Source of the DNA: a virus
DNA: 50,423 nt
Virus record (IMG/VR): IMGVR_UViG_3300025030_000147
Span: 1-50,423 of that record
Reading direction: 5' to 3' (one strand)
Shown: piece by piece, positions 1 to 50,423 of the stretch
Numbering within the stretch: the stretch's first letter is position 1
Layout: each line of letters opens with the position of its first letter
Position numbers and translations under genes: made by a program
Notes under the pieces: model-generated
What the model saw: only the letters and a program-made list of their open reading frames with translations
What the model was told of the DNA's origin: nothing
Database searches by the model: none

Positions 1-214
1 GGACCCTCCGGAGCTCCACCTGCCGCCCTGGACCCTCCGGAGCTCCACCTGCCGCCCTGGACCCTCCGGAGCTCCACCTGCCGCCCTGGACCCTCCGGAG
101 CTCCACCTGCCGCCCTGGACCCTCCGGAGCTCCACCTGCCGCCCTGGACCCTCCGGAGCTCCACCTGCCGCCCTGGACCCTCCGGAGCTCCACCTGCCGC
201 CCTGGACCCTCCGG
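1..214. repeat. 29-base tandem repeat array
   Basis: Seven identical head-to-tail copies of a 29-base unit fill 1-203, and an eighth copy stops after 11 bases at 214. Each unit begins GGACCCTCCGG and contains the palindrome GGAGCTCC. The window edge cuts the array, so the true copy number is unknown. It lies directly beside two DnaA-box-like sites, which is the arrangement seen in iteron-type replication origins. It could also simply be where an assembly broke. Confidence 0.95.
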
Positions 215-221
215 CCTGGGA

Positions 222-238
222 TTATCCACATATCCACA
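222..238 (+). promoter_or_regulatory. Two DnaA-box-like sites beside the repeat array
   Basis: TTATCCACA at 222-230 is a perfect match to the bacterial DnaA box. A second site, ATATCCACA at 230-238, has one mismatch and shares one base with it. They begin eight bases after the 29-base repeats end. Repeats plus DnaA boxes suggest an origin, but binding is inferred only from the match to the consensus. Confidence 0.5.
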
Positions 239-290
239 GGTTGCTACCCGCGCCCGGCCCCCGCTCCCCCGGCGGCTCCCCGGTCTGGTA

Positions 291-317
291 CTATGGCTTT
301 TTGAAAAAGTAACCGAG
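291..317. repeat. 27-base intergenic element, copy A
   Basis: One of four related 27-base sequences in the left arm. The family has conserved ends, CTATGGGTTT and GTAACCGGG, and a variable centre. Copy A reads CTATGGCTTTTTG then AAAAAGTAACCGAG, and its core CTTTTTGAAAAAG is a perfect palindrome. Function unknown; a protein binding site is the simplest explanation. Confidence 0.6.
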
Positions 318-367
318 CCGCGCAGCAAAACGGCCCGAACAGTGGTGAGCTGTCGGACCGTCTGTAA

Positions 368-394
368 CTATGGGTTTTTGCTAGACTAACCGGG
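368..394. repeat. 27-base intergenic element, copy B
   Basis: This copy begins with CTATGGGTTTTTG and ends with CTAACCGGG. On the transcribed (minus) strand it starts at the base immediately after the stop codon of the gene at 395-670. It lies 50 bases from copy A. Function unknown. Confidence 0.6.
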
Positions 395-670
395 CTATCC
401 TGGGGTTTGTAGCTCGGGGGCGGACACGTACCGCGAGGTGATGCTATCCGCTACCCCGGGCGCTCCCTGCAGGCGAGCCAGCCTGGCGCATTGCTGTGCT
501 GCCGCACTTGTGACATCCCTGTAGGCAGACTTCATCGCCCGGTCGTAAATCACAGCGGTGACCCTGACCCACGGCGCTTGGCTCTCAGGCGACAGGTTCT
601 CCCACAAAGTGCATGGTTCCCCTCGGGCTTGCCAGTATGTCTCGTACAATTCTTGGGCTAGAGATGGCAC
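395..670 (-). CDS. Hypothetical phage protein, 91 aa
   Basis: Last gene of the leftward replication operon. I chose the GTG at 670 because a strong GGGGAGG lies five bases upstream; longer in-frame extensions have no comparable site. The product is soluble-looking, with LAQELYE near the start and an APWVRV segment in the middle, a style common in small phage proteins found near replication genes. No catalytic motif is visible. Its start overlaps the end of the tiny membrane-protein gene at 658-777, so translation may be coupled. Family and function not recognised. Confidence 0.7.
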   Translation of the reverse strand: MPSLAQELYETYWQARGEPCTLWENLSPESQAPWVRVTAVIYDRAMKSAYRDVTSAAAQQCARLARLQGAPGVADSITSRYVSAPELQTPG

Positions 671-777
671 AGCCACCTCCCCAGGGCGGCGCCGATCAGC
701 AACCCGACCGCCGCTCCGATCATTGCTCCCCACCGGACCCACCCTGCATTCCGCGCTCTGCCGACATACGCCCTCAT
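658..777 (-). CDS. Small glycine-zipper membrane protein, 39 aa
   Basis: Reads MRAYVGRARNAG, then a hydrophobic helix (about residues 18-34) with the small-residue pattern GAAVGLLIGAALG, then RWLCHL. One membrane segment is expected, with a positively charged N-terminus. It starts inside the stop of the upstream gene (ATGA overlap, 774-777) and its end overlaps the start of the next gene, so it is tightly coupled on both sides. Glycine-zipper peptides can oligomerise in membranes. Whether this one affects lysis, exclusion or something else cannot be told. Confidence 0.6.
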   Translation of the reverse strand: MRAYVGRARNAGWVRWGAMIGAAVGLLIGAALGRWLCHL

Positions 778-1088
778 ATCAGCAACCCCGCGAGCCTACG
801 GTCTGCGGCTGCCAGCGCCTCGGGGCTACCGTCCGACAGGCTGGCGCGTACTGTCTTAATCTCGTCGGCCAGTGTGCGGGTCGTGAGGGCACGGTGGCGC
901 AGCAAGATACTGTCGGACGGATCGCTGGAGATCCCCAAGCCCTCCGACTCGCCGTGGCAGCGCAACGTGGTCAGGTCGACAAACCCCGCACTGGTGCATT
1001 TGCCGCCCAGGCGCTCCAGCATCTCGCCGTGGCTCATACCGCAGTGGAAAAGGACCATCTCGATGTGATTGATTACAATGTATTTCAT
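774..1088 (-). CDS. Hypothetical phage protein, 104 aa
   Basis: The start at 1088 (MKYIVINHIEM) is chosen because GGAGG lies about ten bases upstream; a longer reading extends into the intergenic element and looks non-coding. The product has two Cys-containing segments (FHCGMSHGEML and GGKCTSAGF) and a charged C-terminal half that could form helices. No known domain recognised. The leader of about 58 bases between this gene and copy C of the 27-base element suggests an internal control point in the operon. Confidence 0.65.
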   Translation of the reverse strand: MKYIVINHIEMVLFHCGMSHGEMLERLGGKCTSAGFVDLTTLRCHGESEGLGISSDPSDSILLRHRALTTRTLADEIKTVRASLSDGSPEALAAADRRLAGLLI

Positions 1089-1145
1089 GTGGTGGTGCCC
1101 TCCAGCCCCAGTGGGGCAAGTAGTAAGGCGCGACAGACCCCGCAC

Positions 1146-1172
1146 CTATGGGTTTTCTGCAAAGTAACCGGG
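1146..1172. repeat. 27-base intergenic element, copy C
   Basis: Reads CTATGGGTTTTCTG then CAAAGTAACCGGG. On the minus strand it begins two bases after the stop codon of the radical SAM gene (1175), between that gene and the 104-aa gene. Its outer arms GGTT and AACC form a short dyad. Function unknown. Confidence 0.6.
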
Positions 1173-1174
1173 TG

Positions 1175-2056
1175 TTACAGCAATTCGCCTCGCTCGACTT
1201 GGTATTCCCCCCAGGTACGGGTCTTGTAGAGTTGACGGTTGTTCACCCACCGAGCAAGCCGGCGCTGATCGCGGGTCGGCGGCGTACCGTCCATGTCTAG
1301 GTACGGTTGGCAGAAGGGCTCAACGCTGATCCCCTTGAGAAACCGGACCCGCTGCACCGCATCGGCCACATCCTTGACCAGCACGTAGCACCAATAGTTC
1401 CGTGGTGAGACATTGTGCCAACGCATCGTTTCCACGGCCCGGCGGACCGTCTCAATCTGGCTGCTGTCATCACACGCGAGGCGGACGGGGGAGAGCCATT
1501 TGACCTTGGACAGCAACCGGGCCATCGGTGCATCTATCAACCGCGCATCAAGCCCTTGGTTGAAGTCCACCTTGATTCCGAGCCGTGCTATTTCCTCAAT
1601 CTGGTGAATACCGTGCTGGTGAGCCAGCACGTTGTTGTCCATCAGGACCGCTGCGCTGTGGCTCGGGTGCATTATCTGCTGGATCGTGGACGCAGCACGG
1701 ATCTCACCCTCTTTTGCAGGGACGAAGCACCAAGGACACTTACGAGGACAGCCCCTGGTTAAAAATCCCATCGAGTGTGACAGATTGTACAACGAGTAGT
1801 CGGGGAAACACGCCTCGATGTAGTCCGGCAGCACGGCGGTTATATCGTAGCCCGTTCCACCTTTTATGGTGTCGGCGGGCAGCGTATCGTCTGTAGGGGT
1901 GCTGGTGAATACCTTGCTGGAGTACACCCGGTCGTACTCGCTGCCCGGCTGGTACCATTCCACCGAGTCACCGCACACCTTATGGAACGAACTGATTTTC
2001 ATCAGCGCCAGGTTGGGGAAGTCGGTCTTGTCAGCATCGTGCAGTGCGACTCTCAC
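1175..2056 (-). CDS. Radical SAM superfamily protein
   Basis: The product (293 aa) carries the motif CPRKCPWC, with cysteines at about residues 103, 107 and 110. This CX3CX2C pattern ligates the 4Fe-4S cluster of radical S-adenosylmethionine enzymes. The N-terminal 90 residues (FPNLALMKIS, YDRVYSSKVF) resemble the cobalamin-like domain that precedes some radical SAM cores. The GTG start at 2056 overlaps the stop of the primase gene (GTGA), so it belongs to the replication operon. The substrate is unknown; nucleic acid or protein modification are both possible. Confident for the superfamily only. Confidence 0.85.
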   Translation of the reverse strand: MRVALHDADKTDFPNLALMKISSFHKVCGDSVEWYQPGSEYDRVYSSKVFTSTPTDDTLPADTIKGGTGYDITAVLPDYIEACFPDYSLYNLSHSMGFLTRGCPRKCPWCFVPAKEGEIRAASTIQQIMHPSHSAAVLMDNNVLAHQHGIHQIEEIARLGIKVDFNQGLDARLIDAPMARLLSKVKWLSPVRLACDDSSQIETVRRAVETMRWHNVSPRNYWCYVLVKDVADAVQRVRFLKGISVEPFCQPYLDMDGTPPTRDQRRLARWVNNRQLYKTRTWGEYQVERGELL

Positions 2057-4446
2057 CCCGCCACCCCCTGCGCCGCGGTGCCCATCACCATGTCAGCCAC
2101 TGTGACCGCCCCCTGTTGTGCCTCGGTGTAGTAGCGCACCACATCCGCCGCACGGGTGAGTCCGCAGGCCAGATGCCCTCGACGGATGAACAGCCGCGGC
2201 TTACCGACCGTTCCGCAATCCATGAATGAATTGTTCACCCGGCCGTCCGGCAGCGCCGGGTGCCAGTCGTATCCGATGGATTGCAGCACCTCGCGGCGCC
2301 TGGAGCGGGGTACCCGGCCGCCCGAGTGTCGCTGGTCCAACAGGCGGTCGAATGCCAAGCTGCTGATCCACCCGCCGGCAAACCCGGGCCGCCCTTCCTC
2401 GATGGCTTCCAGCACTTCCTGCTCGATGCCGCCCATGCTGACGGCCAGCGCCTCGGTCGTGCTGGTGGTTGCCGGCGCGCGGTGGCACATGGTGGTCGGG
2501 TTGAGTTCATCAGGTATGGCGTAGGAGCGCAGGTACCAGTTGACCACCGCATAGCCGCCGTTGTCCAACCAGGTGTAGAGGACCGGGAAGTAATCGCCCG
2601 TCATGCCGTCGCGCTCCAGGTCGCTCTTGTGCTGTTGTGCGGTGAAAAAGATGGCGTACCGGCGGTCATCTTCCTTAACGCGCAGAGCATCCTTGTGGTT
2701 GGTACACATGAAGAAATTGGCCCGGTTGTCGCCCGTCGACTGGTTGGTACCCTTGCCCTGGATGTCGACCCGCTTGTTCGCCACAAGGCGCTTGAGGGTG
2801 TTGACCAGATCCTGTTTCTCAGCCACATAGACCTCTTCTACGCCGATGAACAGCTTGTTGAGAATCCATGAGTTGAATTTATTGCTGATGTCGTCGGGGT
2901 TCGGGTAGTGGGTGTAGCGCAGGCCGACCGCGTAGGTCAGCGCGTTGATGAACAGGGTCTTGCCGTTGCCCTGCACGCCCTGGAGGATCGGTGCCCAAAA
3001 GAATTTCTTGCCCGGGTACTGCACCAGCGCCGCCATGTAGGAGAGCAGTATTTGCTGGTCGCGGGTGTCGGGGAGTAGACGGGCAACGTGATTCAGGAAC
3101 AGCGACGGATCGCCGGGCTGCTGCGGCGTGACCACCGGGACGTAGGTGTTGACCAGCGTGCGGCCCTCTTCCTCGAACATGGCGCCGGGCGGGAGTTCCG
3201 GCCGGAAGCAGGAGGCGTGCGCTTTGGGGAAGGTGTACCCTTGCGACTCGGTGAACACTTCCCATGCGCTCTTGGTGGTCTTGTCGTTCTGCATGTCGAG
3301 GCAGAAGGTGTAGCCACCATACGCCGTGCGGAACTGCTCGGGCTTGAGCAGCGAACCATCAGGAATGAATACCGCATGATCCTCTCGGACGTACACGCAG
3401 CCGGTGAAGTGGGGGATCTGGTTCGGCACGCTCATGAGTTGCATCCCGGTCCGCAATCCGGTGGTCGGGTCGGCGGGGGCTATCACCTCGGGCGGCGGTT
3501 CGACTACCGCGGGCTTGCTGCCCCCTGAGTACACCTCGCGGCACAGGTTGACCGCAGGGAGGATCGCCCTCTTTTCCCGGTAGTCCTGACGGTCGGCCCA
3601 CTTGTCGCGCATGAGCCCTGACAGGCGAAACAGGCGGTCCATCCGCTCGCAATCCTTGCCGGTCCAGAACGCCAGGTGGGCACAGAGGGCAAAGTCCGCC
3701 GCGCTGTGGTCAAACCCCCGGGGGTCCGGCCATACCCTACTCAGGGCATCCATGTCGGCGGTCCATAGCTGCTGGAGGGTTGCCTTGCCGCCCATCACCG
3801 CGCCTGCGCTGGGGCGGCTCGCCAGCATACGGTCGATCAGTTCGGCGTCGGACTCAGGGCCGGACCACTCAGGGCATGGGCCGGTGGTCCATTCCTCGTC
3901 GTGCGCCCCGGCGGCCAGTCCGGCAGACCACCCGGGCAGCGACCGGACGTGCGACAGGTCGGCTACGTGGTGGGCTGTCCCTTGCGCCCCGGTCCCGGTC
4001 AGGGCGACGAAGCGGTTGCGGGTGTAGAGTTCCAGGCCCAGGAGCGGGTTGCGGGTGCCATGCTCGCCAAGCGGCGGCGTGGTACCTATGATGTGCAGGC
4101 CGGTCCCGCTATGGGATACCTCGATGAAGCAGCCTTGCAGGCGGCTGCACAGGTCGGTGGCGAGGTCGGACCAGCGGCCGGGCTGCCCCTCAACAGTGGG
4201 CGCCGTATAGGCGCCGTCGATGTCCAGAAAGAAGAACGGGTCTTGCTCGGTGAACACAAAACCGATGCCGTAGCTGCCCTGGGCGGCCAGGGCTTGCTCC
4301 AGGGTCAGCCGCGCCGCCGGATCGCCGTGGTCGGTCAGCCAGCCGGTCTGCGGGTTGACGGGTATCTTGTCGGTCTTGCCGGGTCGGGCGCTCGGGCGCA
4401 CCGTGTATAGGACGAATTGCGGGTAATCTGCTAGACCTGGATACAT
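2053..4446 (-). CDS. Replicative primase / SF3 helicase (D5/VapE-like)
   Basis: A two-part replication protein (797 aa). The N-terminal region has archaeo-eukaryotic primase-polymerase features: FLDID with acidic residues near 75 and 77, and SGTGLHIIG near 113-121. The C-terminal region is a superfamily 3 helicase with Walker A GVQGNGKT at about 490-497 and a Walker B-like KLFIGVEEV about 40 residues later. It should prime and unwind DNA for the family B polymerase encoded in the opposite arm. I prefer the ATG at 4446 (GAGGGG upstream) to the GTG two codons earlier. Ten bases separate it from the HTH gene. Confidence 0.88.
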   Translation of the reverse strand: MYPGLADYPQFVLYTVRPSARPGKTDKIPVNPQTGWLTDHGDPAARLTLEQALAAQGSYGIGFVFTEQDPFFFLDIDGAYTAPTVEGQPGRWSDLATDLCSRLQGCFIEVSHSGTGLHIIGTTPPLGEHGTRNPLLGLELYTRNRFVALTGTGAQGTAHHVADLSHVRSLPGWSAGLAAGAHDEEWTTGPCPEWSGPESDAELIDRMLASRPSAGAVMGGKATLQQLWTADMDALSRVWPDPRGFDHSAADFALCAHLAFWTGKDCERMDRLFRLSGLMRDKWADRQDYREKRAILPAVNLCREVYSGGSKPAVVEPPPEVIAPADPTTGLRTGMQLMSVPNQIPHFTGCVYVREDHAVFIPDGSLLKPEQFRTAYGGYTFCLDMQNDKTTKSAWEVFTESQGYTFPKAHASCFRPELPPGAMFEEEGRTLVNTYVPVVTPQQPGDPSLFLNHVARLLPDTRDQQILLSYMAALVQYPGKKFFWAPILQGVQGNGKTLFINALTYAVGLRYTHYPNPDDISNKFNSWILNKLFIGVEEVYVAEKQDLVNTLKRLVANKRVDIQGKGTNQSTGDNRANFFMCTNHKDALRVKEDDRRYAIFFTAQQHKSDLERDGMTGDYFPVLYTWLDNGGYAVVNWYLRSYAIPDELNPTTMCHRAPATTSTTEALAVSMGGIEQEVLEAIEEGRPGFAGGWISSLAFDRLLDQRHSGGRVPRSRRREVLQSIGYDWHPALPDGRVNNSFMDCGTVGKPRLFIRRGHLACGLTRAADVVRYYTEAQQGAVTVADMVMGTAAQGVAG

Positions 4447-4456
4447 GCTCACCCCT

Positions 4457-4756
4457 CTACATCATTGAATTAAAAGCTCTTTCCCTCAACTCCCTCGGTG
4501 CGGCCAGTGCTATGGGGCACCGAGCGGCTATCCCGCTGGCAATCAGCGGCAGGACTTCCCGGCGGACCGCCTCGCGCATCACCTCGTCGCGCATCAGGGC
4601 GGTGGACAGGAAATAGTGGGTGATCAGCCCCCGACTCACGCCGGTCACGGCCGCCAGCCGGGCCGTGGATAGCTGATCGTAGGGGAGCGCCAGGGCGGCT
4701 GCCAGGAGGGCGGCTCGGCGGTCTGCGGCGGGTAAGCGGGCCGGGGTAGTGGTCAT
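4457..4756 (-). CDS. Small HTH protein, TetR-like N-terminal fold
   Basis: Product of 99 aa. Residues about 12-60 read like the DNA-binding helices of TetR regulators: RRAALLAAALAL, LAAVTGVSRGLITHYF and MRDEVMREAV. The large ligand-binding domain of TetR proteins is absent, so this is a stand-alone HTH. It has a good ribosome site (AAGGAG). Element copy D ends about 18 bases upstream of its start. It is the only visible candidate regulator in the window and might bind the 27-base elements or the divergent operator at 7593-7681; that is inference. Confidence 0.7.
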   Translation of the reverse strand: MTTTPARLPAADRRAALLAAALALPYDQLSTARLAAVTGVSRGLITHYFLSTALMRDEVMREAVRREVLPLIASGIAARCPIALAAPRELRERAFNSMM

Positions 4757-4773
4757 CGGGTATGTCTCCTTAA

Positions 4774-4800
4774 CTATGGGTTTGTGGAAAAGTAAGCGGG
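4774..4800. repeat. 27-base intergenic element, copy D
   Basis: Reads CTATGGGTTTGTG then GAAAAGTAAGCGGG. On the minus strand it begins at the base after the stop codon of the VRR-NUC gene (4801) and ends just before the ribosome site of the HTH gene. With copies A-C it forms the four-member family. A control site for the HTH gene is plausible but unproven. Confidence 0.6.
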
Positions 4801-5277
4801 TTATGCGCTAGTCACAAACCGCCCGATGCCGCCGAGCGATATGACCAGGTTGATAAATGCGAGCTGTGCGCGGGCGCGGTCGTCGGACTCACGGTATTTC
4901 CAGTTTGGTGCCTTGATCTCTTCCGCGGTGAAGATCCCGACTACATGACCAACCATCCGCGGCGTGACCACAACCCGTGTGATGCCGATCAGGTCGCTGG
5001 ACTTCATGACCTTGTTGAGTTTCGCGCTGGTGTTGCCGAGCCCGTAGCGGATCAATCTGCCCGTCTCGTCGGTGCAGGCGCCCGAGTTGTTGCGCCACAG
5101 GCGCCCGCCCTCTCTTGCTGCCTGTAGCATCCTTTGCTGTTGAACCGCCGCCTCGCTGGCAAGCGGTGCGTGGGTGGCAGTGGGCGTAGGGTCGGTGTCG
5201 ATCCCCAGGGTCTGCAGAAGGTCCGACATGGCGAGGGGCGATATGTTGTGGCGCGCGGCCCATTGGTAGAGGATCAT
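4801..5277 (-). CDS. VRR-NUC family endonuclease
   Basis: Product of 158 aa. The C-terminal hundred residues match the VRR-NUC version of the PD-(D/E)XK nuclease fold: GGRLWRNNSG, SSDLIGI (catalytic Asp) and FTAEEIKAP (the E-x-K signature), followed by QLAFINLVISLGG. In phage replication modules such proteins act as structure-specific nucleases beside primase/helicase and SNF2-like helicase genes, which is the context here. The start codon overlaps the stop of the small zinc-ribbon gene upstream. The extra N-terminal 50 residues are unassigned. Confidence 0.85.
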   Translation of the reverse strand: MILYQWAARHNISPLAMSDLLQTLGIDTDPTPTATHAPLASEAAVQQQRMLQAAREGGRLWRNNSGACTDETGRLIRYGLGNTSAKLNKVMKSSDLIGITRVVVTPRMVGHVVGIFTAEEIKAPNWKYRESDDRARAQLAFINLVISLGGIGRFVTSA

Positions 5278-5408
5278 TTGGTGGGCTGCTCCCCGGCGGC
5301 CAGGCGCTCGGCCTCACACCGCCCACAGATCATGCAACGGATTTCCGCCTCAGTCGGGTCGCAAATCCTTTCGCCCGTGTGCTTGCAAACGTGACATACC
5401 GGTGCCAT
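5274..5408 (-). CDS. Tiny zinc-ribbon-like protein, 44 aa
   Basis: Starts MAPVCHVCKHTGERIC and continues to RCMICGRC, giving a CX2C...CX2CX2C cysteine layout that fits one small zinc-binding knuckle. GGGAGG precedes the ATG at 5408 at proper spacing. The stop overlaps the VRR-NUC start (ATGA, 5274-5277), so the two are probably made together. The length and cysteine spacing suggest a stand-alone zinc ribbon that binds nucleic acid or a partner protein. No family recognised. Confidence 0.65.
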   Translation of the reverse strand: MAPVCHVCKHTGERICDPTEAEIRCMICGRCEAERLAAGEQPTK

Positions 5409-5420
5409 ACCCTACCTCCC

Positions 5421-5495
5421 TTATTTCAGTACCGCCCACAGCAGAACAACGACTATCAACGTGTTACAGATTGCCTCCACGCTCGCGTGATCCAT
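5421..5495 (-). CDS. 24-residue single-helix membrane peptide
   Basis: Reads MDHASVEAICNTL followed by a hydrophobic helix IVVVLLWAVLK. A clear GGGGAGG ribosome site sits ahead of the ATG at 5495, and another GGGAGG follows directly for the next gene. Short membrane peptides with this layout are common in phage early operons and usually lack assigned functions. The call rests on the ribosome site, operon packing and hydrophobic profile. Confidence 0.45.
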   Translation of the reverse strand: MDHASVEAICNTLIVVVLLWAVLK

Positions 5496-5498
5496 ACG

Positions 5499-5666
5499 CT
5501 ACCTCCCCTCGGTCAGTGATCTTGCAGCAGTCTCGCAGTCGTCGGCAACGCAATAGCCGTCGCAGGTCGTTTCGTCGTACTCAATGGTCATCTCGGGGCA
5601 GTGCCCCCTAATGAACATCGCAGCTACCCTCAACATTTCGATTGCCCTTTTTATATCCTCGCTCAC
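5499..5666 (-). CDS. Small acidic phage protein translated from a G-tract ribosome site, 55 aa
   Basis: Begins GTG AGC GAG at 5666 inside a GTGA junction with the upstream gene. The only ribosome-binding sequence in front of it is the 26-base G run. The product (SEDIKRAIEML, then CPEMTIEYDETTC, CDGYC and VADDCETAARSL) is acidic with several cysteines and resembles small hypothetical phage proteins. In the same frame the ORF runs upstream through the G tract, so a change in tract length could fuse it to the preceding gene. Function unknown. Confidence 0.55.
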   Translation of the reverse strand: MSEDIKRAIEMLRVAAMFIRGHCPEMTIEYDETTCDGYCVADDCETAARSLTEGR

Positions 5667-5938
5667 GCGCCCCCCCCCCCCCCCCCCCCCCCCCCGATCA
5701 GTGATGGTGTCGCACCGCATGACGGGCAGACAGATTGGTTGTGGACCGTAAGACATTTGACGTTACTGCAAACATGTACCTCTTTGTTAATCTCAATCTG
5801 CCAAGGGCAATCATCGCAGTTCCAACCATATTCGTGAGCGCAGTCATAATCTCCGAAGTAATCGTCCCGATAGCCTCCACACCCGCGGCGGACCACCTTT
5901 TTGTACTTTCTGCTACGTGGATTCTTGGGTGCCCTCAC
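5663..5938 (-). CDS. Cysteine-rich protein ending in a polyglycine tail
   Basis: GTG start at 5938, overlapping the helicase stop (GTGA), with GGGAGGG upstream. The 91-aa product is basic at its start (PKNPRSRKYKKVVRR), then has many Cys and His residues: CAHEYGWNCDDC, and a knuckle-like CSNVKC...CPSCG. It probably binds zinc. It ends IGGGGGGGGGA because the G tract at 5670-5695 is read as nine glycine codons before TGA. Any change in tract length alters the C-terminus or fuses it to the next gene. Function unknown. Confidence 0.6.
   Translation of the reverse strand: MRAPKNPRSRKYKKVVRRGCGGYRDDYFGDYDCAHEYGWNCDDCPWQIEINKEVHVCSNVKCLTVHNQSVCPSCGATPSLIGGGGGGGGGA
5670..5695 (-). repeat. 26-base homopolymer (G in the mRNA)
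   Basis: Twenty-six consecutive C on the given strand, G in the leftward transcript. It forms the 3' end of one gene and the upstream ribosome region of the next. At a length of 26 the upstream gene stops at TGA (5663-5665). At 24 or 27 the two genes would read as one fused protein. Such tracts are prone to slippage, but sequencers also misjudge long homopolymers, so the true length is uncertain. Confidence 0.85.
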
Positions 5939-7581
5939 GCGCTGACCCTCCCCATTGCTGAATTGACCCGTGCGGCCAGCGCCTCAGCGTCGGCCCGCCC
6001 GAGTGTCTGTGCTGTCAGAATATCCACCCCGAAGGTATGGTAGAACCGGCGGTGCAGCACGCGGTCCGGCTCGCCCAGGTACCGGCGCCATCCGCCGTAC
6101 CAGCTTATTGCTTCCCGCAACACCGTCTGCGCCCGCTGTCGTTCCTCATGCTGGTTGGCGGCCCCCTTGGCTACAGGGTACGGCTTGCCGGCCATCTGTA
6201 GGCCGCGCATCACCGCGTCAGGGTGGCGGTCTATCCGCTCTATCTCCCCGCGCATCGCCGCCAGCGTCTCGGCGTCCAGCTCACACAGGTCACCATCGAC
6301 CATCTCCGGTGCGGTCCGGCCGGCGGGTACCGGCACCCACCCACAGAATGGGCAGGCCGGATACACAGCCTCGTAGGGCGCCAGGCAGATGGGATTCAGA
6401 CAGTTGCGCAACGGGATAAGCCCATCATCCGTCTTGCTGCCCGACCGCTTTTCCTTGCGGTCCAGCGTCCAGGTGCGAGGGCGGTCTGGTAAACCGTGAC
6501 GCAGCACGTTGCCTACGTGGTCTATGATGATCGCCCGCTCCTTGCCCTCCAACAGCCGCAGAGCACGACCAAACTGCTGGATATACAGTCCGTAAGACTG
6601 CGTTGCGCGAGCCATTGTGACCACCTCGACTGCCGGGATGTCCACCCCCTCGCCGAACAGATCTACGTTGACGAGCTGCAGCAACTCACGGCGCTCGAAC
6701 CGGCGCATGATCTCCACACGCATCTTGTCGGGGGTCTGTGCGGTCACGACCTCGGCCGGTACACCCGCCTGGTTGAACATCGCGGAGAATTGGGTGGCGG
6801 TTTCCACGTCCGGCGCAAAGGTGATCCCGAGGGCGCCCGGGGCGATCCGCAAGTAGTGGTCTACCACATGGCCCATTACGGTGGATTTCTGCGTCTTGAG
6901 AGCGAGCTGGCCGCGCACATAGTCGCCATCCGCCCCGGTCGCTACGCTGGACAGGTCCAGATCGCTCGGTGGGCAGAAGATACGGTACTCAGTGAGGTAC
7001 CCCGCGGTGATCAGGTCGCGCATCCCCGGTCCCTCAACCATGAAGTCGAACAGCCCATCAGCGTGTCGCCCGAGCCCCTTACCGTCCGCGCGCTCCGGTG
7101 TGGCGGTCACACCCAGGCCGCGAGCGTTGGGGAACATGGCGACCGCTTTGCCCCATTGGTTGTTCTTAATGAGGTGATGCGATTCATCTAGTACCCAAAG
7201 CGTCACCTGGTTCGCCCAATGAGCCAATTTGTCGGCCCGGCTGACCAACGTACCGACCCCTGCCACCGCACACGGCGCCTGGGGGTCGTAGAAGTCACGA
7301 CCGAATTTCTGGATGTGCGTGGACACTATATTGCGAACCACATTACTGGGTGCAATGATACGATGCCTGATGCCATAACTACCTAAAGTACGGGACATTT
7401 GACCAACAAGCTCTTGGCGATGCGCGATTGCGACAGAGTGGCCCTGGTGGTTTGACAGAGCCTTAGCAAACAGGACTGTCTTGCCAGATCCGGTCGGGCT
7501 CACCACCAGTCCATTGAGTGCGCCGAGCCACCCGGCGTACAGTTCTATCAGTGCTTTGTCTTGGTAGGGTCGAAGTATCAT
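5935..7581 (-). CDS. SF2 DEAD/DEAH-type DNA helicase
   Basis: A 548-aa superfamily 2 helicase. It has LRPYQ (Q-motif region) at residues 3-7, Walker A SPTGSGKT at 28-35, DESHH for Walker B, and late motifs FGEGVDIP and QQFGRALR. A C-terminal zinc ribbon is suggested by CLNPICLAPY and CPFCG. It likely unwinds or remodels DNA in phage replication. I take the ATG at 7581 as the start: the longer TTG start at 7590 lies within the predicted -10 box and could not be on the transcript. No Shine-Dalgarno sequence is present, consistent with a leaderless mRNA. First gene of the leftward operon. Confidence 0.9.
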   Translation of the reverse strand: MILRPYQDKALIELYAGWLGALNGLVVSPTGSGKTVLFAKALSNHQGHSVAIAHRQELVGQMSRTLGSYGIRHRIIAPSNVVRNIVSTHIQKFGRDFYDPQAPCAVAGVGTLVSRADKLAHWANQVTLWVLDESHHLIKNNQWGKAVAMFPNARGLGVTATPERADGKGLGRHADGLFDFMVEGPGMRDLITAGYLTEYRIFCPPSDLDLSSVATGADGDYVRGQLALKTQKSTVMGHVVDHYLRIAPGALGITFAPDVETATQFSAMFNQAGVPAEVVTAQTPDKMRVEIMRRFERRELLQLVNVDLFGEGVDIPAVEVVTMARATQSYGLYIQQFGRALRLLEGKERAIIIDHVGNVLRHGLPDRPRTWTLDRKEKRSGSKTDDGLIPLRNCLNPICLAPYEAVYPACPFCGWVPVPAGRTAPEMVDGDLCELDAETLAAMRGEIERIDRHPDAVMRGLQMAGKPYPVAKGAANQHEERQRAQTVLREAISWYGGWRRYLGEPDRVLHRRFYHTFGVDILTAQTLGRADAEALAARVNSAMGRVSA

Positions 7582-7589
7582 GGGTCGCA

Positions 7590-7618
7590 AACATACAGAC
7601 AGTTGGCGGTACTGTCAA
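7590..7618 (-). promoter_or_regulatory. Leftward promoter of the replication operon (leaderless geometry)
   Basis: On the minus strand, TTGACA (7618-7613), a 17-base spacer and TATGTT (7595-7590). Eight bases separate the -10 box from the helicase ATG at 7581, so transcription should begin within a base or two of the start codon. The spacer contains the 16-base sequence shared with the divergent promoter. Confidence 0.6.
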
Positions 7619-7681
7619 TACTCAGATTATTATAAATTTATAACGCAAATAATTGTTGACACCTGCGCCAACTGTCTGTAT
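7593..7681. promoter_or_regulatory. Inverted pair of 16-base operator-like sequences in divergent promoters
   Basis: Positions 7593-7608 and 7666-7681 are perfect inverted copies of CGCCAACTGTCTGTAT. In each promoter the copy starts four bases after the -35 box, fills the rest of the spacer and enters the -10 box. A repressor bound there would block both promoters equally. The 57-base A+T-rich centre could let the two sites be bridged. The binding protein is not identified. Confidence 0.7.
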
Positions 7682-7684
7682 TGT
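7656..7684 (+). promoter_or_regulatory. Rightward promoter of the early operon
   Basis: TTGACA (7656-7661), a 17-base spacer and TATTGT (7679-7684), a good sigma-70 type arrangement. Transcription should start near 7691, leaving about 30 bases of leader that carries GGAGG before the ATG at 7722. The spacer is nearly the same sequence as in the leftward promoter, which suggests shared control. Confidence 0.65.
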
Positions 7685-7721
7685 CCCTCAACACTTAACC
7701 ACCACACGGAGGATATGACAG

Positions 7722-8123
7722 ATGAAACGAGTCCTACAGAGAGTTAAAAACGAAACCTACTATTTTGTAGGTGGTGAAAGAGCGGTAGGTGTTCCTACCG
7801 GTATCGAGGGCAACCTGACCGGTATCCGGGGCGACCTGTCCGGTATCCGGGGCGACCTGTCCGGTATCGAGGGCGACCTGTCCGGTATCTGGGGCAACCT
7901 GACCGGTATCGAGGGCAACCTGTCCGGTATCCGGGGCGACCTGTCCGGTATCCGGGGCGACCTGACCGGTATCTGGGGCAACCTGACCGGTATCGAGGGC
8001 AACCTGACCGGTATCCGGGGCGACCTGACCGGTATCGAGGGCGACCTGTCCGAAGCAGAATTAACCGACGAAGAACGCGCAGCAGGCGTGAACATCACGG
8101 ATCTCATCAAGGAGGAAGTATAG
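7722..8123 (+). CDS. Heptapeptide-repeat (GIxGxL) phage protein
   Basis: First gene of the rightward operon, GGAGG nine bases before the ATG. After about 26 N-terminal residues come twelve uninterrupted heptads of the form G-I-x-G-(N/D)-L-(T/S), with x being E, R or W. The tail reads SEAELTDEERAAGVNITDLI. Repeats with this C-terminal signature occur in hypothetical proteins of other tailed phages; function is not established there. The regular heptads suggest a solenoid or beta-roll. Being first behind a regulated promoter argues for an early role rather than a virion part. Confidence 0.75.
   Translation: MKRVLQRVKNETYYFVGGERAVGVPTGIEGNLTGIRGDLSGIRGDLSGIEGDLSGIWGNLTGIEGNLSGIRGDLSGIRGDLTGIWGNLTGIEGNLTGIRGDLTGIEGDLSEAELTDEERAAGVNITDLIKEEV
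7800..8051 (+). repeat. Twelve 21-base coding repeats
   Basis: Twelve tandem 21-base units, each encoding one GIxGxLx heptad. Units differ mainly in the codon for the third residue (GAG, CGG or TGG) and in AAC versus GAC and ACC versus TCC. The near-identity at DNA level implies recent expansion or ongoing slippage and recombination within the gene. Confidence 0.9.
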
Positions 8124-8125
8124 GT

Positions 8126-9097
8126 ATGAACGACAAAACAATCAGTATCACAGTCAGTGGCGCATTACCGGAAGTAGAAGAGATGTTTCGCAGGTTGGCG
8201 AGGGGAGGGGTGGAGCACAGGTTTACCGCCGAGGATGTGAAAGAGTTTGCGGGGATCAACGGGGTAGATTACAAGTCGGCGCGTGACGCTCTCTCAAACG
8301 CAAGGCTTACCCCTGTGACCACGCCGCCGAGCTTTGACCAGTTCGCTGCTGGCGTGGTGCAACAGTTCGCGGCTGGCACCGGGTTGCCCGAGTGCATTTC
8401 CATGACGGGCGAGCAGCCTGGCCCGACCGTAGACGCAGCGGCTGTATTCGCACCGCCGCAGATCGTACCGGAATTGTCCGGTAGCTGGAACCCCGAAACG
8501 GGTCATGTGCCGCTGGCGCCCCAGGCACCGACCATCCCCGCCGCGGTGCAGCCCACAATTCCGCCCGCACCCGCCGCTGCGCCGGACGGAACCATCGCAG
8601 CAGTTGTGGCAGCCTGTCATGCTTTGCCCGATGCACCCGCCGCCAACGTGGAACTCGACGGTGAGGGTCTGCCGTGGGACCGCAGGATTCACGCCAGCAC
8701 CAAGACCCGCCGCCAGTCCGACAACACCTGGAAGCTGGCGAGAGGCGTTGATGAGGCGTTGGTCGAGCAGGTAAAAGGCGAACTGCGGGTTGCCATGTCG
8801 GCTGGCGCACCGCCCGCACCCGCCGCTGCGCCCCAGGCACCGACCGCACCCGCCGCTGCGCCCCAGGCACCGCCCGCACCCGCCGCTGCGCCCCAGGCAC
8901 CGCCCGCACCCGCCCCGACCACCTTTGCTGAACTGCTCCAGGCGGTCACAGCGATGCAGGCGGCGGACAAGATCGCGTTCACTCAGATCGTAGACGTGTG
9001 CAAGAAGCACGGGTTCGCCAACCTGCCGCTGGTCGCCGCCCGGCCCGACATGATCCCCACCGTGTACGCCGACCTTGTAGCCATAGCGGGGGTGTAG
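8126..9097 (+). CDS. Phage replication-associated hypothetical protein with Pro/Ala linkers
   Basis: A 323-aa protein with AAGGAGG upstream. The N-terminal 70 residues look folded. A central segment, DGEGLPWDRRIHAST followed by TWKLARG, is a motif I associate with hypothetical proteins of phage replication modules. Long Pro/Ala stretches, including the repeat APAAAPQAP, separate it from a C-terminal domain starting TTFAELLQAVTAMQ. The layout suggests two or three small domains on flexible linkers, perhaps binding DNA or other replication proteins. No enzyme motif is visible. Confidence 0.7.
   Translation: MNDKTISITVSGALPEVEEMFRRLARGGVEHRFTAEDVKEFAGINGVDYKSARDALSNARLTPVTTPPSFDQFAAGVVQQFAAGTGLPECISMTGEQPGPTVDAAAVFAPPQIVPELSGSWNPETGHVPLAPQAPTIPAAVQPTIPPAPAAAPDGTIAAVVAACHALPDAPAANVELDGEGLPWDRRIHASTKTRRQSDNTWKLARGVDEALVEQVKGELRVAMSAGAPPAPAAAPQAPTAPAAAPQAPPAPAAAPQAPPAPAPTTFAELLQAVTAMQAADKIAFTQIVDVCKKHGFANLPLVAARPDMIPTVYADLVAIAGV
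8809..8912 (+). repeat. Pro/Ala-coding tandem repeat
   Basis: Imperfect copies of a unit encoding roughly APAAAPQAPP lie in tandem in the gene at 8126-9097, giving a flexible linker. A related but distinct repeat (QAPAAAPPVY) lies in the ssDNA-binding-protein gene at 10664-11536. The sharing suggests parallel expansion or exchange of linker DNA. Confidence 0.75.
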
Positions 9098-9098
9098 C

Positions 9099-9443
9099 GT
9101 GGCACACAAAGCAATCCTTATAACGGGGCCTGTAGGTTGCGGTAAGAGCCGGTTGGCAAGGGAGCTTGCTGAGTGGTTGGGTGGGACTATTGCGGAAATG
9201 GATGATCACGAACTCATGGGGCATTTTGCCTTTGCAGCGGAGCCCAACGTGGTCATCGTGGAGGAATGCAGGAATCTCGACGCCATCAAAAGAATCGTGA
9301 CCAGCGACATGATTCGGTGTGAGAGGAAGGGTGAAAACCCCAAAGAAATTCCCGTTCCTCACATTATCTGCACGATGCTTGAGCCGCCGGACGAGATTGG
9401 TCGACGGTTCATCCACATCCCTTTGACCGGGGGCACCCGATGA
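9099..9443 (+). CDS. Small P-loop ATPase, 114 aa
   Basis: Begins with GTG two bases after the previous stop. The N-terminus has Walker A GPVGCGKSRLA (about residues 10-20), and a Walker B-like stretch NVVIVEEC follows near 50. At 114 aa it is only a minimal P-loop core, so it may act with a partner. Its place between the linker protein and the DUF2800 nuclease argues for DNA replication or recombination. The end overlaps the next start by four bases (ATGA). Confidence 0.75.
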   Translation: MAHKAILITGPVGCGKSRLARELAEWLGGTIAEMDDHELMGHFAFAAEPNVVIVEECRNLDAIKRIVTSDMIRCERKGENPKEIPVPHIICTMLEPPDEIGRRFIHIPLTGGTR

Positions 9444-10576
9444 CACACAGCCGCTTATCCCCAAGCAAGGCGGTCACATGGGTGAACTGCCCGGGGTCCG
9501 TCAACCTGTCCGCGCTCTTTCCCGACTCAGGGCCGAGCGAGGCGGCTGCGGAGGGTACTGCCTCGCACCATGTAGCGTCCGAGGTGCTGCTGTGCGAGCG
9601 CCCGGCGCCCAAGGTGGGCGACAAGGCACCCAACGGTGTGATCCTCAACATGGAGATGGTTGAGAGCGCCTGGGTGTACATCGATGTGGTTCGGCGGGTC
9701 AGTCTGCGCCAGCCGATGCGGGTAGAGCAGCACATGCAGATCCCCCGTATCCACCCCGAGGTCCACGGAACGCCGGACTGCTGGTTTTACAGTCCGGCGC
9801 AGCGCGAGCTGCACGTGTTCGACTACAAGTACGGGTTCGGCATCGTAGAGCCCTACATGAACTGGCAGCTCATCACCTACGCTATCGGCGCACTGGAATT
9901 GTCCGGCATCGACGGCCACGAAGACCATCAGACCACTGTGGTCCTGCACATCGTCCAACCGCGACCCTTTCACGTTGCCGGCGCACACCGGGAATGGCGG
10001 GTACTGGCGAGCGACCTGAGAGGTCATGCCAACGGTCTGCGCTTCGCCGCGGAAAAAGCCCTCGGACCGAACCCCGAGGTGTCCTGCGGTAAACACTGCC
10101 AGTATTGCAGCGCGCGTCATGCCTGTCCGAGTCTGCAACGCGCCGTGATGGACGCCGCGGATTACGCACTGGCGGCTCGACCCGAGGTGCTGGACCCCGC
10201 AGCAATGGGTCTGGAATACCGCACCCTGGAGCGCATCGAGGCGCTGCTTAAAGCTCGCAAGTCGGGCCTCGCCGCCAGCATGGAAGCACTCATCAAAGCT
10301 GGTACGGCAATCCCCGGCTGGCTGTTGCAGCAGGGCAATGGTCGGGCAGCATGGAACAAACCGGCGGCTGAGATATTCGCCCTGGGGGATCTCATGGGTC
10401 TGGACCTGAGAGCCGCCCCCGAGGCGATCACGCCCGCCGCAGCGATCAAGGCTGGCATACCCAAGGAGGTAGTGCAGGCATTCAGCGAAACGCCGATCAG
10501 CGGTACCAAGCTGGTCGCATCGGAAAGCACACTGGCATCGCGGGTATTCCGCGCTGAGATGCCGTCACTGGTCTGA
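9440..10576 (+). CDS. DUF2800 PD-(D/E)XK nuclease, Cas4/RecB-like
   Basis: A 378-aa protein matching the phage DUF2800 family. It starts LSPSKAVTWVNCPGSVNLS and then EGTASHHVASE, the usual opening of these nucleases. The catalytic core is seen in GTPDCWFY and VFDYKYGFG. A cysteine cluster CGKHCQYCSARHAC could hold an iron-sulfur centre, as in Cas4 and AddB relatives. It probably processes DNA ends in recombination or replication, next to the ssDNA-binding protein. Length is normal for the family. Confidence 0.85.
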   Translation: MTHSRLSPSKAVTWVNCPGSVNLSALFPDSGPSEAAAEGTASHHVASEVLLCERPAPKVGDKAPNGVILNMEMVESAWVYIDVVRRVSLRQPMRVEQHMQIPRIHPEVHGTPDCWFYSPAQRELHVFDYKYGFGIVEPYMNWQLITYAIGALELSGIDGHEDHQTTVVLHIVQPRPFHVAGAHREWRVLASDLRGHANGLRFAAEKALGPNPEVSCGKHCQYCSARHACPSLQRAVMDAADYALAARPEVLDPAAMGLEYRTLERIEALLKARKSGLAASMEALIKAGTAIPGWLLQQGNGRAAWNKPAAEIFALGDLMGLDLRAAPEAITPAAAIKAGIPKEVVQAFSETPISGTKLVASESTLASRVFRAEMPSLV

Positions 10577-10621
10577 GGCATGAGTCTCGCTGACGACTAC
10601 ATAGACCACCATTTATCAAAA

Positions 10622-10640
10622 AGCCTGCCCTTTGCAGGCT
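10622..10640 (+). terminator. Hairpin between the DUF2800 and ssDNA-binding genes
   Basis: AGCCTGC (10622-10628), loop CCTTT, GCAGGCT (10634-10640), preceded by five A but not followed by a U run. It lies just upstream of the ribosome site of the DUF2815 gene. It may act as a weak attenuator or as an mRNA-stability element that helps raise expression of the abundant ssDNA-binding protein. Confidence 0.5.
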
Positions 10641-10663
10641 ACTTACCACGGAGGCAACAACAC

Positions 10664-11536
10664 ATGGCACTCAAAGGCGATAATCTCGTACTGTCCAACA
10701 ACGCGATCATCCTGTGGGATGGCATCACCCGGCCCGAACTGAAAGACGATGGTAAGGGCGGCAAATTCAACCAGTACAGCCTCAAGGTCGCGGTCCCGGC
10801 CAACGACCCGGTTGTGGCTGAAATCCAGCAGATCGCCACCGTCGCGCTGCAGAACGACAGCAAGTTCCGAGGCACCCTTCCCCCGGGCGGCTCCTGGCCG
10901 ATCCTCCCCGTGGACCCCTCGCAGTTCGAGGGCAAGCTGCAGGGCTACGTGGCGTTCAACGCCAAGTCCAACCGCGCTGTGCAGGTTTTCAACGTGAACA
11001 ACCAGGAACTCGACCCGATGCAGTACGCCACCCAGCTCTATCCTGGCTCGACGGTGCAGGTGCTGGTCCACGCGTTCAGCTTCGATAACAAATCCAAGGG
11101 GATCGCGCTCGGCTTGGACGGTATCCGCATAGTGGACGCCACCAGCCCCCGCCTACCGGTCGGCGGTGTGGACGCAGGCGCAGTATTCGGCACCGCCCCG
11201 GTGGCAGGCGGCCAGGCACCTGCCGCTGCACCGCCTGTCTACCAGGCACCCGCCGCTGCACCGCCCGTCTACCAGGCGCCCGCCGCTGCACCGCCCGTCT
11301 ACCAGGCACCCGCCGCTGCACCGCCCGTCTACCAGGCACCCGCCGCTGCACCGCCTGCCGCCCCGGGCGCGGTCGGCCTGCCGCCGGGTGTTCAGCCCGC
11401 ACCGGATGTCCTCAATCCGCCGGCTGCTCCCGCCCGCCAGATGACCCCCGCAGCAAACGGCGCCACCTATGAGCAGATGATCGCTGCGGGCTGGACCGAC
11501 ACCACGCTGATCCAGCACGGCATGATGATGGCTTAA
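10664..11536 (+). CDS. DUF2815 single-stranded DNA-binding protein
   Basis: The ATG at 10664 has GGAGG nine bases upstream; the in-frame start at 10580 would add residues encoded by the hairpin and is less likely. The N-terminal 180 residues (SNNAIILWDGITRPELKDDGKGGKFNQ) match DUF2815, a phage OB-fold ssDNA-binding family. The C-terminal half is a Pro/Ala linker with the repeat QAPAAAPPVY, and the end is MTPAANGATYEQMIAAGWTD. It should coat single strands during replication with the polymerase and primase/helicase. Confidence 0.85.
   Translation: MALKGDNLVLSNNAIILWDGITRPELKDDGKGGKFNQYSLKVAVPANDPVVAEIQQIATVALQNDSKFRGTLPPGGSWPILPVDPSQFEGKLQGYVAFNAKSNRAVQVFNVNNQELDPMQYATQLYPGSTVQVLVHAFSFDNKSKGIALGLDGIRIVDATSPRLPVGGVDAGAVFGTAPVAGGQAPAAAPPVYQAPAAAPPVYQAPAAAPPVYQAPAAAPPVYQAPAAAPPAAPGAVGLPPGVQPAPDVLNPPAAPARQMTPAANGATYEQMIAAGWTDTTLIQHGMMMA
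11213..11355 (+). repeat. 30-base repeat encoding QAPAAAPPVY
   Basis: Four full 30-base units and a partial fifth, nearly identical at DNA level, encode a ten-residue linker repeat in the ssDNA-binding protein. Copy number could change by slippage, altering linker length without affecting the OB-fold. Confidence 0.9.
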
Positions 11537-11553
11537 CAAGGAGGTAACACACG

Positions 11554-11730
11554 ATGTTCAAGTTCAATTTCGACCGAGTGGTGATGATTAAGTGCAGCGA
11601 AGAGATGGGTGAGGTAATCGGACGGAGCGAGTACGCTGCTGACGAAAACCGCTACCTGATCCGTTACATGGCGGCGGACGGTCGCGCTGTCGAACAGTGG
11701 TGGCCTGAAAGCGCCCTGTCTGAACCCTAA
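11554..11730 (+). CDS. Small phage protein, 58 aa
   Basis: AAGGAGG lies ahead of the ATG at 11554. The product has two basic/acidic beta-like segments: FDRVVMIKCSEEMGEVIGRSEY, then YLIRYMAADGRAVEQWWPES. The pattern GxVxGR...YLIRY...WW suggests a compact SH3-like beta-barrel, as seen in several small phage proteins. Function unknown. It lies between the ssDNA-binding protein and polymerase genes, separated from the next gene by a hairpin. Confidence 0.65.
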   Translation: MFKFNFDRVVMIKCSEEMGEVIGRSEYAADENRYLIRYMAADGRAVEQWWPESALSEP

Positions 11731-11741
11731 ACCATCCACCC

Positions 11742-11767
11742 GTGGGGCGGCTCGCACAGCGCCCCAC
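11742..11767 (+). terminator. G+C-rich hairpin in the early operon
   Basis: GTGGGGCG (11742-11749) pairs perfectly with CGCCCCAC (11760-11767) around a ten-base loop. There is no U tract, so it is not a standard intrinsic terminator. It may protect the upstream mRNA or pause polymerase. Confidence 0.4.
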
Positions 11768-11793
11768 TTACCCCACCACTGGAGGACCACCAA

Positions 11794-11946
11794 ATGTACT
11801 GGATCTACTTCATCGGAGCATTGTTCACCGCCGGGTACATCGAGCGCGACAAAGAGGGGGTTTTCTCTGACCTCTGGACTGTTGCGTTTTGGCCCGCATA
11901 TTGGGGTAAAAAGCTGCGCGGAGAGCAGCCACCGGAGGGTATCTAA
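11794..11946 (+). CDS. Small hydrophobic protein, 50 aa
   Basis: GGAGG precedes the ATG at 11794. Residues 1-15 (MYWIYFIGALFTAGY) and about 26-38 (DLWTVAFWPAYWG) are hydrophobic, separated by a charged ERDKEG turn. This could make a two-segment membrane hairpin. It ends TAA directly followed by the ATG of the next gene. Function unknown. Confidence 0.55.
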   Translation: MYWIYFIGALFTAGYIERDKEGVFSDLWTVAFWPAYWGKKLRGEQPPEGI

Positions 11947-12240
11947 ATGCTCCACACACTATCCGCCCGAGCGTTCCTTATGGCCGGTGAGGGCGCTCCG
12001 CTGCCCGAGGCAATACGTTGGGTCACCCGTAACCTCCCCGCCAATTTGCGACCCTACTACGCGCGCCAGATCCACTACAACGTCTGCTGCGATCAGCACC
12101 GTGTGGTCAAGCTGATAGGTCGGGTGGCGGTGGTGCAGTGCCAGTGTTGCGGTCGAGGTGAGCAGATCCCGCAGCCGAGGGCCGATGAGGTGATGGATTT
12201 TAGAGCGAGGGTATCGGAGGCGTTATATGCAACAGCTTGA
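11947..12240 (+). CDS. Hypothetical protein with zinc-knuckle-like cysteines, 97 aa
   Basis: Starts immediately after the upstream stop. The middle carries NVCCDQH and QCQCCGRGEQ, which could form one zinc site. The N-terminal half reads as helices (FLMAGEGAPLPEAIRWVTRNLP). The next gene begins inside its last codons. It is probably a small accessory protein of the replication module. No family recognised. Confidence 0.6.
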   Translation: MLHTLSARAFLMAGEGAPLPEAIRWVTRNLPANLRPYYARQIHYNVCCDQHRVVKLIGRVAVVQCQCCGRGEQIPQPRADEVMDFRARVSEALYATA

Positions 12241-12676
12241 TATGGCACTGGAGTTCGCGGAGGGCGGAGGGTCCGGGGCGGACGAGCCCCCCGTGACCAA
12301 AGACGGGTGGGCAGAGGAACACGCCGCAAAGCAGGGCTGTGTGGTGGTCTACCCGCAGCCGAATCAACTGCAGATAGACATTGACACCGAGGCAGCCTAC
12401 GCCGAGTTCAACAGACGTTTGGGGGATCTGTTGGCCTGGGATAGCTCCATATTCGGTGACTGTTCCAACGCACCCCAGGTAGTTATCCAACCGTCGAAAA
12501 GCGGTCTGCCACATCGGCACATCACCCTAACCTTTCCCGACCGGACCTTTGACCGCTACGAGCGGATCGCCCTGCAGATGCTGCTCGGGTCCGACCCCGT
12601 ACGCGAGAAGATGAACACGCTGCGGACCCTGCGTGGCAATCCGGCGCCGGTCCGGCTGTTCGAGCGCCCAGCATGA
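12227..12676 (+). CDS. Hypothetical replication-module protein, 149 aa
   Basis: Starts 14 bases inside the previous gene and overlaps the polymerase start by four bases (ATGA), so it is tied to the polymerase. Segments such as LQIDIDTEAAYAEF, PSKSGLPHRHITL and MLLGSDPVREKMN recur in uncharacterised phage proteins encoded beside polymerases. The His-rich SGLPHRHITL resembles a loop of primase-polymerase folds, but no full catalytic set is visible. A polymerase accessory role is the best guess. Confidence 0.6.
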   Translation: MQQLDMALEFAEGGGSGADEPPVTKDGWAEEHAAKQGCVVVYPQPNQLQIDIDTEAAYAEFNRRLGDLLAWDSSIFGDCSNAPQVVIQPSKSGLPHRHITLTFPDRTFDRYERIALQMLLGSDPVREKMNTLRTLRGNPAPVRLFERPA

Positions 12677-14526
12677 CCGACTACGTATGGGACATTGAGA
12701 GTTTTCCCAACGTGTTTACCCTGTCGCTCAAGGAGGCGGGTACTACGAACCGTTGGCGGTTTGAAATCTCCCACCGCAGGAACGACTACGACCGTCTGGT
12801 GCAGATGATCCAGTGGCTCGCCTACACCAAAGCGCGTATGGTCGGGTTCAACAACGTAGGATTCGACTACCCGGTGCTGCACTTCATCCTTGAACATCCC
12901 GGGCCGCCGACCGCCGCACAGATCAACCGCAAGGTGGGGCAGATAATCAACGTCGATCACAGTCGGCGGTTCGACCATATCATTTGGGATCGTGACCGCT
13001 ACGTGGAGCAGATCGACCTGTTGAAGATACACCACTTTGACAACGTGGCGCGGTTCACCAGCCTCAAGGTGCTGGAGTTCAACATGCGGTCGGGCAACAT
13101 ACAGGATCTACCATTCGCCCCAGGCTCCGTACTGACCGATAGCCAGATCGACACCTTGATCAGCTACAACGACCATGACGTTGACCAAACCGAGGCGTTC
13201 TACTTTAAGTCCTTGGACCAGATCAGGTTCCGCGAAGAGTTGAGCAAAAAGTACAGCCACAATTTCCTCAACCACAATGACACCAAAATCGGCAAGGATT
13301 ACTTCATCATGGAGCTGGAACGGCTCATGCCCGGGTCGTGCTACACCACCGTGGACGGCAAGCGGACCCCGAGGCAGACCTGGCGCTCCAGCATTGCCCT
13401 GCGCGACGTGATCTTTCCCTACGTCCAGTTCCGGCGCCCCGAGTTCCAACAGGTCCACCAGTGGCTCATGGCTCAGACCATCACCGAGACGAAGGGTGTC
13501 TTTGAGAAGCTACACTGCGTCGTGGACGGCTTTCAGTTCGACTTCGGCACCGGGGGCATTCACGGCTCGGTGAGCAGCCGGACCGTCACCAGCGACGCAG
13601 ACCATGAGATAGTCGACATCGACGTAACGAGCTACTACCCGACCCTGGCAATTGCCAACCGGCTGCACCCCGCCCACCTGGGCGAAGCGTTCTGTGACAT
13701 CTACAAGGACGTGTTCGACCAGCGCGCCATGTACCCCAAGGGCACCCCTGAGAACGCCATGCTCAAGCTGGCCTTGAACGGCGTGTACGGCGACTCGAAC
13801 AACGTCTACAGCCCATTCTACGACCCTGCATACACCATGAGCATCACGATCAACGGTCAGTTGCTCCTGTGCATGTTGGCGGAATACCTGATGGACATAC
13901 CCGACCTGCAGATGATTCAGGTGAACACAGATGGCGTGACGGTTCGCATTCCGCGGACCCGCCGGCCCGACTTGCAGCGGGTCATGGACTGGTGGCAAGC
14001 ATTCACCTGTCTCAAGCTGGAGGAAGCGATCTACAGCCGCATGTTCATCCGTGATGTCAACAATTACCTGGCTGAGTACGCTGACGGCGGTAAGGTCAAG
14101 CGCAAAGGTGCATACGAGTACAAATTGGGCTGGCATCAGAACCACAGCGCCCTGATCATTCCAATGGCCGCCGAGGCCGCGCTGGTTGAGGGGCTGGATG
14201 TCCGGCAGTTCATCCTCAACCATGACTGCCTGGACGACTTCATGCTACGCGCCAAGATCCCCAGGAATAGCCGGTTGGTACTGATTACAGCCGAGGGAGA
14301 GCGCCAGCTACAAAACGTCACCCGCTACTACATCAGCAAGTCGGGTGGGTCACTGGTTAAGATCATGCCGCCACTCGCCAAGGCACCGGACAAGGAGCGC
14401 AGGATCGGCATTGATGTGGGCTGGATGGTCACGGAGTGCAACGACATTCGGCGCGCGGTCGGGCAGGACATAAATTTTGAGTATTACATCAAAGAGGCTG
14501 AGAAGCTGGTCAAACCGCTCAAATAA
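12673..14526 (+). CDS. Family B DNA polymerase with 3'-5' exonuclease
   Basis: A 617-aa replicative polymerase. Exonuclease motifs are DIES (D7, E9), NNVGFDYP (about 60-67) and YNDHD (165-169). Polymerase motif A is DIDVTSYYPTL (about 315-325), motif B is KLALNGVYG (365-373) and motif C is QVNTDGV (417-422). Motif C has NTDG in place of the usual DTDS, leaving one clear aspartate there; this variant is known in some phage family B enzymes. It should copy the genome with the primase/helicase and ssDNA-binding protein. It is short for the family. The start overlaps the upstream gene. Confidence 0.9.
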   Translation: MTDYVWDIESFPNVFTLSLKEAGTTNRWRFEISHRRNDYDRLVQMIQWLAYTKARMVGFNNVGFDYPVLHFILEHPGPPTAAQINRKVGQIINVDHSRRFDHIIWDRDRYVEQIDLLKIHHFDNVARFTSLKVLEFNMRSGNIQDLPFAPGSVLTDSQIDTLISYNDHDVDQTEAFYFKSLDQIRFREELSKKYSHNFLNHNDTKIGKDYFIMELERLMPGSCYTTVDGKRTPRQTWRSSIALRDVIFPYVQFRRPEFQQVHQWLMAQTITETKGVFEKLHCVVDGFQFDFGTGGIHGSVSSRTVTSDADHEIVDIDVTSYYPTLAIANRLHPAHLGEAFCDIYKDVFDQRAMYPKGTPENAMLKLALNGVYGDSNNVYSPFYDPAYTMSITINGQLLLCMLAEYLMDIPDLQMIQVNTDGVTVRIPRTRRPDLQRVMDWWQAFTCLKLEEAIYSRMFIRDVNNYLAEYADGGKVKRKGAYEYKLGWHQNHSALIIPMAAEAALVEGLDVRQFILNHDCLDDFMLRAKIPRNSRLVLITAEGERQLQNVTRYYISKSGGSLVKIMPPLAKAPDKERRIGIDVGWMVTECNDIRRAVGQDINFEYYIKEAEKLVKPLK

Positions 14527-14532
14527 ATTGTA

Positions 14533-14561
14533 TTGACAAAATATCAAGTGTAAGGTAGATA
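14533..14561 (+). promoter_or_regulatory. Early promoter after the polymerase gene
   Basis: TTGACA (14533-14538), a 17-base spacer and TAGATA (14556-14561). It begins seven bases after the polymerase stop and drives the run of small genes to 16786. An ATG lies exactly seven bases after the -10 box at 14569, and a second, Shine-Dalgarno-preceded ATG lies at 14581, so leaderless and leadered starts compete. Confidence 0.65.
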
Positions 14562-14580
14562 TACCTGCATGGAGGTAAGC

Positions 14581-14826
14581 ATGAAAATAGGGACCGAAGG
14601 ACACAAAGAATGGCTCAACACTTTAAAGGTGGGGGATCGTGTTGCCGTATTCCAACTCTGCCCTGAAAAAATGGTTTATCAAGACACGGTGGCGAAAATA
14701 ACACCCACCCGTCGAATCGAGCTATCCAAGGGTAGTACCTTTCACCCTACAGGATGGATCAGGGGAGCTAACGCACCGTGCTATAGAGATAGGCATATCC
14801 GACCCTATAAGGAGATCCAGCCATGA
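14581..14826 (+). CDS. Hypothetical early protein, 81 aa
   Basis: I chose ATG 14581 because GGAGG lies five bases upstream; the ATG at 14569 (four residues longer) sits where a leaderless transcript would begin and is a real alternative. The product reads MKIGTEGHKEWLNTLKVGDRVAVFQ, then VAKITPTRRIELSKGSTFH, the look of a small beta-barrel (KOW or SH3-like). It ends four bases into the next gene. No function recognised. Confidence 0.7.
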   Translation: MKIGTEGHKEWLNTLKVGDRVAVFQLCPEKMVYQDTVAKITPTRRIELSKGSTFHPTGWIRGANAPCYRDRHIRPYKEIQP

Positions 14827-15029
14827 CACGCAAGATATGCCCCTGCGGTGAGCGGCTGGTGCAGCGCGACACCGAGACAGATAAGCAATTCGAGGCCCGG
14901 CAGTATTGCAACGCGCAACACGCCGGCAAGTACCGGCCGCGCAAACCGGCGGGTGGGAGTAAGGTGAGGCGGTTAGGCAAGGGATACAAGGCTTATCTTG
15001 AGGGCGTGCGGCCTATGGGGGAGCTATGA
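14823..15029 (+). CDS. Small zinc-ribbon-like protein, 68 aa
   Basis: Starts with an ATGA overlap. The N-terminus KICPCGERLVQRDTETDKQFEARQYC, followed by NAQHAGKY, has a C-x-C ... C-x3-H layout typical of a compact zinc ribbon in phage proteins. The C-terminus (RKPAGGSKVRRLGKGYK) is very basic, suggesting nucleic-acid binding. Function unknown. Confidence 0.65.
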   Translation: MTRKICPCGERLVQRDTETDKQFEARQYCNAQHAGKYRPRKPAGGSKVRRLGKGYKAYLEGVRPMGEL

Positions 15030-15070
15030 CCGCGCCAGCATCGCAGCGCGGATAACGTAACGGGGGAAGT

Positions 15071-15649
15071 ATGGAAGCAGCAGCGAAGTTTAAAGAGATG
15101 GCCTTGGCGTCCAAAGATGCTATGGAGGAATTCAACGATTTTGCCGAGGACAGAGCGACCTCATGGGCTTTTGACGAAATACGCCGCCTCACCGCCCTCT
15201 GCGAAGAGCAGGGGAAGCAGATTGCTTTCGATTGCAGTAGCCATCAGTGCGACCGTATTTATGATCTTGCTAGCCCTCACATCGAAGCCTGTCTTAAAGC
15301 CGAATCCGCCCTCTCCCAAGCAAGGGAGGAGGTAGCCGCTAAACAGTGGGTAGTTGACGTTCTGGCCGAAGACCTGAAAGGCTGGAAAGCCCGCGCCGAA
15401 GCCGCCGAGCAGCGCGAGAAGGGGTTGAGGGAGGACGCCGAAAGATGGCGGGCGCTCATAGGTTGCGCCAGGGTGCGCGTTCTTGGCAGCGCAGGGATCG
15501 TGACCGCCAACGATCAAGGCTACGCGCACATTGGCTTAGAAATCTGGACGCACCATACAGCGAGCAGCGAGCCGGAAGCAATCGAATGGCTAACCAAGTT
15601 CGCGGACAAGGCCAAAGCCGCCCTCGCTGCGGCATCGAAGATTCCGTGA
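15071..15649 (+). CDS. Coiled-coil early phage protein (Ea22-like style), 192 aa
   Basis: GGGGGAAGT precedes the ATG. Residues about 80-130 (LSQAREEVAAKQWVVDVLAEDLKGWKARAEAAEQREKG) form a heptad-rich helix, and a C-terminal globular part (VTANDQGYAHIGLEIWTHH) follows. Proteins of this build are frequent in early operons of temperate and virulent proteobacterial phages and have no fixed function. Together with the gene at 16048 it is one of two coiled-coil proteins in this run. Confidence 0.65.
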   Translation: MEAAAKFKEMALASKDAMEEFNDFAEDRATSWAFDEIRRLTALCEEQGKQIAFDCSSHQCDRIYDLASPHIEACLKAESALSQAREEVAAKQWVVDVLAEDLKGWKARAEAAEQREKGLREDAERWRALIGCARVRVLGSAGIVTANDQGYAHIGLEIWTHHTASSEPEAIEWLTKFADKAKAALAAASKIP

Positions 15650-15666
15650 AGTTAAAGAGGTTTTAC

Positions 15667-15819
15667 ATGGTTACACGGGTGGTTAAAGAGACCGCTTGCG
15701 TCGAAGCGACCAGCGCAGCAGAAGCTTTGCTAATCATTAACAACGGCGAAGGTTCGTCCTGGGATGTGGAAGTCGTGAGTGAGAAGGCTAAACGCGCTGT
15801 GGCGAAAGGAGGGGAGTGA
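15667..15819 (+). CDS. Small hypothetical protein, 50 aa
   Basis: ATG at 15667 has AGAGG six bases upstream; a GTG at 15646 overlapping the previous stop would add seven residues. The product MVTRVVKETACVEATSAAEAL then EGSSWDVEVVSEKAKRA resembles short phage proteins that pair a beta-hairpin with one helix. The stop overlaps the next ATG (TGATG). Function unknown. Confidence 0.55.
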   Translation: MVTRVVKETACVEATSAAEALLIINNGEGSSWDVEVVSEKAKRAVAKGGE

Positions 15820-16058
15820 TGAAAGTAGACCAACCTAAATTTGACGACAACTGCACTGTTAGGTGTTGTGAATGTCCCTTTGCTGACGCAGACGGCTTTT
15901 GTGAGCCTAACACAGCACTTTATCGGCTCTGTATCGATTGGGGTAGATTGCACAAACCCACTTGTCCTACGGTAGAGAACTATGTCGAAGCCTGTGAAGT
16001 AGCAGACGCGGCCATGCTCAAAGCAAGAGCGGCAGGAGGTGGGGAAAATGGACCCTAG
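15819..16058 (+). CDS. Cysteine-rich early protein, 79 aa
   Basis: Start at 15819 within a TGATG junction, with AGGAGGGG upstream. Its seven or more cysteines, including CTVRCCECPFADADGFC, then LCIDWG, PTCPTV and EACEVAD, suggest one or two metal sites. The end overlaps the start of the coiled-coil gene. Function unknown. Confidence 0.6.
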   Translation: MKVDQPKFDDNCTVRCCECPFADADGFCEPNTALYRLCIDWGRLHKPTCPTVENYVEACEVADAAMLKARAAGGGENGP

Positions 16059-16587
16059 ATGCGAAGAACAACTGAGAGGGATGGCCGAGAAAGCAGATAA
16101 CCCTGAGTTCACGATGTTAATGTGGCAATCTGCTAAACAGGCTCTGATTAAGATAGAAGCTCTCCGCGCCGAACTCACCCAGGCGCAGGAGAGGGTGAAG
16201 GAGTTGACACAGGGGACGGCGAACTATCTCGAAATAGCGACAGAAGAAGCTGAGAAGCGTGACACGCTTGAGCAAGAGCTCGACCAGCTCAAGAGGGAGA
16301 GGGATGGGGCGGTTGAAAGAGCCGATAGGGTCACGCAGGCGGCTTGGATCCGGACGGAAAGCTACGAGGCAATTCAGGAGATAGAAAACTCCTACCGCCA
16401 AGGCTTCGAGGCTTGCAGGGAGGCGGTACGGGCAGATGTTGGCAAACTACGAGACATCCTGACGTGGGAGCTAACAAATCTCATCAGTTCTCAACGCCGC
16501 GCCCAAGCCCAATCTGGACGCCAACAACTGTGCAAACTGGATGATAGAATCCGCGCTCTGACGGTGCCGGAACGCAAGGAGTTGTAG
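16048..16587 (+). CDS. Coiled-coil early phage protein, 179 aa
   Basis: The ATG at 16048 has AGGAGG eight bases upstream, which decides against the GTG at 16039. From about residue 30 to 105 the protein is an almost unbroken heptad pattern (LRAELTQAQERVKELTQG, then EKRDTLEQELDQLKRERDG). It is expected to dimerise. The C-terminal third is basic and helical. Similar proteins appear in accessory early regions of many phages. Confidence 0.65.
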   Translation: MDPRCEEQLRGMAEKADNPEFTMLMWQSAKQALIKIEALRAELTQAQERVKELTQGTANYLEIATEEAEKRDTLEQELDQLKRERDGAVERADRVTQAAWIRTESYEAIQEIENSYRQGFEACREAVRADVGKLRDILTWELTNLISSQRRAQAQSGRQQLCKLDDRIRALTVPERKEL

Positions 16588-16591
16588 CCCC

Positions 16592-16786
16592 GTGCGACCC
16601 ATCCACGCCGCCCTGGCGCAAGTCAGGTACGACATACAGCAATGCCACACGGGGGATCTGGCAGCCCACCCCCGTGTGGCATTGATACTGACCGAGCTTA
16701 CCCGAAAGCGGGACCGGCTCTACCTGGCTCTGCGCCCCGGGACTAAACCCCGGCGTAAATACATTCAAGTACCGCGATGTTCTTAG
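16592..16786 (+). CDS. Small basic protein at the end of the early operon, 64 aa
   Basis: Begins GTG four bases after the previous stop, without a strong ribosome site. The C-terminus (KRDRLYLALRPGTKPRRKYIQ) is basic. The coding region contains a perfect 15-base inverted repeat (16641-16683), and its last 44 bases overlap, tail to tail, the fibre gene on the other strand. These constraints make it the least certain gene in the run. Confidence 0.45.
   Translation: MRPIHAALAQVRYDIQQCHTGDLAAHPRVALILTELTRKRDRLYLALRPGTKPRRKYIQVPRCS
16641..16683. terminator. Perfect 15-base-pair hairpin at the convergent junction
   Basis: AATGCCACACGGGGG (16641-16655) pairs perfectly with CCCCCGTGTGGCATT (16669-16683) around a 13-base loop. 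It is symmetrical, so it forms in both the early rightward and late leftward transcripts, and sits just before the point where they meet. No U run follows on either side. A bidirectional pause or RNA-stability element is likely. Confidence 0.6.
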
Positions 16787-17501
16787 GTCGCGTTTCATTG
16801 GCGGTGCGGACCTGAGTGGATGAATCAAACTCCGTGACAGGTACCCCGGATGAAGTATCACCAGCGGATGTAGCCGTGTCGGTACCCACCGAGAAAGCAC
16901 CGTCTGCCACGTTGGTGTAGGCCGAATTGGCCGAGTTGATCGTGCCCGTGATCGGCTGCATGGCGTCCTCTTGGATGCTACCGAATGCTCGGTCAGGGTC
17001 GACCCCCGCCCCGTGGTCCCATGAGCGCATAAAGTAGCCTCTCGGGGGCAGATCGAAGGTTGTTGCACCGTCACCCACCCCCCATGTGGTCCCGATAGCG
17101 GCGAAGAGTGCCGAGTAGGTGGTCCGGCTGACTGTCTGCCCGAACTCCAGCCATTTTGCCGGCGGGGTCTGGAAAGCGAATGCGCGGATCTCTCCGACGA
17201 TCACCGCCTCGCCGGGCTGCAGGGCGGTGTCGGCCTTTGCTCCCTGCGCCGCGCTGGCGAAGAGGGTTTGCATGGCGGTCAAGTACTGGCTCGCCACCGC
17301 CGTATCGGGTTCGCCCGTGGGTACCACGCTGGCTTCGGTGAGCAGAGCTTGGAGAAAACCGTAGATGTCGTTCGGCCAGGCTTTCTCCAGCGGCGTACCG
17401 TTCCGGCTAGTGGGCGTGTCGGAATTTTTAAAAGAGCCGTAAGGGTAGGCCGCATCGGCCGGTGTTGCGTTGCTGTATTCAACTGAGGGTTTGATCGCCA
17501 T
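16743..17501 (-). CDS. Tail fibre protein with collar-type tip domain
   Basis: A 252-aa protein. The N-terminal part (YSNATPADAAYPYGSFKN, LEKAWPNDIYGFLQALL) is a phage fibre head type. From about residue 115, GEIRAFAFQTPPAKWLEFG, then TYSALFAAIGTTWGVGDG and FDLPPRGYFMRSWDHG match tail-collar domains of receptor-binding fibres, ending ETRPKNIAVLECI. It probably recognises the host surface. Last gene of the late transcript. AGGAG precedes the start, which overlaps the upstream gene by 23 bases. Confidence 0.85.
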   Translation of the reverse strand: MAIKPSVEYSNATPADAAYPYGSFKNSDTPTSRNGTPLEKAWPNDIYGFLQALLTEASVVPTGEPDTAVASQYLTAMQTLFASAAQGAKADTALQPGEAVIVGEIRAFAFQTPPAKWLEFGQTVSRTTYSALFAAIGTTWGVGDGATTFDLPPRGYFMRSWDHGAGVDPDRAFGSIQEDAMQPITGTINSANSAYTNVADGAFSVGTDTATSAGDTSSGVPVTEFDSSTQVRTANETRPKNIAVLECIYAGV

Positions 17502-17835
17502 TTTGGAGGACTCCTATGTTACGAGTGGTATTATTGCGACCAACAAAAACGACGGTGTAGGAGCTTGCCCCCGCCGCCACGTTTGTCAGTTCAATGCCGG
17601 AGAAATCAGCGGCTACCGCGATGATGTTTGCCACGTCAGAAAGGTCGGTCATGTCGAGAGTGTCAGTGTTTTTGTCGAATATCCCGACAGCCCGGCGGTG
17701 GTTGGCAGATGCGCCACCACCGGACCTGCCAAGGTGCGGACTTGTGCTAGGATGAAGTCTATGCTCTGCGCGTACTCGCTCATGCATTACCCCGCCCGTG
17801 GTCAGTGTTGGCGAATATCCGGTACGTTTGCCCAT
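17479..17835 (-). CDS. Hypothetical tail-fibre-associated protein, 118 aa
   Basis: ATG at 17835 with GGGAGG four bases upstream, just after the tailspike stop. The C-terminal half (TLDMTDLSDVANIIAVAADFSGIELTNVAAG) is clearly protein-like. The N-terminal half in this frame is arginine/histidine-rich and less convincing. Another frame starting at the ATG of MSEYAQSIDFILAQV looks better there, so a frameshift near the run CAAAAAC (about 17670) is possible. It may be a fibre assembly factor. Confidence 0.5.
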   Translation of the reverse strand: MGKRTGYSPTLTTGGVMHERVRAEHRLHPSTSPHLGRSGGGASANHRRAVGIFDKNTDTLDMTDLSDVANIIAVAADFSGIELTNVAAGASSYTVVFVGRNNTTRNIGVLQNGDQTLS

Positions 17836-17848
17836 AAGGCCTCCCGTT

Positions 17849-19975
17849 TTAAAGGCTGGAATGTGCAACAGTGACGTCAAATGTCGCAGCGGTCGTGGAC
17901 AACATTATCTGAACCCCAGTGCTGCCAAATATCCGGATTGCGTAACTGCTGCCGCTGGCGACGATATCATATTTGTACGAAGTGCCAGCGGCGTCCACCA
18001 CAGATAGAACCGGCGCAACAGAGGCACCGGCGCCCCCGCTAATGGTCCGTGGGCTGATGAGCATCGCGTCTCCGGACCTGGATGCAGCACAGGAGAAATT
18101 CCCGCCCCAGAGCTTTGTGGACGTGACAGCCCCACCACCGGCTGCGTTGGATATCCGGAATGTGGCTAGCTGAAAGTCGGTGCGCAGTGCCACAAATCCA
18201 GCGCCCGTAACATTGGGCGAGTTCCGATTGGCGTTAGCGGAAGGGTAAACTATGTTGCCAAAGTACTGATATGACACTGTGTTAGTGGTGCCGTTGGCGT
18301 AAATTCTCATCCCATATTCATCAGTAGTCGCAGCGGTGTTCATGTTGTAGAAAACATTGTTACGGACTGTCACAGGTTCAAGCCCTGGCACATTGCCTGA
18401 AGTTGAAGCCAGGGTGTTTATATAAACCGGCACGTTCCGAACTCTTACCACATTGTTTTCAAAAACTGTACCGGGCAACAAAGTAGCCGTATCTCCGTAT
18501 GTCCCTGTCCCGGCAACGGCGGCGTCTATGGTGTCAATACGTAAAACCCTAGTGTTGGCAGCATAGGCCGAGCGAGAATAATCGTTTCCCCTAATAACTG
18601 CGCTTCCGCCCATGTCGATCTGTACCTGCTGGGTGGAATCAGTGGAGTGGACGTTTCCTGTGATAACGGCCTGCGCGAGATACTGGATATAGATATCCCT
18701 GTTGCCACCAAAGGAACCTTTAAATCTGTTGTTCTTTATCAGCACATTCTGAGAGTACTGGGTGATCAGTATGCCCGTTGAAGACCTGTCGCTTGTGAGC
18801 GTGACGCCCGTGACCTCCGCATCAGGAGAATAATTGTTGATTGCAATGCAGCGGTCAGCGCCAGAGCCAGAAATGTCGATGTATCCCCCGACAACTTTGC
18901 AGCTTTGGCTGTTTATGAGGTACACGCCATATCCGTCCATGACAATGTTTGGGTTCAGTATCTTGACGTTTTTAACCGCGTAAACAGGAACTGCTGTTGC
19001 GTTGCGGGTAATCGAAGTCGTGTCCACAAGTTGCGCGGCAAAATCGCTTGAGGTAGCGCCGTTGAGCCAGATGCCGCGGCACGTAGCATAACCTGACCTT
19101 CCATTTATAACCGGGTTTTCTATAGTGCCGTTTTCAGATCCTGCATAGACCACAATGCCGCCGTTGCTGACGTTCTTCATGTTGGGGTCTTTGATGAGAA
19201 AGTCTTTCATGGATGCAACAAGGATATAGTTGAGATTGTTAACGGTAGAAGGATCGGCTTGCTCAAAATAACCTCCGCTAGTCTTCAATCCGCTGTAAAG
19301 AGGGGTGTCGCTTTGTGTCCCAAAGGTGAAGAGATACCCGGCCCCGCCATTGATAAATTTGGCGCTACCAAAGTCAACATCTACGTTGTTTGCCGCCTTG
19401 GTTACGCCAGTATTCATCCGATAGGTTGTATTTGAGAAAATCCACTTCGTGCTACTGGCGGACATTTTTGCTATCGCACTGCTCATGTCCGTGGTGCCGG
19501 GTACCGTGTTTATACCAAACCACTCAGGCCGGGAAAGATTAAGCCCGGTGACAGCGCCAGTGCCGTTGAATATTTGAGCCAGTGGCCAACGTTCAATACT
19601 GCCTGCATAGCTGATGGTATACGTGGTGTGGTTAATCACAGCCCCATTCATCGGCATTAATTCGATGTTTGCAGGGACGGTAAGGTTAGCGGCCAGCGTC
19701 TGGTCTGTGCTGTATTGCAGCGTAGCAGGGGTGCTGCCAATAGCCGTAACAGCCGCAGCAAGAGAGGCGTAATTGCGAACATCCTTCCAGCCGTTCGCAT
19801 ACTCCGCGATAGCCGACACGCTGGCCGTGTAAGCCGTCGCACTGCCAGCCCGGCCGAGGGGCACCTTATCCGTCCCGAGCAGAGCGCCCGGCACTTGTGG
19901 CGTAGCACTTATCGTGGCAGCACTCGCCACCCCGAACATCAACACCCATGCTACAATAACCCGTAACAGCATCAT
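17849..19975 (-). CDS. Tailspike-like beta-helix protein with a Sec signal peptide
   Basis: A 708-aa protein. It opens MMLLRVIVAWVLMFGVASA, a textbook Sec signal peptide with predicted cleavage after ASA. Next is a fibre-type segment (LLGTDKVPLGRAGS, YTASVSAIAEYA), then a long repetitive region (KNVKILNPNIVMDGYG, KVVGGYIDISGSG, VLIKNNRFKGS) with the rung pattern of right-handed parallel beta-helices. The end (FSCAASRSGD onwards) looks like a C-terminal trimer domain. It would bind or degrade surface polysaccharide. A secretion signal is unusual for a virion protein. Confidence 0.82.
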   Translation of the reverse strand: MMLLRVIVAWVLMFGVASAATISATPQVPGALLGTDKVPLGRAGSATAYTASVSAIAEYANGWKDVRNYASLAAAVTAIGSTPATLQYSTDQTLAANLTVPANIELMPMNGAVINHTTYTISYAGSIERWPLAQIFNGTGAVTGLNLSRPEWFGINTVPGTTDMSSAIAKMSASSTKWIFSNTTYRMNTGVTKAANNVDVDFGSAKFINGGAGYLFTFGTQSDTPLYSGLKTSGGYFEQADPSTVNNLNYILVASMKDFLIKDPNMKNVSNGGIVVYAGSENGTIENPVINGRSGYATCRGIWLNGATSSDFAAQLVDTTSITRNATAVPVYAVKNVKILNPNIVMDGYGVYLINSQSCKVVGGYIDISGSGADRCIAINNYSPDAEVTGVTLTSDRSSTGILITQYSQNVLIKNNRFKGSFGGNRDIYIQYLAQAVITGNVHSTDSTQQVQIDMGGSAVIRGNDYSRSAYAANTRVLRIDTIDAAVAGTGTYGDTATLLPGTVFENNVVRVRNVPVYINTLASTSGNVPGLEPVTVRNNVFYNMNTAATTDEYGMRIYANGTTNTVSYQYFGNIVYPSANANRNSPNVTGAGFVALRTDFQLATFRISNAAGGGAVTSTKLWGGNFSCAASRSGDAMLISPRTISGGAGASVAPVLSVVDAAGTSYKYDIVASGSSYAIRIFGSTGVQIMLSTTAATFDVTVAHSSL

Positions 19976-20751
19976 TCAACCCTCCCTAAAACTGCCGTAT
20001 TGTCGTCAAATTGAATTACCGAACCGTCATTGAACGCAAACAGCACCATGCCGTCATCGTCCACCAAGTCAACGCACAGCACGCACCAGGTGTGCATCGG
20101 CTTGTACCGAACTATCATGCTGATCAGTTCCGCCCGGCGGCTGGCCGGTACCAGAGCCCGCGCTACGGCGGTCATCTCCCCGCCCACCGCTCGGGTCGCC
20201 TCACCTCCGACAAAAAAAACCAGCCGACCGTCAGGCTGCGTGCCGTAGGCTATCGCCCGTTGCTCAAAGCTGGCCTGGTTGCCGCACACGGCCAACTCGA
20301 ACCCGGTCACCGCGTCGATGTCGCCCGATGTGACCGCCCCGTAGTAACTGTGTTCGTAGGTGTCACCGTTGACCACCAACTCACCTGGTATCGTCGCCGG
20401 GTCCGTCAGTGGGCTGTTCTCATGCACGTACAGGTCAAACCCGGCGCCCCTCAACGCCCCCTGCAATGTAGCCGCCGAGCCGTCGCTGTTGGTGCCCGAC
20501 TTAGCCACCGCGAGCCGGGCACGCCGGATGTCCTCGCCCAGGGTCAGGTCCGACAGAATGCCGTAATCCCGCTCCAGATCCTCCAGCACGGTGGTCATTG
20601 CCGGACTGCGGACCACCGCCAGGGCGGACAGCGTTTGACGCACCGCCTCGGCGTTACCCGCCATGCCCTCCAGCAACAGGTCCAGCCCTTCTCCGTCAGC
20701 GGGTGACCACATGCTGCCAGGGGGTAGGAGGGCGTCAAGTACCCTACGCAT
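19972..20751 (-). CDS. Mu gp48-like tail protein (DUF2313)
   Basis: The ATG at 20751 lies inside the stop of the gp47-like gene; a TTG five codons earlier is unlikely. The 259-aa product MRRVLDALLPPGSMW... EGLDLLLEGMAGNAEAVRQ matches DUF2313 (YmfQ/Mu gp48), which follows the baseplate J protein in Mu-like phages and links baseplate to fibres. The C-terminus (LISMIVRYKPMHTWC) is also typical. It overlaps the tailspike start by four bases. Confidence 0.85.
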   Translation of the reverse strand: MRRVLDALLPPGSMWSPADGEGLDLLLEGMAGNAEAVRQTLSALAVVRSPAMTTVLEDLERDYGILSDLTLGEDIRRARLAVAKSGTNSDGSAATLQGALRGAGFDLYVHENSPLTDPATIPGELVVNGDTYEHSYYGAVTSGDIDAVTGFELAVCGNQASFEQRAIAYGTQPDGRLVFFVGGEATRAVGGEMTAVARALVPASRRAELISMIVRYKPMHTWCVLCVDLVDDDGMVLFAFNDGSVIQFDDNTAVLGRVE

Positions 20752-21886
20752 AGACCACGCTCGCAAGCTTCACCAGTTCGCCCGGCTCGATGCGGTAGTT
20801 GGTCAGGTATGGCGTCGTGGTCAGCTTGAAGCGTACCCGCGTAGCAGAGGCGCCGACCGCCGCGAGGACATCCTGCACCACACGGGCAACGGTCAGGTCG
20901 GTGATCAGGTCGTTGCGGTCCTGCACCAGATCCACGCCCTCGACGTAGGGCGACAGGGCGGCGAAGTACAGACCAAGGGCCGTCTCGATGTCGGATTTAA
21001 GCGACTCAGCACCGGTGAACCCCGTGATCTCCACCGTGGCTGCCGAGCGGGTCACCGACTCTACCCATAGGTTGCTGTCCGTCAGCCCGAGCGCATGGGG
21101 AGCTACCCCCACGACCGCCCGCACCTCGTCCAGTAGCGCCTGGGGCGCGATGCCGTCAGGGTCCACATCGGGGTCCGCCTCAATGTACACCGTCCGGTCG
21201 CCCGGGAAGCTCACCTGACCAAGCAGATGCGGCTTGCCGGCGTAAGGAAACGCCCTCAACACCCCGACGACCGACTCGGCCCAGGTCTTGTAGTCGGTGC
21301 TATTGCTGCCCCCGGTGACCGCCCGTTGGGCGAACAGTACCCGCGCCCGGTACGCCGAATCGGTTTCTCGGTTGGCCCCGGTGTTGGTCAGGGCGGTCAC
21401 AGTGGCTTGGCCTGTCGCACCGGCTACAGGGCTGATGATATTCAGCACATCGCCTACCTGCAGGTTGCCCACCGTGCCAACTTCCTCGGCGGTCAGGCTG
21501 AGAGTCGCCACCCCCGCAACCGCCGTAACGCTGGCGCTCATGTAGTAGCGCACACCGTTGGCTGCACCGATGAACCCCGTGGTCGATGGTATCAGCGTGT
21601 CGGTGGTGGCTGGCAGGGTGGCGGTCAGCACTGCGGCCTCAGAGGGCTTGCGGACGACGCCCACCTCCGCGCCGAGTAGGTCCAGGTTATCCCCCGTGGC
21701 GGTCATGGCGAGGTTCTGTTTGGCCCGCTCGACAGCGTACTTGCTGAGGGCAGTACCGGTCAGCGCCTCAAGGACTGCCATCACACGGAGAAAAGCCTGG
21801 TCGGCAACGGGGGAGGTTTGCCCCAGGGCGGACTCCAGCCGTGCGAGGTTCTGATCCGCCAGTTCCTGAGTGGTCAGAATGTTCAT
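20744..21886 (-). CDS. Baseplate J-like protein (Mu gp47)
   Basis: Start at 21886 (MNILTTQELADQNLARLE), overlapping the gp46-like stop by four bases; upstream extensions in frame are low-complexity. The 380-aa product has the conserved order of baseplate J proteins: SKYAVERAKQNLAMTATGDNLDLLGAEVGVVR, then GVATLSLTAEEVGTVGN, YRARVLFAQRAV and DVDPDGIAPQALLDEV. It forms the baseplate wedge of the contractile tail. Confidence 0.9.
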   Translation of the reverse strand: MNILTTQELADQNLARLESALGQTSPVADQAFLRVMAVLEALTGTALSKYAVERAKQNLAMTATGDNLDLLGAEVGVVRKPSEAAVLTATLPATTDTLIPSTTGFIGAANGVRYYMSASVTAVAGVATLSLTAEEVGTVGNLQVGDVLNIISPVAGATGQATVTALTNTGANRETDSAYRARVLFAQRAVTGGSNSTDYKTWAESVVGVLRAFPYAGKPHLLGQVSFPGDRTVYIEADPDVDPDGIAPQALLDEVRAVVGVAPHALGLTDSNLWVESVTRSAATVEITGFTGAESLKSDIETALGLYFAALSPYVEGVDLVQDRNDLITDLTVARVVQDVLAAVGASATRVRFKLTTTPYLTNYRIEPGELVKLASVVYA

Positions 21887-22254
21887 GCGATGCCTGCCTG
21901 GTAGCTCCAGTTTCCGCCGCGGCGGGTGAGGGAAAGGGCTCTGCCGTAGGGCAAAGTGATGGTGATGAGTAAGTGGCTGCTGGACGGGTTGCTGACCACC
22001 GCCGTGGCGCCGGGTATGGCTCGCTCGGCTGCGTTGCGAATGTCGTTCAGCGCCTTGCGGGTGATGGGCTGGTTGCACGCCTGCTCGAAATCCGAGCCGA
22101 TTGCGGTTTTAATGAATCCATTACCACACCAGCCCGGGGAAGTAAAGAGCGAAATGAGGGCGGCATTTTCTAGCCCATCGTCCAGTAACGGCTGGCCCCC
22201 CGTGAATTGCAGCGCGGACCCGTTGGCGGTCAGTATCATGCGAGGATCGCTCAT
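21883..22254 (-). CDS. Mu gp46-like baseplate protein
   Basis: A 123-aa protein lying between the spike and J-like genes, exactly where Mu encodes gp46 (gpW/gp25 superfamily wedge protein). Segments FEQACNQPITRKALNDIRNAAERAI and LLITITLPYGRA agree with the family. It starts in an ATGA overlap and ends in another. It joins the baseplate hub to the wedge. Confidence 0.82.
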   Translation of the reverse strand: MSDPRMILTANGSALQFTGGQPLLDDGLENAALISLFTSPGWCGNGFIKTAIGSDFEQACNQPITRKALNDIRNAAERAIPGATAVVSNPSSSHLLITITLPYGRALSLTRRGGNWSYQAGIA

Positions 22255-22775
22255 GGCGTCGGTACCCCCGTGCTTGCCGGGCCGCTGGTAACGCCCGGGT
22301 GAGTGTGCAGTTCAAGGCTGACCGTACCAGCCGTGACATCCCCTGTGGCCGCCAGTGCGCCGTCCACCGCCACATCGCAGTTGAACATGACTCCCTGACC
22401 ATCGAAGGTGAAAACCCCCTCGGGGCTCATAGTGAAGCTGGCCGCCCCATTGCTGACCTTCACCTCGCCGGTCGGCTCCAGGCGGATCTCAGCCATCACC
22501 TCGCCCTCTGTGCTGGAGTACAGCCGCTTGCCGCCAGGGGTCATCACAGGGGCAATTGTGTCAGTCGAGGCTACCGCTACTTTCAACGACTCACCAAGTG
22601 CCAGCACGGCGACCTGTGAGCCGTCAGGAGGGTTATTTTCTTCCCCGCTCTGCCCGATCAGTTGGACGGTCTGCACGTCCCGCTCGTCGGTAATCATCAC
22701 CTGGAGCAGTCGGACTTCCGTGTTGCCCGCCTGGGCGGTCCGCCGGCCTATGACCAGCCCTGCGCTTATTTCCAT
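22251..22775 (-). CDS. Baseplate spike protein (Mu gp45/gpV-like)
   Basis: The 174-aa product has an OB-fold-like N-terminal half (VQTVQLIGQSG, QVAVLALGESL) and a C-terminal beta-helix-like strand run (AASFTMSPEGVFTFDGQGVMFNCDVAVDG) ending LELHTHPGVTSG. This is the hallmark of gpV/gp45 membrane-piercing spikes. Its first ten bases overlap the end of the 39-aa membrane-protein gene. Confidence 0.88.
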   Translation of the reverse strand: MEISAGLVIGRRTAQAGNTEVRLLQVMITDERDVQTVQLIGQSGEENNPPDGSQVAVLALGESLKVAVASTDTIAPVMTPGGKRLYSSTEGEVMAEIRLEPTGEVKVSNGAASFTMSPEGVFTFDGQGVMFNCDVAVDGALAATGDVTAGTVSLELHTHPGVTSGPASTGVPTP

Positions 22776-22885
22776 ATCAGGCTCCCCAGGTACATCACCA
22801 GCTTGCCGGTCAGGCCAATAATGATCAGCGCCACACCGCCCGTCATCGTGACGGTGGTCTTACGCACCTTTACCGTTATTTCCAT
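22766..22885 (-). CDS. Small membrane protein inside the baseplate operon, 39 aa
   Basis: Reads MEITVKVRKTTVTMTGG, then a hydrophobic helix ALIIIGLTGKLVMYLGSL, ending IWK. Both its start and its stop use the same ten bases, ATGGAAATAA, shared with the P-like gene upstream and the gp45-like gene downstream. Mu has no gene here. It may be a tiny accessory of the spike or a chance survivor of a duplication. Function unknown. Confidence 0.6.
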   Translation of the reverse strand: MEITVKVRKTTVTMTGGVALIIIGLTGKLVMYLGSLIWK

Positions 22886-24165
22886 ACGTCACCTATATCC
22901 TTGCCGCTGTATGCCTGCGGGGGTACCAGACTGAGGACCGCATCGCGCTGGCCGTCCAGGTTGAACTCCACCGCTCGTATCATGAAGTCGAATCCCTGCG
23001 GCACCCCGAGGGTAGGACTTATCACCGTCACTTTGGTGTTCGGTCGCCAGGGCTTGCCGTCCGGCGCGATCCACCCGCTGACGGGGAACTCCTGGGTCAG
23101 CGCCTCGATGAACTGCTTGTTCTTACGCCACTTGGCGGCGGTCTTGATGTTGCCCGGCGTGGTATCATCAGCGTGAAAAGTCATCCACCGGCTGCGCGGT
23201 ACGCTATCGTCCGACTCGATGACCACAGAGGGGCCAACGCTGCCCGTCTTACCGTAGTTCGGATCTCGCCAGTTGAGCGACGCGCCAGCCTTGGCACCCT
23301 TGGTGATGCACCGGTACTGGTTGTAGCGCAGCCTGCCGTCGTAGCTCGCTTTCCAGCCGACCGCGAATGGTTCGCCCTCCTGCAGCACCCCGACCGGCTT
23401 GCTGTCCACGGCGGCGCGCAAAAAGAGCATGTCGCCCTGTGGGGTGCTGCTGACCAAGATGCCCCGTTGTGCCGCCAGCTTGGCGAGGAACCCGAATATG
23501 CTGTCACCCTCGCTGGCCGTCACCTTATCGAACGCAGAACCCACAGGGCATTCCCACACACCCTTGATGCCGAGCGGGGGAAGCAGCGCGTCGGCAAGCT
23601 GCTTGAGCGTCACGCCATTGAACTCATAGGGCGGCTGCATGTGACTGTCGATGGCGTCGGCGGTGAAGGAGTATCCGTGCAGCCCCTTGGTCATACCCTC
23701 CGTGGTCATCTCGGGCTCGACGGTGTAGAGGCATCCGCCCACGATCAATTCGTTGCCGATGTAGGCGGCAGCGCGCGGGTAACCGTAAGGCCGGGTGGCT
23801 CGATCCAGTTCAGGGATCTCCCCGGGCGTCCAGGCGATGCGGCCGGACCAGCCATCAGCGCCGGTATCCATCGTGCGGATGATGCGGGCCGACAGCATGG
23901 GCACTTCCAGTCCGTCTATGACCACAGTGAGGTCGTCCGGCTGTTTGCCGGTCAGCCGGTCAGCCGGACGGACCCCGGGAATGATGATCGCCTTACCTGC
24001 TTTGATCTTGCCGCTGGCTGGTAGCCCGGGGTTGGCGCTCCACAAGAGGTTCGCTTTGCTCGGGTCACCGTATGCCTCGGTGGCGACAAGAACTATCTCG
24101 CCGTCATCGTCGGACCGCCTGTAGACGGTGCCCGGCGTGGCCTTACCGCCACCACGGGGGCTCAC
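22876..24165 (-). CDS. Baseplate hub protein (Mu gp44 / gpP-like)
   Basis: A 429-aa protein with LysM-like first third (LLWSANPGLPASGKIKAGKAIIIPG) and the domain order of gpD/gp44 hubs (DLTVVIDGLEVPMLSARIIRTMDTGADGW, ANELIVGG-type segment, LKQLADALLPPLGI, VTASEGDSIFGFLAKLA). It forms the ring that closes the tail tube and holds the spike. GTG start in a GTGA overlap with the N-like gene. Confidence 0.88.
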   Translation of the reverse strand: MSPRGGGKATPGTVYRRSDDDGEIVLVATEAYGDPSKANLLWSANPGLPASGKIKAGKAIIIPGVRPADRLTGKQPDDLTVVIDGLEVPMLSARIIRTMDTGADGWSGRIAWTPGEIPELDRATRPYGYPRAAAYIGNELIVGGCLYTVEPEMTTEGMTKGLHGYSFTADAIDSHMQPPYEFNGVTLKQLADALLPPLGIKGVWECPVGSAFDKVTASEGDSIFGFLAKLAAQRGILVSSTPQGDMLFLRAAVDSKPVGVLQEGEPFAVGWKASYDGRLRYNQYRCITKGAKAGASLNWRDPNYGKTGSVGPSVVIESDDSVPRSRWMTFHADDTTPGNIKTAAKWRKNKQFIEALTQEFPVSGWIAPDGKPWRPNTKVTVISPTLGVPQGFDFMIRAVEFNLDGQRDAVLSLVPPQAYSGKDIGDVWK

Positions 24166-25412
24166 AGGTACACCACCACTTCGCGGCCGGCGGGCAGCAG
24201 CAAGATGTCATACCCTTTGAGGTTGTTGGCGGCAATGAACTCATCCATGTCCACCCCCTCGGTGATCGCTATCTCGATGGGCGCACGGTCGCGCTCCAGG
24301 GTGAAGCGGCGGGCGGCGGCCAGGTCGAAGGACCGGCGCAGTAGCACGGCGACAGCCTGGTGGATCATCGCACAGGTGCTGGCGTAAGACTCGGATTGGC
24401 TGAAATAGCGGTCCGCCATCTGCGTCTCGGTGTATGCTGCCTGCCCTGCATCCAGCGCGGTAGTGACGGTCGAGAGCGCATCTATGAGGGTCTGCATGGT
24501 GGCAAACGCCGTGTCACGGTCGGTGAGCCCCGTGCTGTCAGGGTCGTTCACTGCATCGACCATTGCGACCAGACAGGCGGTAGCGGCCAGCTCGCGGGTG
24601 GCGAGCGTAGCGCGGCTCGGGCGCTTGGTGTCCTTGGGGAGCAAAGCGGTCAGCAGACCACCATAGAAGTTCAACCGGCTGGTCAGGTCTTTCTCTGCCA
24701 TCCCTGGGGTGGTCACAAAGGCTTGCATCTGGCCGCCGAGCGATACAATGTCCAGCGTGGCGGATTGCAACGCATCGGTGATGCCGCGGTGTTCGCTGTC
24801 GGACTGCGCGTTGATCTCGGCCAGCTTCTGCTTCATCGGCGCCAGGGTGGCGCGTACCGTATCGGCTACCCGCTGGAACACGGATTTCAGTTCGACCGGA
24901 TTCTCCACGCTGGTCGAGCTGGGAACCTGTCGGGAGTAGTATTTAGCCAACGTCTCGAAGGAGTCCAGTTGGTCCGACAGCGCCTGTTCGGTCGGTACGC
25001 GCAACCGGGCCGAGGGGAGCGGTAGGCGCTCGATGCCCTCGATCCATTCGGACTTCATGCGCGTTACGTTGGCTGAGTCGATGGGTTGACATTCTTCGGT
25101 GATGCTGATCAGGTTGAGGCGCAGCAGACCGCGCACGGGATGGTCTATGAGCCAGCTACCCCGCTCTTTGCAGGCGAGGTAAAACTGGTCGGCGGTCAGG
25201 TCGTGGTCCGGCCCCTCAAAGTAGAAATCCAGCGGATAGCGGTTGCCGGCGGTGCCGAGATCCTGCACGACTGACCCGTCCACCTTGGGGTAGTCGAAGA
25301 TCCCCAGTTTCTTATCGAGGGTCCGATCATTCCCGCGCCAGTATGCGGAGAAGGACTGACCAGTGGGGCTGGTAAAATCTATGGTCGGCTTGAGCCGTTC
25401 ACGCCATGTCAC
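24162..25412 (-). CDS. DNA circularisation-type tail protein (Mu gpN / gp43)
   Basis: A 416-aa protein whose first 130 residues (TSPTGQSFSAYWRGNDRTLDKKLGIFDYPK, FEGPDHDLTADQFY, GLLRLNLISITEEC) match the DNA_circ_N domain found in Mu gpN. In Mu-like phages it lies between tape measure and hub and is a baseplate component, despite its name. GTG start in a GTGA overlap with the tape measure gene. Confidence 0.88.
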   Translation of the reverse strand: MTWRERLKPTIDFTSPTGQSFSAYWRGNDRTLDKKLGIFDYPKVDGSVVQDLGTAGNRYPLDFYFEGPDHDLTADQFYLACKERGSWLIDHPVRGLLRLNLISITEECQPIDSANVTRMKSEWIEGIERLPLPSARLRVPTEQALSDQLDSFETLAKYYSRQVPSSTSVENPVELKSVFQRVADTVRATLAPMKQKLAEINAQSDSEHRGITDALQSATLDIVSLGGQMQAFVTTPGMAEKDLTSRLNFYGGLLTALLPKDTKRPSRATLATRELAATACLVAMVDAVNDPDSTGLTDRDTAFATMQTLIDALSTVTTALDAGQAAYTETQMADRYFSQSESYASTCAMIHQAVAVLLRRSFDLAAARRFTLERDRAPIEIAITEGVDMDEFIAANNLKGYDILLLPAGREVVVYL

Positions 25413-27229
25413 AGGTTGACTCCTAGCATGTGGACGCTGATACCGGGGGCACCGAACATTTTTTTGGTGGTCAGAGTAGAGCCGGCCGGAGCGTTCACGT
25501 CGAGGACACCGTGGTATCCGCTGGCACGGGCCGCCGCTTCTTGCGCGTTGGGGGCTTGGGCGCCGCGGCTCATGATGTTGCCCTCGCTGTCGGTCTGCAG
25601 CTTGGGTACGATCCCAAGACCCTGTGCCGCCTTACTGATGAAATTGTCTTTCCCCGTGAACAGCGAGTACCCTGCGGCACTGAATCCACCTATTGCGGTC
25701 AGTGAGAGCAATGCAGGAGCCATCGCGGTTAAAGGAGCAGCCATCGCCCACAGGGCCGTGGTCATGGCACCGACCGGACCAAGACCGGCGACCATCGCTG
25801 CGCCGATCTGCCACACCAGCGCAGCTGCTTTCAGGCCAGCAAACACCTTGAGTTGGACATTCCACGCCATCCACCCCAACGCCAACCAGGGGAGCGCGGG
25901 CAGGAACGGACTCATCACTGTCCACATGATTTTGAGCACCTGACCGGTGGCGCGCAGACCGTCCACCAAAGGCTTGACCTTGAAATTATTTATTCGCTGC
26001 GTCAGACCTTCCAGCCCTTTCTGACCGTCGCCGTTGAATGCCTCAAGCACCTGAAAGCCTTTTTCCAGGGCGGCGTTACCGAGCATGATCACCTTGGCGA
26101 ACGTCGACATATTGCGGGCGGCGGAAACATCGTCAGTCACCCCCGTGGCGCTCTTTATCTTCAACCTGTTTTCCTCAATGGTTTTTAGCTCATCCATCAG
26201 CTTGAGGTTACCAGCAAGCCCATACATGCCGAAGATGCGGAATAGGATCTCAGAACGACGATCTTCGGGCAATTTCTTGAGCGCCCCACCGATCTCACCC
26301 AGGATCTGTGGTAGTTGCTTGATCTGTCCGGTTTTTTGGTCACTGATGAAAATGCCGTTTGCCGCAAACTCTTCGGTCATGCGGCCCGAGTAGATATTGC
26401 TGTAAGCACGCTTAATAGCAGTGGCCGCCTCGGTCCCTTTGATACCTGCGTTACTCAAGGCCACGGACATTGACAGCAGTAGTTCCGGCGTGGCCTTGAG
26501 GCGCATTGCTAGCGGCGCGGTCTGCTGGAGCGTTTCATATAGGTCGGTCAGACCGCCAGTAGCGAGCAGACCTGATTTAGTCAGCATGTCGTTCAATTTG
26601 ATCTGATTTGCTATCTGTGTCTGATTATTGCTGCTTTTCATCCCGAATGATCCAAGGATGTCGGACGACATAGTAGTGGCGGGGATAAGGTCTTCGCCGG
26701 CTGCAGTAGCAAAATTCATCATCTTCTGCAGCATACCCATCGCTGCGCCGGACCTGTAACCAGCCTTGGCTAGTTCGTCCATTGACCCTGCCGCGTCCAC
26801 AGCGGAATAACGAGTACCAAGGATTGACTGACGCACATCCTTGTTAAACTTGGACATGAACGCGCCATTGCGGGCTGCGGCGGGACCGAGATCATCAAAG
26901 CGAGCTACCGCTGCAATCATCGTGTCATCAAAATTCAGGAAATCCTTGGTTGTTTTATTCATGCCCTGACCAATAGCACCGATGCCGCCGCGGATCGCGT
27001 TGGCAGCAAGGATGCCTTTAACGATGGTCATGAACTTGTAACCTTCTTTGGTGGAGTTGCGGAATGCTGTGGAGGTGCGGTGACCGAACTGCTGAGAGGC
27101 ACGGCCCGCCCGGTCGAAGGATCGGGCGGCCGTGTTGGAGAAACGACCCGCTGCACGCCCCATCTTGTCGAAAGAATCGGATACGTGGTCACGGGCCGTA
27201 AAGGTTGTGCGGACTGCGTAATCGGGCAT
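25409..27229 (-). CDS. Tape measure protein
   Basis: A 606-aa protein with the TP901-type N-terminal core (IVKGILAANAIRGGIGAIGQGMNKTTKDFLNFDDTMIAAVARFDDLG, PATTMSSDILGSFGMKSS) and hydrophobic segments around residues 430-520 (WLALGWMAWNV, LWAMAAPLTAMAPALLSLTAIGG). It follows the frameshifted chaperone as expected. It sets tail length; at about 600 residues the tail should be of medium length (inference). Confidence 0.9.
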   Translation of the reverse strand: MPDYAVRTTFTARDHVSDSFDKMGRAAGRFSNTAARSFDRAGRASQQFGHRTSTAFRNSTKEGYKFMTIVKGILAANAIRGGIGAIGQGMNKTTKDFLNFDDTMIAAVARFDDLGPAAARNGAFMSKFNKDVRQSILGTRYSAVDAAGSMDELAKAGYRSGAAMGMLQKMMNFATAAGEDLIPATTMSSDILGSFGMKSSNNQTQIANQIKLNDMLTKSGLLATGGLTDLYETLQQTAPLAMRLKATPELLLSMSVALSNAGIKGTEAATAIKRAYSNIYSGRMTEEFAANGIFISDQKTGQIKQLPQILGEIGGALKKLPEDRRSEILFRIFGMYGLAGNLKLMDELKTIEENRLKIKSATGVTDDVSAARNMSTFAKVIMLGNAALEKGFQVLEAFNGDGQKGLEGLTQRINNFKVKPLVDGLRATGQVLKIMWTVMSPFLPALPWLALGWMAWNVQLKVFAGLKAAALVWQIGAAMVAGLGPVGAMTTALWAMAAPLTAMAPALLSLTAIGGFSAAGYSLFTGKDNFISKAAQGLGIVPKLQTDSEGNIMSRGAQAPNAQEAAARASGYHGVLDVNAPAGSTLTTKKMFGAPGISVHMLGVNL

Positions 27230-27249
27230 TGTGCCTGGGGTCGTTGCGT

Positions 27250-27833
27250 CTAGCCGGACCGGACCGCCGCGACAGCATCGGCCTCGGTCTTGCTGATTAA
27301 GTTATGCCAGCGGGAGTAGTAGCGCAGATCAGAGTAGCACATGCCGGATGGGTCGATACCTCTGTAAAAAATATCGCCCATCCACTGATGCACTCTATCT
27401 ACGCATTGGAAAAAACCGTACTCAGAACCTCGACCACTGCCAAATCCTTGGCGGGCAGTTTTTCGATGGCGGTGGACCCGCAGCTAGCCAGGGAACCCAT
27501 GAGAGCGTACATCTTGGCGTACTGCTGGCCCTGCGGCACCTTGTCCATCACCAGCTTGTGCTTGGCACCGATCTCGGCGTACTGGAGGGTTTGACCGCTA
27601 CCGAGATGCTGTGTCACGGTGCCATTCTCACCCACCTCGACCAGACCGCGCCGCACGTAGTCGGTAAGTTGGTCGAAGGTCTTTTCCAGACTTGCTTCCT
27701 GCAGATCGTTGCCGCCGGCAAGGCGATCAACGTCGATGTCGTAGTAGGTGAGCAGAGCCATGACCTGTTCTACGGCTGATTCTTCGGACAGAACGTACTG
27801 CTGCTCGGTGCGTTTGATCTGATACTTACTCAC
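27250..27833 (-). CDS. Frameshifted tail assembly chaperone (long form)
   Basis: Joins 27833-27411 with 27411-27250 by a -1 shift on the run of six U at 27415-27410 (base 27411 read twice). The shifted frame is open for 53 residues and looks coding: FQCVDRVHQWMGDIF, then CYSDLRYYSRWHNLIS and EADAVAAVRSG. It ends 21 bases before the tape measure start. Tail chaperones of most long-tailed phages use such a shift (lambda G/GT, Mu gp41). The predicted product has 194 residues. Confidence 0.8.
27399..27833 (-). CDS. Tail assembly chaperone (short form)
   Basis: GTG at 27833 with GGAGG five bases upstream; the reading upstream of it is untranslated leader. The zero-frame product (144 aa) starts VSKYQIKRTEQQYVLSEES and ends VLSTVFSNA at a TAG just after the slippery U run. 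It lies between tube and tape measure like Mu gp41. It coats the tape measure protein during tail assembly. Confidence 0.85.
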   Translation of the reverse strand: MSKYQIKRTEQQYVLSEESAVEQVMALLTYYDIDVDRLAGGNDLQEASLEKTFDQLTDYVRRGLVEVGENGTVTQHLGSGQTLQYAEIGAKHKLVMDKVPQGQQYAKMYALMGSLASCGSTAIEKLPAKDLAVVEVLSTVFSNA

Positions 27834-27843
27834 TATATCCTCC

Positions 27844-27881
27844 GTGGTGGGGTTAGCCCCCTCACCCATCCACCCCACCAC
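27844..27881 (-). promoter_or_regulatory. Hairpin ahead of the tail chaperone gene
   Basis: GTGGTGGGGT and ACCCCACCAC are perfect 10-base complements (27844-27853 and 27872-27881) with an 18-base loop. It sits between the tube gene and the ribosome site of the chaperone gene. It may trim readthrough or mRNA level between a product needed in many copies and one needed in few. Confidence 0.5.
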
Positions 27882-27914
27882 AGGATAGACAGGATCAGGG
27901 GCTTGTGTGGCACC

Positions 27915-28289
27915 TTAGACAAGGAACTGCGACCAGGTATCCCGAGGGTGCATCGAAATGGTGGCTTTGTTCTCGGCGGTCTGACGACCCTCGAACTCGA
28001 TCCAGCCGTTTGCGCGGTACACGTCACCGCTGGCATCCTCGTAGCTCATGGGGAAGTCGGTCAGCTTTTCAGCCAGCGACTTGAGCAGGGCGAACCCCGC
28101 GCCGTCACACACCAGCGTCAAGCCCTCGCGGGATTCGGAACGGGCTACCATCTTGCGAAGGTTGGCGCCGCTGGTGGGGATTGACGAGTTTTCGTGCGAG
28201 CTGCCAACCTCTTTGATGTCCGAGTCGGCAAATACATCGAAGGTAACACCGTCCAGCGTGACCTTCCTAAGAGTTCCGCTAATGCTCAT
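27915..28289 (-). CDS. Tail tube protein (Mu gpM-like)
   Basis: A 124-aa protein directly after the sheath gene. SISGTLRKVTLDGVTFDVFADSDI, PTSGANLRKMVARSE and EGLTLVCDGAGFALLKSL agree with the Mu gpM tube family. It polymerises into the inner tube of the contractile tail. A strong ribosome site precedes the ATG. Length is typical. Confidence 0.88.
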   Translation of the reverse strand: MSISGTLRKVTLDGVTFDVFADSDIKEVGSSHENSSIPTSGANLRKMVARSESREGLTLVCDGAGFALLKSLAEKLTDFPMSYEDASGDVYRANGWIEFEGRQTAENKATISMHPRDTWSQFLV

Positions 28290-28303
28290 TGATTCCTACC
28301 TCC

Positions 28304-29857
28304 TTAGTTGGTCAGCACTGCCTGGCTGATGTCAAACTGCACTTCGGTGTCGAGGATGCCACCCTCACCGGAAAGGATCACCGGCATGATGCCGTCGAAC
28401 CCGGTGCTGCCGGCGCGAACCGCTACCGCCAGGTTTTTGATGGTGTAGTCAGCCTCGTAGACCCACGCCTTGTTTTCAAAGCCGCGAGCGAGCGCCACGT
28501 AGTCGTCCACCACGGAGCCGGTGTCACGCGCCTTGATGCGGTCGGTCATGTTGCCGACCCGGGCGGTGTTCCCCACGACGCTGATGCCCTGCCATTTCTC
28601 CTGCTCGAAGTTGTGGCGGATGCTGTTGAGCATGTTCTGGACGATGGCGATGTTACGCATGGACCGGTAGCCGTTGTTCTCGACCGGTACGCTGTCGGGG
28701 CGGTAGAAGCTGACCACGTTCTGCAGGTAGACCACGCCGTTCCGCACGCGGGTCGGGCTGATGCCGGACTTCACGGCGGTGTCCCGGTTGTCATAGTCGC
28801 TGGTCCAGCGGTCGGCCTTGGCACCCGGGCGGATGCCGATCAGCGGTACGTCAATGTAGTTCTGTGCGACCCTCTGCTGCGCGATGCGCGCCATGTGGCC
28901 GATTGCCTGGGCGGCGATCTCGGCGGGGTGGCTCTGACTGCCCGGCACCGCTTCTACACCATTGGCGCGGTCCAGTTTGCGGCCATCCGACAGGGTCACC
29001 AGATCCGCGAGCCCCTGGCTGCCTGCCGCCGTGTCGCCGGTCAGCGCACGGAAAGGACGGGCTACCGTCTTGCCGTAGAGCGCGAGGAAGTCATTGCCCG
29101 CGCCCACGTAGTCCGAAATCGCGTTGAGGGTGGTTGCATCCTGACCGTACCCGTGTACAATGTCGGTGAACCATGCTTCGTTGGCGTCATCGCCGGTACC
29201 GAGAGCCGCCAGTGCATCAGCTACGGTGGGGATACCCGCACCGGCCGCCATGTCGGTGACTGCGCCGGTCACGCCGGCTGGGAGAGCATCACCCGCTTCC
29301 AGGTTGAAGGAGAGGTCAATCGAGTTACCCCACGGACCCTTGGACTTGGCGGTGAAATTCACCTGCCCGGTGGTCACTCCATCTACCGCCGCGTTGATAG
29401 GAAGCTCCTTGCGGGCAGTTATGGCAGCCACAACTGCGGTGGCGATCTGTGCGGCGGTCATACCAGACGTGACGGTGACAGGTACAGCATACCCTGCAAT
29501 GTAGAGCGGCAGGGTGCCCGACGCAGTTGCCGTGGACCCGGTGAAGTCAATATCGCCGGCAGCGGCGACCGCCCCTCCTGCCTCGGCCTGGGGCAAAACG
29601 TAGACAGGGACACCGGCACCGCCGATAAACGCCTGGAGAGCGAGTCGGTGAGCCATCGAGCCGAAACCGAACCTGTTACCTGCGTCCTCGGGACTCAGCA
29701 CCTGAACGGGTACCAGAGGCACCACATCGGTCTTGGCAGGGTCGTAGGTGGCGAGCGCAAGGATCTTGCGGGCCAGGTTGGTCACGCTGGTTGCGAACTG
29801 CGTGTTGCGGACGGCCACCCCGATTCCTGCGGCCAGAGATGTGGCATTAAGAGTCAT
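28304..29857 (-). CDS. Tail sheath protein (Mu gpL-like)
   Basis: A 517-aa sheath protein. Typical segments are NATSLAAGIGVAVRN at the start, VPLVPVQVLSPEDAGNRFGFGSMAHRL, and the C-terminal conserved part with ENNGYRSMRNIAIVQNMLNSIRHNFEQEK. AAGGAGGG precedes the ATG, and it has its own promoter (29885-29913), fitting a product needed in many copies. It marks the start of the Mu-like tail block. Confidence 0.92.
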   Translation of the reverse strand: MTLNATSLAAGIGVAVRNTQFATSVTNLARKILALATYDPAKTDVVPLVPVQVLSPEDAGNRFGFGSMAHRLALQAFIGGAGVPVYVLPQAEAGGAVAAAGDIDFTGSTATASGTLPLYIAGYAVPVTVTSGMTAAQIATAVVAAITARKELPINAAVDGVTTGQVNFTAKSKGPWGNSIDLSFNLEAGDALPAGVTGAVTDMAAGAGIPTVADALAALGTGDDANEAWFTDIVHGYGQDATTLNAISDYVGAGNDFLALYGKTVARPFRALTGDTAAGSQGLADLVTLSDGRKLDRANGVEAVPGSQSHPAEIAAQAIGHMARIAQQRVAQNYIDVPLIGIRPGAKADRWTSDYDNRDTAVKSGISPTRVRNGVVYLQNVVSFYRPDSVPVENNGYRSMRNIAIVQNMLNSIRHNFEQEKWQGISVVGNTARVGNMTDRIKARDTGSVVDDYVALARGFENKAWVYEADYTIKNLAVAVRAGSTGFDGIMPVILSGEGGILDTEVQFDISQAVLTN

Positions 29858-29884
29858 TTACTCACCCTCCTTGAGTTTGCGCGG

Positions 29885-29913
29885 ATTGTACATATTAATG
29901 AGCGACAAGTCAA
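29885..29913 (-). promoter_or_regulatory. Promoter of the sheath-tube transcript
   Basis: On the minus strand, TTGACT (29913-29908), a 17-base spacer and TACAAT (29890-29885). It exactly fills the gap after the stop of the BppU-like gene. Transcription should start near 29878, and a leader with AAGGAGGG runs to the sheath ATG. The -35 box and spacer start resemble the promoters at 39096-39124 and 43140-43168. Confidence 0.65.
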
Positions 29914-30195
29914 CTATAAAGCGAACGGGTCGTAAACCTGCAATACAGCGGTTTCACCCCTGCCGGACCAACTCGGCAAGTTGGGCTGCGCCTGTAGCAA
30001 GTATCTCCCGGGTACGTTCAGATCATTAGCCTGTGTGAAGTAAGTCAGCGCCGCGCCATTGCGTTCTGCCGGCCAGGTCGCCTCAGTACCATCCGGCTTG
30101 CGGACGGCAATGGTCGGGTTGACCGCCGTGCTGATGTCGCTGACGCAGAACAACACGATCTCAGTCCCAGTATCCCCTACATACACTTTTCCCAT
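29914..30195 (-). CDS. BppU-N-like small structural protein, 93 aa
   Basis: The start KVYVGDTGTEIVLFCVSDIS, followed by TIAVRKPDGTEATWPAE, is characteristic of the N-terminal domain of baseplate upper proteins, a small beta-sandwich that anchors fibres. Here it stands alone at 93 aa. It begins in a TAATG overlap with the 680-aa adhesin and may connect the adhesins to the tail. Role inferred. Confidence 0.65.
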   Translation of the reverse strand: MGKVYVGDTGTEIVLFCVSDISTAVNPTIAVRKPDGTEATWPAERNGAALTYFTQANDLNVPGRYLLQAQPNLPSWSGRGETAVLQVYDPFAL

Positions 30196-32237
30196 TAACG
30201 CACCCCCAGGTCGCTGATCCGCTCCACCTTACGGGTAATCTGTGAGATAAGATTTGCCTGTAAGGTGATGGGAGACAGCAAAGCGATAATTTCATGTGGT
30301 CCCGTTTCAAGTAACGCAATCAACATGTCAGTGACGGTGACTTGAGCGGTAGCCGTAGCCGTCACTGATTCCAAGTACTGAGCAACGGCTGTCACCCCGG
30401 CACCGGAATCAGCGACAGTAATTACACCATTGACCATCATTTGTACATCATTAACCGTCGCCAGGGCGGCGGTAGCTGTCAGCAGACTTTCCGCCACTCC
30501 AGCTAGCTGAACGTCGGTGGCCTGCGTGGTGGCCTGCGTGGTGGTGGTGACCGCCTCGATCTGCGCCATCACATCGGCAACGGTCGGAACCGCCTGGATG
30601 ATGGTGATCAACGATTCGATCCGAGCCACTATGTCCTGCAAAGAGGCCGAGACATCAGCATAGCTGGTCACATCGTCGGCCCCGGTGTCCGCCGTGCCGT
30701 AGGCGATAATGCCCCCGTCTCCGGTGAGCATGGACACAGAGGGCTGCGCGGTGAAGATGAACGGTTGCACCACCTTGTCGGCCAAGGTGAGGATGTCGGT
30801 GACGGTGGGGAATGCGGTTATCTGCGCCAGGAGCGATTCAACCTGGGACTGCGTGGTACTGGCGGTGGTAACCGATTGCGCAGCGGTGAAGACGCTTTCC
30901 AGCATCTGCTGCGTGCTGGATGCTGACACTCCTGCAGAGATGATAGCCGTTGCGGCCTCACGGAAGGTAGCGACGGTCGAGGCGCTGGCAAAGCTTGTTG
31001 CTGCTGCGGTCACATCGTCGGCGGTAGGATCAGCAGTCCCGTAGGCGATCACGCCCCCGTCGTCTGTAGGAGCTTGTACGGTTGGATGCGTTGAAAAATA
31101 GAGCGGCGGCAACGGCTCGAAAGTGACTGCCGCCTGTTTCAAAATGGGGGGGCCTGTAAGCCCTGAGCTATCAGGCCACAGTTTTGCTGTACCGCTCGCC
31201 GCATACCCCTGTACGTCAAAATAGATTCCGCTTGCGACTACAGACGAAGCACTAACGGATAGTTGGACCGATGCCGATTGAGAGAAAACGACAGGGTTTG
31301 ACGCCCCTCCTAATTGGCTGCTTGGAACCAAGGAGCCGTCGGATTTGCGTATGGCAACCGTCAAAGTGTTCCCGGCACCTTGACGCAAGCCCGCTATCAG
31401 TTCAATCTTCGAATACTTAAAGCCTGGCGCCGGGGCTATAACTTGGGACTGCATGTTGAAGCTACCCGCAGGGTATGGGGTGGACGCAGTGCCCTGTATC
31501 CATGAATTGGTCGCGCCGTTGGACGGAACTAAAGTCAAGCCGCCCGCCATCGTCAAGTAGTGCTGAACGCCAGCGTCTACGCTTAAATTGTTGTATTCGA
31601 TGCCCCACTCATAACTGGTGTTGGTATGGGTGGGGAAATACCAGTACATGTCGGCGACATCATGAAATTGCCATACTTCACTGCCTGTTACTTCAATTTG
31701 GCCGAATAATGCCGTACCTGATGCCCCTTCTTGGTTTATCTGGAGCGTCGGGTTAACCACCGGCTTAAAAATGAGCGTACCGAGCGTGGACCACGCTGCG
31801 GTGTCGGTGAGATCCAGGTTCCGTGCCTTAAAAACAAAAGTCTCATTACCATCGAACTCCATCTGCAGTTCGACAGCCTGACCGTTCGCAGCAGTGAAAG
31901 TGCCTGGATAGGTGTACGCGGCATTGCAGTAAAACCCTACAGAACCGCTGCTGCTGATGCTGAATCCGCAGTATTCCGCCTCCCCTGCATACAAGGAAAA
32001 CCCCGCCCAGTTGCTACCGTTACGGATGAACCGGATACGGGCGGTTATCGACTCGCTGCGGTCCCATCGCTTTTGAGGACTGCCACCATAAGGTCCGGTG
32101 TAGTAGTTGCCGCCGAGCGTCGCGCTGTAGTGCAGGTTGGACTGCACGAACGGAGTATTGAGCCCATACCCTGACCACGCCGAAGGGTTTGCCCAAGTCT
32201 CGACCCATTTTTTTACTGTGGGGTTGATCTCTGTCAT
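30195..32237 (-). CDS. Large adhesin-like structural protein, 680 aa
   Basis: Residues about 1-210 are aromatic- and Gly-rich beta strands (NWAGFSLYAGEAEYCGFSISS, ELQMEFDGNETFVFKARN) like a LamG/concanavalin sugar-binding domain. The C-terminal half is Ala/Thr-rich and helical, with a duplicated module: HPTVQAPTDDGGVIAYGTADP and QPSVSMLTGDGGIIAYGTADT, about 140 residues apart. It looks like a fibrous surface protein carrying a carbohydrate-binding head. Exact virion position unknown. It overlaps its neighbours by one and four bases. Confidence 0.65.
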   Translation of the reverse strand: MTEINPTVKKWVETWANPSAWSGYGLNTPFVQSNLHYSATLGGNYYTGPYGGSPQKRWDRSESITARIRFIRNGSNWAGFSLYAGEAEYCGFSISSSGSVGFYCNAAYTYPGTFTAANGQAVELQMEFDGNETFVFKARNLDLTDTAAWSTLGTLIFKPVVNPTLQINQEGASGTALFGQIEVTGSEVWQFHDVADMYWYFPTHTNTSYEWGIEYNNLSVDAGVQHYLTMAGGLTLVPSNGATNSWIQGTASTPYPAGSFNMQSQVIAPAPGFKYSKIELIAGLRQGAGNTLTVAIRKSDGSLVPSSQLGGASNPVVFSQSASVQLSVSASSVVASGIYFDVQGYAASGTAKLWPDSSGLTGPPILKQAAVTFEPLPPLYFSTHPTVQAPTDDGGVIAYGTADPTADDVTAAATSFASASTVATFREAATAIISAGVSASSTQQMLESVFTAAQSVTTASTTQSQVESLLAQITAFPTVTDILTLADKVVQPFIFTAQPSVSMLTGDGGIIAYGTADTGADDVTSYADVSASLQDIVARIESLITIIQAVPTVADVMAQIEAVTTTTQATTQATDVQLAGVAESLLTATAALATVNDVQMMVNGVITVADSGAGVTAVAQYLESVTATATAQVTVTDMLIALLETGPHEIIALLSPITLQANLISQITRKVERISDLGVR

Positions 32238-33658
32238 AGGAATTTCACATCATCTACGGAGTAGTCGAAGAAGCTGCCACCCGTCTGATTTGTGAGCGAT
32301 TGGGCCACAAATCCTAGATCGGTCCCAAGTGTGGCCGTAAAACTTACGGGGGCTATGAGCTGAATCCCATTTCGCAAAACTCTTACTTGACTTGATGACG
32401 TTATTTCCATCCTGTATATCGTCCCAGCAGGATCATCTGTGACAACAATGGACCCCAATGATGTTCCGTTACCCGATGCATCGACGCTTGATAAATCCAT
32501 AGTTCTGCTTGATGCAAAAGAGTTGATGTTGAAATAGATGATATTTTTTTGAGGACGACCTGATGCGGATGGGTTGTGATCCGCCACATTGAAAAGCATG
32601 AACACCAGCAAACTAGCATTTGAAGTGAGCGGTTTTTGCACCGTTTGCTTGAATTCAACATATCGACCTACAGCCATCGGTAATGTTGTCTTTGCTTTGT
32701 ACACCTGTCTTACAAGAGATGCGTTCGCACTGCTCAAGTGAGTTGCGAGAGCACTATTTTGGATATTGAAGTACGACCCGCCAGCTAAACTGCCCTCAGT
32801 TGTCAACGTGTTCCAGTACGTGCTGCTCAACGGATCTCCATTCGCTCCGGTGAAGCTGTCGGTGAACCCAGTATAAGGCACGCCTGTTTTAACCTCACTC
32901 AGCGCAGATTCTCCAACAGCATTGACCGCTGTAGCAGCGTACTTGTAGGTGACACCATTTGTCCGACCTGAGTGAACGTATGGCGAGGTAGCCCCGGTGA
33001 TCTTGGTGCTGGAGAGTGTTGGGGTAGACCCGTCGCTGGTCCAATAAATGTTGTAGCTGGTTGCACCGGATACCGCCCCCCATGTTACGGTATTCTGACC
33101 GTCGCCCGCAGTCACTGAGGTAGCGGGCGCGGCGGGAGCTGCTGCAGCGGGCGTGTAGGTATCCGATACCGTAGCCGCCGCGCTGATCGCCGCAACAACC
33201 TGTTCTAGCATGGTCTGCACATCGGTCACGGTGGCTACTACCTCGCCTGCTGCGGTCACCGTCTCAGCAAATCCGGTCACCACACTGCCTGCCTCGGTGG
33301 CAGACGACAGCAGCGCCTCGTTCATCACCTGGGCGTCGGCGGCGCTCACGGTGACGCCTGCAGCGGCAAGGAGGGTGTCGCGGCGGGTGATCAGTTCGGC
33401 CACGGTGACTTCGGCAGCGGCAAAAGTCTGCACCGGCTCGGAGATTCCCGGAGTGCCTACCTGCATGATGGTTTCGTTGGAGACGATCGGTGTTGTGTCG
33501 CCGGTCAGCGGAACCATGCGGAGCTTAACGGCGTAGGTCCCGGTGGAGAGCCCGGCAACGGTGAGGCTCTTGTCCGGTCCCGGCGTCTCGTCGGTCTTGC
33601 CAGGCAACCAGGGACCACCGTTGACGTTATATTCGAGGTTGTAGTGACGTGCTGGCAT
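32234..33658 (-). CDS. Adhesin-like protein with fibronectin III and lectin-like domains, 474 aa
   Basis: The N-terminal region (HYNLEYNVNGGPWLPGK) and helical Ala-rich middle are followed by a fibronectin type III domain (VTWGAVSGATSYNIYWTSDG, YKYAATAVNAVGESALSEV). The last 200 residues (DSFTGANGDPLSSTYWNT, IYRMEITSSSQVRVLRNG) look like a jelly-roll lectin domain. Such combinations occur in phage tail adhesins. The ribosome site GGAGA precedes the ATG. It is paired with the 680-aa protein. Confidence 0.7.
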   Translation of the reverse strand: MPARHYNLEYNVNGGPWLPGKTDETPGPDKSLTVAGLSTGTYAVKLRMVPLTGDTTPIVSNETIMQVGTPGISEPVQTFAAAEVTVAELITRRDTLLAAAGVTVSAADAQVMNEALLSSATEAGSVVTGFAETVTAAGEVVATVTDVQTMLEQVVAAISAAATVSDTYTPAAAAPAAPATSVTAGDGQNTVTWGAVSGATSYNIYWTSDGSTPTLSSTKITGATSPYVHSGRTNGVTYKYAATAVNAVGESALSEVKTGVPYTGFTDSFTGANGDPLSSTYWNTLTTEGSLAGGSYFNIQNSALATHLSSANASLVRQVYKAKTTLPMAVGRYVEFKQTVQKPLTSNASLLVFMLFNVADHNPSASGRPQKNIIYFNINSFASSRTMDLSSVDASGNGTSLGSIVVTDDPAGTIYRMEITSSSQVRVLRNGIQLIAPVSFTATLGTDLGFVAQSLTNQTGGSFFDYSVDDVKFL

Positions 33659-33667
33659 GGACTCTCC

Positions 33668-33892
33668 TTAGCGAAGCTCGTAACTGTACGAAATGGTCAG
33701 GCTGCTTCCATCCGCAAAATAAGTCGTCACAGGTGCTGGCAATGACTGATGACATCCCGCGCACTGGAAGTTAGTGGCCTTCTGCTTTCGCTCGCTCTCT
33801 AGCCATGATCTTTGCAGCGGCACACCTATGATGGTTGCAAGCGATATTGCGACAGACAGCAGTGAAAAGATAATTGTCAGATTGTTTTTCAT
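33668..33892 (-). CDS. Membrane-anchored small protein with a CXXCH motif, 74 aa
   Basis: An excellent ribosome site (GGAGGGGG) precedes the ATG. Residues 1-27 (MKNNLTIIFSLLSVAISLATIIG) form an uncleaved signal anchor or membrane helix. The exported part has CAGCH at about residues 43-47, the exact form of the c-type haem attachment motif, then a beta-rich tail (PVTTYFADGSSLTISYSYELR). One haem site in so short a protein would be unusual. It could equally be a redox or zinc motif. Confidence 0.65.
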   Translation of the reverse strand: MKNNLTIIFSLLSVAISLATIIGVPLQRSWLESERKQKATNFQCAGCHQSLPAPVTTYFADGSSLTISYSYELR

Positions 33893-33925
33893 CTGTTACC
33901 CCCTCCAGTAAGTTGGACAGCGGAG

Positions 33926-33946
33926 GGGCCTAGACGGACTAGGCCC
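33926..33946 (-). terminator. Hairpin between the lipoprotein and CXXCH genes
   Basis: GGGCCTAG (33926-33933), a five-base loop and CTAGGCCC (33939-33946) are perfect complements. No U run follows, so it is not a standard terminator. It may stabilise the 3' end of the lipoprotein message or partly reduce readthrough. Confidence 0.45.
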
Positions 33947-33960
33947 GACCATTTTGCAGC

Positions 33961-34626
33961 TTACTGTAGACGGATCTTGTAGGTAATCTGGAGCGAGTCA
34001 CCCGCAGCCAGGGTACGGGTAGCGGCCAGGGCGGCGTAGGCTACCAGCTTCCCGGTGTTGTCGCTGGAGGTGGCGAGCGCGGCGTAGGTCACGGGGCCGA
34101 CGGTGCCGGTGGCGGTGATGGTGACGGTCTTGCTGGTGATCTCGTAGTGCGATGAAACGAGCTGCGGCACCAGGGGCCAGCCGGTCGAGTCGCGGGTGAT
34201 ACCCTGGGACGCGGGGGCGTAACCGTTGGCGGTGGTCGGCTCACTTGCCGACAGTGTGGTAAGGGTGGAAGTCAGGCCCGGCGTGGTGTTGTAGAGGCGT
34301 AGGTAGTACCCGGTCGGCGGGGTGTTGCCGCGGAACATCACGTCTTCGATCAGGTACTCACCCTCGTTGGCAAGGGCGTTCGGAACATCATGCTCTTCCC
34401 AGATCACGTCGCCGTGGGAGTTGCGGGCCACCAGGTCGAAGTAGCCGTGCTCCTGGATCTGTGCCGCGACCTTGACCGGAGTGTCAGCCTGCCTAAGAGT
34501 GTCGAGCGCGACGGCGGCTGCGGCGGGATTCTGGATCGAGGCGGTGACAGCCTCCTTGTGGACGGTCGAGCAGGCCGTAAGACAGACCAGCACGGTGAGC
34601 AGGACAAGCGAGTACAATTTTTTCAT
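33961..34626 (-). CDS. Lipoprotein carrying a phage structural domain, 221 aa
   Basis: Starts MKKLYSLVLLTVLVCLTAC, a lipoprotein signal with lipobox LTAC, so Cys-19 should become lipidated in the host envelope. From about residue 60 (GDVIWEEHDVPNALANEGEYLIEDVMFRG, YYLRLYNTTPG, SKTVTITATG, SDNTGKLVAYAAL, LQITYKIRLQ) it resembles a domain seen in phage structural proteins. Putting that domain behind a lipoprotein signal is unexpected. It has AAGGAG upstream. Confidence 0.75.
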   Translation of the reverse strand: MKKLYSLVLLTVLVCLTACSTVHKEAVTASIQNPAAAAVALDTLRQADTPVKVAAQIQEHGYFDLVARNSHGDVIWEEHDVPNALANEGEYLIEDVMFRGNTPPTGYYLRLYNTTPGLTSTLTTLSASEPTTANGYAPASQGITRDSTGWPLVPQLVSSHYEITSKTVTITATGTVGPVTYAALATSSDNTGKLVAYAALAATRTLAAGDSLQITYKIRLQ

Positions 34627-34640
34627 TTCACAACTCCTTT

Positions 34641-35264
34641 TTATGGTGTGGTTACTCCAGTTTTTTCTACGTTATCGCCCACCAGGTCCAGCACGGTGGA
34701 CACGCCGCCTACCGCGGGTTTGCTGACCTCGCCGCCTACCGGCTCGACGGTTTGACAGCTAAATTGGACGGTACCATTGAGCAGCACCAATTCGCCCTGT
34801 GGCAGAGGATCTTCTTTGCTGATCGCGTCCACCCAACGATCTGACACCAGACCTACCCGCAGCCCCAGGTCGGCGTTACGCGGATCCATGAGAATGTTGC
34901 GGACCGCTGCCGCAGTGTCGTCCCAAAGGTCGTCCGCTATGCTGCTGGCATCCCGGGCCGCAGCCAGCGCCGCAGCTTTTTGGGTGGGGAGCGCGTCTGC
35001 CATGTTAATGGCGGCGAGGTTACATTTTGCCGCGGCGCTGGCGGTCACGCCGATGGCGTAGATCATCGCGTGCTGCACATCGCCGTACTGAGCACCCCGG
35101 CTCTTGGGAAAGTTACCCTGAGAGAAGAAAACCTGCACCGTAGGCCGGTCTTTCGACTCACGGGCGTCCTGTCCCTGCCCCTGATAGCCGACGACCGTAA
35201 AACGACCCTCTGCGGCGGCTCCGAGGGTATCCACGATGGCTTTTTTGACTATCTGGAAATTCAT
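34641..35264 (-). CDS. Mu gp37-like neck/tail connector protein
   Basis: A 207-aa protein placed between the head-tail stopper-like gene and the tail operon, the position of Mu gp37. FQIVKKAIVDTLGAAAEGRFTVVGYQGQGQDARE and QYGDVQHAMIYAIGVTASA are consistent with a tail terminator or completion protein. The start overlaps the upstream stop (ATGA). The family assignment is by position and general look. Confidence 0.65.
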   Translation of the reverse strand: MNFQIVKKAIVDTLGAAAEGRFTVVGYQGQGQDARESKDRPTVQVFFSQGNFPKSRGAQYGDVQHAMIYAIGVTASAAAKCNLAAINMADALPTQKAAALAAARDASSIADDLWDDTAAAVRNILMDPRNADLGLRVGLVSDRWVDAISKEDPLPQGELVLLNGTVQFSCQTVEPVGGEVSKPAVGGVSTVLDLVGDNVEKTGVTTP

Positions 35265-35611
35265 TCAGTCTGCTCCACTGCCTGCAGGTAGAGGCGGATG
35301 AAACCAAGGGACTCACCACCCTCGGGCGGGCGGGTCGGGGAGATGACATACTGCCCGTCAGACAGCGTCACAAGCCACGTTTCACCAGCAACCGGTATGC
35401 GTGGTAGGCTGGACCGGCGCAAGGACACAATGGGATTGCGGCAGACCGTCCGCTCGCCGTTCTCGGGGTTCATCCGCACCAGATCGTAGAGCACCTGACC
35501 TTTCAGGTCGGTGTACTCTGCTCCGTCAGGTGCAACAAGGGCGACTGGCGTTGACCAGTCGCCCTCAAGAGTTACCGCGAGATCCTGCTCTGCGAGGTCG
35601 CGGAGATTCAC
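35261..35611 (-). CDS. Head-tail stopper-like protein, 116 aa
   Basis: A beta-rich protein (NLRDLAEQDLAVTLEGDWSTPVALVAPDG, VLYDLVRMNPENGE, IVSLRRSSLPRIPVAGETWLVTLSDG). Phage proteins of this build act as head-completion or stopper proteins. It starts GTG overlapping the stop of the 36-aa gene, and overlaps the next start. It should join the portal complex to the tail. Confidence 0.7.
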   Translation of the reverse strand: MNLRDLAEQDLAVTLEGDWSTPVALVAPDGAEYTDLKGQVLYDLVRMNPENGERTVCRNPIVSLRRSSLPRIPVAGETWLVTLSDGQYVISPTRPPEGGESLGFIRLYLQAVEQTE

Positions 35612-35718
35612 GCCGGCTGTTCGGTGATGGTCTTACCGCCCTTGGGTGCAGGGGCAGGCGCCGCTACCGGCTCGGACTTGACGGTACACTGACCGCCCAC
35701 GTAGACGCGAGTTGCCAT
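35608..35718 (-). CDS. Tiny head-region protein, 36 aa
   Basis: Reads MATRVYVGGQCTVKSE, then VAAPAPAPKGGKTI. It starts a few bases after the previous stop (35721) with GGAGG in the preceding codons, and ends in a GTGA overlap with the stopper gene. The Pro/Ala linker suggests it is a short connector or tail of another head protein. The case rests on operon packing. Confidence 0.5.
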   Translation of the reverse strand: MATRVYVGGQCTVKSEPVAAPAPAPKGGKTITEQPA

Positions 35719-35720
35719 TT

Positions 35721-36074
35721 TTACTTGCCCTCCTTGACCTTGGGACCAGCGGTGTTCATGGCTGCGTTGGTCATCTCAGTGATGGTTTTCTGCGCCTGGA
35801 CCAGTTGGGTCGCCAAGTCATCGTTCTCGGCGGTGAGGGCTACCACACGGGCCTGCTCGGCGGCTACCTGCGCCGACAACTCCCCTATCTGCGCCAATGC
35901 GTCGTCCAGGCGGTTGTCCGGTGCAGCCGGTGCAGCGGCGACAATCTCGCCCACCTTGCCCTTGCGTGTCAGCGCAGTGAGGGTATCCTCGTCCACGCCT
36001 TTAGGCATCTCTTCACCTACCTTGTAGTCTTTACCGCCGAAGGAATACACCCCCGGTCCGAGCCATTTAGCCAT
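35721..36074 (-). CDS. Small head protein with coiled coil, 117 aa
   Basis: The ATG at 36074 is chosen because GGAGG lies just upstream; a start four codons earlier overlaps that site. MAKWLGPGVYSFGGKDYKVGEEM is a beta-rich start, then AQIGELSAQVAAEQARVVALTAENDDLATQLVQAQ is a classic coiled coil. It follows the major capsid gene and its terminator. It is possibly a head completion or adaptor protein. Confidence 0.6.
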   Translation of the reverse strand: MAKWLGPGVYSFGGKDYKVGEEMPKGVDEDTLTALTRKGKVGEIVAAAPAAPDNRLDDALAQIGELSAQVAAEQARVVALTAENDDLATQLVQAQKTITEMTNAAMNTAGPKVKEGK

Positions 36075-36109
36075 ATCGTCCTCCATTTTATGTGGTGAGG
36101 CTTACACCC

Positions 36110-36139
36110 AAAAAGCCCCCCTGCTCTTGACAGGGGGGC
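36110..36139 (-). terminator. Intrinsic terminator after the major capsid gene
   Basis: On the minus strand, GCCCCCCTG and CAGGGGGGC form a perfect nine-pair stem with a seven-base loop (36115-36139), followed by five U (36114-36110). It lies 24 bases after the capsid stop. It should end most transcripts that carry protease, decoration and capsid genes, lowering expression of the connectors beyond. Confidence 0.8.
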
Positions 36140-36162
36140 CGGTTCTGATACGCTTTTAACCG

Positions 36163-37374
36163 TTACGGCTCGGTGTCGAGGACCACGAATGCGTCGGTCT
36201 GCGTGGTAGCGAAGATCGGCGCGCACTGAGTCTCGATGCTGACGCGCTTCCAGTCGCTGCTGACGAACGCCTGGCAGTAGAACGCCTGCGCCGGAATGCC
36301 CTGGTCGGTGCCGCCTTTGACATTGGGGGGCATCATCGGTGCGCTCGGGTCGAAGCCGAACAGTTCGCGGTAGAGCTGTGCGCGCTGCGGCAGCATGGGC
36401 AGACCCTCGTTTGGGCCGAAGTAGCGGTCACACCTGGCTGCGCTGGAGGTGAGCAGCACCTTGTCGGCGGCGATATAAGGGGTTGCGGTGCCGTTGGTCG
36501 CGGTGTAGTATTCCGGGTAGGTGAACAGGTAAAGCTGGTAACCCTGCGGGGTGCGAAGCTCGCCCTGATAGACCATGCCGCCCGCGACGAAGCGTGCAAA
36601 CTTGGCCGGCATGACCGACCCGTTGCCCAGGCTGATGTAGGTGTACCGGCGGTTGTCCGCCAGTTTCTGCACCGTTGCATCCCTGATGAAGCTGGACATT
36701 GCGCCGGAACCGAATACCCCCATATCGAAGGTGATGTGACCGTTCTGCCTGCCCTTGGCATTACCGCCGTCGATGTCGCCCAGGATGTCCGCCGAGCCGC
36801 CCGCCCAGGAGGTACCGCACTGGATGGTGTGCGCGGAGTTCCTGCGGAAGTCGTACTGGAGGTCGGTGTTGCTGGTACCGAGAATGGCATCCTGCTTGCC
36901 GGTCATGATGGACTGCCACGCCAGCACTTCACCCAGGCGCATGATGCGGCGGATGTTCTCGTTGTGGATGCGGGCCGCATGGTGACGGAAACGCTGCATC
37001 TGAGTGATGCCCGAGTTGACGGATGCCTCGCCGGCCACGCGGGTGGTCAGGTTTTCAGCGGTGATGTCACCAGTCTCGATAGCGAGCGGGAACTTACGGG
37101 AAAACGAGGTAAACTGCTCGGTCCTGGCATTCTTCTGGAGCGACCCGAGCGACTTGCTGAAAGTGCCGCGGGGAACCAGTGCAGCTACCCTCTCGTCGCC
37201 GCGGATGATGTCGATGTCCACGGTGTTGGCGTCGGGCATGTAGATGGTGCGGGAACCGCCTGCGGTGTTCCCAAAGAAGCTCAAGCCTGCGGTGGGCACG
37301 CCGATGATCTGTTGCTCATCGTACATGCCGGCGGCAAACCGGCTGAAAAGATCCTGCGGTAACGGAGTACTCAT
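36163..37374 (-). CDS. Major capsid protein (lambda gpE family)
   Basis: A 403-aa protein with the look of the Phage_cap_E family: AGLSFFGNTAGGSRTIYMPDANTVDIDIIRGDERVAALVPRG, KFPLAIETGDITAENLTTRVAGE, and a C-terminal part with APIFATTQTDAFVVLDTEP. It follows the gpD-like decoration gene, as in lambda, and has a strong AGGAGGTGAGG ribosome site. It forms the icosahedral shell. A terminator follows it. Confidence 0.9.
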   Translation of the reverse strand: MSTPLPQDLFSRFAAGMYDEQQIIGVPTAGLSFFGNTAGGSRTIYMPDANTVDIDIIRGDERVAALVPRGTFSKSLGSLQKNARTEQFTSFSRKFPLAIETGDITAENLTTRVAGEASVNSGITQMQRFRHHAARIHNENIRRIMRLGEVLAWQSIMTGKQDAILGTSNTDLQYDFRRNSAHTIQCGTSWAGGSADILGDIDGGNAKGRQNGHITFDMGVFGSGAMSSFIRDATVQKLADNRRYTYISLGNGSVMPAKFARFVAGGMVYQGELRTPQGYQLYLFTYPEYYTATNGTATPYIAADKVLLTSSAARCDRYFGPNEGLPMLPQRAQLYRELFGFDPSAPMMPPNVKGGTDQGIPAQAFYCQAFVSSDWKRVSIETQCAPIFATTQTDAFVVLDTEP

Positions 37375-37387
37375 TTTACCTCACCTC

Positions 37388-37864
37388 CTAGTTTTCGAGT
37401 TTGTTGATGTCAGTGGTAGCTTCCACGAAGATGCCGATTCTTGCCAGGTCATCCTCGATGCGACGGACGTTGACCGCGCCGTTGTCGGCACCAGCCGGAT
37501 CGTCCGAGCAGACGCTGTTGATGGTCAGGCTGTTTTCCAGCACCAGCAGCGAACTGTCGACCGAGCAGCCGTCATACCCGCCTACCACGATGGGGCAGTT
37601 TGCTACGTCACCTGCCACGATGGTGGCTGCTGCGATGTCCTCGCCGATATAGATGCCGCGAGCCGCATTGGAGCCGTCCAGTGCGGCCACATCGGTGAGC
37701 GGAACCCACTTCCTCGATGCTGCGACCTGGGCCATGACGGTACCGAATTTGAGCGCAGCGGCGCGGGCGCCGTCGGTCAGGATGGTTTCGGCATCCTTGA
37801 TGATGGTGGAGCCCCCGGTGAAAAAGGGGAAATTGGTGAAATCAGTTCTTCCCTGTACGGCCAT
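37388..37864 (-). CDS. Head decoration protein (lambda gpD-like)
   Basis: A 158-aa protein directly between protease/scaffold and capsid genes. TDFTNFPFFTGGSTIIKDAETILTDGARAAALKFGTVMAQVA and WVPLTDVAALDGSNAARGIYIGEDIAAATIVAGDV agree with gpD-family decoration proteins, which stabilise the expanded capsid. An AAGGGGGT ribosome site lies within the upstream stop region. Confidence 0.88.
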   Translation of the reverse strand: MAVQGRTDFTNFPFFTGGSTIIKDAETILTDGARAAALKFGTVMAQVAASRKWVPLTDVAALDGSNAARGIYIGEDIAAATIVAGDVANCPIVVGGYDGCSVDSSLLVLENSLTINSVCSDDPAGADNGAVNVRRIEDDLARIGIFVEATTDINKLEN

Positions 37865-37866
37865 TG

Positions 37867-38256
37867 TTAGTTACCCCCTTTGGCGAGAGCGATGGCGGCC
37901 TGCAGGTCGTCCTCGCTGGCTACCGGCTGTGCCGGGTCGTACTGCGCCTGCTGCTGTGCCGGCGTAGCACCCTGCTGCTCGGTAGCGGTCTGCGCGGCGG
38001 TCTGAGCGTTCATCTGCTTCACGGCATCCACAGCGGCGACGGACGAGGTCAGTTCCACCTGGGACGCCTCACCCTTGAGCACCTTGAGGGCGGTCTGCCC
38101 GATGATCGGCGGGTACTCGGTACTCGCCATGATGGGAGCGACGGAGTTGATCACCGCCTGCAGCTCCTGTTTCCCCTCGGTACGGGCGGCATTAAGCGCC
38201 TGGTCGTACTCGGCCTTGGCCGCGGGGTTTGCATCCAGCAATTCTTTCAATGCCAT
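37867..38256 (-). CDS. Nested head scaffold protein (lambda Nu3-like)
   Basis: An in-frame start within the protease gene. AGGAGG (38270-38265) lies eight bases before ATG 38256, so the C-terminal 129 residues can be made alone. This is the layout of lambda C/Nu3, where the internal product is the scaffold for procapsid assembly. The helical, Ala/Gln-rich composition (KQMNAQTAAQTATEQQG) suits a scaffold. Confidence 0.8.
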   Translation of the reverse strand: MALKELLDANPAAKAEYDQALNAARTEGKQELQAVINSVAPIMASTEYPPIIGQTALKVLKGEASQVELTSSVAAVDAVKQMNAQTAAQTATEQQGATPAQQQAQYDPAQPVASEDDLQAAIALAKGGN

Positions 38257-38943
38257 CTGCACTTCCTCCTTTTTGGGTTTTCCCGCGGCCACTGCTGCGG
38301 GGGGTTGAATCGACGGCATGATTGCCATCGCTTGTGCGAAGTCTTTACGGGCCTCTGCCGGGTCAGCAGACCATTTGGCGTATGCCTCATGGTAGATCGC
38401 CTGTGCGGCGGCGAGGCAAGCCTCCTGATCGCCGTCATCCTCGGTTTCGATGATCTCATCCACAAACCCGTGGGTGAGCATTTCGTCACCGAAGAAAAAC
38501 GTCTCCTTGTCCATCATTTCAGCGAGTTCATCCACCGACTTGCCGGTGCGCTTGGCGTACTGCTTGGCGAGCAGACCGGAGAGCCCTTTGGTAAACTGCC
38601 CGTAGGCGAGTATGTCGTTGTGGTCACCCCACACGCCGCCGCGGGCGTTGTGGATCATGTACACGGCGTTGTCGTGAGCCTTAACCTTATCGCAGGCCAG
38701 CGGAATGTAGCTCGCCATGCTCATGGCAAAGCCGGACAGGACCGCCGTGGTTTCCCCACCGTAGTTGCGAATCAGGTTGAAAATCTCCAAACCCTGAGAG
38801 ATAAAACCGCCCGGGCTGGACACGTCAAACTCGACAGCTTCACCGTTGGCGGCCTGCAATTCCTCCCGCACACCCCTCGCAGTGGTATCCCATCCGATGA
38901 TGCCGGTAATTGCTATTTTCTTCGCCAAGGCTACCCCCTTCAT
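37867..38943 (-). CDS. ClpP-like head maturation protease with fused scaffold
   Basis: A 358-aa S14 (ClpP-type) protease. The catalytic Ser is in GFAMSMAS (about 75) and the His in MIHNA (about 98), with an Asp expected near 150. The C-terminal 130 residues (MALKELLDANPAAKAEY, then Gln/Ala-rich) form a scaffold domain that is also made separately. The ATG at 38943 lies after a leader with five DnaA-box-like sites. A TTG five codons in, after GGGGGT, is an alternative start. Confidence 0.9.
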   Translation of the reverse strand: MKGVALAKKIAITGIIGWDTTARGVREELQAANGEAVEFDVSSPGGFISQGLEIFNLIRNYGGETTAVLSGFAMSMASYIPLACDKVKAHDNAVYMIHNARGGVWGDHNDILAYGQFTKGLSGLLAKQYAKRTGKSVDELAEMMDKETFFFGDEMLTHGFVDEIIETEDDGDQEACLAAAQAIYHEAYAKWSADPAEARKDFAQAMAIMPSIQPPAAVAAGKPKKEEVQMALKELLDANPAAKAEYDQALNAARTEGKQELQAVINSVAPIMASTEYPPIIGQTALKVLKGEASQVELTSSVAAVDAVKQMNAQTAAQTATEQQGATPAQQQAQYDPAQPVASEDDLQAAIALAKGGN

Positions 38944-38948
38944 AAAAG

Positions 38949-39070
38949 TTATCCACAGGGTTAAAAGGCAAATTTGGAGCTTGGTTTTTCGCTAGTAATA
39001 CCAGCTAATTACACCGCTCGACCTGTGGATAACCTGTGGATTCGTGTGGATAACTTTTTATTTATCCACA
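38949..39070. promoter_or_regulatory. Cluster of five DnaA-box-like sites
   Basis: TTATCCACA occurs at 38949-38957 and 39062-39070, its complement TGTGGATAA at 39024-39032 and 39045-39053, and a near match TGTGGATTC at 39035-39043. They lie in the leader between the capsid-operon promoter and the protease ATG, in an A+T-rich stretch. Five sites in 122 bases are unlikely by chance. Origin function or DnaA control of late transcription are both possible. Confidence 0.7.
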
Positions 39071-39095
39071 AAATGCTATTTCTAGGCTCGCGCGC

Positions 39096-39124
39096 ACGGT
39101 ACAACCGACTCATTAAAAAGTCAA
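39096..39124 (-). promoter_or_regulatory. Promoter of the protease-decoration-capsid transcript
   Basis: TTGACT (39124-39119), a 17-base spacer and TACCGT (39101-39096) on the minus strand. Transcription would start near 39089 and leave a 146-base leader holding the DnaA-box-like sites. It shares 21 of 29 positions with the portal promoter at 43140-43168, including ATGAG in the spacer and TGTACC at the -10 region. Confidence 0.55.
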
Positions 39125-39127
39125 GTC

Positions 39128-39289
39128 TTATTTCAGTAGCGGTATGGTATTGCCGCTTGCCGCCGGAGATGTCGTCACGGATTTGGGTTGCTCGATGGTC
39201 AGATTGTTATCGTTGCCCGATACCGTGACGTTGATGGTCGAGCATCCAGCTAGCGCGACGCCAAAAATTAACAGTAAAAGTTTTTTCAT
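39128..39289 (-). CDS. Small lipoprotein of the lysis cassette, 53 aa
   Basis: Reads MKKLLLLIFGVALAGCSTI; the lipobox is LAGC with Cys-16 lipidated. The short mature part (VTVSGNDNNLTIEQPKSV, TTSPAASG) is Ser/Thr/Asn-rich. AGGAGA precedes the ATG, which overlaps the previous stop (ATGA). It could be an outer-membrane spanin subunit (Rz1-like) or another envelope lipoprotein. It is the last gene before the capsid promoter. Confidence 0.65.
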   Translation of the reverse strand: MKKLLLLIFGVALAGCSTINVTVSGNDNNLTIEQPKSVTTSPAASGNTIPLLK

Positions 39290-39459
39290 TTTTCAGTCTC
39301 CTGTATCGCCTGCTCCAACATCTCATCGCACGCATTGGACCAGTATTCGTATTCCGCATGGACCGCGCCGTACCAGGGGTCGTACAAACTGATTGAGTTT
39401 TGCAAATCACCCCACAACTTAGCCTGCTCACAGACGGCGATATGTATTTCTACGTCCAT
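39286..39459 (-). CDS. Small acidic protein in the lysis cassette, 57 aa
   Basis: Reads MDVEIHIAVCEQAKLWGDL, then DPWYGAVHAEYEYW and DEMLEQAIQETEK. It is aromatic and acidic with no membrane segment. No Shine-Dalgarno sequence is seen, so it may depend on coupling: its start lies inside the preceding 24-codon gene. The last codons overlap the 53-aa lipoprotein start. Function unknown. Confidence 0.5.
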   Translation of the reverse strand: MDVEIHIAVCEQAKLWGDLQNSISLYDPWYGAVHAEYEYWSNACDEMLEQAIQETEK

Positions 39460-39524
39460 GTAGTCGTGGGCGGAACTATCGTGGGGGAAAGCAGCATGAC
39501 GACGATCATCAGGATAATTTTCAT
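39450..39524 (-). CDS. 24-residue hydrophobic peptide
   Basis: Reads MKIILMIVVMLLSPTIVPPTT. GGGAG lies eight bases before the ATG, which itself overlaps the stop of the Rz1-like gene. The product looks like a bare signal peptide or membrane peptide. Given its location it may aid lysis or simply provide ribosome coupling for the next gene. Low certainty. Confidence 0.35.
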   Translation of the reverse strand: MKIILMIVVMLLSPTIVPPTTTWT

Positions 39525-39688
39525 TTTCGCAGCTCCCATAAGACCTTGACCGCCACCGTGTTGACCTTGGCGGGTGACTCTCCTACTTCATGCCGGACAC
39601 TGGTACCTGCTTCAAGACCCACCGTTTTGGGGCAGGCAACTGACGTGCAGCCGGTCAACAGCAGACACCACACAGCTAACCACCGCAC
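39521..39688 (-). CDS. Rz1-like lysis lipoprotein, 55 aa
   Basis: GTG start at 39688 with AGGAGG eight bases upstream. VRWLAVWCLLLTGCTSVACPKT has a lipobox LTGC with Cys-14 as the lipidation site. The mature part (GLEAGTSVRHEVGESPAKVNTVAVKVLWELRK) is short, as for outer-membrane spanins. No separate Rz-like inner-membrane gene is obvious. It overlaps the lipase 3' end by 13 bases. Confidence 0.6.
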   Translation of the reverse strand: MRWLAVWCLLLTGCTSVACPKTVGLEAGTSVRHEVGESPAKVNTVAVKVLWELRK

Positions 39689-40236
39689 GCAGCGAGCCTC
39701 CTGATATAAACGTCGATACCATGATCCTTCACGTCGATACCGCCATCACGGTCGTGGAGGACTACCGCATCGCAGGTATGTTTGTAGAGTATCCTGGGGA
39801 CCATTGTCACGGGGTCGTCGTCACAGACTATTCGAGTGTGCTCGATGGTGGGTGGCGGCGCTCCAAAACGGTAGTCATTTCTGAGGCACCCGAAGGTGGT
39901 CACGGGGAGGCGCAGCGCCCGGGCAAAATTCAGCGCAAGGCCGCCACCGAAAGAATGCCCGGTGACATGGACGTTATTGAGGGAGGCGCCGTACAGTTTT
40001 GCGATAACGTGGTCCCAAAGGACGTGTTCGGCCCGCGCTACACCGCCGTGCGAGAGGTATCCCGATCTACTGCGAAGCGGCACCACGAACAGATCACGCA
40101 TGACGTTGCGCCAGTTAGCCGTGCCACGAAAGACAAGGGTGCTGCCGATCAAACCAAAACGCAGATCCCCGACAGTAGTAAATCGAGGGTCTGCGTCATT
40201 GTAGCTCGCCTTGCACAGAATCGCTTTTTGCAGCAT
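39676..40236 (-). CDS. Class 3-type lipase/esterase in the lysis cassette
   Basis: A 186-aa alpha/beta hydrolase. The nucleophile elbow is GHSFGGG (Ser-95), preceded by STLVFRGT (oxyanion strand, typical of class 3 lipases), with DDDPVTMVP as the acid and a late HGIDVY as the histidine. I chose ATG 40236 (AAGGAG eight bases upstream). Located between endolysin and Rz1-like genes, it may cleave envelope lipids or acyl groups during lysis. No signal peptide is visible. Confidence 0.8.
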   Translation of the reverse strand: MLQKAILCKASYNDADPRFTTVGDLRFGLIGSTLVFRGTANWRNVMRDLFVVPLRSRSGYLSHGGVARAEHVLWDHVIAKLYGASLNNVHVTGHSFGGGLALNFARALRLPVTTFGCLRNDYRFGAPPPTIEHTRIVCDDDPVTMVPRILYKHTCDAVVLHDRDGGIDVKDHGIDVYIRRLAACGG

Positions 40237-40360
40237 CGGTCCGCTCCTTTTCAAGTCGATCACGTTTGGTCCGGCAGGCTACCGCTGGCACCTTAACGCA
40301 CGCATTAAATTTTCCAGCATGTTCGCACGTTCCACCTATGAAGTTGCAGTGCCCTGGCAT
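40196..40360 (-). CDS. Cysteine-rich small protein overlapping endolysin and lipase, 54 aa
   Basis: Reads MPGHCNFIGGTCEHAGKFNACVKVPAVACR (in parts: CNFIGGTC, CEHAGKFNAC, VPAVACR), then a charged helix RTKRDRLEKERTDAAKS. GGAG lies eight bases upstream of ATG 40360. It shares 25 bases with the endolysin gene and 41 with the lipase gene, each in another frame. It might be a small disulfide or zinc protein acting in lysis. No family recognised. Confidence 0.55.
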   Translation of the reverse strand: MPGHCNFIGGTCEHAGKFNACVKVPAVACRTKRDRLEKERTDAAKSDSVQGELQ

Positions 40361-40962
40361 GACAGTATCTCCGTGATCCGGTTGTACCGTGCTTTACGGT
40401 CGTCCAAGCCCATCAGACCACCGTTGATCCTCACCGTGAGCGTTTTCATGTCGACGACATCAGCTAGAGCATTCAATTCTCGTGTTTTCCAGTACCAGCA
40501 CGCCGACTCGACGGCGCCCTGTTTGGTCTTGAGGTAATCGAGTGTTTCGTCTAAGGTCTTGTTGATGCTGCGGGCAAAGTCGGACTGGTTACCCTTACCT
40601 GTGAGTTGGATCAGACCACGGCCACGGTGGCGGTAGCCGTCACCGGACTCTTCAGGACCATTGCCCATCCTGTTGGCGTAGGCGCGGTTACCGATCCGCT
40701 CGGGCTGGCGGGCGTACTTAGCCGCCACATCGGCGGGAAACCGTTTGGGCCAGGTGCGGGTCAGCGCCTCGGCCGAGTAATTAAGGTTTTCCACCAGCTT
40801 GGTAAACCCGATGCTCTCATGACCGCACTGCGCGAGGAATGCGGCGATACGCAGCTTGCTGTCGATGTGGTAGGTGGGCAGGACTGCGTTCAGCGCAGCG
40901 GCCCACTCAGTCGGCTCCTGTGCGGCCGGGAAACATTTATGGAACTGCTCGGCGCTGATCAT
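40336..40962 (-). CDS. GH19 chitinase-type endolysin
   Basis: A 208-aa lysozyme of the glycoside hydrolase 19 type. FLAQCGHESIGF carries the likely catalytic Glu-49. NLNYSAEALTRTWPKRFP, RGRGLIQLTGKGNQ and WYWKTRELN are family signatures. ATG 40962 overlaps the holin stop (ATGA), deciding the start. It has no secretion signal, so it depends on the holin to reach peptidoglycan. Confidence 0.9.
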   Translation of the reverse strand: MISAEQFHKCFPAAQEPTEWAAALNAVLPTYHIDSKLRIAAFLAQCGHESIGFTKLVENLNYSAEALTRTWPKRFPADVAAKYARQPERIGNRAYANRMGNGPEESGDGYRHRGRGLIQLTGKGNQSDFARSINKTLDETLDYLKTKQGAVESACWYWKTRELNALADVVDMKTLTVRINGGLMGLDDRKARYNRITEILSCQGTATS

Positions 40963-41171
40963 TGCACCTGACACTTTTTACTGCAGCGCCGATGCTCTAT
41001 GAAGCAGAGCATACAGGTGTAGACTTTCGGACCCTGGCGAAGTATCTGAATCAAGGTGTAAATTGCAGTGAGTATGTAGACCCAAATCTGCCACTCAATG
41101 CCAAAAAAGCTGGTCGCTGTGATAAGCGCCGGGGGTACTACTTTCACACTCTCGGTAACGACTTCACGCAT
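40959..41171 (-). CDS. Holin-like membrane protein, 70 aa
   Basis: ATG 41171 with GGGGGTG upstream. MREVVTESVKVVPPALITATSFFGIEWQIWVYILTAIYTLIQILRQ has one or two hydrophobic segments separated by few residues, and the tail is Cys-rich (YTCMLCFIEHRRCSKKCQ). The VPPALITATSFFG and ILTAIYTLIQI style resembles class II (T7-type) holins. It precedes the endolysin gene, the usual holin position. Confidence 0.78.
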   Translation of the reverse strand: MREVVTESVKVVPPALITATSFFGIEWQIWVYILTAIYTLIQILRQGPKVYTCMLCFIEHRRCSKKCQVQ

Positions 41172-41186
41172 CAAACACCCCCAATA

Positions 41187-42851
41187 TTATTCATGATCAT
41201 TCAAAAAAGACTCAAGGCGGTCCATCAGATCGTCCACCCGCGAACGCGCCTGCTGCTGACCGGCGGGGGCAGGGGCAGCCTCGGCTACAGCCGCCTGTGT
41301 CCACGGGGCGTTGACGAACCCCTTGTAGAGCGACTTATTCTTTTCGATGTTTGCCGATGCACTGGACCCGTTCAGATCCCTCGCCTCGCGTTCTAGGTTG
41401 CTGACCCCGATCTCGATGTTCTCGCGGCGGGCCTTTGCGGTCTTAGCCGGGTCGATGTCGGGCGGCGGTGTGCCGATCCAGTTTTTCTTGAGCCAGGCGG
41501 CGCGCAGGCGGGGGTCGGACCACCCTGGAGCGACGATACGTCCGGCGGCAATCTCGCCCGACAGCCACATTTCCACGCACGGGTCCAGATAGTCGCTCGC
41601 CATCTCGTTGCGCCAGATCTGGCAGACGCGCCAGAACAGCAGCAGGGTGGCGCGGGAGGCCGAATAGTTCTGGTTGAACTTCATCAGCACGACTTCCAGC
41701 GGAATGCTCAAGCTGGAGGACAGGTGGCTGGCAAACGCATCCACAAAGGTGTCGAACTTATCGCCCGGTGCCGAGTTGGGGAACGGTTTAAGGGTGGACC
41801 CTTTGGTGAGGTTGGCAACGACCATTGACCCCGGTGTGTTACTGGTCGCCTCGGGTATCCTTGACACCGCCGTGACGCCCGGGTACAATTGTTCAACTGG
41901 CTCGGATGGTGTCACCTGACTGACCGGCGGCGCGGCAGGGCCGGCTCCCTGACCGGTCAGGATGCCCTCGAACACGTTGACAGCATCCTCGTCCTCGGAC
42001 GGCTCGATGAACGCCACGAAACCAGCTTGGTTGATCGCCTTTTTGATACTGGCCGCCGAGAAATCGGTGATGTTCTCGAACTCCTGAATTGCGTGCGCCA
42101 GGCGGGAGTATCCGCGGCCTTGACCGGCGTACTCGGGGCGGAACCCGTGCAGCATGAAGATCCTGCCGGACTTGTCGGTGGCGGGGATGGTCACAGGGGT
42201 GAAATTGCCCTCAGTGTCCCTCACCCAAATCTTGTAGCCCGTCTCTCTACCGTTGGCGTCCCGCTCGATGCCGTCCTTTCCGAGTTGGAAACCCCAACTG
42301 GAGGTGTAAGCATCGCCGCGCACCTGGTCGGGGTCAATGAACTCCCACTGCAGGGGATTCTGGAGCCCGGGGTCGTTACTGTAGAAGAACCGCACGAAGA
42401 TGTCGTTATCGCGGTGCTGGAAAAGCTGGTAGAGGTTCTGTGACTGGTACCAGGTCAGGTTCCCTGCGCGGTGCTGTTTCTTGTCGCGCGCCCACAGGTC
42501 GAACCGCTCACCGACATCGTGCGCCCACTCGGCGGCACGCTCGGGAGTGATGCCTAGGATCTCGCAACAGGGGGTAAGTTCTAGGCGCAGACCGGTATCG
42601 GCCACGGTGTCTGCGAACCGCTCCACGATGGCACGGGCCTGCATGGAGTCGTTCATGGCAGCGCGGGCGTTCCGGCGCGCCTCGGTGTGGCTCACGTAGG
42701 TGGTGCGACCGCTGGCTGACAGACCGGCGGGCCACTTGCTGCCCCCGCGGTCGCGGATGGTGAAGGTCGATGCATCGTCATACGCCTGGGGCGCTGCGGG
42801 AGTGCCCGCCCAACCAGACATTTTGCCGGCGAACCAGGAAATGATGCTCAT
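41187..42851 (-). CDS. Portal protein (lambda gpB-like)
   Basis: A 554-aa portal with typical landmarks: SISWFAGKMSGW at the start, HTEARRNARAAMNDSMQARAIVERFADTVADTGLRLEL, WEFIDPDQVRGD, GRGYSRLAHAIQEFENITDFSAASIKKAINQAG and LEVVLMKFNQNYSASRATLLLFWRV. It forms the dodecameric vertex used by the terminase. The start overlaps the DUF6148 gene (ATGA). Confidence 0.93.
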   Translation of the reverse strand: MSIISWFAGKMSGWAGTPAAPQAYDDASTFTIRDRGGSKWPAGLSASGRTTYVSHTEARRNARAAMNDSMQARAIVERFADTVADTGLRLELTPCCEILGITPERAAEWAHDVGERFDLWARDKKQHRAGNLTWYQSQNLYQLFQHRDNDIFVRFFYSNDPGLQNPLQWEFIDPDQVRGDAYTSSWGFQLGKDGIERDANGRETGYKIWVRDTEGNFTPVTIPATDKSGRIFMLHGFRPEYAGQGRGYSRLAHAIQEFENITDFSAASIKKAINQAGFVAFIEPSEDEDAVNVFEGILTGQGAGPAAPPVSQVTPSEPVEQLYPGVTAVSRIPEATSNTPGSMVVANLTKGSTLKPFPNSAPGDKFDTFVDAFASHLSSSLSIPLEVVLMKFNQNYSASRATLLLFWRVCQIWRNEMASDYLDPCVEMWLSGEIAAGRIVAPGWSDPRLRAAWLKKNWIGTPPPDIDPAKTAKARRENIEIGVSNLEREARDLNGSSASANIEKNKSLYKGFVNAPWTQAAVAEAAPAPAGQQQARSRVDDLMDRLESFLNDHE

Positions 42852-43132
42852 CGGCTGTGCCTCCGCAGGTTCATGTTGATCAGACCACGGCCATAGAGTC
42901 GATTGGTGAGCCTGTTGATTTGGGATTCGATCAGGGAAATTTCGCGGGAGAGTTCTTCGGGCGACCGCCTCTTGGTCATCTGTTTTCCCTCTCCACTATC
43001 AAAACTGTAGGTTTCCACCTCAGAATGAGAAAGCGCAGCCAGATACGCCGTGTTGGCGGCGTCTAGCTGCGCTTGTTTGGCTGCGATCTGTGCCGCAATC
43101 TGCGCTTTCTCTGTGGTGGACAGGTAGCTCAT
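42848..43132 (-). CDS. DUF6148-like head protein (gpW-position), 94 aa
   Basis: Product STTEKAQIAAQIAAKQAQLDAANTAYL, SEVETYSFDSGEGKQMTKRRSPEELSREI and GRGLINMNLRRH matches small helical proteins between terminase and portal in lambda-like heads (DUF6148). It probably joins the head-tail connector. No Shine-Dalgarno sequence; the ATG at 43132 lies seven bases after the predicted -10 box, pointing to leaderless translation. Confidence 0.8.
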   Translation of the reverse strand: MSYLSTTEKAQIAAQIAAKQAQLDAANTAYLAALSHSEVETYSFDSGEGKQMTKRRSPEELSREISLIESQINRLTNRLYGRGLINMNLRRHSR

Positions 43133-43139
43133 GGCGCGC

Positions 43140-43168
43140 AGGGTACAGTGCGCTCATGAGAAAGTCAA
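43140..43168 (-). promoter_or_regulatory. Promoter of the portal transcript (leaderless geometry)
   Basis: TTGACT (43168-43163), a 17-base spacer and TACCCT (43145-43140) on the minus strand. Seven bases separate the -10 box from the ATG at 43132. The -10 box is weak (TACCCT), but the whole site is similar to the capsid promoter at 39096-39124, which supports it. Confidence 0.55.
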
Positions 43169-43184
43169 GAAATTAATTAAACAT

Positions 43185-43319
43185 CTACCAGTTGATCTTC
43201 ATGTCGATCTTGCGACCCTTCCATAACAGATAAAGGAAAAGTACCCCAAGTGCAATAAGGAACACAATCACGGTGCAACCAAAAACTTGCAGCAGAGTGA
43301 TAACCTTTTCGGGTATCAT
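43185..43319 (-). CDS. Small membrane protein, 44 aa
   Basis: Reads MIPEKVITLLQ, then one strong hydrophobic helix (VFGCTVIVFLIALGVLFLYLLW), then the basic tail KGRKIDMKINW. It is a single-pass membrane peptide lying between the RHH/zinc genes and the portal promoter. A holin accessory or exclusion role is possible; nothing in the sequence decides it. Confidence 0.55.
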   Translation of the reverse strand: MIPEKVITLLQVFGCTVIVFLIALGVLFLYLLWKGRKIDMKINW

Positions 43320-43324
43320 TACCG

Positions 43325-43477
43325 TCACGACGCCTCCCTTGTAGCCGCCGCGGCACGCATGATCGCCGCCTTGCGCCTAGCCTGGCAGTCCTCTACCATC
43401 ACCATGAACTTCATCATCAACCCGTTGTATCCAATACACCCGCATGTCGACATATCCCGCCACGTTTTACGCTCCAT
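43325..43477 (-). CDS. Small Cys/Met-rich protein, 50 aa
   Basis: ATG 43477 with AGGAGG seven bases upstream; longer readings in the same frame are Arg/Ser-rich and non-coding in look. MERKTWRDMSTCGCIGYNGLMMKFMVMVEDCQARRK, ending AAAATREAS. The cysteines CGC and C could hold metal. It overlaps the RHH gene by 11 bases. Function unknown. Confidence 0.5.
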   Translation of the reverse strand: MERKTWRDMSTCGCIGYNGLMMKFMVMVEDCQARRKAAIMRAAAATREAS

Positions 43478-43781
43478 CACCACACCTCCTGACGAATTTT
43501 CCGTTGATGTGCGGTATCGTGCCGCACTGGTACGCCGCCCCCGACTGAGTCGACCCGCAGTACGGACAGACGGGCGGTATGGGTGTCTCTTCCGGCTCAA
43601 TGCCGCTGATACACCGGTCCTTGACGTACTCGCTGATCGACATCTTGCGCCGGAATGCGCGCCGCCGGAACTCTTCCTTTTCATGGGTGGTCACCCTGAT
43701 CTGGAGTTGCGAGTCGGCGGTATCATCCTTGCTGGTTCCTGACGGACGACCTGCCCCCTTTCTTGCACCGCCGCTAGGCAC
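43467..43781 (-). CDS. Ribbon-helix-helix protein with C-terminal zinc ribbon, 104 aa
   Basis: GTG start, GGAGG upstream in the HNH gene. SQLQIRVTTHEKEEFRRRAFRRKMSISEYVKDRC fits a ribbon-helix-helix DNA-binding domain like those of Arc/MobC-type regulators. A zinc ribbon follows (CPYCGSTQSGAAYQCG, RRCG). The basic N-terminus (GARKGAGRPSG) resembles those of small DNA-binding phage proteins. It could regulate late transcription; inference only. Confidence 0.65.
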   Translation of the reverse strand: MPSGGARKGAGRPSGTSKDDTADSQLQIRVTTHEKEEFRRRAFRRKMSISEYVKDRCISGIEPEETPIPPVCPYCGSTQSGAAYQCGTIPHINGKFVRRCGDGA

Positions 43782-44376
43782 TGTTCACCTCCAATTTGTT
43801 GTGTTTACTCATATTTTCGGATGCGGTTATCACTTGAAGATTCCAAGGTACGTGCAACCCGCTTACGTTTTCACCCTGTAGCGGAACTATGTGATCTACA
43901 TGGTACTGTACCCCCAAAGCATCGCTCAACATTTTTGAATAGAGATAAAAAGCCTCTATCTGAACTAAATGATCTTCCGTAAGCCATTTAGGGGTACGTT
44001 GTATCTTAGATAATTGATATTTACGGGTGTAGTGCAACATTTTATGAGAGTTTTTACTACGCCACTCACGATTAACTTCAAGTATCCTATCCTTATTTTC
44101 CTTGTATATTTTCTGATGACGTTCTTTTTCTTTATCCTTGTTTCTGGCGTACCACTCTTTTTGGGCTTTTAACTGCTTTTCTTTATTCTTAGCAGTCCAC
44201 GCATCGCTGGCAGCTTTTCTTTTTATTTTACAACGCCTTGCATCAATTTCTTTTTTCTTTTCCTTGTTATTAGAAGCCCACGCTTTATTTCTAGCACGTA
44301 GGCAAGTTTTACATGTGCCGTTTTTGTAGACGTTTTCAGGAACCAAAGGATGACCGTTTACGCAGTGTGTTTTCAT
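43774..44376 (-). CDS. HNH homing endonuclease 1
   Basis: A 200-aa protein. The N-terminal zinc module is CVNGH...CKTC (CX2GH, then CX2C), a long basic helical linker follows, and the C-terminal HNH core is YHVDHIVPLQGENVSGLHVPWNLQVITASENMSKHN. The gene is visibly A+T-rich against its neighbours, a sign of insertion. It has its own leaderless-type promoter. It is similar in build to the HNH gene at 46338-47078, and the two flank the large terminase gene. Confidence 0.9.
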   Translation of the reverse strand: MKTHCVNGHPLVPENVYKNGTCKTCLRARNKAWASNNKEKKKEIDARRCKIKRKAASDAWTAKNKEKQLKAQKEWYARNKDKEKERHQKIYKENKDRILEVNREWRSKNSHKMLHYTRKYQLSKIQRTPKWLTEDHLVQIEAFYLYSKMLSDALGVQYHVDHIVPLQGENVSGLHVPWNLQVITASENMSKHNKLEVNSA

Positions 44377-44383
44377 GGATTAC

Positions 44384-44412
44384 AAAATAATTTATTTTAG
44401 ATTTAATGTCAA
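44384..44412 (-). promoter_or_regulatory. Promoter of HNH gene 1 (leaderless geometry)
   Basis: TTGACA (44412-44407), a 17-base spacer and TATTTT (44389-44384) on the minus strand. Seven bases separate the -10 box from the ATG at 44376, with no ribosome site. It fills the gap after the large terminase stop. Confidence 0.55.
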
Positions 44413-44421
44413 TACTTATTT

Positions 44422-46341
44422 TCACCGAGGACCTGCACCTTGTTTCGTCATCATGTCGAGGACCATGATATGATTGATCTGCTGGATCTCGATATCCGAT
44501 GCGCCCGCCTGTTTGGCAGCCATTCGCATAGCGTTCACCTTGCTATCCAGGTACACGTCGCCAGCACATAGGGCGTACACGCGGCAGTCCAGCGCCTCAT
44601 TACGACGCCCCCCTGCGTGGAAACTCCCATCGACGCGCTTTTCCTCCGCAGCAAGCTGAACAAAGTATTTTTCTGCGCGGTCACGGGGGAAATTGCAAAA
44701 GCCAGGGCGCTGCGGCTCCACGTCCCTACGTTGGATCTGCAGGTTCGAGTAGGTCCGGCTTTTGTAGTAGTGGGTGGATATGTCGTAGAAGGTCACGTCG
44801 CCGGCGCGGTTACTGCGGACAGCACGATAGCGGATGAAGTCGTGGGGGCCGGCCTCGTCGCCAGTTTCATCACGCCGTTTCTTGAGCGCCCCCACCCCCT
44901 TGATAGGAAAGGTATTTTGCCACCGGCTTGTGAACGCATACACGATGTCCACAAGGTTGCCGTCACCGCTGTCGATAAAGATCAGACTGACCGGGCGACC
45001 CTGTAACATCAGACCACCCTTGAGCGCCCATTGATGCATGTCCTCCCAGGCGCCCTCGAACGCGCTCTTACCGGTATCCCCCTCGAACACCTTGTAGCCG
45101 AGCGACCAGGTGCGGAAACCGGCGCCGTGACCGAGTATTTCTGCCTCCAAGCGCGGTGGATTGAGCGGGTCGCCGGCAGAGCCCCGTTGCACGTCCACGC
45201 CCATTGTGATGAACAGCACGCCGTCCGGCACCTCGCCCTCACGATACTCGCCACGTAGCTCGATGATCTTCTCTACCTTGGGCCTGCTGCCGATCTCCTT
45301 GTAGGGCATACCGAGGTACAGGTTTGTGAACGACCTCATCTTAGCAGGATCGTCCTTGGCATCCAGATACTTCTGATATAGCTCATACCAGGAGAGCATA
45401 CCCGGGGCGCTGTACATCGAGCTGATCCAGTAGCTCCGGTGGTTCTTGTTGTTCGGAGTGGCGGTCGCCTCCCAATAGCCAGCGGCGAACATCTCCGCTT
45501 TTTGGTGATTATGGATCTGGCCGGCACAGTGGGGGCACTCGTACCAAACCTTGTAGAGATGGCCGCCCTTCATCTCATGCCGCAGGTTGCGGAACTCCAA
45601 GTGGTCGAACACGCCGCAGCACGGACAGGGCACCTTGAACTTGCGCCGGTCGCCCATCTCATAGCGGTCGCGGATCAAACTGGCTTCATGTGTGGTGGGT
45701 GTGGAAAACTCCATGATCTTCTTGCGTGCACCCCAGGCGGCGGTTCGACCGTGGGCGACATCCAACCAGTTACCCTCGCCGGTGGTGAGCAGAGCAGGGG
45801 CACCGTCGACCTCATCGAGTACCAGGACGCGCTTGCTGTCGGACCGCAGACTGCTCGCGCTGCGGCTGGACGCCATGTTGAGGGTACCACCAGCGTACTC
45901 CTTACTGAAAGTCTTATCCCCAGTGCGTCGGCTTTTAGAATTTTCGATCTGCGCGAAGATTTTGGGCCGCATCCCGATAGAGTCGATCAGCGGCTCCAGG
46001 CGTTTGGTAGCCCACTTCTCAAGCAGTTCCTCGTTGGCGCTCACGTACAGGATCTCAGCCGGCACGCAATCCATGAAATACGCGATAACGTTCTCCGCAC
46101 ACGCGGTCAGGCCCAACTGAACACCCTTCATCACGCTGACAATCTGAACGGGTGAGAAAGGGCTCATCGAATCCATCAGTTCCACCATATATGGGGTCTT
46201 AGCATTATCCCAAAAGCCCGGGAATGGCGTGTTGGTGGGCATAAGACGATGACCTTGTACATAGTCAGAGATTAGAGCGGGAGGAGCAGTGATAGGTTTA
46301 AGATTATTCTGTTCAAGCAGAAATTGGATGTCGGAAATCAT
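44422..46341 (-). CDS. Terminase large subunit (lambda gpA-like)
   Basis: A 639-aa terminase. Walker A is the deviant MKGVQLGLT (Lys-72 at the beginning, as in lambda gpA KSARVGYSK). Walker B is VLVLDEVDG (Asp-176, Glu-177). A zinc finger (CPCCG...CPHCAG) follows, and the nuclease half contains VDVQRGS and WQNTFPIKGVG. The ATG 46341 overlaps the stop of HNH gene 2 (ATGA). It cuts and packages DNA. Confidence 0.92.
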   Translation of the reverse strand: MISDIQFLLEQNNLKPITAPPALISDYVQGHRLMPTNTPFPGFWDNAKTPYMVELMDSMSPFSPVQIVSVMKGVQLGLTACAENVIAYFMDCVPAEILYVSANEELLEKWATKRLEPLIDSIGMRPKIFAQIENSKSRRTGDKTFSKEYAGGTLNMASSRSASSLRSDSKRVLVLDEVDGAPALLTTGEGNWLDVAHGRTAAWGARKKIMEFSTPTTHEASLIRDRYEMGDRRKFKVPCPCCGVFDHLEFRNLRHEMKGGHLYKVWYECPHCAGQIHNHQKAEMFAAGYWEATATPNNKNHRSYWISSMYSAPGMLSWYELYQKYLDAKDDPAKMRSFTNLYLGMPYKEIGSRPKVEKIIELRGEYREGEVPDGVLFITMGVDVQRGSAGDPLNPPRLEAEILGHGAGFRTWSLGYKVFEGDTGKSAFEGAWEDMHQWALKGGLMLQGRPVSLIFIDSGDGNLVDIVYAFTSRWQNTFPIKGVGALKKRRDETGDEAGPHDFIRYRAVRSNRAGDVTFYDISTHYYKSRTYSNLQIQRRDVEPQRPGFCNFPRDRAEKYFVQLAAEEKRVDGSFHAGGRRNEALDCRVYALCAGDVYLDSKVNAMRMAAKQAGASDIEIQQINHIMVLDMMTKQGAGPR

Positions 46342-47078
46342 ACCGCACCCGGAGCAAAACAATTATGCTTCTTTCTGTTTTCTTCGGCGGGAATTACTTG
46401 CAGATTCCAGGGCACATGCAGTCCGCTAACCAATTTACCGCGGAGCGGTACAATGTGGTCTACATGATGTTCTATGCCTGTTTCTTTTGTCATCTGTTTG
46501 GACGAAGTATAGAATGATCGTATTTCCAAGATTTGTTCATCGGTTAGCCACGATGGGGTACGGTTAGCCTTTGCTGCCTTACGTTTTGATACATTAGAAA
46601 GTATTTTGTCCATGTTTTCTTTGGCATATCTGACAGAATATGCTGATCTTGACTCTTTACATCTGGCATGACTCTTTCTATTTTGGGCATAAACTTTATC
46701 TCTATTTCTATCTATCCAAAGTTTTCTAGCAGCTTTAACTTTATCCGCATTTGATTTTCTGTATCTCTCAGAGGACTCCTTTACCTTTTCGGGATTATTT
46801 TGCCGATATTTTTTTCCTTTTTCAGCAGCTTTTTTTGGATCGTATCGTTTTCTTGCATTTTCTCTCGAACAGATCTTACACCCTCCTGATTTATTCACGT
46901 TTTCGGGGGTTCTTTCATGCCCACGAACACAGTGAGTTTTATGTGGAGAATCCTTTTTTAGATTATTTTTGTACCACTCTGCGGAGCGTATACGGGCACA
47001 GATTCTGCAATCGCCTTTGTTTGTAGTGGTTTCTGGTGTTCTTTTATGCCCCTGTTTACAGTGAGTTGACCGCACCAT
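46338..47078 (-). CDS. HNH homing endonuclease 2
   Basis: A 246-aa protein with two zinc modules (CKQGHKRTPETTTNKGDCRIC and CVRGHERTPENVNKSGGCKIC, each longer in full), a long basic linker (KKAAEKGKKYRQNNPEKV) and the HNH core (HHVDHIVPLRGKLVSGLHVPWNLQVIPAEEN). It lies between small and large terminase genes with a TAATG overlap upstream and an ATGA overlap downstream. A+T-rich, so probably an insertion. Similar to HNH gene 1. Confidence 0.9.
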   Translation of the reverse strand: MVRSTHCKQGHKRTPETTTNKGDCRICARIRSAEWYKNNLKKDSPHKTHCVRGHERTPENVNKSGGCKICSRENARKRYDPKKAAEKGKKYRQNNPEKVKESSERYRKSNADKVKAARKLWIDRNRDKVYAQNRKSHARCKESRSAYSVRYAKENMDKILSNVSKRKAAKANRTPSWLTDEQILEIRSFYTSSKQMTKETGIEHHVDHIVPLRGKLVSGLHVPWNLQVIPAEENRKKHNCFAPGAV

Positions 47079-47710
47079 TACCCGATCACCTCTGTACCTT
47101 GTTTCACCAGAAAGTCGTCCATCAGGCGTTTGATGTGCGCCAGGATGCGGACCACCTCCGTGTCTATCTTCTGCTCGACCTTCAACATTAGCTCCACATC
47201 CTCGACACCGAAGATGCCGGCGATATCGGCGGACAACTTGCCACCCAGAGTACGAAGCTCGTTGGAATCAATCTGATACAGCTTCCCGAACACGGTACGG
47301 ACCAGCGTGCGGTCGATCAGCTCCCCGCGCTTCGCCTCACGCTCGACGCGGATCTTGAGCAGACCTTCCAGCTTGTGCAGTTTGTCGATGTCGGACTTGG
47401 TGAGTTTTTTGAAATCGAGGTCGGCCGCCGCGGACAGGACCGCCTCGGCGTCGAAGCCCTCTGTGTCGTCTGAGGGCGGGGGGATCTCGCCGCGCTTAAT
47501 GGCGGCGACGGTGCGGGCGTTGACCGCGCAAGGGTGAAGGGGCTGCCCTTGACGAGCAGCGATCCATTCGGCGTTCTTTGGATCTTCCGTGTCAATCTTT
47601 CCGTCTACACGGTTCAGGTAGCCGCGCTGCACCAACGACTGTATCGCCTGCCGGCTGATGGCAGGTTTGATGAAGTTGGTGGCAAATTCTTTGACGGTAA
47701 GTTTCGGCAT
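47078..47710 (-). CDS. Terminase small subunit (Nu1-like)
   Basis: The 210-aa product starts MPKLTVKEFATNFIKPAISRQAIQSLVQRGYLNRVDG, a winged-HTH type start like Nu1 terminases, then a long helical region (DIDKLHKLEGLLKIRVEREAKRGELIDR). It recognises the packaging site. ATG 47710 has no ribosome site and lies seven bases after a -10 box (47723-47718), fitting leaderless translation. It ends in a TAATG overlap with HNH gene 2. Confidence 0.82.
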   Translation of the reverse strand: MPKLTVKEFATNFIKPAISRQAIQSLVQRGYLNRVDGKIDTEDPKNAEWIAARQGQPLHPCAVNARTVAAIKRGEIPPPSDDTEGFDAEAVLSAAADLDFKKLTKSDIDKLHKLEGLLKIRVEREAKRGELIDRTLVRTVFGKLYQIDSNELRTLGGKLSADIAGIFGVEDVELMLKVEQKIDTEVVRILAHIKRLMDDFLVKQGTEVIG

Positions 47711-47717
47711 GGCGGCG

Positions 47718-47747
47718 ATGCTACCACCGTGCAACAGATGTTGTCAA
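47718..47747 (-). promoter_or_regulatory. Promoter of the terminase transcript (leaderless geometry)
   Basis: TTGACA (47747-47742), an 18-base spacer and TAGCAT (47723-47718) on the minus strand. Seven bases then separate it from the ATG at 47710. It fills the 45-base gap after the upstream gene stop. Confidence 0.55.
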
Positions 47748-47755
47748 GCCTATTG

Positions 47756-48478
47756 CTACCTGCGGCCCGGTCGTCCCATCAGGGCACCCGCTGTCCTAGC
47801 CCACAGCTTATCGAGGCTAGTACGGCGGAAGTACGCCGCCCGAGCGTCCTTCATCCAGTGGTTCATGCCGGGCTGTCGGGCGCCTATGCCCTGCACCTGA
47901 ACCAGCTTGCGGTGCATCATGCCTTGGCGCCCCTGTTTCGGCCCGGCGATCTCTCCCTTGATAGCGGGCAGCTTGTAGAACTTCCCCTTGATGCGGACCA
48001 GGCGCTTTTCCTTCTTGCGGAACAGCATGGCGACGAAGTTTGCCAGCGATCCGCCGCGGGGCTTGTAGTCCTTAATCGTCACCACCTCCAGACCGGGCTT
48101 GAGGCGCACACTGGGCCTGATCTTGCCCGCCTGAGAGCCGCCACGCCCCGCCAGAGTGGCAAAACGCTTGCGGGCCTGGGGTACCCCCTTCTCTTGCTCG
48201 GTCCACCCGCTGAAACGCTCGGCGCCGACCGATCCCGCGTGGCTGACTTGCTGGTTGATGGGGGTGGTGCTGGACGCCTTCGTGTAGCGCATCCGGCTCG
48301 ATACGAACCCCGGGCTGCGGACGGTCATCGTCTTGTCGATCTGCTTGATGGACGACTCACGGGTGCCCCGGGCGTAGTGGTTGAGCATCTGGCTACACGC
48401 CACCCGCATCAGGCGGGGTTGCTTACCGTACCAGTTTCGTAGTCCGTTTACTTCGGTGAGGTCGATTTTGTAGTCCAT
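47756..48478 (-). CDS. Basic neck/tail-type protein, first late gene, 240 aa
   Basis: A 240-aa basic protein: VNGLRNWYGKQPRLMRVACSQMLNHYARGTRESSIKQIDKTMTVRSPGFVSSRMRYTKA, then GKFYKLPAIKGEIAGPKQGRQ. This resembles minor tail or neck proteins of the lambda gpZ type. ATG 48478 lies six bases after a -10 box and has no ribosome site. Its place before the terminase genes is unusual for a tail protein. Confidence 0.55.
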   Translation of the reverse strand: MDYKIDLTEVNGLRNWYGKQPRLMRVACSQMLNHYARGTRESSIKQIDKTMTVRSPGFVSSRMRYTKASSTTPINQQVSHAGSVGAERFSGWTEQEKGVPQARKRFATLAGRGGSQAGKIRPSVRLKPGLEVVTIKDYKPRGGSLANFVAMLFRKKEKRLVRIKGKFYKLPAIKGEIAGPKQGRQGMMHRKLVQVQGIGARQPGMNHWMKDARAAYFRRTSLDKLWARTAGALMGRPGRR

Positions 48479-48484
48479 GAGTGC

Positions 48485-48514
48485 TTAATACCACAGTGGG
48501 GGCGGTGGTGTCAA
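48485..48514 (-). promoter_or_regulatory. First late promoter (leaderless geometry)
   Basis: TTGACA (48514-48509), an 18-base spacer and TATTAA (48490-48485) on the minus strand. Six bases separate the -10 box from ATG 48478, so transcription should begin at the start codon itself. It heads the long leftward late region. Confidence 0.6.
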
Positions 48515-48527
48515 GTTTTTAGACCGT

Positions 48528-48820
48528 AACCCCGAACAAACCATTGGGGGTAAATTGGGTATTATAGTGATTTCAATCATTTGCGAGAAAACCTTGTTAT
48601 ATCACTAATCAGTTCCTTTCTCCTAAAGGAATACCGTTTTGTATTGTTGTAAGTAAGTTAGTTTTTATGTATTTATATTACTTACTATATTACCATTTAC
48701 TTTACTTTCTATTAGAGTATGACTCTTTAAGAGTATAAGAAGAATAGTAGTATAACTTATTGAATTATCAACAGAAAACTTAAATAAAATTTTTGGGTAA
48801 TTCTTGGTTAGTTCGGGGGT
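48528..48820. other. A+T-rich non-coding region flanked by inverted repeats
   Basis: The gap 48479-48885 between the late operon and the right early operon holds no convincing gene. Its A+T-rich core is bounded by AACCCCGAACAAACCA (48528-48543) and TGGTTAGTTCGGGGGT (48805-48820), inverted with 14 of 16 matches. Inside are the inverted pair GTAAGTAA (48649-48656) and TTACTTAC (48678-48685), and the palindrome ACTCTTTAAGAGT (48722-48734). It could be a control region or the packaging (cos-like) site of the Nu1/gpA-type terminase. Confidence 0.6.
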
Positions 48821-48832
48821 ATGCAAAAAGAC

Positions 48833-48861
48833 TTGACTCTACGGTTTTTAGGTTTTATAGT
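48833..48861 (+). promoter_or_regulatory. Promoter of the right early operon
   Basis: TTGACT (48833-48838), a 17-base spacer and TATAGT (48856-48861). The transcript should begin near 48868 and carries AGGAGGG before the ATG at 48886. It drives the three genes up to 50286. Confidence 0.65.
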
Positions 48862-48885
48862 TCAACAAAAGGAGGGACCACCAGC

Positions 48886-49224
48886 ATGAAAAGGTGCAAC
48901 AACGTAACACTTGGTAAGCTGCGAAAAAAACTCAGCAAAACGGCAGCAGATGCTCGCCGCAACAACGGTATGAAAGGGGGTAGGCCGAGTCCTGGGACAA
49001 TGATAATGCATGTTGCTCCAGACTCGGTAGTAACACGGGAGGCCGCCCTTGCGATGGGGTACACCGTCTACCGTACAGGTAAGAAATGTAAGTTCGGTCA
49101 CAAGGGCTGGCGGCGCACTGCTACTACCAGGTGCATAGACTGTGAACGCATCGCCCGCATCAAGAAGGAAATCTTACACGTAGAAACTACTATCGTAGAA
49201 AATTGGAGGCTAGAAAATGCGTAG
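48886..49224 (+). CDS. Basic zinc-module protein, 112 aa
   Basis: AGGAGGG precedes the ATG. The N-terminal half is very basic (KLRKKLSKTAADARRNNGMKGGRPS). The C-terminal half, TREAALAMGYTVYRTGKKCKFGHKGWRRTATTRCIDCERI, has the CX2GH...CX2C zinc module seen in both HNH proteins, preceded by a small helical segment. No HNH catalytic core. It probably binds DNA. Its last codons overlap the next start by eight bases. Confidence 0.75.
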   Translation: MKRCNNVTLGKLRKKLSKTAADARRNNGMKGGRPSPGTMIMHVAPDSVVTREAALAMGYTVYRTGKKCKFGHKGWRRTATTRCIDCERIARIKKEILHVETTIVENWRLENA

Positions 49225-49930
49225 GCACGGCGATTATCATGACGTATACAACCCTGTAACAGACGAATATGTTAAAACAGAATACCCCCAAACCCGTGAA
49301 CAGGCATTGCAGGAAAATATTGTTCTTTACCAACCTATCCCCACCATAGAACATTGTCCTGACCCCATGCACCGCGCCGCGTATTATGTCACCTACACAA
49401 AGACGGGCATACGGAAGTGCTGCGCTTTCCGAGAGGCGGGCATAGCATACCACAAAGCGATAGCTGCGGGGGAACCGACCAGCGCCCACGCTGCCAGAGA
49501 GAGGGGGCTGGATTATTACTGGAGGGGCACGCACGGCCCCGATTGTGGTCACGTAGGTAAGGTCACCCTGACCGGTCGATGCTACGAGTGCGCCACCACA
49601 ACCAGCCCCAGGCAAGAGGCAATCGCGCGCGGTGATAAATGGTACCTTCCGCTCGAACACGATCTGTGCCCCGAGGGTCATCACGCCCCCCGCCGGGTCG
49701 TCAACGGATCGTGCAAACAATGTGAAGAGGACAAGAAGGGTGGACCGATCACCGACCAGGCACCACCCCTGTGGAAGTCGGCGCCGGATCTGATCATCTC
49801 CAGGGAGTCGGCCCGCGAACTCGGGTTCAACGTGTTCCGCACCGGCAAGCCCTGCCGCTACGGCCACACGGGATTCCGCTACGTTTCCACCGGAGGGTGT
49901 CTGGTCTGTATGGGGAGGGAGTGCTTATGA
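49217..49930 (+). CDS. Multi-zinc-module protein, 237 aa
   Basis: At least three CX2GH...CX2C-like modules can be seen: DCGHVGKVTLTGRCYEC, CPEGHHAPRRVVNGSCKQC and CRYGHTGFRYVSTGGCLVC, plus a divergent first one (HCPDPMHRAAYYV...KCC). The last unit repeats the ESARELGFNVFRTGKPC pattern of the neighbouring protein, so the two genes share a duplicated domain. There is no nuclease core. It is likely a nucleic-acid or phage RNA-polymerase-interacting protein; function unknown. Confidence 0.72.
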   Translation: MRRHGDYHDVYNPVTDEYVKTEYPQTREQALQENIVLYQPIPTIEHCPDPMHRAAYYVTYTKTGIRKCCAFREAGIAYHKAIAAGEPTSAHAARERGLDYYWRGTHGPDCGHVGKVTLTGRCYECATTTSPRQEAIARGDKWYLPLEHDLCPEGHHAPRRVVNGSCKQCEEDKKGGPITDQAPPLWKSAPDLIISRESARELGFNVFRTGKPCRYGHTGFRYVSTGGCLVCMGRECL

Positions 49931-50286
49931 AAAAGTTGGACATACGCATATCAGATCTTCGGGACATTCCGATGAAGTTGTGGGGTCGGGCCGTGGAGCA
50001 GAAGATTCGCCACGCGGGGATTGAGCTTAGCAAACCTTTTAGGAGGGAGTACGTTACTCCTTCGCTTGTGAGGTATGAACAGGAGGACTACCCCGAGTGG
50101 CGGCCTATCGAAACTGCTCCGAAAGACGGTACGGAGATCCTGTTGTGCAACTCTGAACTCAGGTTAAAAGGGGTCGGGTTTTACGGCTGTTTGCCCGAGC
50201 ATAGTACACCAGAATTTCTTCAACAAAATGGTATCAGTGTTTTCCTTAAACCGACTCACTGGTACCCGCTGCCCGGCTGGCCGTAG
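49927..50286 (+). CDS. DUF551-like protein, 119 aa
   Basis: ATG 49927 overlaps the previous stop (ATGA). The C-terminal half YPEWRPIETAPKDGTEILLCNSELRLKG ... THWYPLPGWP matches DUF551, a short domain common in phage early proteins. The N-terminal half (KLWGRAVEQKIRHAGIEL, SLVRYEQEDYP) is unassigned. It is the last gene before the terminator. Confidence 0.75.
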   Translation: MKKLDIRISDLRDIPMKLWGRAVEQKIRHAGIELSKPFRREYVTPSLVRYEQEDYPEWRPIETAPKDGTEILLCNSELRLKGVGFYGCLPEHSTPEFLQQNGISVFLKPTHWYPLPGWP

Positions 50287-50305
50287 CCACCCATCACCCC
50301 ACCCA

Positions 50306-50341
50306 AAAAGCCCTACCAGCCCACCCGCTGGTAGGGCTTTT
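50306..50341 (+). terminator. Strong intrinsic terminator
   Basis: AAAAGCCCTACCAGC and GCTGGTAGGGCTTTT form a perfect 15-pair stem (50306-50320 and 50327-50341) with a six-base loop, ending in four U. It is symmetrical, so it could stop transcription from either side. It lies 20 bases after the DUF551-like stop. The remaining 82 bases to the window end show no recognisable feature. Confidence 0.9.
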
Positions 50342-50423
50342 CTGCGTCCTGGCTAAGTACCTGATAGGACAAGCAGTTTGAAAAATCCGGCAACACGGAA
50401 AGCCCGGGCGGCGCGACACTACC

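Follow-up and report, generated by a model that had tools for sequence, protein, structure and literature searches.

Predicted leaderless starts at packaging operon leaders in an otherwise Shine-Dalgarno-led myophage and its diverged relatives

Promoter-start geometry in the phage genome

The window analyzed here is a virus record of 50,423 bases, without a host genome. It encodes a lambda-type large terminase and portal, a tail sheath, an NrS-1-like primase, and a T7-type replication gene set. Neither an integrase nor a phage RNA polymerase was found among the window proteins scanned, and an Rfam scan of the window returned nothing. At six genes, a promoter with good −35 and −10 boxes ends only a few nucleotides before the ATG (Table 1). 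One of these, between the terminase and portal genes, had been labeled DUF6148 in a preliminary description of this DNA. That label found no support, as the window protein had no Pfam or NCBIfam match at an E value of 0.01 in a scan of 12 family members. Five of the 12 members matched phrog_118 (head-tail adaptor), with an E value of 5.5e-4 for the window protein, and no credible PDB match to an adaptor fold was found by sequence. The large terminase gene lies between two related HNH genes: the one at 47078 is SD led and lies inside the operon, while the one at 44376 has its own predicted leaderless promoter.

TABLE 1 Genes with predicted leaderless starts, their promoters, and contrast promoters of Shine-Dalgarno (SD)-led genes in the window
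Feature	Coordinates	Strand	Details
DEAD/ResIII helicase gene	5935..7581	-	ATG 7581, no SD; N-terminal LRPYQ fixes start
Helicase promoter	7590..7618	-	TTGACA (7613-7618), 17-nt spacer, TATGTT (7590-7595), gap of 8 nt to ATG 7581
Contrast promoter, SD-led gene 7722	7656..7684	+	TTGACA-17-TATTGT, gap 37
14569 promoter	14533..14561	+	TTGACA (14533-14538), spacer 17, TAGATA (14556-14561), gap 7, first ATG 14569
85-aa gene	14569..14826	+	phrog_9662; in-frame starts ATG 14569 and ATG 14581
Contrast promoter, tail sheath gene	29885..29913	-	TTGACT-17-TACAAT, gap 27, AAGGAGG
Head-tail adaptor gene	42848..43132	-	Predicted leaderless; lambda gpW position, between terminase and portal
Head-tail adaptor promoter	43140..43168	-	TTGACT (43163-43168), spacer 17, TACCCT (43140-43145), gap 7, ATG 43132
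HNH endonuclease 1 gene	43774..44376	-	Predicted leaderless start at 44376
HNH 1 promoter	44384..44412	-	TTGACA (44407-44412), spacer 17, TATTTT (44384-44389), gap 7, ATG 44376
Small terminase gene	47078..47710	-	phrog_57; predicted leaderless start
Small terminase promoter	47718..47747	-	TTGACA (47742-47747), spacer 18, TAGCAT (47718-47723), gap 7, ATG 47710
First late gene	47756..48478	-	Weak match to phrog_4688, minor tail; predicted leaderless start
First late gene promoter	48485..48514	-	TTGACA (48509-48514), spacer 18, TATTAA (48485-48490), gap 6, ATG 48478
Contrast promoter, gene 48886	48833..48861	+	TTGACT-17-TATAGT, gap 24, AAGGAGG

Direct reading of the sequence reproduced what the preliminary description had reported for the six sites, namely, the boxes, the 17- to 18-nt spacers, the 6- to 8-nt gaps, and the strands. 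It likewise bore out that five of the six have no usable SD, while most other genes of the window have one. The sixth is the gene at 14569, where an SD lies behind the first ATG; a transcribed SD before the first ATG is absent at all six sites. All six genes start with AUG (6/6). The −10 box of the small terminase promoter has an upstream TGG and is thus an extended −10, and that of the first late gene also has an upstream TGG.

The arrangement is far more frequent at gene starts than expected by chance. A promoter of at least 10 bits lies 6 to 8 nt before seven of the 1,459 ATGs counted over the two strands, and six of these seven are called gene starts. Among called ATG starts, 6 of 64 show the geometry, compared to a mean of 0.21 and a maximum of 2 in 200 trials in which the upstream regions of all ATG-started genes were dinucleotide shuffled. 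The base at −1 is C at all six sites (6/6) versus 13 of 58 other starts, which fits an RNA polymerase that initiates on the A of the ATG, where pyrimidine is followed by purine. The six sites also rank among the strongest of the window in a scan with a sigma70 matrix, an E. coli model that may not be that of the phage's host. Intergenic same-strand sites scoring at least 10.4 and reading closely into genes include these six and three clear leadered promoters, at gaps of 24, 27, and 37 nt, which drive genes with strong SDs. The sheath and major head genes carry strong SD leaders. The top-scoring promoter-like site of the window (41861-41889, TTGACA-17-TACAAT) lies antisense within the portal gene and has no gene behind it.

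Packaging genes of diverged relatives

Profiles of the terminase and of the portal were used to gather approximately 95 loci of diverged uncultivated phages. Iterated profiles identified the adaptor, small terminase, and first late gene orthologues, whose starts were set by alignment. After removal of near-duplicates, 71, 41, and 8 orthologues remained, respectively, and the geometry was scored as conserved where a promoter of at least 9 bits ended 5 to 9 nt before the start, with expectations taken from shuffles. By this measure it was present in 45 of 71 adaptor genes (1.4 expected), 16 of 41 small terminase genes (0.25 expected), and 3 of 8 first late genes (0.2 expected), and the spacers and flanks of orthologues that keep it were otherwise unalike. 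An SD is carried instead by 19 of the 81 gene-called adaptor orthologues, and some lack any promoter. The adaptor M1 is conserved in leaderless-type and SD-led members alike, so that the proteins of both classes begin at the same residue, which leaves no doubt about the start. In a tree of 81 portals, leaderless-type adaptors turn up in every main branch, with some clustering (21 changes versus a shuffled mean of 27.3). This suggests a state that is ancient or has often been regained, with repeated switches to SD leaders. Given these many changes, we claim neither one gain nor steady inheritance.

Two relatives deserve separate mention. In the cultured Shewanella phage SppYZU01 (KY622015), a distant relative of the window phage in which sites at 1078-, 2364+, and 5259+ were considered, similar geometry occurs at 1078- and at the gene just after the large terminase gene, and the gene before the large terminase gene has a gap of 10. 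An 8-kb contig from another sample (L063) encodes a portal 100% identical to that of the window over residues 41 to 554.

Gene specificity was assessed in a panel of 88 contigs with 1,599 genes called by a simple gene finder. Among SD-less genes whose promoter scored 11 bits or more, 58 had a gap of 5 to 9 nt, peaking at 6 to 7, and no other 5-nt bin held more than 4; gaps of SD genes with promoters were spread over the whole range. A pyrimidine occupied −1 in 83% of leaderless-class genes versus 44% of the rest of the panel. Where a promoter of at least 9 bits lay within 60 nt, the gap was 5 to 9 nt in 67 of 87 genes of the three packaging families versus 14 of 202 others (Fisher test, 2e-33, with relatedness ignored), and with alternative starts allowed the counts were 64 of 139 and 16 of 1,460, respectively. 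All 70 predicted leaderless starts were ATG (70/70). In control loci around helicase homologues, 7 of 747 genes showed the geometry, and promoters there peaked at 25 to 40 nt from the start. Outside the three packaging families, a promoter 6 to 8 nt before the ATG was also seen at several genes of 430 to 457 amino acids (L024 5239, L064 6628, and L117 10284), one of them an orthologue of the head maturation protease of the window.

This specificity bears on whether the phages merely reflect hosts rich in leaderless genes. Leaderless genes make up ~16% in some deltaproteobacteria and 20 to 40% in Actinobacteria and Deinococcus-Thermus (PMC3160421), and one portal relative sits in a Desulfobacteraceae metagenome-assembled genome (MAG). 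However, only ~1% of the other genes in the same contigs show the geometry, their promoters mostly driving leadered genes, and relatives of the replication module infect gammaproteobacteria, where few genomes have leaderless genes (PMC3160421). We consider host habit an unlikely explanation. An attempt to name the host from relatives yielded nothing in a first genome scan and five loci in MAGs in a second, which was too weak for the purpose.

Genome compaction alone could also bring real promoters in short gaps up against an ATG with no leaderless role, and many adaptor genes do begin within 20 to 70 nt of the upstream stop. Yet intergenic lengths are alike in the two classes, with a median of ~70 nt (up to 218 nt) for the leaderless class versus 78 nt for SD-led orthologues, so that there was room for a leader, and the effect is limited to a few families. 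On the intergenic lengths we rejected compaction as the sole cause, and we regard this explanation as a little less probable still than host habit.

A further alternative is that the motifs are regulator binding sites or packaging signals rather than promoters. TGTCAA/TTGACA palindromes do precede 11 of 58 small terminase genes versus 1 of 1,460 other genes. Against this, the 17- to 18-nt spacing, the −10 box, and the −1 pyrimidine are kept while spacers vary freely, and adaptor genes keep the promoter, mostly with no palindrome (3 of 86 have one), making it very improbable that the motifs are something other than promoters. The palindromes themselves, such as TGTCAACCGGTTGACA, overlap the −35 box of small terminase promoters (L079, L080, L136, L064, L130, and others) and are a possible regulator operator or packaging signal.

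The helicase, HNH 1, and 14569 starts

The preliminary description had considered repeated use of this geometry across replication, packaging, and mobile genes to be unusual and had proposed a scan of related phages, in which conserved ribosome sites at these starts would speak against leaderless mRNAs. At the packaging and head genes, the geometry is conserved across very diverged relatives, but at the helicase the scan gave the refuting outcome. Among 64 helicase orthologues, 36 have an SD, 23 have neither feature, and perhaps 5 are of the leaderless type, and in the nearest relative the helicase gene comes after a small SD-led gene. Since the relatives are mostly SD led or operon internal, we rejected the helicase site as a conserved feature and regard it as specific to the lineage of the window. 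The helicase promoter is one of a divergent pair, leaderless type on the helicase side and SD led on the 7722 side; each of the two promoters (7593-7681) is one arm of a 26-nt inverted repeat and has GCCAACTGTCTGTAT in its spacer. This repeat is likely a shared operator, albeit a putative one. An operator common to all six promoters was considered and rejected, as GCCAACTGTCTGTAT is confined to this divergent pair.

For HNH 1 and 14569, the evidence comes from the window only, and no match to the 14569 gene was found in five near relatives. ATG 14569 is followed by GGAGGTAAGC, with the SD GGAGGT, and an in-frame ATG at 14581, 12 nt downstream. Positions 14569 to 14583, ATGGAGGTAAGCATG, thus place a leaderless-type ATG, an SD, and a second in-frame ATG in immediate succession. 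Since GGAGGT precedes ATG 14581, translation could instead begin, SD led, at that second ATG; the promoter may supply a 12-nt SD-containing leader for that ATG, and the arrangement could yield two proteins differing by four residues. This makes 14569 a genuine candidate for a misassigned start codon. As an account of the sites in general, with SD-led starts lying downstream of those called, misassignment runs against the conserved adaptor M1 and the helicase LRPYQ motif, which begins at residue 3, and we think it has scarcely any chance of being correct.

Proposed mechanism and comparison with known systems

Altogether, we favor the interpretation, at a probability of roughly 0.85, that these sigma70-type promoters abutting ATGs produce true leaderless mRNAs, conserved at packaging operon leaders and sporadic elsewhere. 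We infer both the transcript ends and the mode of initiation from DNA geometry, statistics, conservation, and gene specificity. Host RNA polymerase would start on the first base of the start codon or within ~2 nt of it, and the first cistron of the resulting mRNA would be read by 5′-AUG recognition (by 70S ribosomes, or by 30S subunits with IF2 and fMet-tRNA), with downstream cistrons of the same transcript relying on SD sites or coupling. Five genes of the window would be expressed in this way, namely, those for the helicase, HNH 1, the head-tail adaptor, and the small terminase and the first late gene, and at 14569 a single transcript could provide for both in-frame ATGs. Transcripts arriving from upstream could also cover the adaptor and HNH 1 genes. 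Selection would maintain the arrangement at packaging and head operon leaders across a widespread clade of uncultivated myophages. Its role may be to hold low-copy proteins (terminase, adaptor, and homing nuclease) at low or late output, a purpose that we find reasonable as a prediction. A bolder proposal is that leaderless initiation is a deliberate layer of packaging control in this clade, with the small terminase, adaptor, and first late genes using a 70S or altered IF2/IF3 pathway favored late, separating packaging from capsid synthesis. We offer this as speculation and doubt that it is correct.

Leaderless phage mRNAs are usually seen as curiosities found in repressor genes or Thermus phages. 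If our interpretation is true, viruses choose the mode of initiation gene by gene, and leaderless and SD-led versions of one adaptor gene would be natural paired orthologues with which to test the purpose of leaderless initiation. It would also be a warning for gene callers that score starts by SD.

A TANNNT motif ~12 bp before the start is a published mark of bacterial leaderless genes (PMC3160421). The spacing and box of these TA-led genes are as in the window, but theirs are cellular, whereas the sites described here are gene specific in phages and have a good −35 box. Mapped leaders of Lactococcus cremoris are bimodal, with none of 4 to 14 nt (PMC10986495), the same two modes as in the phage gap distribution. 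In the Thermus phage phiYS40, most middle and late transcripts are leaderless, and infection is reported to raise IF2 and lower IF3 (Sevostyanova 2007 for the transcripts; both as cited in PMC3594737). Insofar as those citations describe it, the window phage resembles phiYS40, a lytic phage, in that several transcription units, late genes included, are predicted to lack leaders. It differs in that the phiYS40 host group has ~40% leaderless genes (PMC3160421) and in that leaderless-type starts in the window are confined to a few unit leaders, the sheath unit and other genes being SD led; a programme in which most middle and late transcripts are leaderless was not found in the window.

Our literature search found no paper on leaderless terminase or late genes. 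The gene order small terminase, large terminase, adaptor, portal is that of lambda Nu1-A-W-B. The lambda late genes form one unit read from pR′, whereas the small terminase and adaptor genes of the window each have their own promoter. Single leaderless phage genes are known, as had been stated earlier: lambda cI transcribed from PRM and PY54 cI and cro give leaderless mRNAs (PMC9031893, PMC4488713). In these, as in the window, the −10 box abuts the AUG, no SD is present, and the phage is otherwise SD led, but they are single regulatory genes of temperate phages, while those of the window are structural, packaging, and replication genes. Leaderless mRNAs of single phage genes and of one heat-loving kind of phage are thus already known; what is new here is a conserved, gene-specific predicted leaderless geometry at the packaging operons of otherwise SD-led phages.
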